The notes under the pieces are model-generated. The model ran no database searches, was not told the origin of the DNA, and was given only the letters and a program-made list of their open reading frames with translations. A DNA stretch of 64,000 bases from Micromonospora sp. WMMD1102 (lineage in GTDB: Bacteria; Actinomycetota; Actinomycetes; Mycobacteriales; Micromonosporaceae): contig NZ_JARUBN010000001.1 of the NCBI RefSeq assembly GCF_029626265.1, forward strand, positions 806,001 to 870,000. The letters run 5' to 3'. The number at the start of each line of letters is the position of its first letter. Within the stretch, counting starts at the first letter, position 1. Of the stretch, positions 1 through 64,000 are shown piece by piece. The translations under genes and the position numbers were made by a program.

Positions 1-1
1 C

Positions 2-127
2 CGACTGACCCTGGTCCGGGAGGCGACGCTGCTGCTCCTGCGGCACCGTCCGGCCCGCCGCCTGGCCTGGGCGCTGAAGCGGCACGGGGTCATCCGCGAG
101 CTGCGCCGCCGGCCCGTGCCTGCCTGA
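2..127 (+). CDS. C-terminal fragment of an unrecognised protein
   Basis: The reading frame is open from the left edge and ends at a TGA at 125-127, giving about 41 residues rich in Arg and Leu (it contains LKRHGVIRELRRRP). The codon third positions are GC-rich as in real genes here. A GC-rich hairpin follows within ten bases, which fits the end of a transcription unit. The fragment is too short to assign a family. The gene starts outside the window. Confidence 0.4.
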   Translation, partial: RLTLVREATLLLLRHRPARRLAWALKRHGVIRELRRRPVPA

Positions 128-132
128 TCGCC

Positions 133-169
133 CGGGGCCGCCCATGGTCCGGGTACGCGGACGGCCCCG
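133..169. terminator. Putative terminator hairpin
   Basis: An 8-bp perfect inverted repeat (CGGGGCCG at 133-140 and CGGCCCCG at 162-169) lies six bases after the stop of the leftmost gene. No T-run follows, so it is a candidate only. The rest of 170-369 shows no convincing gene. Confidence 0.35.
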
Positions 170-369
170 TCCGACGACTCGTCATGGCGATGGCGGGCAA
201 CTCGAACGCGGCAGGCATGGACCTTTGGCGCGACTCTTCCGACACGAACTCCGACCACCCTGAGGAACTCGGCGTTTGTGTCGGAGGAGTCAGGAAACGA
301 TCCGCTCGCCCTTGTCGGTGGCCGGGTCGTACCGGCCTTCGAGGTAGTCGATGAACGCCGAGCGGAAGA

Positions 370-759
370 TCACTGGCAGTTGCGTGTGTGGAAGGCCACC
401 CTCGTCACGGTCATGGGCACGTACAGGTGGCCGTCGCCAGAGGTGGCGCAGAGGGTGCCGGTGTAGACCGTCCCGGACCACGTGGCGGTCCAGGTGATGT
501 CGACGTTGCGGGAGGTGTAGTTGTAGAAGTTGAACACCGTGACGTTCCCGGACCAGTCTGCGGTGGTCACCAGGGACGGAGGCGCGGTGGGACCCTCCGC
601 CGGGTGATCCGTGTTGGCCCAACCGCAGAACGTGCCCTGCGTGCAGTTCCCGGGCGGCCAGATTCCGTAACCTCCTTCGGAGTCAGCCGCCGCCGAGGCG
701 GGAGACGCGGTGGCCAGCACGCCTGCGACGGCTGCGGCGACAGCGAGGGATTTCAACAT
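370..759 (-). CDS. Small secreted protein
   Basis: A 129-residue protein with a clear Sec signal peptide: a short basic start (MLKS), an Ala/Val-rich core and an ASPASAAA cleavage region around residues 20-25. The mature part has a pair of cysteines near its start (NCTQGTFCGW) and a Cys pair near its end, and is rich in Thr, Val and aromatic residues. This suggests a small disulfide-bonded beta-sheet protein. It loosely resembles the small Cys-containing secreted proteins annotated in actinomycetes as peptidase-inhibitor I36-like, but the match is weak and function is unknown. An AGGTGAG-like ribosome site precedes the ATG. It is divergent from the serine hydrolase gene. Confidence 0.65.
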   Translation of the reverse strand: MLKSLAVAAAVAGVLATASPASAAADSEGGYGIWPPGNCTQGTFCGWANTDHPAEGPTAPPSLVTTADWSGNVTVFNFYNYTSRNVDITWTATWSGTVYTGTLCATSGDGHLYVPMTVTRVAFHTRNCQ

Positions 760-932
760 GCCTCACCTACTTTCCAGCGAAAATATTGACGCATGTAAAT
801 TTTATGTGCGGAAATTTGACCGGTCAAGCACCTGTCGTGACCCCGCTGGGTTGTGCGATCCGACCAACGCGGGACCGATTTTTCGTCCTGATCGACGAAC
901 ACCGGGCCCGACCTCGAACTTTACGATCGCGC

Positions 933-2336
933 ATGGCGACGGTCACAGAGGTCCAGGCCATCCTGACGGCCCGGGTTCCCGAACTCCTCCGCGAACACCG
1001 GATACCGGGCGCGGCCTGGGCCGTCCTGCACGACGGTCAGATCGTCGACGGCGCCGCCGGACTGCTGAACACCGGCACCGGGGTCGAGGCGACGCCCGAC
1101 TCGCTCTTCCAGATCGGCTCGATCACCAAGCTCTGGACGAGCACCCTCGTGCTGCAACTGGTCGACGAGGGCAGGGTCGAGCTGGACGCGCCGGTCCGGA
1201 CGTATCTGCCGGAGTTCCGGATCGGCGACGAGGCGGCAGCCGCCGTCGTCACCACCCGGCAACTGTTGAACCACACGGCGGGCTTCGAGGGCGACATCTT
1301 CACCGACACCGGCGTCGGCGACGACTGCCTGGCCAAATTCGTCGACACCCTGCACGACGTCCCGCAACTCTTCGCGCCCGGCGAACAGTTCTCGTACAAC
1401 AACGCCGGGTACTGCGTGCTCGGCCGGCTCGTCGAGGTGGTGCGCGGAATCCCGTACGACGAGTGCCTGCGGCGGCACCTGATCGGGCCGCTCGGCCTGA
1501 CCCACACGGCGACCGGGCCGTACGAGGCGATCCTGCACCGGGTCGCGGTCGGCCACCTGGAGCCGGAGCCGGGCGCCGATCCGCGTCCGGCGCCGATCTG
1601 GGCACTCGCCCGGTCCAACGCGCCGGCCGGCGCCATGCTCGCGATGCGTCCCCGCGACCTGCTCGGCTTCGCCCGGATGCACCTCGACGACGGCCGGGCC
1701 GCCGACGGCACGCAGGTGCTGGCGCCGGGCACCGCAGCCCGGATGCGGCGGCGCGAGGTGGGGCTGCCCGACCTCGGGCTGATGGGCACCTCGTGGGGGC
1801 TCGGCTTCGAGCGCTTCGACACCCCGGCCGGGGCGCTGGTCGGGCACGACGGCAACACCATCGGGCAGGCCGCCTTCCTGCGCGTCGTCGTCGAGGACGG
1901 GCTCGCGGTGACCCTGCTGACCAACGGTGGCGACGCGATGTCGCTATACCGGGACGTCTTCCGGCTCGTGCTCGGCGAACTCGGCAGCATCGCGCTGCCC
2001 GACCTGCCGCAGCCGCCGGAGCATCCGGAGCCGGTGGACGCGCGGCGGTTCGTCGGGACGTACACGTCGCAGGTGGCGGAGCTGGCGGTCAGCCAGGACG
2101 AGGACGGCCGGATCTGGATCGAACAGACACCCAAGGGCGACATCGCCGAACTCGTGGGACAGGCGTCCCGCAAGGAACTCGTGCACTACCGGGGCGACAG
2201 CCTCATCCCGCTGGAGCCGGAGCACGGCGTCCACGCACCGCACGCGTTCGTCGGCGACGACGGCGCGGGCCGCGCCCGGTTCCTGCACGTCGGCCGGGCT
2301 GTCCGCCGGGCCGACGCCACGGCATCGTCCGGCTGA
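933..2336 (+). CDS. Serine hydrolase, class C beta-lactamase / PBP-like fold
   Basis: A 467-residue member of the beta-lactamase-related (Pfam Beta-lactamase) serine hydrolases, which include esterases, D-aminopeptidases and class C beta-lactamases. The three catalytic motifs are visible: SITK (SxxK, nucleophile Ser63 and Lys66), YNN at 155-157 (YxN), and HDG at 305-307 in place of KTG, as is common in the esterase/peptidase branch. No signal peptide is seen with the ATG at 933. The frame is open upstream to 786, but that extension is Arg/Thr-rich without family likeness, so 933 is preferred even though no good ribosome site is seen. A C-terminal lipocalin-like beta domain (about 375-460, beginning FVGTYTSQ) is typical of this branch. 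The substrate cannot be told from sequence. Confidence 0.85.
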   Translation: MATVTEVQAILTARVPELLREHRIPGAAWAVLHDGQIVDGAAGLLNTGTGVEATPDSLFQIGSITKLWTSTLVLQLVDEGRVELDAPVRTYLPEFRIGDEAAAAVVTTRQLLNHTAGFEGDIFTDTGVGDDCLAKFVDTLHDVPQLFAPGEQFSYNNAGYCVLGRLVEVVRGIPYDECLRRHLIGPLGLTHTATGPYEAILHRVAVGHLEPEPGADPRPAPIWALARSNAPAGAMLAMRPRDLLGFARMHLDDGRAADGTQVLAPGTAARMRRREVGLPDLGLMGTSWGLGFERFDTPAGALVGHDGNTIGQAAFLRVVVEDGLAVTLLTNGGDAMSLYRDVFRLVLGELGSIALPDLPQPPEHPEPVDARRFVGTYTSQVAELAVSQDEDGRIWIEQTPKGDIAELVGQASRKELVHYRGDSLIPLEPEHGVHAPHAFVGDDGAGRARFLHVGRAVRRADATASSG

Positions 2337-2451
2337 CCCCGGGGGCCGTCCGCCGGGCGGACGTCACCGCACCGTCCGCCTGACGCGGACCGTACCGCAG
2401 CACGCCCCACACCCGTCGAGCCGGCAGGCTGGAAGAGGACTCCCCAGATGA

Positions 2452-2682
2452 GAAGCCGCCACCGCCGCGCTGACCCTCTGCGGCCTGCTCCTCGGCTCGA
2501 TGGTCGCCGGCACCGATACGCCCACCTTGGACGGTCTCGGCGCGGTCGGCGGCGGTGCCCACGCCGACGACGAGCACGTGCTGCTGGAGTTCCTCCCCGG
2601 CCGTACGGCGCTGCTGACCGCGCTGATCGCCGAGCTGCGCTCCGCCGCGCCGGTCCGACCCCGGACGACGGGTGCCCGGTGA
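2452..2682 (+). pseudogene. C-terminal remnant of an M20-family metallopeptidase
   Basis: Only about 76 residues remain, but they carry the M20 C-terminal signature: TPTLDGLGAVGGGAHADDEH followed by an amphipathic final helix, as in carboxypeptidase G2/ArgE/DapE relatives (usually about 380 residues). The frame is closed by a TGA at 2449-2451 and the zinc-binding N-terminal two thirds are absent. The intact 3' end still overlaps the next gene by GTGA (stop 2680-2682). The fragment was therefore once the first gene of the operon with the GNAT and racemase genes and has lost its 5' part by deletion. Confidence 0.75.
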
Positions 2683-3755
2683 CCATGACGAGTTCGGAGA
2701 ACCTGGACGGCAACAGCGCCGAGCTGCCCGATGCCGAGCTGCCCGACGCCGCACTGCCCGACGCCCCGCCGCCCGATGCCGCGCCAATCGGCGCCGCGTC
2801 GTCCGGTGTCGCCGCCGAAGCCGTTCCGAGGGCCCGGCCCGCTGCCGTCGGCGCCGGCGGCAGTGCCCGGGACGCCGTCGACGAGGCGGTGGCGAGTGCC
2901 CGGTACGCCGCCGAGGCGGCCGGGGTCAGCGTGCGGGAGGTGACCGAGCTGCGCGACCTGGAGCGGGTCGTCCGGCTCCTCGCCCGGATCTGGGGCCGGG
3001 ACGCCAACCCGCCGATGAGCCTCGAACTGCTGCGGGCCCTCGACAAGGCGGGCAACTACGTGGGCGGCGCCTTCGTGGCCGACGAGCTGGTCGGGGCGTG
3101 CGTCGGCTTCTTCCACGCCCCGGCGGAGGACACCCTGCACAGCCACATCGCCGGCGTCTCGCCCGAGCTGGTCGGGCGGCACGTCGGCTTCGCCCTCAAG
3201 CTCCACCAGCGGGCCTGGACGATGTGCCGGGGCGTCGACCAGATCACCTGGACGTTCGACCCGCTGGTGTCCCGGAACGCCTTCTTCAACATCGTCAAGC
3301 TGGCCGCCCGGCCGGTCGAGTACCTGCCGAACTTCTACGGCCTGATGGCGGACGGGGTCAACCGGAGCAGCGACACCGACCGGCTGCTCGTGCACTGGCC
3401 GCTGCGCGACCCGGCCGTCGCGGCGGCCTGCGGCCGGGCAGGCGGCGGTACGGCGCCACCCCGCCCGCCGTCCGGGCCGTACCCGGCTCCCGGTCCGGCT
3501 GCCGGTCCGGCTGCCGACGCGGTGGTGGCGCTGGGCATCGCGGCGGACGGCTCGCCCGAGCCGGGCCGCCTCGACGGGGCGACGAGCCTGGTGGCCGTCC
3601 CGCCGGACATCACCGGCCTGCGCGGCACCGACCCGGTGCTGGCCGGGCGCTGGCGCGGCGCCGTACGCGAGGCGATGACGGCCCTGCCGGCGCAGGGCGC
3701 CACGGTGGTCGGGTTCGACCGGACCGGAGGATACGTGCTGCGGAGGAATCGATGA
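2679..3755 (+). CDS. GNAT-family N-acetyltransferase
   Basis: A 358-residue protein. The first 80 residues are low complexity, with repeated ELPDA-type blocks and Ala/Pro runs. A GNAT-like core (about 85-250) follows, with VGGAFVADELVGACVGFF and HVGFALKLHQRAW matching the beta4 and acetyl-CoA-binding region of this superfamily, and WTFDPLVSRNAFFN as a conserved block. The GTG start at 2679 overlaps the stop of the M20 remnant (GTGA), and the stop overlaps the ATG of the racemase gene (ATGA), so the three are translationally coupled. Proteins of this type often lie next to N-acylamino-acid racemase-like genes in actinomycetes. This suggests a role in N-acyl amino acid metabolism; the acceptor is unknown. 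An ATG at 2685 is an alternative start. Confidence 0.8.
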   Translation: MTMTSSENLDGNSAELPDAELPDAALPDAPPPDAAPIGAASSGVAAEAVPRARPAAVGAGGSARDAVDEAVASARYAAEAAGVSVREVTELRDLERVVRLLARIWGRDANPPMSLELLRALDKAGNYVGGAFVADELVGACVGFFHAPAEDTLHSHIAGVSPELVGRHVGFALKLHQRAWTMCRGVDQITWTFDPLVSRNAFFNIVKLAARPVEYLPNFYGLMADGVNRSSDTDRLLVHWPLRDPAVAAACGRAGGGTAPPRPPSGPYPAPGPAAGPAADAVVALGIAADGSPEPGRLDGATSLVAVPPDITGLRGTDPVLAGRWRGAVREAMTALPAQGATVVGFDRTGGYVLRRNR

Positions 3756-4858
3756 AACTCACCGGGTTCGAGCTGCGCTGGATCACCATGCCCCTGGTGG
3801 CCCCGTTCCGTACCTCGTTCGGCACGACGACCAGCCGCGAGGTCCTGCTGGTGCGCGCCGTCACCGAGGACGCCGAGGGCTGGGGCGAGTGTGTCGCGAT
3901 GGCCGACCCGTTCTACTCGGCGGAGTACGCCGAGGGGGCCGCCGCCGTACTGCGCGACCACCTCGTCCCGGCGCTGGCCGCGGCGAAGCCCACGCACACC
4001 CCGGCGGTGGCCGGCGCGCTCGCCCCGGTGAAGGGGCACCGGATGGCCAAGGCGGCCCTGGAGACCGCCGTCCTCGACGCCGAACTGCGCGCCGAGGGCC
4101 GCTCGTTCGCCCGGGAACTCGGCGCCGTACGGGACCGGGTGCCCTGCGGCGTCTCCGTCGGGATCATGGAGAGCGTTCCCGCCCTGCTCGACGCCGTCGA
4201 CGGCTACCTCGCCGAGGGGTACGTCCGGATCAAGCTGAAGATCGAGCCCGGCTGGGACGTCGAGCCGGTACGCGCCGTACGCGAGCGGTTCGGCGACGAG
4301 CTGCTCCTACAGGCCGACGCGAACGCCGCGTACGCGCTCTCCGACGCCCGGCACCTCGCCGCGCTCGACCCGTTCGACCTGCTGCTGATCGAACAGCCGC
4401 TGGCCGAGGAGGACGTGCTCGGCCACGCCGACCTGGCCCGCCTGATCCGCACCCCGGTCTGCCTCGACGAGTCGATCACCTCGGCCGCCTCCGCCGCCGC
4501 CGCGATCCGGCTCGGCGCCTGCCGGATCGTGAACGTCAAGCCGGGCCGGGTCGGCGGATACCTGGAGGCGAGGCGGATCCACGACGTCTGCGCCGCGCAC
4601 GGCGTACCCGTGTGGTGTGGTGGCATGCTCGAGACCGGCCTGGGCCGGGCCGCGAACGTGGCCCTGGCCGCGCTGCCGGGCTTCACGCTGCCCGGCGACA
4701 CCTCCGCGTCCGGCCGCTACTACGCCGCCGACATCACCGAGCCGTTCGTGCTGGACGGGGGACACCTGCCGGTGCCCACCGGTCCGGGCCTGGGCGTGGC
4801 CCCGGACCCGGACCGGCTGGCCGACTGCACCGACCGGGTGGAGTGGATCGCGGTCTGA
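3752..4858 (+). CDS. N-acylamino-acid racemase / o-succinylbenzoate synthase-like enzyme
   Basis: A 368-residue enolase-superfamily enzyme of the muconate-lactonising subgroup. The acid-base and metal residues are in place: KLK (Lys161, Lys163), QADAN (Asp189), IEQPL (Glu214), CLDES (Asp239) and VKPGR (Lys263). Members do either the MenC reaction of menaquinone synthesis or racemisation of N-acyl amino acids, and many do both. The neighbours (an acetyltransferase and, once, an M20 deacylase) favour the racemase role; no other men genes are present. GGAGG at 3742-3746 precedes the ATG, which overlaps the previous stop. Confidence 0.85.
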   Translation: MKLTGFELRWITMPLVAPFRTSFGTTTSREVLLVRAVTEDAEGWGECVAMADPFYSAEYAEGAAAVLRDHLVPALAAAKPTHTPAVAGALAPVKGHRMAKAALETAVLDAELRAEGRSFARELGAVRDRVPCGVSVGIMESVPALLDAVDGYLAEGYVRIKLKIEPGWDVEPVRAVRERFGDELLLQADANAAYALSDARHLAALDPFDLLLIEQPLAEEDVLGHADLARLIRTPVCLDESITSAASAAAAIRLGACRIVNVKPGRVGGYLEARRIHDVCAAHGVPVWCGGMLETGLGRAANVALAALPGFTLPGDTSASGRYYAADITEPFVLDGGHLPVPTGPGLGVAPDPDRLADCTDRVEWIAV

Positions 4859-5045
4859 CCCGTCGAGGGTCTCCTCCGCGGACCGGGACCGAGTTCCGGG
4901 CGTCGCGGAGACCCCGTGCCGGCCGGCGGCGCCCGTTGTCGGGGCCACCCCGGGCCTCTATCGTCGTAGCGAGGTCCAGGTCAGGGAGTGCCCCATCACC
5001 GCGAACCCCGTCCCGTCGACGCGACCGCGCGCCAGTCTCGGTCGC

Positions 5046-6655
5046 GTGCTGGACGACCTCGGCTCGATGCTGCTGGAGCTGGTGCACGGCGACCCGGAGC
5101 AGGCCGAGCCGGTCGGCGCCGTGGCAATCCACGACCCGGACGACAACCCGGTGCTGCCGCCCCGCGCGCTCGTGCTGGGCGTCGGCGTCAGCGACCCGGC
5201 GGCGATCGTCGACCTGATCGGCCAGATCGGCGCGCAGCGGGCCGTCGCGCTCATCCTGCGCTCGTCGGCCCCGGCGCCCCACCGGTCAGGGCGGCGGCCG
5301 ACGAGGCCGGGGTGGTCCTGCTCGGCCTGCGCCGGGGCGCACCGTGGGCACACCTCGCGGCGATGCTGCGCTCGCTGCTGGCCGAGGGCGAGGTCGGGGT
5401 GGCCGAGTCCGAGTCGCTGCTGGGGCTGCCCTCCGGTGACCTGTTCGCGGTGGCCAACGCGATCGCGGCACTCATCGACGCGCCGATCACCATCGAGGAC
5501 CTCAGCTCCCGGGTGCTCGCCTTCTCCGGCCGGCAGGAGGAGGCGGACGCGCCACGGGTGGAGGTCATCCTCGGCCGCCAGGTCCCCGAACGCTACACGC
5601 AGGTGCTCACCGAGCGCGGTGTCTTCCGCGAACTGATCCGCACCGACCAGCCGGTGCGGATCGACCCGATCGGCGACGGCCGGCACGGGTACTCGATGCC
5701 ACGCTGGGCGGTCTCCGTCCGGGCCGGCGACGAGGTGCTCGGCTCCATCTGGGCGGCGACGCGCCAGGATCTCACCGAGGAGCGGGCCGCGGCCCTGCGG
5801 GACGCGGCCAAGCTGGTGGCGCTGCACCTGATGCGGCTGCGGGCCGGCACGGACGTCCAGCGCCGGCTCCGGGTGGACCTGCTCAGCTCGGCGCTGGAGG
5901 GCGGCGCGGGTGCCCGCTCGGCCCTGGAACGGCTCGGCCTGGCCGGCCAGCCGCTGCTGCTGCTCGGTGCCGCGCTGGCCCCCGGCGGCGGGTCGGGCGC
6001 CGACGACCCCGCCTTCGTCCAGGAGCGCCAGCGACTCGGCGACGCCTTCGCCGTTTACCTGCACGCGGTCCAGCCGCGCAGCACCACGGCGCTGGTCGGC
6101 GGCATCGCGTACGGCCTGCTTCCGACCGCGCCGGGCGACACCGAGACCCGGGGCCAGCGCCTCGCGGCCGACTTCCTGGACCGGGTCGGCGACCGGTACC
6201 GCCCGGTGGTCGGCATCGGCCCGGTGGCCCGGGACATCAGCGAGCTGGTGCACGCCCGCGCCTGCGTCGACCGCACCCTGCGGGTACTGGCCCAGGCCCG
6301 CGGCGACCGGCGGACCGCCCGGATCGACGACGTACACGTCGAGTCCCTGCTGCTGGAGCTGCGGGACCTGGCGGCGGCCCGTGGTGACGGCCCGACCGGC
6401 GGCATCCGCAAACTCATCGAGTACGACCGCCGGCACGGCACCCGCCTGGTCGACACCCTGGCCACCTGGCTGGACCACTACGGCGACGTGGCGGCGGCGG
6501 CCCAGTCGTCGTACGTGCACCCGAACACGTTCCGCTACCGGCTCCGCCGGCTCGCCGAGGTCGGCGACATCAACCTGCGCGACCCCGACGAACGCTTCGC
6601 GGCGATGCTGCAACTCCGGCTGCTCGTTTCCCGCCCGGAGAACCCGCCGGCCTGA
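5046..6655 (+). pseudogene. PucR-family transcriptional regulator, frameshifted
   Basis: Two frames together make one PucR-type regulator of about 535 residues. The N-terminal part (VLDDLGSMLLELV onwards, with the purine-catabolism-like block VLPPRALVLGVGV) reads in one frame up to about 5275. The rest (AAADEAGVVLLGL through the C-terminal helix-turn-helix, VAAAAQSSYVHPNTFRYRLR) reads in another. The shift matches loss of one base in the C/G runs around 5270-5290. The first in-frame start for the N-terminal part is GTG 5046. The gene follows the racemase in the same direction after about 190 bases and may have controlled that operon. A sequencing error cannot be excluded. Confidence 0.75.
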
Positions 6656-6683
6656 CCTGCCGTCGCGCGGAAGCGGAACCGCG

Positions 6684-7931
6684 TCAGCCTCGGCCGTCCG
6701 CCAGGTCCAGCAGGAGGTCGTCGAGGACGAGTTCCTCCTCGACCCGTACCCCGCGTTGCCGCATCGCCGCGCTCAGCTCGGGGTCCCAGACCGCGTCGAC
6801 AGGTGTGCCGTGCAGCGAGTCGGGTGCGGCGGCCGGGGCGGCGGCCAGGTATTCGGCGGCGTCGTACCGCCACGGCCGCCAGGGCAGGCGCGATCCGAGC
6901 AGGTTGGCGATCCGCACCCCACCCCAGTCGAAGTCGCCGTGGTAGCGCAGCTGGCAACCCTGCTCCGCGAGACCGCGCAGCAGCCGCAGCGCGGCGGTGG
7001 AGGGTTGGCCGCCGGCACAAACCAGCGGTGGGCAGGCCCGGCCGAGCCGGTCCGCGGCGGCGGCGAGGACGGTCGGGTTCTCGCAGACGTACACCGGGAT
7101 GGCGCGGAAGCGGAGCCCGTCCCGCCCGATCTGCCGCAGCGTGAGTACCACCGGCTCGCCGAGTTCGGTGGCGGTCGCGGTGAGGTCGTGCAGCCGGCTG
7201 CCGGTGGCGGCGGGCAGGTTGAGGACGAGCACGGTCGAGGAGAGTTCGTCGACGAGTACGCCGGCGACGTCCCAGAGCGCGCGTCGCTGCTCGGCGGCGG
7301 AGGCGGGCAGCGCCCCGGCACGCCACCAGGTGGCCCGCACGGCCGAGAGCACAAGCGTCGCGACCGGGCTGTCGGCGTCGAGGGCGTGTGCGTCACCGAC
7401 GCTGCGGGCCGCGAGCCGGGCCAGCGGTACTCCTGCGGCGGGCAGCTCCCCGAGCACCGCGACCAGGTCGGCGGTGAGCCGGGCCGCCGTCTCCGGTGTC
7501 CGGCCGAGCCGGCGGACCAGAGCGGCGGTGCCGGGGTCGGCGCACCAGCCGGAGAGTTCCGCGCGACGGCTGCCGAGTGCCGGCAGCGGGGAGAGTGCGT
7601 CGCGCCAGGCGGCGGCCTCGGCGGCCCGGACGTCGGCGAGTACCCGGACCTCGCCGCCGAGGAGTTGGACCGCGGCGGCCAGCCCGTCGACGTGCATGCC
7701 ACTGCGCCGGACGACCCGGTCGAGGTCGTCGAGGTTGACCGTGAGCGAGCTGCCCCGGCCGGGTCGCCGTCCCAGCAGCCGTTCGACCGCCCGCCGCTCC
7801 GCCTCGGTCGGCTCGGCCAGCGAGAGGCTGCCGGTCAGTGCCCGGCCGTGCGCCAGCCGGGAACGCAGCCGTTGGACGAGCCGGGCGGTCTCCGGCCCGC
7901 CGAGCTGACGGTGCAGCCGCTCGGGGTCCAT
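6684..7931 (-). CDS. jetD: Wadjet type II nuclease subunit JetD (DUF2399/Toprim)
   Basis: A 415-residue TIGR02679-type protein, the topoisomerase VI-like nuclease subunit of Wadjet. The C-terminal Toprim fold is visible: VYVCENP supplies the metal-binding Glu284, and HGDFDWGG supplies Asp333 and Asp335. In characterised Wadjet systems JetD cleaves closed circular plasmid DNA once the JetABC motor has extruded it. The ATG overlaps the stop of jetC by one base (TGATG), and this is the last gene of the four-gene operon. An N-terminal DUF3323-like region (about 1-240) completes the expected layout, so the protein looks intact. Confidence 0.9.
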   Translation of the reverse strand: MDPERLHRQLGGPETARLVQRLRSRLAHGRALTGSLSLAEPTEAERRAVERLLGRRPGRGSSLTVNLDDLDRVVRRSGMHVDGLAAAVQLLGGEVRVLADVRAAEAAAWRDALSPLPALGSRRAELSGWCADPGTAALVRRLGRTPETAARLTADLVAVLGELPAAGVPLARLAARSVGDAHALDADSPVATLVLSAVRATWWRAGALPASAAEQRRALWDVAGVLVDELSSTVLVLNLPAATGSRLHDLTATATELGEPVVLTLRQIGRDGLRFRAIPVYVCENPTVLAAAADRLGRACPPLVCAGGQPSTAALRLLRGLAEQGCQLRYHGDFDWGGVRIANLLGSRLPWRPWRYDAAEYLAAAPAAAPDSLHGTPVDAVWDPELSAAMRQRGVRVEEELVLDDLLLDLADGRG

Positions 7932-10900
7932 CAGTCGCCGTTCCAGAGCCCGGGCGCCGGCTCGTCGATTCCCTCGCCGCCGGTCGGGGGAGCGGCGTCC
8001 GAGGCGCGCTGTCGGGGCGGTGGCTGCGGGGTGTGCCGGGGCAGCCGGTGCCGCTCCCGCCCGTCCCAGCGCCACGGCGTGACCAGTACGGCGTCGATCC
8101 CCTCGTGCCGGGCCAGCTGGGCGATGCCGAGACCCGGGACCTGTGGGTAGCAGCCCCACTCGCGCTCGCTGGTCATCACCACGTCCAGGTCGAAGGTGGC
8201 GAGCAGGCCCAGGCACTTGGCCCGGGAGTCGTCGTCGACCCCGGCGAACGCCTCGTCGAGGGCGATCAGCCTCGGCGCGTACGGGTTGCCGGCGGAGCCG
8301 TAGTAGGAGGAGGCCGCCGCGAAGAGCGGGATGCTGGCGGCGAGTACCCGCTCGCCACCGGAGGCCGGGCCGCTCGCCGGGCGCCACTGCCCGTCCTGGC
8401 GGCGCTGCACGGCGAACTCGTGCCAGGCCCGGTAGTCCAGGGCCCGGGTGAGCTGCTCGGTCCAGGTGGCCCCCTCGTCGCGCAGGCGTTCCCGGTCGAT
8501 CTGCCCTTGCAGGAACGCGCCGACCGTGCGCCGGTCCTCGTCGTTCCAGACGTCGGTGCTCTGCCGCAGTTGCCGGGCGCGCAGCTCGGCGAGGCCCTCC
8601 GGGGCGTCCCTCGTCGGCCGCCAGAGCAGCCGCAGCCGCATCCCGGTCGAGGTCGGCCGCGCCTCCAGCTCGGCGTTCATGCTCGCCACCTGCTGTTCGG
8701 CGCCGGCGACGAGTTCCTGGAGCGCCCCGGCGACCTCGTTGACGAGGTGGGTCTCCAACACCTCCCGCTCGTGTGCCGAGAGCACCCGCTGCCGCTCCTC
8801 GACCTCGCCGACGAGCGCGGTGGCGAGTTCGCCGACGCTGCGGCTGTGCCCCTGGAACACCACCTCCACGATCATCGTCTCTTCCCGTACGACGGGTAGC
8901 ACCTGGTGACCGTGCCGGGAGAGGTTGTCGGCGAGAAGCTTGACGTCGACGCTCACCTGCTGCTGGAGGCGTTCCCACCGGGCGTGCTCGGTGTCGACCT
9001 CGGCGAGCGTCCGGTCGATGCCCCGGGCGACCGCCACCGCAGGGGTGGCCGCCCAGGGCTGCCCGGGATCGGGTAGCTCCAGCCCTGGGCAGACCAGGTC
9101 GACCAGTCCGGTGCCGGCGAAGGCGCGCAGCGCCGCCACCGCTTCGTCCCGGTCCCGGCCGACCTCGTCGAGTTCCCGTTCGAGGCCGTCGCGCCGGCCG
9201 CTGGCGGCACCGCGCGCGTCCCGGGCGACGCCTTCCTGCTCCCGGGTCCGCCGCTGCGCCTCCTCGCACCGGGTCACCGCCCCGGCCACCTCGGCGAGCT
9301 GCCGGCGCAGCTCGGCGACGGAGGCACCGGCGGTCGCGTCGAGGGTCTCGAACTCGATCCGGGCCGCCGTCGCCTGCTGTTCGGCCGAGGCCGCCTCGTC
9401 GGCCGCGGGCTCGAGCCGGGTCAGCCGCTCGTGGTAGGTCACCTGTGCCTCGCCGTGCCGCCGGGCCGCCGTCCAGGTGCCGGTCACCGCCGGCCACCAG
9501 GCGGCCAGCGCCACCCGGTACGCCTGCAACCCCTCGCGTACCCCGGCGAGCTCCTCTGTGGAGTACGGCAGCCCGACGTCGTCGGCGAAGTCGGTGGCCT
9601 CGGCGAGCGCGGCGGCGGCCACCCGGGCGGCGGTCTCCAGCTCCGCTCGCGCCTGGTCCCGGCGGGCGAGCGTCTCCCGCCGGTGGTCGTAAGCGGTCCG
9701 GACGAGGGTGTGCGCCTCGCGGACCGGCTGGTCGGGGGGGAGCGAGTCGGCTTCGTCGGTGACCCGTCGGCGCCGCTCGTCGAGGGTGCCGCGCTGACCG
9801 GCGAGGTGCTCCGCCAGCGCCGACAGTTCGGCGGCCTCCTGGCGCAGCCGGGCGATCCGGGCGCGCCGGCTCGCGGCCCGGGCGCCGTCGCCGACGTGTT
9901 CCGCCGCCGGCTTCGTCCAGCGCCCGGCGAGGACGCCGCTGCCGTACCGGCCGGCGGCGTCGACCCAGGTCACCGCCGCCGAGTCGGCGCCGTACCCGAT
10001 CGCGGCCAGCACGTCGGCGACGAGCCGGTCGGTAAGCGCGGCGGCGGCGGGATCGGCGGTGTCGATCGCCGGCCGGAGCAGGCCGTCGAGGGTCGCCGGC
10101 CGAGGACCGGACAGGTCCGGTACGGCAGCGCCGGGGCCCACGCCGGCCGGTCGCAGCACCGTGTCGCCGGAGACCGGGTCGCGAAGCGTGCCGTCCGGGT
10201 CGAGCCAGGCGTCGAGTACGCCGGCCGCCTCCAGCGCCGCCTCGATGCCGGCCCGGTCCGCCTCCGACACGCCCTCCGCGAAGTCCACCACCCGCCACAG
10301 CGGTGCGCCGGCACGGTCCGCGCGTACCCGCGGGTCCCGGGTGTGCGGGGCCGGTGGCGGCTGGTGTACGCCGTCGGCTAGCCGGCGCAGTTCCGCGTCG
10401 ATCTCGTCCAGCCGGTCCCGGGTGCGGCGCTGCTCGGCCTCCAGCGCGGCGTCCTGCCGGGCGAGCGTCCCGGTGGCCGAGGTGGCGGCGCGGGTCACCT
10501 CCCGGCTCGCCGGGTTCTCCCCGGCCAGCCCGGAGACCCACTGCTCCAGCCGGGCGAGCAGGGTGTCGGGGTCTGTTACCGGAAGCTCGACCAGGCCGGC
10601 GAGGTATTCCCGGACCCGGTGGACCAGCAGCTCGCCCTGCCGGGTCGCCGCCGCCTCCGCCTCACCGGTCCGAAGGTCGGCGGCGGCCGTCTCCCCGTCG
10701 AGCCGGTCGAGTTCGCCCCGGGCGCGGTCCGCCCGGCCCCGGGCGGTCCCGGCCGCCTCGCGCAGCCGGTCCAATGTACGCAGCGCGCCGGTCCACGCCT
10801 CGACCAACTCGGCCGCCGCGCGGTTCGCCCCGGTCACCTCGGCGGCGCGGCGCGGCGCGGTCGTTTCGGTGGCATGGCTCGGCTCGGCCGCCCCGGTGCG

Positions 10901-12220
10901 GTGGCTCGTCCCGCTCGGCGGGCCCGGAGGCAGCGCGGCCACCACCTGGTCCCGATGCCGGTCGGCGATCCTCGCCCGCTCTGCGCTCCGGGCCACCTCC
11001 CGGCGGGTGGCCGCCTCGATTTCATCGGCGTGCCGCAGCTCTGTCGCCGCCTCGTCGAGGACGCGCCGGTGCCGGGCGACATCCGACTCGACGTCGCCCA
11101 GGTGCTGCCGCTGGCGCTCGGCGAGCCGGGTGCGCTCCTCGGCGATCTCCCGCAGCCGGTGCAGGTGTTCCGCCGTCCGGGCCTCCGGGCTCTCCGCGAG
11201 GGCCTGGCGGCGCGCGATCAGCTCCCTGCCCTCGTGCTCCAGCTCAGCGAGCCGGGACTGTGCCTGCCGGACCCGCTCGTCCGCGTCCGCGTACGCCCGC
11301 TGTGCCTCTACGAGGTCGCGGCCGAGATGCTCGTAGCGGCTGTGCCGCTGGCGTAGCACGCCTGCCTTGCGCTTCGTCGCCACCTGTGCGTACCGCCGGT
11401 AGCGGGCGAGGAAGTCGTCGGCGGCACGTTTCGTCTCGGCCAGTTCCCGCAGCGTCTCTCGCTCGTCGTCGAGGTTGCGGAACGCCTCGGCGACCTGGGT
11501 GATCAGGTTCTCGTCCAGCGGCGGCAGGGCGTCGCCGAGTGCCCGGGAGAGGCTCTTCTCGTCGGGCCGCTTCGACAGTTGTGGCTGGCGCAGCTTGATG
11601 AGCAGCGAGATCAGTGCCTCGTAGCGGTTGCCGAGCCCGAAGAGGGCCTCGTCGACCGCGCGTCGGTAGTCCCCGGCGCGGTCGTAGACGATGCCGGCAC
11701 CGCCGAGCGCGTCCCGGAGCCGTTCCCGGGCCAGGGCCGTGCCGGCCGGGGTGACGAGGTGCAGCTCCTCGCCGACCCGCTGGCTGGTGACGAAGAACCA
11801 GTGCCGGGCGATGCCCCGTCCGGCGACCGCCTTGAGCCCGGCCCCGAGGGTGCGGAAGTGGTGGCGGCCGTCGGAGTCGCGGCGGCCGAACTCCAGCCAG
11901 GCGTAGCCGAGCCGCTCGGGGTGCGGATGCCGGCCGCCGAGCAGCAGGTTCCACTCCATCCGTTTGTTCGGGTCGCCGTCCGGCTCCACCCGGTACGGCG
12001 CGAGTTCGCCGTCGAGCAGGAACGGCAGGGTCAGCGCCAGCACCTTCGACTTGCCGGTGCCGTTGTTGCCGCGCAGCAGCAGGCTGCCGCCGTGGAAGTG
12101 GAACTCCTCCTGGTCGTAGTAGAAGATGTCGACCAGACCGGCACGGAGCGGCTGCCACCGTTCCTGCTGCGGCACTGGCAGTGTCCGGGTCGGCAGGGCC
12201 GGGGGCGGGGACACCGTCAC
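7931..12220 (-). CDS. jetC: Wadjet type II SMC-like ATPase JetC
   Basis: A 1429-residue TIGR02680-type, MukB-like SMC ATPase, the DNA-loop-extruding motor of Wadjet. The N-terminal head has Walker A GNNGTGKSK (residues 51-59). Long Arg/Glu/Ala-rich coiled coils run from about 230 to 1150, broken by a hinge-like globular region around 600-760 (ending VTWVDAAGRYGSGV). The C-terminal head carries the ABC signature SGGERVLAAS and Walker B LIALDEAFAGVDDDSR. The ATG overlaps the jetB stop (ATGA). Length and motif order are those of an intact protein. Confidence 0.93.
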   Translation of the reverse strand: MTVSPPPALPTRTLPVPQQERWQPLRAGLVDIFYYDQEEFHFHGGSLLLRGNNGTGKSKVLALTLPFLLDGELAPYRVEPDGDPNKRMEWNLLLGGRHPHPERLGYAWLEFGRRDSDGRHHFRTLGAGLKAVAGRGIARHWFFVTSQRVGEELHLVTPAGTALARERLRDALGGAGIVYDRAGDYRRAVDEALFGLGNRYEALISLLIKLRQPQLSKRPDEKSLSRALGDALPPLDENLITQVAEAFRNLDDERETLRELAETKRAADDFLARYRRYAQVATKRKAGVLRQRHSRYEHLGRDLVEAQRAYADADERVRQAQSRLAELEHEGRELIARRQALAESPEARTAEHLHRLREIAEERTRLAERQRQHLGDVESDVARHRRVLDEAATELRHADEIEAATRREVARSAERARIADRHRDQVVAALPPGPPSGTSHRTGAAEPSHATETTAPRRAAEVTGANRAAAELVEAWTGALRTLDRLREAAGTARGRADRARGELDRLDGETAAADLRTGEAEAAATRQGELLVHRVREYLAGLVELPVTDPDTLLARLEQWVSGLAGENPASREVTRAATSATGTLARQDAALEAEQRRTRDRLDEIDAELRRLADGVHQPPPAPHTRDPRVRADRAGAPLWRVVDFAEGVSEADRAGIEAALEAAGVLDAWLDPDGTLRDPVSGDTVLRPAGVGPGAAVPDLSGPRPATLDGLLRPAIDTADPAAAALTDRLVADVLAAIGYGADSAAVTWVDAAGRYGSGVLAGRWTKPAAEHVGDGARAASRRARIARLRQEAAELSALAEHLAGQRGTLDERRRRVTDEADSLPPDQPVREAHTLVRTAYDHRRETLARRDQARAELETAARVAAAALAEATDFADDVGLPYSTEELAGVREGLQAYRVALAAWWPAVTGTWTAARRHGEAQVTYHERLTRLEPAADEAASAEQQATAARIEFETLDATAGASVAELRRQLAEVAGAVTRCEEAQRRTREQEGVARDARGAASGRRDGLERELDEVGRDRDEAVAALRAFAGTGLVDLVCPGLELPDPGQPWAATPAVAVARGIDRTLAEVDTEHARWERLQQQVSVDVKLLADNLSRHGHQVLPVVREETMIVEVVFQGHSRSVGELATALVGEVEERQRVLSAHEREVLETHLVNEVAGALQELVAGAEQQVASMNAELEARPTSTGMRLRLLWRPTRDAPEGLAELRARQLRQSTDVWNDEDRRTVGAFLQGQIDRERLRDEGATWTEQLTRALDYRAWHEFAVQRRQDGQWRPASGPASGGERVLAASIPLFAAASSYYGSAGNPYAPRLIALDEAFAGVDDDSRAKCLGLLATFDLDVVMTSEREWGCYPQVPGLGIAQLARHEGIDAVLVTPWRWDGRERHRLPRHTPQPPPRQRASDAAPPTGGEGIDEPAPGLWNGD

Positions 12221-13455
12221 CGTGGGGCTTCCTTCCGTTCGCGGATGGTGGGCTGGGCCCGTTCCCGGATGGTCGGCTCGGCCAGGGCGTACCGGGCGAT
12301 CGCCGGGCGGCCGAGTACGAGCGGGTCGGTGCCCGGCCCGACCGTGACCAGCTTGAGGGCGCGCAGCGCCTCCAGTGCGGTCGCCACCAGGTCGACCTCG
12401 GCACCGGGGTCGGTGGCGTGCTTGCGCCAGTAGGAGCGGTGTTCCCGGGCCAGCGCCCGGGTGTGCCGGTGCAGTTCGCCGACTCGCACGCCGTCCGGCC
12501 CCGCGGCGGCGATCCGCTCGGCCAGCAGCAGGGTCAGGTGGCTCTGCATCCCCTCGGCCGGCATCCGCACGTCGGTCAGCTCGTCGGCCGGGTCCACCAT
12601 GGCGATGCCCTCACCCCGCACCTCGGCGACCAGGCCGGTGAGCTGGGTGATCCGGTTGAGCAGCGCGAACCGCTGGCTGGTCAGGTAGGAGCGTTCGGGC
12701 TCGGAGAGGTCGTCGTAGTAGAGCACCGGTTGTTCCAACAGCAGCCGGGTGAGCCGGTGCCGCAGCGCCCGGTTCCGGGCATCGTCGAGATCGAGCGACA
12801 CCTCGCTGGTCAGCGCGTCCAGCCGTGCCTCCGGCGTCGCCCCGGAGATCATCGACGGGCCACGGGCGGCGGCGAGCAGCCCGGCGATCACCCGGCGGTC
12901 CACGTCGTAGAGGACGTCCCCGCCCGCACCCAGGTACGCCTCCTCGTCGCCGGCCACCCGGCGCAGCGCACCCCAGTGCAGCAGCAGCCGGACCACGGCC
13001 ACCATGTCGGCGCGGCGCTCCCGCCGGTCGAGGGTGAACGCGAACCCGGTGTCGGCGAGCGCCGGCTCGGCGGCGGCCAGCACGATCTCCTCGGCCAGCC
13101 GGCCCAGTGTGACCTGGCCGTCGGTGCGTTCGAGTGCGGCCAGGGCCAGGCAGGTGAGCACGTACCGCTGCCGGGAGAACGGGGTCTTCGCTCGGGGGTC
13201 GCGGGCGGGGTGCGTTCCGTCGTACGGGTCGGCGGTGAGCTTTAGCAGCCGGATCGTCTGCGCGTCGGCGACCAGCCGCCAGCCGGTCTCGCGCTCGAAC
13301 CATTCCCGCAACTCCGCCGCGCACGTCCGGACCAGCCGGAACTCCTGGTCGTCGGTGAGACCGGCGACCAGCAGTGGGCGGGCGAGCAGGATCCGTGCCG
13401 CCTGCCGCAGCCGGGCCGCCGGCTCGTCGGCGGCCGGCATCCGGGTCCTTCTCAC
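12217..13455 (-). CDS. jetB: Wadjet type II subunit JetB (DUF2398)
   Basis: A 412-residue TIGR02678/DUF2398 protein. In Wadjet complexes JetB is the KITE (MukE-like) winged-helix subunit that binds the JetA kleisin and the SMC heads. The recognisable block ETGWRLVADAQTIRLLKL, followed by SRQRYVLTCLALAALE, lies at about 57-115. The start overlaps the jetA stop by four bases and its own stop overlaps jetC by four, so subunit production is coupled. No defect is visible. Confidence 0.9.
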   Translation of the reverse strand: MRRTRMPAADEPAARLRQAARILLARPLLVAGLTDDQEFRLVRTCAAELREWFERETGWRLVADAQTIRLLKLTADPYDGTHPARDPRAKTPFSRQRYVLTCLALAALERTDGQVTLGRLAEEIVLAAAEPALADTGFAFTLDRRERRADMVAVVRLLLHWGALRRVAGDEEAYLGAGGDVLYDVDRRVIAGLLAAARGPSMISGATPEARLDALTSEVSLDLDDARNRALRHRLTRLLLEQPVLYYDDLSEPERSYLTSQRFALLNRITQLTGLVAEVRGEGIAMVDPADELTDVRMPAEGMQSHLTLLLAERIAAAGPDGVRVGELHRHTRALAREHRSYWRKHATDPGAEVDLVATALEALRALKLVTVGPGTDPLVLGRPAIARYALAEPTIRERAQPTIRERKEAPR

Positions 13456-15038
13456 GCGGCGGCCAGGTTGCTGGACGGGACGAGGTCGGTGATCTCGATC
13501 AGGTGGTCGGGGCCGGTGAGCACGCCGTCCTCGGTGACGATGCGCACCTGCGGGGCGTCCGCCAGCCGAGCGAGCCGGACCAGCAGGGTGCCGTCGGAGG
13601 TGGTGGTCACCACCTCGTCGGTGTCCGGCCGCCGGGCCGCGAGGGCGTCGCCGAGCAGGTGCAGGAAGAGCCGGAACTCGGCGCTGTCCAGCTCGCCGAG
13701 TCGGGAGAGTGTGATCGGCCCCGGGGTGACGAGCGCGGCGCGGGCCCGGGCCACCTCCGCAGCCTGACGTTCCGCCCGATCCGCGAGGAGTCGGCGCTGC
13801 TCGGAGCGGTCGACGACCCGGTTGGGCGAGCCACGCCGCTCGTACGAGCCGGTGCGCCGCAGTCGGGGGCTGATCTCCAGCGGCGGGGCTTCTGCCCAGG
13901 GCGTGGAACTGGCCACCGGCCGCTCCTCGGCGCTGGCCAGGCTTTCGGTGGTGGTGAGGTGGCGGGCGGGAGAGAGGCCGAAGGCGGTGTGCCAGAGCCG
14001 GTGCGCGGACTCGTCGTCAGGGGCCTGGGCAAACCAGAGCGCCAGCGTTCGGAAGTCGGCCGAGCGGTCGGAGCGGCCGGCCCGGCGCTCGTTGATCGCC
14101 GTCACGGTGCCGAGCAGTTGGCGGATCGCCCCGATCGCCGCCGCCCGCAGCAGCCGGGCCTGCGACTGCCGCCCGCCACCGTCGGCGCTGACGAACCAGT
14201 CGCGCAGGCCGCGCCAGCGCTGCTGCCAGGCAGCCAGCGCCGCATCGGTGGCGGCCCGCCGGGCGTGCTCGTCGGCCTCGTCGACCGGGGCGGCATCGGT
14301 TGCCTCGCGTCGGGCCGCCATCTCCAGCAACGGCAGCACGCCTGCCGCCTCGATCTGGCCGGCGAGCGCGGCGATCTCGGCGCCCCGGTTGGCGAGGTCG
14401 GCGATGAACCGCTCGATGTACGAGATCAACTGCTCCTTGTACGCCAGGAAGACGTCCACCTCCGCGTCGGCGAAGTCGACGGTACGACGCAGCGAGGCCA
14501 TGAACGCCTGTGCGTTGTCGGCCAGCCCGGTGAAGCGGTCGACAAGGCTCATCAGCAGCAGGTGCGTCTTGGCCGGGTCCGGCGGTACCCCCGGTCCCGA
14601 GTCGCCGGGGTTCGCCTCGGCGGCGATGACGAGCAGCGCGCGCAACTGGGCGGCGATGTCCGACAGCGCCACCGACTGGAGTGCCCCGCGCCGCGCCACC
14701 GCCTCGGAGTAGACCGCGATCGCCTGCTCGGCGGCGTGCCCCTCCGGGCTGAGCTGGTAGAGGTAGCGGGCCCGGTGGAAGTCTTCGACGGTGGTGACCC
14801 GGCCGGTGTCCGGGTCGGCTCGCAGGTTGCCCCACTCGGCGAGCTGAGTCAGGGCGGCGGTGACCGCCTCGGCCGGCGTACCGGCGCCGAGTTCGGCGAG
14901 GACGTCCTCGGGGCGCAGGTGGACGGTGAAGCGTTGTTTCGCCCGGACGAAGGTCGACAGGATCGCGCGGTAGAGCGGGGCATTCTGGGCCTGGAGGTGT
15001 GCGAAGGGCTGCGCGGAGGGTTCGGTCCGGCCGGGCAT
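13452..15038 (-). CDS. jetA: Wadjet type II kleisin subunit JetA (DUF2397)
   Basis: A 528-residue TIGR02677/DUF2397 protein, the MukF-like kleisin that bridges the JetC heads. The N-terminal winged-helix region is visible (NAPLYRAILSTFVRAKQRFT, then LRPEDVLAEL). A long helical middle part (about 170-330) and a C-terminal domain in the second half follow. The ATG at 15038 begins MPGRTEPS and places the conserved domain at the usual distance. An in-frame start at 15077 would add a basic 13-residue extension. This is the first gene of jetABCD. Confidence 0.9.
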   Translation of the reverse strand: MPGRTEPSAQPFAHLQAQNAPLYRAILSTFVRAKQRFTVHLRPEDVLAELGAGTPAEAVTAALTQLAEWGNLRADPDTGRVTTVEDFHRARYLYQLSPEGHAAEQAIAVYSEAVARRGALQSVALSDIAAQLRALLVIAAEANPGDSGPGVPPDPAKTHLLLMSLVDRFTGLADNAQAFMASLRRTVDFADAEVDVFLAYKEQLISYIERFIADLANRGAEIAALAGQIEAAGVLPLLEMAARREATDAAPVDEADEHARRAATDAALAAWQQRWRGLRDWFVSADGGGRQSQARLLRAAAIGAIRQLLGTVTAINERRAGRSDRSADFRTLALWFAQAPDDESAHRLWHTAFGLSPARHLTTTESLASAEERPVASSTPWAEAPPLEISPRLRRTGSYERRGSPNRVVDRSEQRRLLADRAERQAAEVARARAALVTPGPITLSRLGELDSAEFRLFLHLLGDALAARRPDTDEVVTTTSDGTLLVRLARLADAPQVRIVTEDGVLTGPDHLIEITDLVPSSNLAAA

Positions 15039-15118
15039 CGAGCCATCATCGCACCGGCGGAGTCGGGCCGGTCGCACCGGTCGTCTCTGGCGTTTCGTGG
15101 CGGGGCAGACGGGGGCAT

Positions 15119-15942
15119 TCAGGACAGGTGCACTCGCTCCAGCGGGCCGCTCTGTGCGTCCATCAGTGCGGTGAAGTGGGCAACGAGCCGGCGTACCGGC
15201 TCGGGGTCGCGGAGGACGACGCCGACTTCGAGGTTGCTGGAGAGGGCCCGGTCGGTCAGGTTGGCGCTGGTGATCAGCGCTGCCCGTCGATCTGCTGCGA
15301 TGATCTTCGCGTGCATGGCGGGCGTGGAGTTTCCCGTGGCCGGGCGGCGCGGGGCGGGCCAGTGCCAGAAGGCTGCCCGATCCTGAAGCCGGGCGAGGCG
15401 GCGGAGGCCCCGGTCACGCCCCGCAGTGCGCCGCCGTCAACGGATGAGCTTTCCAGCACCAGGTCGATCCGAACGCCCCGCCCGGATGCGGCCAGCAGCT
15501 CGGCGACGACCTCCGGCACACCGTACGCGGCGAAGCTGACCACCAGCAGTGCGGTGCGCGCCGACCGGATCAGCTCGACCACGACGGAGCTGGTCAGTCG
15601 TACCGGTACGGAGGCACTGACGGGTCCGCTCACGGCCAGTTCGGTCCGCCGCTCCTCGGTCTGCTGATGGACCACGGCGGCACTGGTCAGGGCGAGTGCG
15701 ACGGCCGCACCGGACATCCCGGGCGCGTTGGCACGTCATACGGTCACCAGCCGTCGGGCGTGGGAGGCGACCGCGTAACCGGGCCAGGCGTCGATCAGAG
15801 CGGCTTCGACCTGCTGGTTGGGTGCACCGGCGGCCGACAACGCTTCGGACCAGGCCGCAATGTGCCCGTCCGGCAGTTCGGCGGCGACGGCGGCGATGGT
15901 CTCCGCGAACGTCTCCGGGTCCCTTGTCGTTGCCCGTGTCAT
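15119..15942 (-). pseudogene. drmC: DrmC-like phospholipase D protein, decayed
   Basis: The pieces align end to end as one PLD-fold protein of the DrmC type known from DISARM loci. The N-terminal part (ELPDGHIAAWSEALSAAGAP) ends at an in-frame TGA (15736-15738) where Trp would be expected. The same frame then resumes with APGMSGAAVALAL and the conserved VELIRSARTALLVVSFAAYG. A frameshift near 15390-15420 moves the rest to another frame: FWHWPAPRRPATGN, then the catalytic HAK (HxK) and ITSANLTDRALSSNLEVG. Both defects would abolish the enzyme. It sits just downstream of jetA's 5' side, pointing the same way, so the locus was a wider defence island. Confidence 0.8.
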
Positions 15943-16160
15943 GGCGCTCCCTCGACACCATGCCGGCGGGTCAACTGGAAAGAAGCCGTCACCCGGGTCA
16001 CCCCGGCCAACACCGCATTGTCGGCGTTCGACACCCCGTCCGCAGCGCGCAGCAGCACCTGCGCCCGCTGCACCAGCCGATGCGCGGCCGTACGCGACTT
16101 GGCAACAGACTCCAGCAGTTCCCGCTGACCGGGTTCAAGCACCAGCGGCGCTGGCAGCAC
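15939..16160 (-). pseudogene. IS630-family transposase, N-terminal fragment
   Basis: About 65 residues match the start of IS630-type transposases: LEPGQRELLESVAKSRTAAH, RLVQRAQVLLRAADGVSN and the first helix-turn-helix. The likeness ends at VTRVTASFQLTR and the DDE catalytic domain is absent. The fragment overlaps the 5' end of the decayed drmC gene by four bases. It marks an old insertion followed by deletion. Confidence 0.7.
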
Positions 16161-16188
16161 GTGTCACGCCCAAAGCCCACCAAAGCGG

Positions 16189-16440
16189 CTAGCTATTTGC
16201 CAGACAGAACACTAGCTCGATCGCGTCCTTGCCGCAGCGGCGGGCCCGGCGCAGCGCCGGGTGCGCCGAACCGTGACTGGTCAGCACCAGCAGCGCGGAC
16301 GCCGCGACGACCGCCAGGTAAACCTTGCGCAGGTCGTCCGCGACATCCTTTGCCGAGTACGCCACGCTCGACGTCTCCGGTGTCTCCGCCGGTGGCTCGT
16401 CGTCCGTGTCCTCCGTTGTCGCCGCTTCCGGCACCGTCAC
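16189..16440 (-). CDS. Small protein of unknown function, possibly 3'-truncated
   Basis: An 83-residue frame with a GTG start preceded by a strong GGAAGGAG ribosome site, so its beginning is real. The first 25 residues are Thr/Glu/Pro-rich and acidic. A hydrophobic stretch (VYLAVVAASALLVLTS) could be one membrane segment. The last 25 residues are basic and look unlike the rest. The stop falls 28 bases from the IS630 fragment, so the original 3' end may have been lost to that insertion. No family is recognised. Confidence 0.5.
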   Translation of the reverse strand: MTVPEAATTEDTDDEPPAETPETSSVAYSAKDVADDLRKVYLAVVAASALLVLTSHGSAHPALRRARRCGKDAIELVFCLANS

Positions 16441-16517
16441 GCCGGTCTCCTTCCGTCAGGTGTGTGGGTGCTATCGAATCGAGTACTCTCCCTGATCAGG
16501 AGTTACACCGATCTTTT

Positions 16518-16543
16518 GGCCCTGTCGCACATTCGGTGGTGAC
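16518..16543 (+). repeat. Left terminal inverted repeat of the ISL3 element
   Basis: It begins GGCCCTGTCGCACATTCGG and is mirrored at 18121-18146 with two mismatches. Confidence 0.85.
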
Positions 16544-16572
16544 GGAGGGTCGCGAGGGTCGTTGACAGTCGC

Positions 16573-18109
16573 GTGAAGGATCTCAGTGAGCTTTCGCGGA
16601 CGCTGTTTCGGGTCTTTCTCCGCTGGTCGTAGATGATGTGGCCGACGAGGGTGAGCGGATCGTGGTGCGGGCACGGACCCCCAAGGGCACGGCGGTCTGT
16701 CCGGTGTGCGGGGCGGTTTCGGGGCGGGCGCACGGATTTCACCTGCGGACGGTGACCGACATGCCGGTCGACGGACGGCGGGTGGTGGTCCGGGTGCGGG
16801 TGCGGCGTCTGGTGTGTCCCACGCGCGGCTGCCGGCAGACGTTCCGTGAGCAGATGCCCGGAGTGCTGGAGCGCTACCAACGACGCACGGCCCGCTTGTC
16901 CACGCAGGTACAGGCGGTGGTGAAGGAGTTGGCGGGCCGGGCGGGGGCGCGTCTGCTGGCGGTACTCGCGGTCGGCCTGTCCCGCCGTACGGCGCTGCGC
17001 GTCCTGCTGCGCATCCCGCTGCTCACCGGGCGCACGCCCAGGGTGATCGGCGTGGACGACTTCGCTCTACGTCGGCGGCACCGCTACGCCACCGTGATCG
17101 TCGACGCCGAGACACACGAGCGGGTCGACGTGCTGCCCGACCGCACCGCCGACACATTGGAAGCGTGGCTACGCGACCGCCCCGGGATCGAGGTCGTGTG
17201 TGCCGGGACGGCTCCGCTACCTACGCGCAGGCCATCCGCCGCGCCTTGCCCGACGCGGTGCAGGTCGCGGACCGCTGGCACCTGTGGCACAACCTCTGCG
17301 AAGCGGTCCTGAGCGAGGTGAAGGCGCACAGCACCTGCTGGGCGGCGGTGCTCGACGCGCCGCTGTATGACGGGCCCCGCGCGCAGACAACTCTGAAGCG
17401 TTGGCAGCAGGTCCACACCCTGCTTGACCAGGGCGTGGGTCTGCTGGAGTGCGCCCGCCGCCTGCAACTGGCCCTGAACACCGTCAAACGCTACGCGCGA
17501 GCCGACCGGCCCGAGCGGATGCTCCGCGTCCCCAAGTACCGTGCCAGCCTCGTCGACCCCTACCGCGAGCACCTGCGCAAACGCCGTGCCGAAGACCCCG
17601 CGATCCCTGTCTCCCGCCTCTTCGAAGAGATCAAGGCCCTCGGCTTCACCGGCTGCTCGAACCTCCTGCACAAGTACATCAATCAGGGCCGCGCGGACGC
17701 CGACCGCAGCCACATCTCCCCGCGCCGGCTCGCCCGGATGATCCTCACCCGGCCCGCCAACCTCACACCCGAGCACCGCGATCTCCTCACACGGCTCACC
17801 GCGGCCTGCCCGCAGATGACCAACCTCGCCGCCGTCGTCGGAGGCTTCGCCGCGCTCCTGAGGCCCCACCCAGGAAACGCCGACCGGCTCTCGCTCTGGA
17901 TCGACCAGGTCCGCGCGGTCGACCTGCCTCACCTGCACGCCTTCACCCGAGGCCTGGAACGGGACCGCGACGCCGTGAACGCCGGGCTCACGCTTCCGTA
18001 CAGCAACGGCCCCACCGAAGGCGTCAACACCAAGACCAAACGGATCGCACGCCAAATGCACGGACGAGCAGGCTTCGACCTGCTCCGCCACCGCATCCTC
18101 CTCGGATAG
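16573..18109 (+). pseudogene. ISL3-family transposase, two frameshifts
   Basis: The reading frame starts at GTG 16573 ([12 protein letters not shown]). It is broken near 16611 by loss of one G from a G-run, after which [15 protein letters not shown] continues in another frame. A Cys-rich zinc-ribbon (CPVCG, then [10 protein letters not shown]) and the start of the catalytic domain ([19 protein letters not shown]) follow. A second break near 17200, a two-base TG expansion in a GTGTGTG run, shifts the frame again. The remainder ([27 protein letters not shown], and the C-terminal NGPTEGVNTKTKRIARQMHG) is intact. The whole would be about 510 residues. Neither break looks like a programmed shift. 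Confidence 0.85.
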
Positions 18110-18120
18110 CAGCACGCACC

Positions 18121-18146
18121 GTCACCACCGAATGTGAGACAGAGCC
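18121..18146 (-). repeat. Right terminal inverted repeat of the ISL3 element
   Basis: Read on the minus strand it begins GGCTCTGTCTCACATTCGG, the typical outer end of ISL3 elements. It starts 11 bases after the transposase stop. Confidence 0.85.
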
Positions 18147-18196
18147 ATCTTCTTTTTCAGTCCCCTCCCAGGCAGCGTAGCCAGAACCGGGTTTAC

Positions 18197-18478
18197 GAAC
18201 GGCACAGGGTACATCTGCTGGGGGCGACGACCAACCCGACCGGTGAGTGGGTGGCGCAGCAGGCCCGCAACCTCATGCTGGACCTGGGTGAGCAGGCCGA
18301 TCGGTTCCGGTTTCTTATCCGGGACCGGGACGCCAAGTACACCGCCACGTTCGACACCGTGTTCCACACCGAGGGTGTCGTGGTGCTCCGGACGCCGCCG
18401 CAGGCGGCGCCCCGGGCGAACGCGTTCGCGGAACGCTGGGTACGAACGGTACGGCGGGTATGCCTGGACCGCCCGACG
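18197..18478 (+). pseudogene. Integrase-core (rve) transposase fragment
   Basis: About 94 residues of a DDE integrase core: [38 protein letters not shown] with the second catalytic Asp, and [20 protein letters not shown] with the catalytic Glu. The 5' part is missing at the ISL3 junction and likeness stops after CLDRP. It matches the stand-alone integrase-core transposases common in actinomycete genomes. Confidence 0.75.
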
Positions 18479-18515
18479 GCGGCTGGTGAGCTGCCGTCAG
18501 GGCGCCCAAAGCAAC

Positions 18516-18977
18516 TCAGAAGTGGGGATCAAGTCCGGAGCCCCACCTGTAATTATCAGCGACATCGACGAAAAAATCGCACCGATTCAAGACTGCGGGC
18601 CAATTCTCGTTGTCCGGTATGAGCCACGAATCCATGATGTAATACCCGGATTGGGGAAGGAGAACGTCGTGCCAGGTGTACCATCCGGCGCCAAGCTTTA
18701 TCTCACGACCGCCACAGTATTCCTTGGCCCTAACGTCGGGCTTGACCCACGGGAACCAACCATATGTGCCCTCGGCGAGCTCGATGCGGCGCTCTACATG
18801 GGAGGCTTGCATCGCTGGGAGCACGAGGTTGGTGAGAAACTGAGTTCTCAGGTTGAACGTCGTCGGGGCAGCCTGTGCCGGGCCAGTGGTGATTGGCAGG
18901 ATCGCGGTGGTCGCCACCATGGCGGAGACCAAGAGATTCTTGATAAACGATCGGAGATTCTTGATAAACGATCGCAC
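18516..18977 (-). CDS. Secreted protein of unknown function
   Basis: A 153-residue protein with a Sec signal peptide: a basic start carrying a duplicated RSFIKNL block, a hydrophobic core ([14 protein letters not shown]) and an AQA cleavage site near residue 36. The mature part is aromatic-rich ([29 protein letters not shown]) with two cysteines, suggesting a small extracellular beta-rich domain. The GTG at 18977 has a GAGAGG site five bases upstream and is preferred over an upstream ATG at 19031, which would add a non-signal stretch. No family is recognised. It lies among transposase fragments and is less GC-rich than the cluster genes, which suggests it was acquired. Confidence 0.6.
18933..18974 (+). 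repeat. Perfect 21-bp tandem duplication
   Basis: Two identical 21-bp units (18933-18953 and 18954-18974, each starting GAGATTCTTGATAAAC) lie head to tail. They encode RSFIKNL twice at the start of the signal peptide of the overlapping secreted-protein gene. The duplication keeps the frame. Confidence 0.9.
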
Positions 18978-19183
18978 GACAGCCTCTCTTTCAAGGTGCC
19001 AGCTCCGATGGAGGCAAATTAGACCACACATCGGCTTCAGGCAGACTTCAGGCCATCGCAGCGGTTGAAAAGCTGGGGTCTGTGACGGTCATGGTGGTTC
19101 CGGTTCCAGGGCGAGTCCAGTCTGGGTGAGGAAGCCGGGGATCAGGTCGGGTCGATACTGGACGCGTTTTATTTCTGGTTCGG

Positions 19184-19432
19184 ATGATCGCGGCGAGGTG
19201 GTCCACGCTGTCGATGGCCGGGTCCGTGTGGCAGACGCTCGCCCAGTTCTGCGCGGGCGTGCATGATCTGGACCTGCGTGACGTGACCGGGCCAGGGCAC
19301 GGGGCGATGATCCTCACCGACGCTGCCGAGGCCACCGCCGAGACCTGGCGAGCACGGCTGGGCCGGGGCGACCTGGTGGGTATCGCCGCGACCGAGCTGC
19401 ACGGCGGCTCCCGCGTTCAGGAGATCACCACC
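19184..19432 (+). pseudogene. Fragment resembling an acyl-CoA dehydrogenase
   Basis: About 80 residues contain RLGRGDLVGIAATELHGGSR, which resembles the substrate/FAD-binding stretch of acyl-CoA dehydrogenases (normally ...LxGxALTEPxxGSD). The likeness begins and ends abruptly. No start with a ribosome site and no downstream domain are present, so this is a remnant if real. Nothing convincing is seen from 19433 to 19732. Confidence 0.35.
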
Positions 19433-19732
19433 CGGGGGACTGCCGTCACGCATGCGCATCCCGGCGCTGTAGTGCCCGCCGGTGCGACGCAGGTAGGCCA
19501 GGTTGTCGACCCGGACGTGAGTTGTTGCGGCGGCAACGGCCTCGGCGGTTGCGTGGGGTAGCGGGACCTTGTGGGCGAGTCGTGCGGCGAGGAGGCCGTT
19601 ACAGAGTCTGACGCTGGGAGCCTGGTCAGGGGTCCTGCACTGTTGCTTCGAGCACGAGAGCCCGGCTCTTGTTGTCCCCGCTGGCTGCCGCGGGCAACCG
19701 CCTGTTCTGTTGGCCTGCGGAAGGTGGGGCGG

Positions 19733-19972
19733 ATGGACGAGAACGACGCGGTTGAGGACTTGGTGGAGAGGGTGGCGGCCCTTGATATCGGCAAGGTGGG
19801 CCTGGTGGCCTGTGTCAGGGTGCCTCATCAGCAGCGGCCGGGGCGCCGCCAGCAGGAGGTGCGGGAGTACGGCACGACGATGGGCGCGTTGGTGGGTCTG
19901 GCCGACGACCTGCGTCGGCAGGGTGTGACGTTAGCCTCGGTCTTTCACGGCAGCGGTGATCTTGAAGGTTGA
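19733..19972 (+). pseudogene. IS110-family transposase, N-terminal fragment
   Basis: The frame starts at ATG 19733 and carries the DEDD-transposase N-terminus: VERVAALDIGKVGLVACVRV holds the first catalytic Asp, then REYGTTMGALVGLADDLRRQ. The likeness stops at LASVFHGSGD, where the second motif (ExTGxYW) should begin. About 75 of some 400 residues remain. Confidence 0.7.
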
Positions 19973-20083
19973 GAACGCCCTTTAGAGTGTTGACGCTCAC
20001 GTATTTCCCCTGGCTTGGGCTCATGTAATGGGACCGGCTCGTCCGATCCACAGGATGATGTGAGGCCGGTAGGGTCGTCGATC

Positions 20084-20614
20084 GTGAGCACTGAGGGTGA
20101 TGCAGGGCTCGCCGGTCTGCTTCAGCGCGTCGTGGCCGACTTGCTCGCTTGGCTAGGCGAATATCCGGAGGATCGTGTCGACGCTGGGGCTTTGACCGCG
20201 ATCCGGCAAAGCCTGGACTGGTTATCTCAGCAGCTCCGGGCCAGGCAAGGGGATCGGCTTGCGTCCGGCGTCATGGAAGAGACAGCGTTGAAGGTCGCTG
20301 CGGAGCTCTTCGTCGACTTGTCCTGGTGGTTGGATACCTGTCCAGACGAAGAGGTGGAGCTGGACGTGGCGGTGAGTGTGCTGGAGAACGGTGCGGCGTT
20401 CACCTATGAGCTGTCTGACGACCAGCGTCAACGGCTTGTCGAGGTTCTCGGCGAGCTGGCTGCGGCAGAACGGCATGAGGATCGTCGGCATGCGATATGC
20501 CAGCTCCCATTCGCGATCGGTCTCGTCGACGGCGAGGAACCCGAGTGCGAGATGCCGGCGGCTCGTGAGTGGGTTCGGCCCGAGGACCGGGCGAACGACC
20601 AGGCGAAGATCTAG
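20084..20614 (+). CDS. Acidic protein of unknown function
   Basis: A 176-residue acidic, helical protein rich in Glu, Asp, Leu and Trp (FVDLSWWLDTCPDEEVELD, AFTYELSDDQRQRLVEVLGE). No membrane segment or catalytic motif is seen. GTG 20084 is chosen because the protein-like composition begins there; an ATG at 20015 adds a less likely stretch. The look is that of small actinomycete proteins of unknown role, some annotated near toxins as immunity-like proteins, but no toxin is beside it here. Confidence 0.55.
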   Translation: MSTEGDAGLAGLLQRVVADLLAWLGEYPEDRVDAGALTAIRQSLDWLSQQLRARQGDRLASGVMEETALKVAAELFVDLSWWLDTCPDEEVELDVAVSVLENGAAFTYELSDDQRQRLVEVLGELAAAERHEDRRHAICQLPFAIGLVDGEEPECEMPAAREWVRPEDRANDQAKI

Positions 20615-20656
20615 CCGGCAAGCGCAGTCTTCGAGGCTTGGCGGGACGCACTGTAG

Positions 20657-20857
20657 TTAGAACGGCGACTGTCCCGGTTCAGTGGCTGGTGGTTCGCGGG
20701 TGTCGGCGGTCCAGTCCTCGATGTCGTCGGGCCATGGTGCAGGGCGGCCGTTGTCGTCCCAGAAGCCGGTTTCGGCGCCGGTGGCGTGCAGAACGGCGTT
20801 GAGTCGCTCGCGTTCGGCTCGGTCCGGGATATCGACGCCGGGCTCCGGACTGGTCAT
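20657..20857 (-). CDS. Small acidic hypothetical protein
   Basis: A 66-residue acidic frame (with ETGFWDDNGRPAPWPDDIED) and natural-looking composition with Trp, Asp and Pro. The ATG at 20857 has no clear ribosome site. It converges with the acidic protein gene and overlaps no other credible gene. Function is unknown. Confidence 0.4.
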   Translation of the reverse strand: MTSPEPGVDIPDRAERERLNAVLHATGAETGFWDDNGRPAPWPDDIEDWTADTREPPATEPGQSPF

Positions 20858-20923
20858 GTCGTGGCTTCGCCGCAGGTGTGGGGGTCGAGCGGTGGCGTGC
20901 CGGGAACCGTTGACGGGGCGGTG

Positions 20924-21829
20924 TCACGGAGCGCTTCCTGGCGGCGCAGCAGGCCGATGCCCGCTTCTGGCCGAGCGACCGTCAGGTCGCCGAGGCGCTC
21001 CGTTCCGCTCTACAAGGGGCTTTGCCGCGCGCCCGTCTCCGGATGCTGTTGGAGGCGGTCGAGGACCACCGTCGGACCGACAAGAGCGAGCAGAGCAGGT
21101 GCCCGCGAAACCTCACGGTCGAGCACGTCATGCCCCCGAGCATGGCGGGAGCACTGGGCAGCCGGTGTCGACGACGAGCAGGCGGCGGAGCACGACCTGC
21201 TGCTGCATACGCTCGGGAATCTGACGCTGGTCAACAAAAAGCTCAACCCGGCCTTGTCGAACCGACCCTGGACGGACGAACAGGCCAAGGAACGCGGACT
21301 CGGCTCGACCGGTAAGCGCACCGAACTGCTGATGCACGCCACCCTCAAGCTCAACGCTGACCTGGTGCGTGACCCAGCCGGTTCCTGGGACGAGGAGCGG
21401 ATTCGGGCCAGGACCAAGGAACTGGCCCAAGCGGTTTTCGACATCTGGCCCGTGCCCGCCGGTGCGGTGGTGACGGGAATGAACCTCGACGAGGCGGAGC
21501 GTGATCCGGCGGAGAATGGCGAGGAGCAGCCGACCGGAGGAGGGACCGACGGAAGGTACGGACCGCTCACGGACTGGCTGCGGGCGCAGACCTCGGACGA
21601 GCCTCTGGTGAGCTTTGATCATCTTGAGGATATCCTTGGGCTCCCTCTTCCCGCATCCGCCAGAAACCACCTGCCGTACTGGTACTCGGCCGGCAACGCA
21701 TTGGGGAAGGCGGTCGTCACGGCAGGCTTCAAGGCACGGGGCGTGAATATGACGAACGAAACTCTTGTGCTAACTCGTACGACGCCGAGTGGTGACGAAG
21801 TGCTTCCGGTGATCCGGCCGGTGCCGTGA
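20924..21829 (+). pseudogene. GmrSD/DUF262-DUF1524-type protein, 3' fragment with frameshift
   Basis: The C-terminal part of a type IV restriction-like protein. One frame reads FLAAQQADARFWPSDRQVAE, RLRMLLEAVEDHRR and then the HNH-like DUF1524 block LTVEHVMP. A one-base loss near 21130-21145 moves the rest, WREHWAAGVDDEQ and LLLHTLGNLTLVNKKLNPAL (the conserved LGNLTL.....N motif), to another frame. The 3' part then runs intact to TGA. The N-terminal DUF262 ParB-like NTPase domain is missing. GmrSD proteins cleave modified phage DNA; this copy cannot. Confidence 0.75.
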
Positions 21830-21894
21830 GGCGTTCAACAGTCGCTGCTCGACGGGTCGGGCACCGGTGGCGGACCACCTCAACCCTGGCCGGC

Positions 21895-22497
21895 TCATGC
21901 CGTCGGTCTCGCGGTGACGCAGGTGAGTACCCGGCCGCGGCCACGGGCCTCGATCGAGCTGGTGGTGCTGAACCCCCGTGCCCGGAGCAACTGCTCGGTG
22001 GCGGTGAGGTTCGCCCTCGGGTGTCCGGAGACCGGCCGCTCGCCGAACACGTAGAGCCGGCCCCCCGGGGTCAGCAGCCGCCGCATCCGGTCGATCTGCC
22101 GGGTCGCGGCGCCCAGCCAGAAGAGGTTGACGTTCACGGTGAAGATCTTGTTGAAGTACCGGTTCGGGAGGTCCGCCGAGTCGAAGTCGGCGCAGCGGAT
22201 CTCGACCGTGCCGGAACTGATGCGTCCCGCGTTGCGGGCGGTGGCGAGTCGCGCCATCGTCGCCGCCCGGTCGATCGCGACGATCCGGCCGGTGGCGAGC
22301 CGGTTGGCGACCAGCGAGACGGCCACCCCCCGACCGCAGCCGATCTCCAGCAGATGGTCGTGCGGACTCACGGTCATCGCCTCTACCGCCCAGAGCTGCC
22401 GATAGGTCGCGGGCGGCACGGAAGCCGACGTACCCGGCGCGGTGCGGGCGGGGTCGGTGACGAGACCCGTGGTTCGGGTCGGCACGGCACATCTCAC
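21895..22497 (-). CDS. Class I SAM-dependent methyltransferase
   Basis: A 200-residue Rossmann-fold methyltransferase. Motif I is HLLEIGCGRGVAVSLVA (about 48-64), followed by the acidic motif II end IVAIDRA and the motif III/IV region GTVEIRCADFDSADLP and LLTPGGRLYVFGE. The substrate is not evident. It is not recognisably of the FkbG O-methyltransferase type that completes methoxymalonyl-ACP. It lies at the edge of the polyketide cluster, separated from the condensation gene by 250 bases, so membership in the cluster is uncertain. The GTG start at 22497 has no strong ribosome site and a start nearer the motif is possible. Confidence 0.75.
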   Translation of the reverse strand: MRCAVPTRTTGLVTDPARTAPGTSASVPPATYRQLWAVEAMTVSPHDHLLEIGCGRGVAVSLVANRLATGRIVAIDRAATMARLATARNAGRISSGTVEIRCADFDSADLPNRYFNKIFTVNVNLFWLGAATRQIDRMRRLLTPGGRLYVFGERPVSGHPRANLTATEQLLRARGFSTTSSIEARGRGRVLTCVTARPTA

Positions 22498-22747
22498 CGC
22501 GTCACTCGCCGGTCCGGGTTCTGCTCATACACCCCATTGCACCTCTCTGGACGCCCGGCTGCACCGTGCCCTCGGTCACCAGGAGAGGACCCGGACACCG
22601 CCAGTACATCGCAGCGGGCCGTGGGCGGCAGGGTTACGCGGGTGGTAAAAGTTTCGACCAGGTGATGATCGCCCGAACCGCTCAGTGGTGCCCGTATCAG
22701 TGGCAACCAAGGCGCTTCACGGCTGAATGCCGCATGTCGGACGCGTC

Positions 22748-24496
22748 TCACGCGCCCCGGCCGGACCCTTCGGCCAGCGGCGGGTGCCAGCCGGCCGGGT
22801 CGGTCGGATCGTGCGGCGCCGCCCCGAACAGGACGTAGTGGCGCGGCGCCACTGCCGTGTGCCGGCCGGGCAGTGCGGCCAGGCAGGCGGCGTGCGCCTG
22901 TTCCGGGGTGGCGACGGACTCGCTCGCCGCCACGTACGCGACGAGTTGCCGGCCGTCCCGCTCCGGGAAGATCCGGGCCCGCCCGGCGCCGAAAACCTCC
23001 GTCAGCATCCGCTGCATCTCGGGCAATTCCACCCAGCTCGAATCGACGTACGACCAGTCCGGCCCGGACGGCGGGGGTGGTACCGCCAACACCTGCGCCA
23101 GCCGGGTGTGGTCCAGGTCGCCGTCGGCGGCAAGGACCAGCAGCCGCTCCACCGCGCGCAGCAGCGACTCGGCGACGTCGGCCGACAGCCGACCGGTGTC
23201 ACCGGTCCAGAGCCGCAGGTGCAGCACGTCGTCGTACTCGAACAGGTCGAACCGGAGCAGGGTGAGGGTGCGCCGCATCGACTGCCGCGACACGGTGGTG
23301 GCGGCCAGCGCGGCGCGCACCTGCTCGGCGGTCGGCGGCGGCCGGTCGTCGGCCCGGTCCACCACCGGGCTGTTGAACAACGGCTCGAAACTGAAGTGGA
23401 CACCCCGCTCCGAGCCGACCTCGCGGTCGATCTCGACCCGCCGGTCCACGTCGTAGATGCCGCGCTCGCTGGCGGCCACCACGGACAGCCACGCCCGGCG
23501 TACCAGCTCGTCGAAGTCGGCCGTGCCGACCTCGACCCGGGTCAGCACGGTCTGCACCAGCGTGCCGATGTGGCCGTGCAGGTGTCGTTCGAAGCGGTTG
23601 CTGGCGAGCGTGGGGAAGACCACGTCGGCCGACCCGGTCCGCTGGGCGAGCAGCGCGCAGACGGCGGCCAGCACGGCGCTCGGCCGGCTGCGGCCGGTGC
23701 GCGCCGCCTGTCGCCGCAGCGCCAGCGCTGCCGCCGGGGAGCGCAGTTCGACGGCCACCGACTCGGCCACCGCCGTGCCGCGCGGCGCCGGGTACAGGCA
23801 GGCCGGCATCCGGCGGAGCAGCTCCCGGCGGTAGCGCAGCGCCCGGTCCACCCGGCGGCGCAGCCTCGGCTCACTCTCCTGGATCGCCTGGTCCACCGGC
23901 TGGTGGCGCGGCGGGCCGGCCACCCGGGCGGCCGGATCGCCGAGCAGCTCGAAGAAGTCGCGCCCCAGCAGCGTCACCGCCTGTAGGTCGACGACCAGGT
24001 GCGACAGCCGTACGTGGCCGGCCAGCACCTGTCCGTCCCGCACCGCGAGCACGACCCAAATCGGCAGTTGCTCGGGGCGGCACGCCAGGCCGGGCCGCCA
24101 CAGGTGCTCCAACTCGGCGGCGACGGCGTGCCGGTCGACCGGTTCCGGCGTGCCCGGCTCGACCTGGTAGGTCGCGATCGGCAGCACGCCGCTGCCCAGT
24201 ACCCGCTGCCGTGGCTGGTCGCCGAGGGTGAAGACGGTGCGCAGCCCCTCGTACCTGGCGATCAGGGTGGCGAAGCTCTCCACCACGTCGGCGAGGCGCG
24301 TGCCGTCGGGAAAGACCATCGGGCTGCCGAGCGTCGTGTCGAACGCCTCCGGCGCATCCTCGATCCACTTGAGAATGTTGAGCTGGCCGTGCGTCAGCGC
24401 ACCTTCTCGGGCGCGCAGCCCGGCGAAGCGGACCGCCGCCTCCGGCCCGGATGCCAGCACGATTCGCTGCGGCTCGACCAGCACGCTCCCGCTCAT
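22748..24496 (-). CDS. Stand-alone condensation-domain protein
   Basis: A 582-residue protein of the NRPS condensation superfamily with no attached carrier or adenylation domain. The N-lobe opens with LTHGQLNILKWIEDAP and reaches the active-site motif as SHLVVD (165-170). This keeps the second His and the Asp of HHxxxDG but replaces the first His by Ser and the Gly by Leu. The C-lobe carries VVFPTLASNRFERHL and the latch-like region around 320-400, and a short extra C-terminal domain (from about 490) follows. Such free-standing enzymes make amide or ester bonds between carrier-bound acyl groups. It follows the LuxR gene by four bases and is divergent from the carrier/ligase/decarboxylase operon, so joining the amine part to the polyketide or releasing the chain is a reasonable but unproven role. 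Confidence 0.8.
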   Translation of the reverse strand: MSGSVLVEPQRIVLASGPEAAVRFAGLRAREGALTHGQLNILKWIEDAPEAFDTTLGSPMVFPDGTRLADVVESFATLIARYEGLRTVFTLGDQPRQRVLGSGVLPIATYQVEPGTPEPVDRHAVAAELEHLWRPGLACRPEQLPIWVVLAVRDGQVLAGHVRLSHLVVDLQAVTLLGRDFFELLGDPAARVAGPPRHQPVDQAIQESEPRLRRRVDRALRYRRELLRRMPACLYPAPRGTAVAESVAVELRSPAAALALRRQAARTGRSRPSAVLAAVCALLAQRTGSADVVFPTLASNRFERHLHGHIGTLVQTVLTRVEVGTADFDELVRRAWLSVVAASERGIYDVDRRVEIDREVGSERGVHFSFEPLFNSPVVDRADDRPPPTAEQVRAALAATTVSRQSMRRTLTLLRFDLFEYDDVLHLRLWTGDTGRLSADVAESLLRAVERLLVLAADGDLDHTRLAQVLAVPPPPSGPDWSYVDSSWVELPEMQRMLTEVFGAGRARIFPERDGRQLVAYVAASESVATPEQAHAACLAALPGRHTAVAPRHYVLFGAAPHDPTDPAGWHPPLAEGSGRGA

Positions 24497-24500
24497 CGTG

Positions 24501-25370
24501 CTACGCCGCCTTCGCCCGAGCTGCCAGCAGCGCCCCGCCCAGTGGTCGGCCGCGATCCGCCGGCACCGCCCCGTCCGGCCGCAGCCAGCTGGCGGCCTGC
24601 ACGCCGGCCTGGAAGCGACTGACCGAGTCCAGGCTGCGCAGCAACGCGGCCACGTGCCGCCGGCAGGTGCGCACCGACATGCCGAGCTTGCGGGCGATCA
24701 CCTCGTCGGTGAAACCCTGGGCCATCAGCCTCGCGAGGGCGTACCGCAGGTCGTCGGCGACCGGCACGTACCCGGGGTGTTCGTCGGTGAACGGGACGCC
24801 GCCGTCCCACGACTGGTCGAAGAGGCCGACCAGGCAGCTAACGAGGTTGCGGTCGCGGACCCGCTGCGCGGTCGGCTGCCCGTCGTCGGCGGTGCCGAGC
24901 AGCACCGCCAACTCGCGGTCGAAGATGACCGCGTTCTGCGCGAGCTGGGCGACCGTGCGCACCTGGCCGCCGCCCTCGACCAGCCGAAGCGTGCGTGCCC
25001 GGTCGGCGAAGTCGGCCCGGTACCCGTGTGGGCACAGCACCCGGACGTCGATCCGGTGACCGGAGCCGGGGTGGTCGGTGAGCATGTCGACCATCTGCAC
25101 GCCCTCCGGGGTCGAGTGCAGCATCAGGACGTCCGCGCGGCAGCCGTCCAGCGCGAGCTTGAGCAGGCCGCGCACCTCGGCGTCGCCGACCACCCAGTCG
25201 ACCGCCGGGACCCGCCCGGCGGATCCCGGTGGGACGCCGGCCGGTGCGGGCGGATCGGCCGAGGGTGGTTCGGCGGTGGCGTCGAGGCTCTGCCAGAGCC
25301 GGTCGATAAGCGCGCGGTGCACGAAGACCGCACGTTCGGCCCGAGTGGCCAGTTCCCCGTTCGACACCAT
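24501..25370 (-). CDS. LuxR-family transcriptional regulator
   Basis: A 289-residue protein with a C-terminal LuxR/GerE helix-turn-helix (about 215-265: LMAQGFTDEVIARKLGMSVR, then TCRRHVAALLRSL). The N-terminal 200 residues (with VDWVVGDAEVRGLLKLALDG and LCPHGYRADFADRAR) resemble the effector-like part seen in stand-alone LuxR regulators of actinomycete biosynthetic clusters. There is no receiver or Walker motif. GAGGAGG lies seven bases before the ATG. It is divergent from the amino-acid activation operon and heads a two-gene unit with the condensation protein, so pathway-specific control is likely. Confidence 0.85.
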   Translation of the reverse strand: MVSNGELATRAERAVFVHRALIDRLWQSLDATAEPPSADPPAPAGVPPGSAGRVPAVDWVVGDAEVRGLLKLALDGCRADVLMLHSTPEGVQMVDMLTDHPGSGHRIDVRVLCPHGYRADFADRARTLRLVEGGGQVRTVAQLAQNAVIFDRELAVLLGTADDGQPTAQRVRDRNLVSCLVGLFDQSWDGGVPFTDEHPGYVPVADDLRYALARLMAQGFTDEVIARKLGMSVRTCRRHVAALLRSLDSVSRFQAGVQAASWLRPDGAVPADRGRPLGGALLAARAKAA

Positions 25371-25423
25371 GGCGAAGCCTCCTCAGTACACCGCTCGGTG
25401 GCGGCCACAGCATCCGCGCCCCG

Positions 25424-25520
25424 GCTATCACGGCGCTATGCCGAGCCAATCACCACCATCACGCAGGGTGCTTCCTTGATGCTCCCTTGGTGACCGACTC
25501 CGAGATAACCGCGTGATAGC
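25424..25520. promoter_or_regulatory. Spaced inverted repeat in a divergent promoter region
   Basis: GCTATCACG (25424-25432) and its exact reverse complement CGTGATAGC (25512-25520) sit 79 bases apart in the 204-base gap between the divergent LuxR gene and carrier-protein operon. The placement suits operator half-sites for the LuxR regulator, but no binding data exist. Confidence 0.35.
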
Positions 25521-25574
25521 ACCCTCTGGTTCGCTGCTGCGCGACCGGACCTCCCACGAACCTGAGGTGAGATC

Positions 25575-25859
25575 ATGACGGCTGAGACAGGGACGATCGG
25601 GCAGGTGCCCCGGAGATTTCAGGAGATCGTACGGCCGTACCTGCCGTACGCCAGCGGGGCGGAGCTGTCCGCCGACGACGACCTGGCCGCGCTCGGCCTC
25701 GACTCGATGGGCGTGGTGCAACTGCTCGCCGCGGTGGAGGAGGGCTATCAGCTCCAGTTGCCGGACGAGCTGCTCGACCAGGAGAGCTTCAGCACGGTCG
25801 GCACCCTGTGGCAGACGGTGGCCGCCGTGCTGCCGCCCGAGCAGCGCGGCGAAAAATGA
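25575..25859 (+). CDS. Discrete acyl/aminoacyl carrier protein
   Basis: A 94-residue carrier protein with the phosphopantetheine site LGLDSMG (Ser44) and a four-helix layout. AGGTGAG precedes the ATG. Its stop overlaps the next start (ATGA). Together with the following ligase and PLP decarboxylase it forms the carrier/ligase/decarboxylase set seen in two settings: VinL/VinN/VinO-type macrolactam pathways, where an amino acid is loaded and decarboxylated on the carrier, and the functionally unclear 'exosortase A-associated' gene sets. The first role fits better here. Confidence 0.9.
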   Translation: MTAETGTIGQVPRRFQEIVRPYLPYASGAELSADDDLAALGLDSMGVVQLLAAVEEGYQLQLPDELLDQESFSTVGTLWQTVAAVLPPEQRGEK

Positions 25860-27616
25860 CCGGCCTGGCCGCGCCGGACCGGCTCGACGACCTGATCGGT
25901 TGTGGCGAGCCGGAGCAGCCGGCGGTGACGTTCCGGGACGCGACGCTCAGCTACCGGCAGTTGCGCCACGAGGTCGTCCGGGCCGCTGCCGGGCTGCGCG
26001 ACCTGGGGGTCCGCCGGGGCGACCGGGTCGTGGTCCACCTGGAGAAGCGCCTGGAGACGGTGGTGGCCCTGCTGGCGGTGGCCCGGGCCGGCGCCGTCGT
26101 GGTGCCGGCGAACCCGGTCTTCCGGCCCCGCCAGCTCGGCCACGTGGTCGCGGACTGCGCGGCCACCGCGATCGTCACCACGCCGGACCGGTACGACCTC
26201 GGCCGGGACGAACTGCGCCGGACCACCTCGGTCCGCCACGTCATCCTGGTCGGCTCGGACGGCACCGAACCGACTGCCGACGCGACGACCGGTTCGACGG
26301 TCGACGGGCGGCTCGCCGGTTCGACGGTCGACGGCCCGCTCGCCGGTTCGACCGCCGACGGCCCGCTCACCGGTTCGACCGCCGACGGGCGGCTCGCCGA
26401 CTCGACCGCCGACGGAGTGACCGACGGGCGGGCGGTCGACGGGCCGGCACACGGTCTGCCGTGGCGGGTCGTCGGTTGGGAGTCGCTGGACGGCCCCGAC
26501 ACCGGTGCGGTCCGGGTGATCGACGAGGACGTCGCCGCGATCCTCTACACCTCCGGCAGCACCGGCGGCCCGAAGGGCGTCGTGCTGACCCACCGGAACC
26601 TGATCGCCGGTGCCCGGAGCGTGGCCGGCTATCTCGGCCACACCGCCGACGACGTGATTCTGGCGGCGCTGCCGCTGAGCTTCGACGCCGGTCTCAGCCA
26701 GCTCACCACCACCCTGATCGCCGGCGGCCACGTGGTGCTGGTGAACTTCCTGCTGCCCGGCGAGGTCGTCAAGGCGTGTGCCCGACACCGTGTCACCGGC
26801 CTCACCGGGGTACCGCCACTGTGGATCAAGCTGGCCGCGCCGGACTGGCCGGCCGCCGCGACCCGCCAGCTGCGGTACTTCGCCAACACCGGGGGCCGGA
26901 TGTCGAAGACGACCCTGGACCGGCTGCGGTCGCTGTTCCCCGATGCCCGGCCGTTCCTGATGTACGGGCTGACCGAGGCGTTCCGGGCCACCTATCTCGA
27001 CCCGCGGGAGGTGGACCGGCGACCCGACTCGATCGGCCGGGCCATCCCGAACGCGGAGGTGCTCGTCGTGCGGCCGGACGGCCAGGAGTGCGAGCCGTAC
27101 GAGCACGGCGAGATCGTCCAGCGCGGCGCGCTGGTGGCCCGCGGCTACTGGAACGACCCGGAGCGCACCGCGTCGCGGTTCCGCCCCCTGCCCGGCGGTG
27201 TCCGGGACGCCCGCGCCGAGTGCGGCCGCCCGGAGATCGCGGTCTGGTCCGGTGACCTGGCGTACCGGGACGAGGAGGGCTTCCTCTACTTCGTGGGACG
27301 TACCGACGAAATGATCAAGACCTGCGGCTACCGGGTCAGCCCCACCGAGATCGAGGAGGCGGCGTACGCCACCGGCCTGGTCGTCGAGGCGGTGGCGCTG
27401 GGCCGACCGGACGAGCAGATCGGCGAGCACATCGTGCTGGTGGTCGCCGGGGACACCGACGAACGGACGCTGCGCACGGCGCTTTCCGGAACACTGCCGG
27501 GATACCAGCGGCCCCGCGAGGTGGTGATCCGGGCGCAGTTGCCCCGCTCGCCGAACGGCAAGTTCGACCGGGCCGAGCTGCGGCGGCAACTGGGCACCGA
27601 CGGAGGGGCGTCGTGA
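25856..27616 (+). CDS. AMP-forming acyl/aminoacyl-ACP ligase
   Basis: A 586-residue ANL-superfamily ligase. Adenylation motifs are clear: LYTSGSTGGPKGVVLTH (A3), YGLTEAFRATYLDPRE (A5-like), SGDLAYRDEEGFLYFVGR (A7/A8) and PRSPNGKFDRAEL with the catalytic C-terminal Lys. It closely fits the acyl-CoA ligases annotated as exosortase A-associated (TIGR03098) and is analogous to VinN. It probably activates an amino acid and loads the upstream carrier. Residues 146-190 are five 9-residue repeats (GSTxDGxLx) inserted between core beta strands, absent from ordinary family members. Overlapping start and stop codons couple it to both neighbours. Confidence 0.88.
   Translation: MTGLAAPDRLDDLIGCGEPEQPAVTFRDATLSYRQLRHEVVRAAAGLRDLGVRRGDRVVVHLEKRLETVVALLAVARAGAVVVPANPVFRPRQLGHVVADCAATAIVTTPDRYDLGRDELRRTTSVRHVILVGSDGTEPTADATTGSTVDGRLAGSTVDGPLAGSTADGPLTGSTADGRLADSTADGVTDGRAVDGPAHGLPWRVVGWESLDGPDTGAVRVIDEDVAAILYTSGSTGGPKGVVLTHRNLIAGARSVAGYLGHTADDVILAALPLSFDAGLSQLTTTLIAGGHVVLVNFLLPGEVVKACARHRVTGLTGVPPLWIKLAAPDWPAAATRQLRYFANTGGRMSKTTLDRLRSLFPDARPFLMYGLTEAFRATYLDPREVDRRPDSIGRAIPNAEVLVVRPDGQECEPYEHGEIVQRGALVARGYWNDPERTASRFRPLPGGVRDARAECGRPEIAVWSGDLAYRDEEGFLYFVGRTDEMIKTCGYRVSPTEIEEAAYATGLVVEAVALGRPDEQIGEHIVLVVAGDTDERTLRTALSGTLPGYQRPREVVIRAQLPRSPNGKFDRAELRRQLGTDGGAS
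26291..26425 (+). repeat. Five 27-bp tandem repeats inside the ligase gene
   Basis: Five consecutive 27-bp units, the first four starting GGTTCGAC and the fifth diverged, encode GSTVDGRLA, GSTVDGPLA, GSTADGPLT, GSTADGRLA and DSTADGVTD. The repeat keeps the frame and lies between conserved motifs, so it is likely a flexible surface loop that grew by slippage. Confidence 0.9.
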
Positions 27617-28833
27617 CCGCCCCCGGGATCCCGGCCGGCTACCCCCGGCGAGACGGACAGCTGACCGTCGGCGGCATCCCGCTCGACCGGCTCGCCGCCC
27701 GGGTGGGCGGTACGCCGTTCTTCGCGTACGACCGCAGCCTGGTCACCGAGCGGGTGGCCCGGGTACGGGCGGCGCTGCCCGGGGTGCACCTGCGGTACGC
27801 GGTCAAGGCCAACCCGATGCCGGCGCTGCTGGCCCAACTGGGTCGGCTGGTCGACGGCTTCGACGTGGCCTCCGCGCGGGAGATGCGGCACGCGCTGGAC
27901 ACCGGGGTGCCGGCGGACCGGATCAGCTTCGCCGGGCCGGGCAAGACCACCGAAGAACTCTCCGCCGCGGTCGCCGCGGGCGTCACCGTGGAGGTCGAGT
28001 CGCCGGGTGAGCTGGAGCGGCTCCGGGTGGTGGGCGAGGGGCTCGGCATCCGGGCCAGCGTGGCGGTGCGGGTCAATCCCGACTTCGCGGTGACGGGCTC
28101 CGGGATGCGGATGGGCGGTGGCCCGCAGCAGTTCGGCACCGACGCCGAGCGGGTGCCGGAGCTGCTTGCCGCGATCGGCCGGTACGGCCTGGCGTTCGAC
28201 GGCTTCCACGTCTTCGCCGGCTCGCAGAACCTCGACGCCGAGCGGATCTGCCAGGCGCAGCGCCGGACGGTCGAGCTGGTCGTGAAGCTCGCCGGGGAGG
28301 CACCGGGGCCGGTCCGGCACCTGAACATCGGCGGCGGCTTCGGCATACCGTACTTCCCGAAGGACCGGCCGCTGGATCTCGCGCCGATCGGCGAGAACGT
28401 GGCGCGGCTGATCGACGACCTGGTGCGGCCGTTGCTCGGCGACGCCGAGATCGTCGTCGAACTGGGCCGGTATCTGGTCGGCGAGGCGGGCGTGTACGTG
28501 ACCCGGGTGGTGGACCGCAAGGTCTCGCGGGGCACCACCTATCTCGTCGTGGACGGTGGGATGCACCACCAGTTGGCCGCGTCCGGCAACTTCGGCCAGG
28601 TGATCCGGCGCAACTACCCGATCGCGGCCGGCCGGGTCGGCGCCGGCGAGCCGGAGACGGTGACGGTGGTGGGCTCGCTCTGCACCCCGCTCGACCTGCT
28701 CGGCAAGGCGGTGTCGCTGCCTCCGACCGGTCCCGGCGACCTGGTCGTGGTGTTCCAGGCGGGCGCCTACGGGCTCACCGCCAGCCCGGTCGGTTTCCTC
28801 AGCCATCCCGAGCCGGTCGAGGTGCTGGTGTGA
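27613..28833 (+). CDS. PLP-dependent amino-acid decarboxylase (DAP/ornithine type)
   Basis: A 406-residue fold-type III (alanine racemase-like barrel) decarboxylase. The PLP lysine is in RYAVKANP (Lys65). The phosphate-binding LNIGGGFGIPYF, the ELGRYLVGEAG block and the active-site Cys region GSLCTPLDLL follow, then FQAGAYG near the end. It fits TIGR03099 and the VinO/BtrK kind that decarboxylates an amino acid while it is bound to a carrier protein. The product would be a beta- or gamma-amino acyl thioester or a related amine. The GTG start overlaps the ligase stop and the stop overlaps the ABC gene start. Confidence 0.88.
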   Translation: MTAPGIPAGYPRRDGQLTVGGIPLDRLAARVGGTPFFAYDRSLVTERVARVRAALPGVHLRYAVKANPMPALLAQLGRLVDGFDVASAREMRHALDTGVPADRISFAGPGKTTEELSAAVAAGVTVEVESPGELERLRVVGEGLGIRASVAVRVNPDFAVTGSGMRMGGGPQQFGTDAERVPELLAAIGRYGLAFDGFHVFAGSQNLDAERICQAQRRTVELVVKLAGEAPGPVRHLNIGGGFGIPYFPKDRPLDLAPIGENVARLIDDLVRPLLGDAEIVVELGRYLVGEAGVYVTRVVDRKVSRGTTYLVVDGGMHHQLAASGNFGQVIRRNYPIAAGRVGAGEPETVTVVGSLCTPLDLLGKAVSLPPTGPGDLVVVFQAGAYGLTASPVGFLSHPEPVEVLV

Positions 28834-29816
28834 ACGAGCTCGCGCAGGCGGCGCCGTCACCCGCCGCGGACGGTGGCGGCACGCCGGGCCGGACCGTCCC
28901 GGCCGGACTAGCGGGCCGGACCGTCTCGGCCGGACATGCCGGCACGGCTTCCGGCGAGCCGTCGAAGGCCGGCGCCGACATCGTGCTCGAAGCCGTGGAC
29001 CTGCGGAAACGGTACGGTGCCATCCAGGCGCTGGACGGCTTCTGCCTGACCGTGGCGGCCGGTGAGGTGGTCGGCCTGGTCGGCCACAACGGCGCGGGCA
29101 AGACCACCTTCCTGGAGATGGTGGCCAGCCTGGTCCGGCCGGACAGCGGCCGGATCACCGTCGACGGCGCGGATCCGCTGCACAGCCGGGGCGTGGTGGG
29201 GATCTGTCCGCAGCACATCGCGCTCTATCCGTCGGCGACGGTCCGGGAGCACCTGCGGCTGTTCGGCGGCATCAACGGGCTGCGCCGCCGCGCGCTGCGC
29301 GGCGAGATCGACAGGCTGGCCGCCGGGCTGCGACTCACCGAGATCATCGACCGGCGGGTCGGCGTACTCTCCGGAGGGCAGCAGCGGCGGACCCAGGCGG
29401 CCGTGGCGCTGATCCACCGGCCCCGGCTGATGTTGCTGGACGAGCCGACCGCGGGCGCCGACCCGGAGACCCGCCAGGCGGTGCTCGACGTGGTCAGGGA
29501 CCGGGCCGCCGAGGGCGGCTCGGTCGTCTACACCACCCACTACCTGCCCGAGTTGACCGAACTGCGGGCCACCATCGCGGTCGCCCGGCGCGGCCGGGTG
29601 ATCGCCCGGGGTACCGGCGCGGAGCTGCTGGAGCGGCTGCCGGGCCAGGTGCGGGTGCGGTTCGCGGACGACGAGGTGCAGATGTCCACGATGGACACTA
29701 CCGGCACCCTCGTGACGCTGTTGCACTCGGCCACCGCCCCGGTCACCGAGGTCGAGATCCGCAAGCCGTCCCTGGACGATCTCTACCGGTCGCTGGCGGT
29801 GTCCGATGATCAGTGA
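28830..29816 (+). CDS. ABC transporter ATP-binding protein
   Basis: A 328-residue ATPase of the drug-exporter (DrrA/CcmA-like) type. A 50-residue Ala/Gly/Pro-rich leader precedes the domain. Walker A is GHNGAGKTT (85-93), the Q-loop lies near GICPQHIALYPSATVRE, the signature is LSGGQQRRTQ, Walker B is LMLLDEPTAGADP and the H-loop is in YTTHYLPE. The C-terminal tail ends KPSLDDLYRSL as in DrrA proteins. It pairs with the permease gene it overlaps by 11 bases, and probably exports the product or gives self-resistance. Confidence 0.92.
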   Translation: MNELAQAAPSPAADGGGTPGRTVPAGLAGRTVSAGHAGTASGEPSKAGADIVLEAVDLRKRYGAIQALDGFCLTVAAGEVVGLVGHNGAGKTTFLEMVASLVRPDSGRITVDGADPLHSRGVVGICPQHIALYPSATVREHLRLFGGINGLRRRALRGEIDRLAAGLRLTEIIDRRVGVLSGGQQRRTQAAVALIHRPRLMLLDEPTAGADPETRQAVLDVVRDRAAEGGSVVYTTHYLPELTELRATIAVARRGRVIARGTGAELLERLPGQVRVRFADDEVQMSTMDTTGTLVTLLHSATAPVTEVEIRKPSLDDLYRSLAVSDDQ

Positions 29817-30561
29817 CGCACTGCACAGCACCGCCGTGCAGATCCGGCACAACGTACTGCTGCGGCTGCGCGACCCGGCCCAGATCGTCAGCTACGTCTT
29901 CCTGCCGATGGCGCTGATGCTGGTCTTCGAGCCGCTGTACCGGCGGGCCCTCGACGGCGGCACGTTGCAGACCGTCACCGGCCCGCTGATCCTGTTCTCC
30001 GTCTTCGCGCTCGGCGTGGTCGGCAACGCGGTACTCACCGAACGCGAGTGGCGCACCTGGGACCGCCTGCGGGCCTCCCGCGCCTCCCGCACGTCGCTGC
30101 TGCTCGGCAAGGCGGTTCCGGTCTTCGCCGTACTGCTGGTCCAGCAGACGGTGCTGCTGGTCTTCGGCTGTGCGGTGGTCGGCCTGCCGGTGCCGCGCAA
30201 CCTCCTCCTCGTCGCCCTCGCCGTGCTGCTGTGGGGCTTCGCGGTGCTCGCGGCCGGTACCGCCCTGGCCACCGTGGTGCGCAGCCGTGGCGATCTGATG
30301 CTCGCCACCGACCTCGGTGCGATCCTGGTCGGCTCGCTCGGCGGCGCACTGGTGCCGGTGGACCTGATGCCCGGCTGGCTGCGGAACGTCGCGCCGGCCT
30401 CACCCGGCTACTGGGGACTGGCACTGATGCAGGACGCCGTCCAGGGCGACCTCGGCGGGATGCTGGTGCCCGCACTCGTCGTCGCCGGGATGGGCCTGGC
30501 CCTCGCCGTGTTCGCCACCTACCGACTGTCCCGTGGCTGGGGACGCAGCCACCTGCTCTGA
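29806..30561 (+). CDS. ABC-2 type transporter permease
   Basis: A 251-residue membrane protein with about six hydrophobic segments, including SYVFLPMALMLVF, LILFSVFALGVVGNAV, VLLVQQTVLLVFGCAVV, LLLVALAVLLWGFAVLA and LVPALVVAGMGLALAVF. The cytoplasmic block EREWRTWDRLRASRAS and the late PVDLMPGWLRNVAPASPGYW are typical of ABC2 exporters. It overlaps the ATPase gene and precedes the AT-less PKS in the same operon. Confidence 0.9.
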   Translation: MISDALHSTAVQIRHNVLLRLRDPAQIVSYVFLPMALMLVFEPLYRRALDGGTLQTVTGPLILFSVFALGVVGNAVLTEREWRTWDRLRASRASRTSLLLGKAVPVFAVLLVQQTVLLVFGCAVVGLPVPRNLLLVALAVLLWGFAVLAAGTALATVVRSRGDLMLATDLGAILVGSLGGALVPVDLMPGWLRNVAPASPGYWGLALMQDAVQGDLGGMLVPALVVAGMGLALAVFATYRLSRGWGRSHLL

Positions 30562-30614
30562 CCCCGCCGACCCAGCTCGACCATCGCGCAACGATCCGCG
30601 ACCGGAGGGATGAC

Positions 30615-33600
30615 GTGACCGAGGCAACCTACGACTCCGCTGTCGCCATCGTCGGGATGTCGGGGCGCTTCCCCGGCGCAGCCGACACCGACGAACTGTG
30701 GCGCAACCTGGCTGCCGGACTACCCGGCCTGCGCACCATCAGCTCCGACGAGCTGCGCGCCGCGGGCCTGGACCCCGAAGCCGCCGCCGCCGACCCGACG
30801 TACGTCGCGGTCGGCGGCCCGCTGCGCGACATCGAGGAGTTCGACGCCGGGGTGTTCGGCTTCAACCCGCAGGAGGCGGCCACCATGGAGCCGCAACACC
30901 GGCTGTTCCTGGAGTGCGCCTGGGAGGCTCTGGAGCGGGCCGGCTACTGCCCGACGGAGACACCCGGGCAGGTGGGCGTCTTCGCCGGCTGCGGCTTTCC
31001 GGACTATCTGACCCGCAACCTCGACGGGCTCGACGACGAACCGGGCGGGCACCTGCTGCTGGCCGCCGGCAGCGAACGGGACTCGCTGACCTCACTCGTC
31101 GCCTACAAGCTCGGGCTGCGGGGGCCGAGCATCACCGTCCAGACCTTCTGCTCCACCTCGCTTGTCGCGGTCCACCAGGCGTGCCAGAGCATCCTCACCT
31201 ACGAGTGCGACATGGCGCTGGCCGGCGGTGCGGCGATCGGGCTGCCACAGCCGGCCGGCTACCGCTACGAGCAGGGCGGCATCCTCTCCCCGGACGGGGT
31301 GGTACGCAGCTTCGACGCGGCGGCGACCGGCAGTGTGATGGGCAACGGGGTCGGCGTGGTGGCGCTGAAGCGGATGACCGACGCGGTGGCCGACGGCGCC
31401 CCGATCCTCGCCGTCATCCTCGGCTCCGCGGTCAACAACGACGGCTCGGCCCGGGCCGGTTACCCGGCGCCCGGAGTGGACGGCCAGGCCGAGGTCATCG
31501 AGTCCGCGATGACGGTGGCCGGGGTCAAACCCGAGACCGTCGGGTACGTCGAGTGCCACGCCACCGGCACCGTACTCGGCGACGCCGTCGAGCTGGCGGC
31601 GATGACCCGGGCCTTTCCCGCCGGCCGCGCGGAGCCGTGCGTGCTGGGTACGCTCAAGCCGAGCATCGGCCACCTCGACCGCGCCTCCGGCGTGACCGGC
31701 CTGATCCGGGCCACCCAGGCGCTGCGGCACGGCACGCTGCCGGCCACCCCGAACTTCGGCACGCCGAACAGCGCGCTGGCCGCCGCCGGGGACCGGTTCG
31801 CCGTGCTCGACCGGCAGCGGCCGTGGCCGGCGGGGCCGCACCCGCGCCGGGCCGGGGTGAGTTCGTTCGGTCTGGGCGGCACCAACGCGCACGTGGTGCT
31901 CCAGGAGGCACCTCCGGTCCCGGCCCGCACCCCGCGCCCCGGCCCGCACCTGCTCACCTTCTCGGCCGCCGACCCGGCCGCGCTCAACGCGCTGACCGAG
32001 CGGTTGCACGGGCATCTGCGTACCGCCGACGAGGCGGAACTGGCCGACGTCGCGTACACCCTCCAGGTGTCACGCGGCCAGTTCGCGCTGCGCCGCGCGG
32101 TCGTCTGCCGCGACCTCGCCGACGCCGTGTCGGCGCTGGACGAGCCGGAACGCTGGCTGGACGGCGAGCCCTCCCGGCGCGACCCGACGGTCCGGCTGGT
32201 GAACGCCACGGGGCAGGTCACCGCCTGGTTCGAACGGCTCTCGGTACGCCTCGGCGACGGCCCGGTCGAGGTTGTGGTGCCGGCCGAGCCGAGCGAGGAG
32301 TGGCTGCTCGGCACGCTGGCCCGGCTCTGGCTCGACGGCTGCGCCGTGGACTGGCCCGCCCTGCACGAGGGCCGGGGGCGGCGCGTGCCGCTGCCGACGT
32401 ACCCGTTCCAGCGCCGCCGGCACTGGGTCGAGCCGAAACAGCGGGCGGAACCGCCTGGGTACACCGGCTGGACCTACCTGCCGAGCTGGCGGCAGCGGCC
32501 GCTGCCCGAGCTGGACCTGGACGCCCGGCTCCGCGCCGCCGGGCCGTGGCTGGTGCTCTCCGCCGACCCGCGCGGCGAGGCCCTGGTCGACCGGCTCACC
32601 CGGGCCGGCGCCGAGGTCAGCACGGCCCGCCCCGGAGACGCGTTCGGGCTGACCGACGACGGCGACTTCGTCGTCGGCGACGACCTGGCCGAGCTGTTCG
32701 ACTCGCTGCTGGTAGCGCCGCGCACGATCGTGCACGGCTGGAGCCTCGGCAGTCCCGACGGTCCCGGCAGTTCCGGCGGTCCCGCCAGCCTCGGGGGACC
32801 CGGCGGGCACGCCCGGGACCGGCGCGGATACGGCGCGGCGCTGCAGATCGCCGGCGCCCTCGCCGGCGACGGGTACGCCGGCCCGACCGAACTCGTGCTG
32901 CTCACCTCCGGAGCGGTCGGGGTCACCGGTGGCGACCTGCGCGACCCCGGCCAGGCCGCGGTCGGTGCGCTCGCACCGACCCTGATGTCGGAGAACGACG
33001 CGCTGCGCTGCCGGCACGTCGACGTCGACGACCGGACCGACGCCGAGGTGCTGCTCGGCGTGCTGGCACAGCCGCACGAGGGACCGGTCGCGATCCGCTG
33101 CGGCGAACCGTGGCTGCGCCACTTCGAGCCGTTGCCGCTGGAGGAGCGCCGGCCGCCGCTCGGGTCGACCAGCACGGTGCTGATCACAGGTGGCCTCGGC
33201 GACGTCGGGATGGCCCTGGCCCGACACCTGGCCGACCGGTACGGCTGCCGGCTGGTGCTGACCGGGCGCACCGAACTGCCGCCGCGCGAGACGTGGCAGG
33301 CGTACCTCGACGGCGGCGCGGACGGCCGGGCGGCCCGACACGTGCGCAACGTTCTCGACCTGGAGGCGCGGGGCGCCCGGGTGCTCGCCTGCTCGGCCGA
33401 CGTGGCCGACGTGCGGCAGATGCGCGCGGTGGTGGACACCGCCGTCGAGCGGTTCGGCGGAATCGACGTGGTGGTGCACGGGGCGGGCGCCCAGGATCCC
33501 CGCTACTTCACCATGGCGCACCAGGCCGACGAGGCGACCAGCGAGGCGCACTTCCGGACCAAGGTGACCGGCTTCCTGGCCCTGCAGGAGGCGCTCGCGG

Positions 33601-34223
33601 GCCGGTGTGACGGCCCCCGACTGACCCTGTCGTCGATCGCCGCGGTGCTCGGCGGGCCGGCCCTCGGCCCGTACGCCGCCGCCAACGCCGTGCTCGACGC
33701 CGCGGCGCGGGCGGCCCGACGGGACGGCCACGGTCGCTGGACCACTGTGGACTGGGACACCTGGGCGGTGGACCCGCGACGGGCCGGCGGCGTGTTCCAG
33801 ATGACGGTCGAGGAGGGTGCCGGCGTCTTCGAACGCGTCCTCGCGGCGGCGGGCCGGCTCGGTCACGTGGTGGTCTCCACCGGTCCGCTGGCGGAGCGGG
33901 TACGGCGCTGGGTGGTCGGGGACGAGGGTCCGGACCGGGCCGACGCGGTCCGTCCCAGCCACCCCCGGCCGAACCTGGACACCGCGTACGTCGAACCGGC
34001 CGGCGAGCTGGAGGCGGCCATCGCCGGCGTCTGGGCGGAGGTGCTCGGCCTGGCCGAGGTGGGCGCGGTCGACAACTTCTTCGAGCTGGGCGGCCACTCG
34101 CTGGTCGCCATCCAGGTGGCGGCCCGGATCCGGGACACGGTGCGGGCGGCGGTGCCGGTGACGGCGATCGTGGAGAACCCGACGGTACGCCAGCTCGCCG
34201 CGACGATCCGGTCCGAGAGCTGA
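30615..34223 (+). CDS. AT-less polyketide synthase module: KS-KR-ACP
   Basis: A 1202-residue single-module PKS. The KS (about 10-440) belongs to the hybrid PKS/NRPS-like clade with FCSTSLVAVH (Cys179), ECHATGT (catalytic His, usual Gly replaced by Ala) and SIGHLD. No acyltransferase follows. The chain goes from the KS into a post-AT-type linker (WLDGCAVDWPAL, VPLPTYPFQRRRHW), so the AT appears to have been lost. The KR has the cofactor motif LITGGLGDVG (about 856) and Tyr1020 in PYAAANAVLD; there is no LDD motif. The ACP site is GGHSL (Ser1162). Extender units must come in trans. GTG 30615 has GGAGGGAT upstream. It is the last gene of the carrier/ligase/decarboxylase/exporter operon and may extend the amino-acyl thioester. 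Confidence 0.9.
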   Translation: MTEATYDSAVAIVGMSGRFPGAADTDELWRNLAAGLPGLRTISSDELRAAGLDPEAAAADPTYVAVGGPLRDIEEFDAGVFGFNPQEAATMEPQHRLFLECAWEALERAGYCPTETPGQVGVFAGCGFPDYLTRNLDGLDDEPGGHLLLAAGSERDSLTSLVAYKLGLRGPSITVQTFCSTSLVAVHQACQSILTYECDMALAGGAAIGLPQPAGYRYEQGGILSPDGVVRSFDAAATGSVMGNGVGVVALKRMTDAVADGAPILAVILGSAVNNDGSARAGYPAPGVDGQAEVIESAMTVAGVKPETVGYVECHATGTVLGDAVELAAMTRAFPAGRAEPCVLGTLKPSIGHLDRASGVTGLIRATQALRHGTLPATPNFGTPNSALAAAGDRFAVLDRQRPWPAGPHPRRAGVSSFGLGGTNAHVVLQEAPPVPARTPRPGPHLLTFSAADPAALNALTERLHGHLRTADEAELADVAYTLQVSRGQFALRRAVVCRDLADAVSALDEPERWLDGEPSRRDPTVRLVNATGQVTAWFERLSVRLGDGPVEVVVPAEPSEEWLLGTLARLWLDGCAVDWPALHEGRGRRVPLPTYPFQRRRHWVEPKQRAEPPGYTGWTYLPSWRQRPLPELDLDARLRAAGPWLVLSADPRGEALVDRLTRAGAEVSTARPGDAFGLTDDGDFVVGDDLAELFDSLLVAPRTIVHGWSLGSPDGPGSSGGPASLGGPGGHARDRRGYGAALQIAGALAGDGYAGPTELVLLTSGAVGVTGGDLRDPGQAAVGALAPTLMSENDALRCRHVDVDDRTDAEVLLGVLAQPHEGPVAIRCGEPWLRHFEPLPLEERRPPLGSTSTVLITGGLGDVGMALARHLADRYGCRLVLTGRTELPPRETWQAYLDGGADGRAARHVRNVLDLEARGARVLACSADVADVRQMRAVVDTAVERFGGIDVVVHGAGAQDPRYFTMAHQADEATSEAHFRTKVTGFLALQEALAGRCDGPRLTLSSIAAVLGGPALGPYAAANAVLDAAARAARRDGHGRWTTVDWDTWAVDPRRAGGVFQMTVEEGAGVFERVLAAAGRLGHVVVSTGPLAERVRRWVVGDEGPDRADAVRPSHPRPNLDTAYVEPAGELEAAIAGVWAEVLGLAEVGAVDNFFELGGHSLVAIQVAARIRDTVRAAVPVTAIVENPTVRQLAATIRSES

Positions 34224-34435
34224 CGCGGACGCCGGAGACCGACCCCGGCGGGACCGACGGAAGTCGTCCCCGTCCCGCCCGGCGGATGCCGGCCCCGTGA
34301 GGCGGGGTGGTTCGCCGTTCCGCCCGCACGGCGGCTTGCCGGCCCGTCCCGCACGGTTGCCTGCCGGGACCTGCGCCACGCGGTTGCCTGCCGGGGCCTG
34401 CGCCGCACGCCGGCCGGCCGGACGGACGGGGCCGG

Positions 34436-34478
34436 GCCGGGCCGGGCTCGGGCTGACGAAGCCCGAGCCCGGCCCGGC
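34436..34478. terminator. Bidirectional terminator hairpin between convergent operons
   Basis: A perfect 19-bp stem (34436-34454 with 34460-34478) with a five-base loop (GACGA) lies between the end of the AT-less PKS gene and the end of the thioesterase gene. Position and strength suit a shared terminator. The rest of the 274-base gap holds GC-rich direct repeats of CTTGCC/GGTTGCCTGCCGG type but no gene. Confidence 0.75.
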
Positions 34479-34497
34479 AGGGGGCGGGGGAGAAGGT

Positions 34498-35283
34498 CTA
34501 GCAGGCGATCCCGCCGCGCAGCGCCTCGGCGATGTGCCGGTGCGTCACCGCGGCCTGTTCGAGTACGGCGAAGTGGCCACCGGTCAGGGTGTGCAGCCGG
34601 AACGGCCCGGCGGTGTGCCCGGCCCAGGCCTCCATGTCGCCGGGGCCGACCCGGGGGTCGGCGGTGGCGGCCAGCGCGGTGACCGGCACCGCCAGCGGAC
34701 GCCCCGGGCGGTACGCGTAGTTCTCCTTGACCACGAAGTCCGCCCGGAACGGCGGCAGGAACATCCGCAGCAGCGACGGCTCGGCGAGCAACCCGGGCGG
34801 GGTGCCGCCGAGCCGACTCATCAGGGCGGCGATCTGCGCGTCGCTCATCGTGCTGACCCGGGGACCGGTCTCCGCGCTGCGGTCGGGTGCCCCGCAGCCG
34901 GACACGAACAGGTGCACCGGCGCGGGACCGCCGAGGTCCCGGATCCGGCGCACCACCTCGTATCCGACCAGGGCGCCGAGGCTGTGCCCGTAGACCGCGT
35001 ACGGCTGGGAGCCGCCGTCGAGGACCTGGCGGACCGCGCGGGCGAACTCGTCGGCGAGCGGCTCCATCCGTTCGTGCTGCGGCTCCGCGAGCCGGCCCTC
35101 GCGGCCCGGCGGCTGCAACGGGCAGACCGCCACCCCGGGCAGCCGGCCGATCCACGGGCGGAAGACGGAGGCACTGGCACCGGCGTGCGGCAGGCAGAAC
35201 AGCCGCAGCGCGCCGTCCGGTACCCCGTACGGCAGCACCCGGCGGGCGGCGCCGGTCCGGACGGCGGTCATGGGTACGGTCAC
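34498..35283 (-). CDS. Type II thioesterase
   Basis: A 261-residue alpha/beta hydrolase of the GrsT/RifR type that removes stalled or wrong acyl groups from carrier proteins. It shows LFCLPHAGASASVF, QPPGREGRLAEP, the nucleophile elbow YGHSLGA (Ser101) and the catalytic His in GGHFAVLE (His237). The GTG start overlaps the fkbH-like stop (GTGA); ATG 35271 is an alternative. It is the last gene of the main biosynthetic operon and the only thioesterase seen, since no PKS here ends in a TE domain. Confidence 0.9.
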   Translation of the reverse strand: MTVPMTAVRTGAARRVLPYGVPDGALRLFCLPHAGASASVFRPWIGRLPGVAVCPLQPPGREGRLAEPQHERMEPLADEFARAVRQVLDGGSQPYAVYGHSLGALVGYEVVRRIRDLGGPAPVHLFVSGCGAPDRSAETGPRVSTMSDAQIAALMSRLGGTPPGLLAEPSLLRMFLPPFRADFVVKENYAYRPGRPLAVPVTALAATADPRVGPGDMEAWAGHTAGPFRLHTLTGGHFAVLEQAAVTHRHIAEALRGGIAC

Positions 35284-36446
35284 GGCAGGATCTCCAACCG
35301 GACGTGCGGCGACGGCTCCTGGAGGTTCGCCAGGTCGGCGGCGAGCACGATCCGCTGGCCGTCCCGGCTCACCTCGGTGAAGCCGCTGAACGCGTAGGTG
35401 ATCCGCATCATCCGGTTGCGGTCGGTCTCCACGAAGTCGGCGTGCAGCGCCGCCCCCGCGTCGGCGGCGAGTCGCATGACGTGGTTGAGCAGCACCATGC
35501 CGACCCCCCGGGACATCACCCGGCAGGACATCAGCAGCATCCGCAGCCGCCACAGCGCCGGGTCCCGCCGGTCCACCAGGGCCAGGCCGATCTTCCCGTA
35601 GCTGCCGAACCGGTCGGTCAGCGAGGCGACCAGCAGCAGGTGTTCGGGATCCTGGCGCAGCTCGTCGAGTTCGTCGTAGGAGTACGTCCGGCCGGTCGCG
35701 TTGAGCTGGTTGGTGCGTACCGTCAGCTCCTCCGCGCGTTGCAGGTCGACCTGGCGGGCCGGCGCGATGGTGAAGACCATCTCCAGCCCGGCCAGGAACT
35801 CGTCGTCGGTGCCGACGAACTCCCGGGCGAGTTCGTCCCGGACCAGCTGTCCCTGGTACATCTCGCGGCGCCGGGCGGACTCGTCGGTGACGAACCGGGG
35901 CACGAACTCGGGCCGGGCCAGCGCCTCGTCGACGTCGGTCACGTCGACACAGGTCACCTCGGGCAGCATGTGCGCCACCTCGGCCAGCTCGAACGGCTGG
36001 TCGTCGACGAAGGCGAACGCGTCGAGGCCCAGGTTGAGCGTCTTTGCGATGTGCCGGATCGAGTCGGACTTGGCGTTCCAGTTCGCCTGTGGGCAGAGGA
36101 ACAGGTCCGCCACGCCGAGTTCGTCGAGCTTGGCGAGCGCGGCCCGCGGGTCGTTCCGGCTGGCGACGGAGTGCAGCACACCCATCCGGTCGAGCCGCCG
36201 GATCTGCGCCAGCACCCCCGGCCGCAGCGTGACCTGGTCACCCTCCAGCAGGGTGCCGTTCCACAGGGTGTTGTCCAGGTCCCACACCACGCACTTGATC
36301 CGCCCCTGCCTGGGCTTGCCGGTGGGCGGCTGCCCGAGCGAGCCGGCCGCCGGGCCCGACGGTGCCGGCGGTGCCGGCTCGAACGCCGCCGGGGCGCTCG
36401 GTGGGCCGGGCGCGGTGGCGACCGCGCTGTCCCGCAGCGGGCTCAC
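35280..36446 (-). CDS. fkbH: FkbH-like glyceryl-ACP synthase (HAD family)
   Basis: A 388-residue protein. After a 45-residue Ala/Pro-rich start comes the HAD phosphatase-like domain with VVWDLDNTLW (Asp56, Asp58, Thr60) and AFVDDQPFE. A C-terminal GNAT-like domain (from about 240: TNQLNATGRTYS, MSCRVMSRGVG) follows. FkbH proteins take 1,3-bisphosphoglycerate, dephosphorylate it and load the glyceryl group on a carrier protein, the first step to hydroxymalonyl/methoxymalonyl-ACP. The GTG start overlaps the dehydrogenase stop by four bases. The carrier partner is the FkbJ-like gene two genes upstream. Confidence 0.9.
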   Translation of the reverse strand: MSPLRDSAVATAPGPPSAPAAFEPAPPAPSGPAAGSLGQPPTGKPRQGRIKCVVWDLDNTLWNGTLLEGDQVTLRPGVLAQIRRLDRMGVLHSVASRNDPRAALAKLDELGVADLFLCPQANWNAKSDSIRHIAKTLNLGLDAFAFVDDQPFELAEVAHMLPEVTCVDVTDVDEALARPEFVPRFVTDESARRREMYQGQLVRDELAREFVGTDDEFLAGLEMVFTIAPARQVDLQRAEELTVRTNQLNATGRTYSYDELDELRQDPEHLLLVASLTDRFGSYGKIGLALVDRRDPALWRLRMLLMSCRVMSRGVGMVLLNHVMRLAADAGAALHADFVETDRNRMMRITYAFSGFTEVSRDGQRIVLAADLANLQEPSPHVRLEILP

Positions 36447-37576
36447 CGGACCTTCCCCCGGTATGCCTCGGCGGCAATCATGGTCCGCTGCACCTCGGTG
36501 CTCCCTTCGATGATTTCCATGACCTTCGCGTCCCGGTAGTACCTGGCGACCGGGTACTGCGGGCTGCATCCGTTGGCCCCGTGGATCTGCACCGCCTCTG
36601 CCGCGTGCCGGGCGGCGGCGGTCGAGGTGAAGTACTTCGCGATCCAGGTCGCCATCAGGGTCGCCGAGTCACCGGCGTCCTTGAGCCGTCCCGCGTCGGC
36701 GAGCAGCAGCCGGCCGGCGCGCAGATCGGTGACCATGTCGGACATCTTGGCCTGGATGAGTGGCAGATCCCGCAGCGGCCGGCCGCCGACGACGCGCTGC
36801 TCGGTGTACGCCGCACACGCCTCCAGACAGGCCCGGATGATGCCGGCCGAGCCGCTGCCGACGCTGTACCGGCCGAGGTCCAGTACGCCGGTCAGCACCA
36901 TGCCGCTGGCGAACGCGCTCGGGCCGAGCAGCGCGTCCGGCCCCAGCTCGACCTCGTCGAACGCCACCTCGGCGAGCATCGAGGCCCGGGTGCCGAGCAT
37001 GTCGTCGATCGGCCGTACCGCCACCCCCGGGGCCTCGCGCGGCACCAGGAACGCGACGGTGCCGGCGTCGAGCCGGGCGAAGACCAGGAACAGGTCGGCC
37101 CGCTGGCCGTTGGTGATCCATTTCTTGACGCCGGTCAGCCGCCACCCGCCGCCGTGCGCGACCGCCCTGGTCACGATGGCCGAGGTGTCGCTGCCGGCCT
37201 CGGGCTCGGAGAGGCAGAAGGCGCCCAGCGTACGGCCGGCGGCCAGCGCCGGCAGCCAGCGCTCGCGTTGGGCTTCGTCGCCGAAGCGTTGCACCGCCCA
37301 GGCCACCATGCTGTGCACGGTGAGCAGGCTGCGCACCGACGAGCAGCCGCGGCCGATCTCCTCGTGCAGGGTGCCGAAGCCGACCATGTCCAGGCCCTGC
37401 CCACCCACCGCGACGGGCAGGAACGGTGCCCACAGCCCGGCCGAGGAGATCCTTTCCAGCAGGTCTTCCGGGATGGCGCCGGCGCGGTCCCAGGCATCGG
37501 CGTACGGCACGATGTAGGCATCCACGAACTCGCCGGTGGCGTCCAGGTAGATTCCCCGTTCCATGGCGCTCGTCAT
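36443..37576 (-). CDS. fkbI: FkbI-like acyl-ACP dehydrogenase
   Basis: A 377-residue acyl-CoA dehydrogenase-fold flavoprotein. It has the two family signatures: GAFCLSEPEAGSDTSAI (FAD/substrate region, about 117) and QIHGANGCSPQYPVARYYRD near the end, then IIEGSTEVQR. In the methoxymalonyl pathway FkbI works with FkbK to oxidise glyceryl-ACP to the hydroxymalonyl level. AGGAAGG lies six bases before the ATG, 10 bases after the carrier-protein stop. Confidence 0.9.
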   Translation of the reverse strand: MTSAMERGIYLDATGEFVDAYIVPYADAWDRAGAIPEDLLERISSAGLWAPFLPVAVGGQGLDMVGFGTLHEEIGRGCSSVRSLLTVHSMVAWAVQRFGDEAQRERWLPALAAGRTLGAFCLSEPEAGSDTSAIVTRAVAHGGGWRLTGVKKWITNGQRADLFLVFARLDAGTVAFLVPREAPGVAVRPIDDMLGTRASMLAEVAFDEVELGPDALLGPSAFASGMVLTGVLDLGRYSVGSGSAGIIRACLEACAAYTEQRVVGGRPLRDLPLIQAKMSDMVTDLRAGRLLLADAGRLKDAGDSATLMATWIAKYFTSTAAARHAAEAVQIHGANGCSPQYPVARYYRDAKVMEIIEGSTEVQRTMIAAEAYRGKVR

Positions 37577-37586
37577 CGCGGCCTTC

Positions 37587-37829
37587 CTAGGCGGTGACCG
37601 ACAGCTGCCGCTCGACCAAGGCGGTTATCGAGTCGACCGTACGGAAGTTGTCGATCTTCAGGGCGTCGTTCGGGACGCTGATGCCGAACTCCTTCTCCAC
37701 GAACATCACCAGTTCCATCGCGAAGAGCGAGTTGACGAACCCGAGCGAGAAGATGTCCTCGCTCCCGGTGAGTTCGGCCTGCGGGAACCGTGCGGTGATG
37801 AATCCGAGAACGCGCTGCCTGATCTCCAT
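37587..37829 (-). CDS. fkbJ: FkbJ-like dedicated acyl carrier protein
   Basis: An 80-residue carrier protein with the site LGFVNSLFA (Ser in GFVNSL), the form typical of FkbJ carriers rather than the usual GxDSL of PKS domains. Two ATGs stand near the start. AGGAG directly abuts the first (37835) and is six bases from the second (37829), so the second is chosen. It should hold the glyceryl group during its conversion to the extender unit. Confidence 0.88.
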   Translation of the reverse strand: MEIRQRVLGFITARFPQAELTGSEDIFSLGFVNSLFAMELVMFVEKEFGISVPNDALKIDNFRTVDSITALVERQLSVTA

Positions 37830-37842
37830 CTGCATCTCCTAG

Positions 37843-38690
37843 TCAGCTGCCGTTGGGGTAGGTGTAGAAGCCGCGGCCGGTCTTCCGACCGTGCAGTCCG
37901 GCGTCGGTCATCTGCTTGAGCAGCGGGCAGGGCCGGTACTTGCTGTCCGCGTAGTGCTCGTAGAGCACCTCCACGCTGTAGAGGATGGTGTCGACGCCGA
38001 TCAGGTCGGCCGTCTCCAGCGGCCCCATCGGGTGACCGAAGCAGCCCCGGAACACCTCGTCGACCGACTCGGCGGTGGCCACCCCCTCGTGCACCAGGTA
38101 CGCCGCCTCGTTGACGGTGAGCATCAGCACCCGGTTGGAGACGAAGCCCGCCGAGTCCTTCACCTGCACCGCCTTCTTGCCCATCCCGGTCAGCAGCTCC
38201 CGGGTCCGCTCCAGCGCCTCGGCCGAGGTGTGCACGCCGGGGATCAGCTCCACCACCGGCTTGGCCGGTACCGGGTTCATGAAGTGCACGCCGACCACCT
38301 GCTGCGGTCGGCTGGACACCGCCGCGAGCCGGGTGATCGGGATCGCCGAGGTGTTCGCGATCACCACCGTGTCGGGTGCGCACACCTCGTCCAGCTCGGC
38401 GTGCACCGCGCGCTTGATCTCCCAGTTCTCGGTCACGTTCTCGATCACGACGGACGCCTTCGCCACCGCGGGCACACCCACGGCGGTGGTTATCCGGGCG
38501 AGCACGGCGTCCGGGTCCAGTGCCGGCCCGCCCATCAGGGCACTCATCCGGCAGTTCCGGGCGATCGCCGCCCGTGCCCTGTCCAGGATCGCCTCGTCCC
38601 GGTCGACGAGCACCACCTGGTAGCCGCTGGCGGCCAGGTTCTGCGCGACGCCGACGCCCATCACCCCGGCGCCGACCACTCCTACGACGT

Positions 38691-38694
<4 letters not shown>
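37843..38694 (-). CDS. fkbK: FkbK-like 3-hydroxyacyl dehydrogenase
   Basis: A 283-residue NAD-dependent 3-hydroxyacyl-CoA dehydrogenase homologue. It shows the Rossmann motif GVVGAGVMGVG (4-14), the catalytic HFMNPVPAKPVVELIPG region, DSAGFVSNRVLM and a C-terminal GRGFYTYPNG. In FkbG-K type cassettes it oxidises the C2/C3 hydroxyl of glyceryl-ACP. The GTG start overlaps the stop of the single-module PKS (GTGA). Confidence 0.9.
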
Positions 38695-43421
<4,727 letters not shown>

Positions 43422-43424
43422 GGC

Positions 43425-58841
<15,417 letters not shown>

Positions 58842-59042
58842 TCCGTCACCTCACCGGCTCGCCCCGCGGGTAGCGCCGCCGAATACGGCATTCGTCGGCG
58901 CGCACGTGTCAACCGCACCGCAACACCTGCGGCGCGAAACAATTTCGTCGTTGCTCAGAGATTCGACCGGGGCGACTGTCCTGTCAAGGCGCCCGGTGGC
59001 CGACCGGATGGCAGTTTCCGGTTGGCCGGAAGATGTCACCGG

Positions 59043-59279
59043 CTATTCGGCGACTCTGGTGCGCATGCACCACCGGTAGACGCGGGCGAGCCCGGTGGAG
59101 CTGCTCAACCGCTCTTCCGTACGCTCGAAGTGCTCGTGCCCGCCGAGGTGGCCGATCTTGACCTTGGCGGTACCGCCCTCCACCCGGCAGTTGCGCCGGG
59201 CCTCGGGCAGGTCGGACGGGCCACCGATGAGGATGACGTCCTCGGCTCGTTCTTCGCTGGCGTGGCCGTCGGCGTACAT
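59043..59279 (-). CDS. DUF5988 family protein
   Basis: A 78-residue protein with DVILIGGPSDLPEARRNC, TAKVKIGHLGGHEHFERTEE and a C-terminal RVYRWCMRTRVAE. This is the pattern of the small DUF5988 proteins that occur in or beside actinomycete biosynthetic clusters; their role is unknown. Its ATG has no ribosome site of its own but follows the stop of a 17-codon ORF by three bases, so it is likely translated by coupling. It lies between the SARP regulator and the big PKS, pointing the same way. Confidence 0.75.
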   Translation of the reverse strand: MYADGHASEERAEDVILIGGPSDLPEARRNCRVEGGTAKVKIGHLGGHEHFERTEERLSSSTGLARVYRWCMRTRVAE

Positions 59280-59282
59280 CGC

Positions 59283-59336
59283 TCAGCCCCAGATGGTTTC
59301 GCGCTGAACGGAAACTGCGGCGAGGAAGTGCGTCAT
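59283..59336 (-). CDS. 17-residue ORF with strong ribosome site, upstream of DUF5988
   Basis: An ATG at 59336 preceded by GGAGGT at four bases distance opens MTHFLAAVSVQRETIWG and stops three bases before the DUF5988 start. The ribosome site is the best in this region, so translation is likely. It may only serve to couple translation, or may be a leader peptide. No family is known. Confidence 0.5.
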   Translation of the reverse strand: MTHFLAAVSVQRETIWG

Positions 59337-59493
59337 CGTGACCTCCGAGGATCGTAGCAGAATTTTCTGTTGTGCTTTTTCTAGCCGTGCGGGCAATCAC
59401 GGCATTCTCACGGAGCTATCGCGGGGCCATCACGCGAAGCGGCGGGGAGGCGGGGCGGCGATGGCGCAAATTAAGCGCCGCGAACAGCAGAAA

Positions 59494-59510
59494 CCCCGCC
59501 ACCGGCGGGG
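59494..59510 (-). terminator. Terminator after the SARP regulator gene
   Basis: A 7-bp GC stem (CCCCGCC/GGCGGGG) with a three-base loop, 19 bases past the regulator stop and followed on the minus strand by TTT. It separates the regulator from the DUF5988/PKS unit. Confidence 0.6.
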
Positions 59511-59528
59511 CAGGGGCTCGACGGAGGG

Positions 59529-62500
59529 TCAGCGGGTACGCGCCCGCAGCTCCTCGGCGACCGGTCTGACGATCTTCGGATCGAGTTTGTCGGCCAGTGC
59601 GAGGGACTCCCGCCACGCCATCGAGGCCGCCTCGCTCTGCCCACGGCTGCGGTACGCGTCGCCGACGGCCAGCAGCGCCCTGACCCGCCAAGTGTCCATC
59701 TCCAGTTCGGCGAAGATCTGCTGGGCCTGGGAGAAGAGTTCCAGGGCCAGGTCGGCCATCCCGCGTTCCAGGTGGATGCCGCCGCGCACCATCCGGATCT
59801 GCCCGCCGAGCATCCGGTGCGGCAGGTAGGACGCCTGGTCCTGCACCTTGACCAGCTCCGCCTCGGCCTCGTCCGTGCGCTGCTGCCGGGCCAGCGCGAC
59901 GCCGAGGCCGTAGCGGGCGTACATCTCGCCGACCTTGTCGCCGTACTCCTGGACCAACTTGATCACGTTTCGGAAGGTCTCCTCCGCGGCGGTCTCGTCC
60001 TGCTGGGCCAGTTGCAGGTCACCGAGCCGGCACAGCAGTTGGCAGCGGATCCGGCGGCTGCCGGTGGCGTGCACCAGTTCGAGCGCGCGGGTCAGCTGCT
60101 GCTCGGCCGCGTCGGCGTCGCCCCGCTCAAGCTGGATCTGCGCCATGCTGCCGAGTACGTGTGCCTCGCCGACCGCGTCGCCGGCCGCCCGCAGCAGCGG
60201 CAGCGCCTGCTCGCAGCGGCGGGTCGCGTCGGCCATCCGGCCCTGGGCGCGGTCCAGGAAGGCCAGGTTGCGCAGCACGAGTGCCTGGCCGTGCCGGTCG
60301 CCGACCTCGGTGAAGATGTGCTGGGCCGGCCGCAGTAGCCAGCCGGCCTCGGTGAACCGCTGCTCGAACAGCCGCAGCGCACCCAGCGAGTGCAGCATGG
60401 CGGCTTCCCCGCGCCGGTTGGCGGCGCGGCGGCACTCGGCCAGCGCCATCTCGTGCGTGACACGCCAGTCGTCGAAGAAGCTGTGCGCCTCGAACAGGGT
60501 GACCGAGGTGAGCGCGAGGTCCCAGCAGAGCTCGTCCAAGCCGGCGCGGGCGGCCTGGCAGACCGCGGCGACGATGCCGTGCCGTTCGCTCTCGTACCAC
60601 TGGATCGGGTCGACCAGCTCGCGTTCGATAACGATATCTGGCAGCGGCCAACGCTCTGCGCTGCCGTGCAGCAGCGTGTGGTCACCGCCGTACTCCCGGC
60701 GGTGCGCCTGTTCGGCGAAGTAGAGCCAGGCGCCGAGCGCGCGGTCGAGGGCCGCGGCACGCTCGGCGGGCGAATCGTCGTGGGCGAGGCGCTCGCGGGC
60801 GTAGGTGCGGATCAGGTCGTGCAACCGGAAACGCAGCCGCCCGCTGCGGCCGAGCCGCTCGACGTCGACGAACTGGGCGTCGATCAGTTCCTCGAGCGCC
60901 TCTTCACCCTCGTGCACCGAGGTGTCGAGCAGCGGGGCGGCCAGCCAGCCGGGGAAGTCGTGGACCTCCAGCATGGCGAGCCGGCGGAACAGCCGCTGCG
61001 CGGTCTCGCTGAGCACCTTGTACGTCAGCGCCAGCGTGGCCCGCACGCCGAGTCCCCGGTAGACCAGCTCGTGCAGCCGCTGGGTCTCGTCGGCGATGCG
61101 TTCGACGAACCGGCCGATGGACCAGTGCGGGCGGGACGCCAGCCGGGCACCGGCGATGCGCAGCCCGATCGGCAGCCCGCCGCAGATCTCCACCAGCCGC
61201 AGGCACTCGCTCAGCTCGGCGTACGCCCGGTCGCTGCCGATCACCTTGACCAGCAGCCGCATCGCCTCCTCCTGGTCGAAGATGTGCACGTTGACGGTGG
61301 TCACCCCGGGCTGCCCGGTGAGCCGGAACCGGCTCGTCACCATCACCGCACAGCCGGCGGAGCCGGGGACCAGCCAGCGCACCTGCTCCTCGTCGACGGC
61401 GTCGTCGAGGACGACCAGGATCCGCCGGTGTGCCAGAAGTTGCCGGTAGAGTTCGGCGCGCTCTTCGAGTCGTTCCGGTATCGCGCTGCCCGTCACCCCG
61501 AGCGCCCGCAGGAACCGTTCCAGCGCCTGCGCCACGGTGACCGGCTGCACGGAGAGGCTGTTGAGCTGGACGAACAACTGGCCGTCCGGAAATTCGTCGG
61601 CGAGCAGGTGCCCGACGTGGGTGGCGAGGGTGGTCTTGCCAACGCCGGCCTTGCCGCAGACCACCACCACCGGCACGCTGTAGGGCGAGTCGCCCCTGGA
61701 GAGCAGGTGCTGGCGGAGCTGGCGGACCGGCTCGGTGTGCCCGGTGAAGTCCTGGATGTCGGTGGGCAGCTGGCGCGGGGTCACCTCCGGCATCGGGACG
61801 GTGCTGGGCAACGCGACCGGCCGCGGCGCCGGGTCGGGTGAGCCGCTGAGGATCGCCCGCTCCAGCGCCTGCAACTCCTCGCCGGGCTCGATGCCCAGCT
61901 CGTCGACCAGCAGCCGACGCCCGCTGCGATAGACCTCCAGTGCCTCCGCCTGCTGTCCGGACTGGTACAGCACCCGCATCAGCCGAACCCGCAGCCCTTC
62001 CCGGAGGGGATGGTGACTGACCAGCTCGGTGAGGTAGCCGACCAGGCCGTGGTGCGTGCCGAGCCGGAGCCGGACGTCGGTCCACTGTTCGACAGCGCCG
62101 ACCAGTTCCTGGACCAGTCGGACGTCGACACCCTTGAGGATCCGGCTGTTGCCCGTGGTCAGCCCGTGTCCCCGCCAGAGTCCGGTGGCCGTCCGGAACA
62201 GCTCGTCGGCCTCGGCGAGGCGGTGCTCGGCGACGGCCTGGTGGGCCCGCCGGGTCAGGTCGGCGAAGGCCAGGCTGTCGAGCTGGTCGGCGGGCACCCG
62301 CGCCATGTATCCGTTGGACGTGGTGGAGATGACGTCCGGTGGCAGGCCGGCCTCGGTCAGCATCCGACGCAGCATCGATATGCAGATCTGCACCTGCGCC
62401 TTCGCGGTGGCCGGTGGTGCGTCGTCCCAGACGGCCTCCATGAGCCGGTCCATTCCGACGCTCCGGTTCGCCTCGATCAGGGTCATCATGAGGATGATTT

Positions 62501-62576
62501 GCTGACGTTGCGCGACGATCGGAAACTGACCGGACGGGCCGTGCACCTCCAACGATCCTAGTACTCGAAACCACAC
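59529..62576 (-). CDS. SARP/AfsR-type regulator with NB-ARC and TPR domains
   Basis: A 1015-residue AfsR-like protein. It has an OmpR-like winged-helix domain (about 1-95), a bacterial transcriptional activation domain (about 100-245: LVQELVGAVEQWTDVRLRLG, LYQSGQQAEALEVYRSGRR), and an NB-ARC ATPase with Walker A GKAGVGKTT (308-316), Walker B ILVVLDD and GLPIGLRI. TPR repeats run from about 600 to the end. GTG 62576 has GAGGAGG nine bases upstream and gives the standard N-terminus; a longer frame to 62729 begins with unrelated sequence. SARPs bind direct repeats and activate biosynthetic operons, and this is the likely cluster activator, transcribed toward the PKS genes. Confidence 0.92.
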   Translation of the reverse strand: MWFRVLGSLEVHGPSGQFPIVAQRQQIILMMTLIEANRSVGMDRLMEAVWDDAPPATAKAQVQICISMLRRMLTEAGLPPDVISTTSNGYMARVPADQLDSLAFADLTRRAHQAVAEHRLAEADELFRTATGLWRGHGLTTGNSRILKGVDVRLVQELVGAVEQWTDVRLRLGTHHGLVGYLTELVSHHPLREGLRVRLMRVLYQSGQQAEALEVYRSGRRLLVDELGIEPGEELQALERAILSGSPDPAPRPVALPSTVPMPEVTPRQLPTDIQDFTGHTEPVRQLRQHLLSRGDSPYSVPVVVVCGKAGVGKTTLATHVGHLLADEFPDGQLFVQLNSLSVQPVTVAQALERFLRALGVTGSAIPERLEERAELYRQLLAHRRILVVLDDAVDEEQVRWLVPGSAGCAVMVTSRFRLTGQPGVTTVNVHIFDQEEAMRLLVKVIGSDRAYAELSECLRLVEICGGLPIGLRIAGARLASRPHWSIGRFVERIADETQRLHELVYRGLGVRATLALTYKVLSETAQRLFRRLAMLEVHDFPGWLAAPLLDTSVHEGEEALEELIDAQFVDVERLGRSGRLRFRLHDLIRTYARERLAHDDSPAERAAALDRALGAWLYFAEQAHRREYGGDHTLLHGSAERWPLPDIVIERELVDPIQWYESERHGIVAAVCQAARAGLDELCWDLALTSVTLFEAHSFFDDWRVTHEMALAECRRAANRRGEAAMLHSLGALRLFEQRFTEAGWLLRPAQHIFTEVGDRHGQALVLRNLAFLDRAQGRMADATRRCEQALPLLRAAGDAVGEAHVLGSMAQIQLERGDADAAEQQLTRALELVHATGSRRIRCQLLCRLGDLQLAQQDETAAEETFRNVIKLVQEYGDKVGEMYARYGLGVALARQQRTDEAEAELVKVQDQASYLPHRMLGGQIRMVRGGIHLERGMADLALELFSQAQQIFAELEMDTWRVRALLAVGDAYRSRGQSEAASMAWRESLALADKLDPKIVRPVAEELRARTR

Positions 62577-63010
62577 CTCGCACGCCCTCCTCGCCCCCGT
62601 GTGCACCGTCCATAGGTGCCAATGTGAATCGGCGTGTGCTTGTCGAAAGCGTACGTCCTGTTCGCCGCTCGTGGTAGCTCGTCGATGCGTACCCGCCCGT
62701 CGCCCGACTGCCGTTGGCCGGGTCGTCACGGCGACGGCGTCGTTCCGGGACGCTTACCGCTCTTCTCGCCCGTCTCGGGCGGGGCGGCACGGGGCGGCCA
62801 GAGCCAATCGAACTTATCGGATAACTAGGTCAATCATCATTATTAATCGACAAGAGGCTATTAGCCAGACGCTGTCACTCCGAGCTGTGGCGCGACTGCG
62901 GAACGCCACGGGGGTGGTCCGAACCGCCGATATGGTCCGAACCACCAGAATGGTCCGAACCATCGGGATGGCCCGAACCACCAATACGCCGGCCTGACTA
63001 CGATGACCCG
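62577..63010. other. Intergenic region between the regulator and PPTase genes
   Basis: This is the longest stretch without a gene (434 bases), between divergent genes. It contains an AT-rich island (about 62815-62860, with ATCATTATTAATCGAC) that stands out in this GC-rich DNA, and a set of four tandem 18-bp repeats next to the PPTase start. Frames running through it have arginine-rich, repeat-derived products and are not credible. It probably holds promoters for both genes. Confidence 0.7.
62916..62987 (+). repeat. Four tandem 18-bp repeats upstream of the PPTase gene
   Basis: Units start at 62916, 62934, 62952 and 62970, with consensus GGTCCGAACCNNCNNNAT; the last reads GGCCCGAACC. The GGTCCGAACC core is close to palindromic. 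The array ends 23 bases before the PPTase GTG. It looks like an iterated protein-binding site. Confidence 0.85.
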
Positions 63011-63793
63011 GTGGATCTCCAGGTGTGGGTTCTGGCGGCGCGGGCCGTGGCGACGGACGAGGCCGCGGCACTGTTGACCGCCGACGAGACCGCCCGCGCC
63101 GGACAGTTCGCCGTCCCGGGTGCCAGGGACCTGTTCGTGGCGTCCCGGGCGGTGCAGCGGACGCTGGGCAGTGCGCTGCTCGGCGTCGCTCCCCAGCAGG
63201 TGCCGATCGGCCGCACCTGCCTGCACTGTGGCCACCGCGACCACGGCAAGCCCAGGTTCCTGGCGCGGCAGGCGCCCGAGTACTCCGTCTCGCACAGCGG
63301 CGCGCTCGTCCTGGTGGGATACGCCCGGACCGGCCGGATCGGGCTCGACATCGAGGCCGACGACCGACGCACCGACCTGGCCGGGCTGATCCCCCGGATC
63401 GCCTCCCCGGCCGAACGGCGACGGCTCGGCCGCGTCCCGCCACCGGACCTCCGGCGCGCCTGCCTGCGGCTGTGGACCCGCAAGGAGGCGGTGGTCAAAC
63501 TGACCGGACACGGCTTGGCACTGCCGTTCACCCGGTTCTCCGTGGACGAGGCGGTGGCCAGCGCCGACGAGCCGGTGCCGGACTGGCCGGACGAGCCGGT
63601 GTGGCTGCGCGACCTGCCGGTGGAGCCGGGCTACACCGCCGCCCTGGCGACCAGCCCGGCGCCGGCCGAGGTGACCGTGGCCCGCCTGACGTCCCTGGCG
63701 GAGCTGCGGGTACGGCGGGCGACGGCCGGCCACCCCCGCCCGGAGCAGTCACCGCTCCGACCGGCCGGTCTCGACCGTGCGGGCGATCCGTAG
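63011..63793 (+). CDS. 4'-phosphopantetheinyl transferase, Sfp type
   Basis: A 260-residue PPTase that would activate the carrier domains of the cluster. Motifs: YSVSHSGALV (about 91), GLDIEADD with Asp113 and Glu115 (magnesium site), and LWTRKEAVVKLTG with Lys158, Glu159 and Lys163. A CLHCGHRDHGKP stretch precedes the core, as in many actinomycete members. The GTG start is set by the family N-terminus. Its 3' end overlaps the convergent dehydrogenase gene by 45 bases. Confidence 0.92.
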   Translation: MDLQVWVLAARAVATDEAAALLTADETARAGQFAVPGARDLFVASRAVQRTLGSALLGVAPQQVPIGRTCLHCGHRDHGKPRFLARQAPEYSVSHSGALVLVGYARTGRIGLDIEADDRRTDLAGLIPRIASPAERRRLGRVPPPDLRRACLRLWTRKEAVVKLTGHGLALPFTRFSVDEAVASADEPVPDWPDEPVWLRDLPVEPGYTAALATSPAPAEVTVARLTSLAELRVRRATAGHPRPEQSPLRPAGLDRAGDP

Positions 63794-64000
63794 CCGCTGC
63801 ACGTTCGTCGTGCCGTCCATGAACTCGAAGGCGTACGCGTCCCGCCGCCACTTCTCCAACAGCGGATGCGCCAGCAGCGAGCCCGGCCCGAGCGCGACGA
63901 CAGCCCAGCGCACCACCCCGATCGCCAGCGCGGTGCAGTGCAGTTTCGCCACCGACGGGCGGTACGCGTCGTCCGGGTCGTGGTCCGCACCGGCGGCCGC
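63749..64000 (-). CDS. Acyl-CoA dehydrogenase, C-terminal part (gene runs off the edge)
   Basis: The last 83 residues of an acyl-CoA dehydrogenase-family protein: SVAKLHCTALAIGVVRWAV, then EKWRRDAYAFEFMDGTTNVQ, matching the final helices and the conserved GTxxVQ loop. The frame is open to the right edge. It overlaps the PPTase tail to tail. Whether it belongs to the cluster cannot be told from this part. Confidence 0.75.
   Translation of the reverse strand, partial: AAAGADHDPDDAYRPSVAKLHCTALAIGVVRWAVVALGPGSLLAHPLLEKWRRDAYAFEFMDGTTNVQRLRIARTVETGRSER

Follow-up and report, generated by a model that had tools for sequence, protein, structure and literature searches.

A predicted shortened relative of the butyrolactol A cluster with amino acid attachment genes in Micromonospora sp. 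WMMD1102

What might be made by a locus in which saturated polyketide modules, hydroxymalonyl genes and genes for carrier-bound amino acid decarboxylation lie together? We analyzed a 64,000-nucleotide stretch of the Micromonospora sp. WMMD1102 genome (referred to as the window) in which a preliminary description had listed these parts. Domain scans bore out the list, as every part corresponds to an intact gene within 22748-63793. In this soil actinomycete, the cluster resembles a shortened version of that for the antifungal butyrolactol A, with amino acid attachment genes in addition. Given a butyrolactol-like line accompanied by genes that would attach a small amino acid, its product is probably a small, polyhydroxylated lactone that bears an amine. 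In the related contig G240, 14 cluster genes are kept in unchanged order, with identities of 78-95%, so the genes are not a chance assembly; the G240 contig starts just before PKS2, and the comparison excludes PKS1 and the SARP and PPTase genes. A short, aminoacylated version of a butyrolactol-type cluster is real, and its product is predicted.

Polyketide synthases and the polyol core

PKS1 (5,138 amino acids; 43425-58841, minus strand) contains a loading module and modules 1 and 2. The loading module is KSQ-AT-ACP, with the KSQ motif VDTGQSSS and a methylmalonyl-type AT. Both extension modules are KS-AT-DH-ER-KR-ACP with intact catalytic motifs, the AT being of the malonyl type in module 1 and of the methylmalonyl type in module 2. 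PKS2 (38691-43421, minus strand), the first polyol module, is KS-AT-KR-ACP. Its AT carries GYSLG and HPFH; the former follows the GYSxG motif of ACP-fed ATs (GYSFG in the ZmaA-AT), and this is the sole AT of that type among the four of the cluster. Across the surveyed loci, GYS[LV]G was present in 16 of 20 AT matches and GHS in 3, while 1 gave no motif. The ATs with GYS[LV]G include the two of the Streptantibioticus cattleyicolor protein that occupies the position of butyrolactol orf17.

The FkbH/I/J/K genes for hydroxymalonyl-ACP adjoin the PKS genes. They encode, all on the minus strand, an FkbK-like 3-hydroxyacyl dehydrogenase (37843-38694; PF02737/PF00725) with 74-82% orthologues in relatives, the FkbJ-like hydroxymalonyl carrier ACP2 (37587-37835; PF00550), an FkbI-like acyl dehydrogenase (36443-37576; PF00441/02770/02771) and an FkbH-like glyceryl-ACP enzyme (35280-36446; TIGR01686, 285.9 bits, cut-off 146.65). 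A type II thioesterase gene (34498-35283, minus strand; PF00975, 150.4 bits), missing from the preliminary list, has 41-60% orthologues in relatives, where its position is kept.

The terminal polyol module is an AT-less KS-KR-ACP protein (30615-34223, plus strand) with KS, KR and PP-binding matches and no PF00698 match in the domain scan; its KS has the Cys and two His. Frames 30698-33610 and 34297-35397 were rejected as genes, having no Pfam match, and the correct frame is 30558/30615-34223. In KS trees, the AT-less KS lies within a clade of terminal AT-less KS (14 KS, support 0.999), and the PKS2 KS groups with KS of the first polyol position (5 KS, support 0.995). By these trees, the polyol modules of the window are the first and terminal positions of a butyrolactol-type line, with the middle two missing. 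The AT-less architecture cannot be regarded as special to the cluster, since 7,775 of 7,994 scored proteins matched at E ≤ 1e-100, surely including generic PKS. Among the 119 relatives listed, identity in the best local alignment was 55-89%, with query cover of at least 97% in most and 43-47% in the rest.

A core of eight genes (the AT-less module, FkbH/I/J/K, the thioesterase and both ABC exporter genes) was complete in all 13 other loci compared. These were G240, G332, G075, the S. cattleyicolor megaplasmid locus (L194) and nine named actinobacterial loci (L114-L122), the last being the actinobacterial ones that matched as AT-less module from a set of 80, of which the other 71 were dropped. 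Identity of the eight genes to those of S. cattleyicolor was 41-74%, and the AT-less protein was 48% identical to its orthologue there over 1,229 columns.

The butyrolactol A cluster of Streptomyces sp. TP-A0882 includes orf18, a 1,169-amino acid PKS, together with genes for FkbK, an ACP, an acyl-CoA dehydrogenase, FkbH, a thioesterase and an ABC pair (PMC5355916). Its orf10-18 is KS/DH/KR/ACP without an AT, and C-1 and C-2 of butyrolactol A were coupled after feeding of glucose but not acetate (PMC5355916), from which it follows that the AT-less terminal module takes hydroxymalonyl there. S. cattleyicolor, called butyrolactol-type from Table 2 homology in PMC5355916 and from architecture, stood in for the TP-A0882 sequence. 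The FkbK-ACP-FkbI-FkbH-thioesterase order, the ABC pair and the AT-less terminal KS-KR-ACP module are common to the window, the butyrolactol A cluster and S. cattleyicolor pSCATT; in S. cattleyicolor, as in the window, the first polyol module is also preceded by a DH-ER-KR module of the methylmalonyl type. Butyrolactol-type clusters share a conserved core, and the oxygenated half of the present cluster is this core. In contrast to the butyrolactol line, the window has two polyol modules rather than four; it has a KSQ start of the propionyl type and two saturated extensions where butyrolactol has a tert-butyl starter and polyene; and it carries the additional amine trio and a condensation protein. 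The KSQ loading module and the two DH-ER-KR modules indicate that this is not a butyrolactol A cluster.

The amine trio and the condensation protein

Three genes on the plus strand encode an aminoacyl carrier protein, ACP1 (25575-25859; PF00550; 94.7% in G240), a VinN-like AMP-dependent ligase (25856-27616; TIGR03098, 657.5, cut-off 592.35) and a BtrK-like PLP decarboxylase (27613-28833; TIGR03099, 579.7, cut-off 478.45). The two NCBIfam families whose cut-offs are passed are exosortase A-associated, and no exosortase match was found among the window genes scanned. The best solved relative of the decarboxylase is BtrK (254 bits), compared with 169 for the best DAP decarboxylase. When the ligase was aligned to VinN, Asp230 and Arg331 were kept and Ser299 was replaced by Thr; the recognition residues Asp, Arg and Thr are identical in all six sequences, including that of the window. 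VinN at first ranked below LgrA entries, and the comparison was redone with the core part alone. The trio matches the VinN/BtrK route and is predicted to yield carrier-bound β-alanine or GABA from Asp or Glu. A ligase, a free carrier and a BtrK-like PLP decarboxylase are likewise found in VinN/VinL/VinO, BolO/BolC/BolN and BtrI/BtrJ/BtrK. Unlike in those systems, the trio of the window is coupled to a polyol line, and its gene run lacks the KASIII and desaturating acyl-CoA dehydrogenase genes seen in bolagladin.

Five relatives, each from a different genus, also carry the trio: G240 and four of the nine named relatives. In one of the five, the decarboxylase is on a separate contig. That of L116 was found by plain tblastn, having been missed by ORF-filtered (GC) domain annotation. 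In the four named relatives (Saccharothrix NRRL B-16314, Amycolatopsis A133, Streptomyces YIM 98790 and Streptantibioticus parmotrematis), the core is accompanied, as in the window, by ACP1, a ligase (58-69%) and a decarboxylase (68-74%). KSQ with Gln was also seen in the first three. Unlike in the window, at least two more polyol modules are present in Saccharothrix, Amycolatopsis and S. parmotrematis, and the fetched stretches yielded neither an ER match nor an ER motif. In the other five named relatives the trio was not seen; the genome-wide search, which covered all of these but L118, gave no decarboxylase match better than 41%.

The stand-alone condensation (C) protein (582 amino acids; 22748-24496, minus strand; PF00668, 45.3 bits, cut-off 30.6) has a C-terminal extension, of which about 100 residues give the impression of an adenylation-domain small subdomain. 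The first His of HHxxxDG is Ser (SHxxxD), and the catalytic HxxxD is present, with His166 and Asp170 invariant across 19 aligned sequences. The predicted model (pLDDT 90.7) has a C-domain fold by Foldseek/VIA. This stand-alone fold is common to SgcC5 of the C-1027 pathway, by analogy with which we propose a carrier-bound amino acid donor. The sequence match to SgcC5 is weak (E = 6e-5), and the window protein differs in SHxxxD and in its extra C-terminal part; moreover, many C domains rank higher than SgcC5 in Foldseek, so that the fold does not point to SgcC5 in particular.

Searching genome contigs with only the condensation protein as query gave no relative. Among 55 other C loci, a BtrK-like decarboxylase lay in the same stretch as the C homologue in 17, which are not independent because several come from related species; the fetched stretches of the remaining 38 contained no decarboxylase. 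In Saccharothrix and S. parmotrematis, a C protein likewise adjoins the trio and is only 27-30% alike to that of the window. Among relatives, three C proteins lie beside a trio, and alignment to P0002 placed HxxxD in all of them; an overly strict pattern scan had caught it in one. Although ligase, carrier and decarboxylase are all present in Amycolatopsis and Streptomyces YIM 98790, a genome-wide search at E ≤ 1e-15 turned up no condensation homologue in either, so the trio does not everywhere depend on a condensation protein. We infer that the condensation protein of the window attaches the carrier-bound amino acid as an ester or amide.

Predicted pathway and alternative readings

We lean toward a pathway in which a shortened butyrolactol-type line makes a small contiguous-polyol lactone that is joined to a carrier-made omega-amino acid. 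From the motifs, KSQ would decarboxylate methylmalonyl to a propionyl starter, after which extension with malonyl by module 1 and with methylmalonyl by module 2, each followed by full reduction, would give 2-methylheptanoyl. Hydroxymalonyl would be built on ACP2 by FkbH, FkbK and FkbI. Motifs and orthology together suggest that the ACP-fed AT of PKS2 loads hydroxymalonyl both for PKS2 itself and, in trans, for the AT-less terminal module, which would add a second unit. The predicted chain is 2,3,4,5-tetrahydroxy-6-methylundecanoyl-ACP, probably released as a 2,3-dihydroxy gamma-lactone (C12H22O5), with or without aid of the thioesterase. In parallel, the ligase would attach Asp or Glu to ACP1 through its side-chain carboxyl, and the decarboxylase would convert this to β-alanyl- or GABA-ACP1. 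The condensation protein may then move this unit onto a hydroxyl (ester) or acylate its amine (amide); of all the steps, we are least sure of this aminoacyl transfer. The ABC pair would export the product. Calculated [M+H]+ values are 247.154 for the lactone, 318.191 and 332.207 for its β-alanyl and GABA esters, and 336.202 and 350.217 for N-acylated β-alanine and GABA.

The branched saturated acyl chain, oxygenated unit and amine part proposed in the preliminary description can all be read from the genes. Its single oxygenated unit, however, becomes two predicted hydroxymalonyl units, because the AT-less KS-KR-ACP is orthologous to the butyrolactol terminal module. The combination had also been called unrecognized. 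This does not hold for the oxygenated half, a conserved butyrolactol-type core, or for the amine trio, a known route, but it does for the whole set: no cluster of known product matched in the sources searched, MIBiG not being among them, and a literature search found no matching product.

ACP1 could have a different role. In G332, an ACP1-like domain is fused ahead of KS-AT(GYSVG)-KR-ACP, with the AT-less module next, which suggests a starter function, and in the window ACP1, ligase, decarboxylase and AT-less gene form one plus-strand run. Aminoacyl-ACP1 would then be a second starter, its β-alanyl or GABA unit extended by the AT-less KS-KR, and the condensation protein would amide-join the amino-hydroxyacyl product to the PKS2 acyl chain. 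We consider this unlikely, as the AT-less KS shares the terminal clade with the S. cattleyicolor terminal module, whose 42 kb cluster shows no ACP1, ligase or decarboxylase match, and 40 kb of the G332 contig holds no decarboxylase match.

The identity of the last extender unit may also be questioned. The AT-less module has no AT of its own, and the malonyl transacylase of fatty acid synthesis can serve AT-less modules elsewhere. Addition of malonyl from this source instead of hydroxymalonyl would yield a trihydroxy acid whose C-2 is a methylene. The labeling of butyrolactol A makes this quite improbable, since the terminal module in the same place takes the glucose-labeled unit, not an acetate-labeled one. 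Finally, the absence of a visible trio from five of nine named relatives and the presence of the C family in clusters of another kind might suggest that the trio and condensation protein are a separate or decayed pathway merely adjoining the polyketide genes, but this is very doubtful given the trio together with the same core in relatives of five genera, the C, HTH and trio order kept in G240 at 78-95%, and the plus-strand genes from ACP1 to the AT-less gene, which overlap or sit no more than about 60 bases apart.

Returning to the polyol lactone joined to an omega-amino acid, a broader picture is possible, which we offer tentatively. One ACP-fed AT may supply hydroxymalonyl to two modules, one of them in trans, and a stand-alone condensation enzyme may move β-alanine or GABA from its own carrier onto the polyol. 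The window would then be the shortest member so far of an unreported family of aminoacylated polyol lactones, KSQ-primed where the start is seen, in at least six actinomycete genera.

Significance and neighboring genes

Butyrolactol A was recently reported to inhibit a fungal flippase and to enhance caspofungin (PMC13365550), and as of 2017 no structurally related natural products were known beyond its own congeners (PMC5355916). A two-module version with a predicted mass would be a small, tractable system for studying hydroxymalonyl supply to AT-less polyol modules and the loss or gain of modules by polyol lines. The amine trio provides a marker for a set of related clusters worth mining.

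The exporter kept in the core consists of an ATPase (28830-29816; PF00005) and a permease (29806-30561; PF01061), both on the plus strand. An HTH regulator (24501-25370, minus strand; HTH_23, 27.8 bits, other matches below cut-off) has 44-50% orthologues beside ACP1 and the ligase in four relatives. A SARP-type regulator with NB-ARC and TPR regions (59529-62729, minus strand; PF03704, PF00931) is related at 37-43% to genes lying close to the core or the trio in L116, L118, L197, L201 and L202. A methyltransferase gene (21895-22497) adjoins the C gene; the 80 kb compared in G240 held no match to it. A 4'-phosphopantetheinyl transferase (PPTase) gene (63011-63793, plus strand; PF01648) likely belongs to the cluster. 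A KASIII gene is located past the end of the window.

Gene content and polyketide synthase domains

The cluster (22748..63793) lies in the window G000:C1:806001-870000 of the 8.9-Mb source genome. Each part named in the preliminary description was found there: a KSQ loading module, two fully reducing modules, a KS-AT-KR-ACP protein, FkbHIJK-like genes, a carrier/ligase/PLP-decarboxylase trio, an AT-less KS-KR-ACP protein, a free condensation protein, an exporter, and two regulators. To this list we add a thioesterase (34498-35283; PF00975).

The loading module (KSQ-AT-ACP) and both fully reducing modules reside in a single protein of 5138 residues, PKS1, and the DH, ER, and KR motifs of its two extension modules are all intact. 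An exact repeat of 1868 bp (43985-45852 and 50129-51996) lies in the ER-KR parts of both extension modules. The repeated stretches are strongly skewed (GC skew 0.39-0.44, AT skew -0.32 to -0.34) and look like the elements named GRINS. The AT motifs of PKS1 are GHSQG/YPSH in the loading module, GHSVG/HAFH in module 1, and GHSQG/YASH in module 2; by the motif table of PMC4207774, we read these sequences as methylmalonyl, malonyl, and methylmalonyl types, respectively. The AT of the KS-AT-KR-ACP protein, PKS2, carries GYSLG/HPFH. That table assigns GYSFG to ZmaA, whose AT uses hydroxymalonyl-ACP, and GYSLG to ZmaF, an aminomalonyl-ACP AT (PMC4207774).

Relationship to the butyrolactol A cluster

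The cluster, whose combination of parts had not initially been recognized as a named pathway, is in our judgment a variant of the butyrolactol kind. Eight of its genes (ABC ATPase, ABC permease, AT-less KS-KR-ACP, thioesterase, FkbH, FkbI, ACP, and FkbK) form a core common to nine named actinobacterial loci taken from a genome scan (L114-L122), the relative genomes G075, G240, and G332, and the megaplasmid of Streptantibioticus cattleyicolor, formerly Streptomyces cattleya. PMC5355916 includes the same eight-gene set in the butyrolactol A gene list and gives S. cattleya homologues at 71-82% identity for five of that cluster's proteins.

The AT-less KS-KR-ACP protein has many actinobacterial relatives (55-89% identity across the 119 matches listed). 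Among 200 Micromonosporaceae genomes, three contained a piece of it (E<=1e-40); G240 carries the gene yet is not one of the three, so it was either not drawn or missed. The KR queries applied here matched nothing in the terminal AT-less protein of either L119 (Amycolatopsis A133) or L120 (Streptomyces YIM 98790).

In the butyrolactol cluster, as described in PMC5932044, orf10-16 has KS/KR/ACP at its end, the two modules of orf10-17 are both KS/AT/KR/ACP, and orf10-18 encodes KS/DH/KR/ACP. In feeding experiments, glucose rather than acetate supplied C-1 to C-8 of butyrolactol, two carbons at a time (PMC5355916). Together with colinearity, these results imply that four butyrolactol modules take hydroxymalonyl, two of them without an AT.

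A tree of 44 KS domains, with which an earlier tree of 32 agrees, groups polyol KSs by module position. The PKS2 KS falls with those of modules at the first polyol position in S. cattleyicolor, Streptantibioticus parmotrematis, and Saccharothrix (five KSs, including that of G240; support 0.995), and the AT-less KS falls with terminal modules (14 KSs; support 0.999); neither middle positional group of the tree contains a KS from the window. As in the window, a methylmalonyl-type DH-ER-KR module directly precedes the first polyol module in S. cattleyicolor. Because the window's polyol KSs occupy only the first and terminal groups and this preceding module is shared, we read the sequence as a line that lacks the two middle polyol modules.

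No AT motif follows 13 of the 14 terminal-group KSs; the fourteenth, from G075, is cut at the edge of the fetched stretch, and its protein (P0146) is without PF00698. Two further modules, the first in S. cattleyicolor and the second in S. parmotrematis, likewise lack the AT motif, although each retains a short partial AT match. The sole GYSxG-type AT of the window, in PKS2, would serve both polyol modules, which fits this repeated absence.

The amine half and the predicted product

Among solved structures, the decarboxylase is closest to BtrK (254 bits, versus 169 for the best diaminopimelate decarboxylase). The best solved relative of the ligase core is VinN (3WVN; 139.8 bits); with the whole ligase as query, the two-domain LgrA ranks first. 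VinN recognizes amino and carboxyl groups through Asp230, Ser299, and Arg331, according to PMC7756342. Counted along the VinN alignment, using our own numbering offset anchored on the Asp, the window ligase has Asp/Thr/Arg at these positions, as do all six ligase sequences, this one included. By analogy with VinN/VinO and BolO/BolN, the trio would yield carrier-bound beta-alanine, or GABA if glutamate is the substrate.

Besides the window, five relatives carry the full trio: G240, Saccharothrix, S. parmotrematis, Amycolatopsis, and Streptomyces YIM 98790. In Amycolatopsis, carrier and ligase lie in L119 and the decarboxylase ~35-40 kb away on the same 620,863-bp contig; in YIM 98790, the decarboxylase adjoins a KSQ piece on a separate 4,454-bp contig. 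In four of the remaining five named relatives, the best match to the decarboxylase was at most 41%; L118 was outside this search. In the related polyol cluster of the congeneric genome G332 (L045/L046/L058), an ACP1-like carrier domain is fused before KS-AT(GYSVG)-KR-ACP, followed by an AT-less module.

The predicted product is 2,3,4,5-tetrahydroxy-6-methylundecanoic acid, either free or bearing one beta-alanine or GABA; on the model of butyrolactol, it would be released as a lactone (C12H22O5). Searches of open-licence papers turned up neither a compound nor a cluster of this kind, which is weak evidence of novelty.

Neighboring and related loci

A Wadjet type II set, complete by PADLOC models (JetA2, JetB2, JetC2, and JetD2), occupies 6684-15077 (-). 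At 16638-18109 (+), two overlapping ORFs match parts of an ISL3-family transposase and are probably a frameshifted copy. The same genome holds a second cluster, L067 (G000:C1:4103000-4122999), encoding a condensation (C) protein, KASIII, a pre-ATP-grasp ligase, a BtrK-like decarboxylase, an ACP, and an acyl-CoA dehydrogenase. Similar gene sets recur in other Micromonosporaceae. Just beyond the PPTase, ~1.6 kb past the window end (L195 3096-6057), another stand-alone C protein is encoded with a KASIII gene; the two may be part of the window's cluster or of a neighbor.
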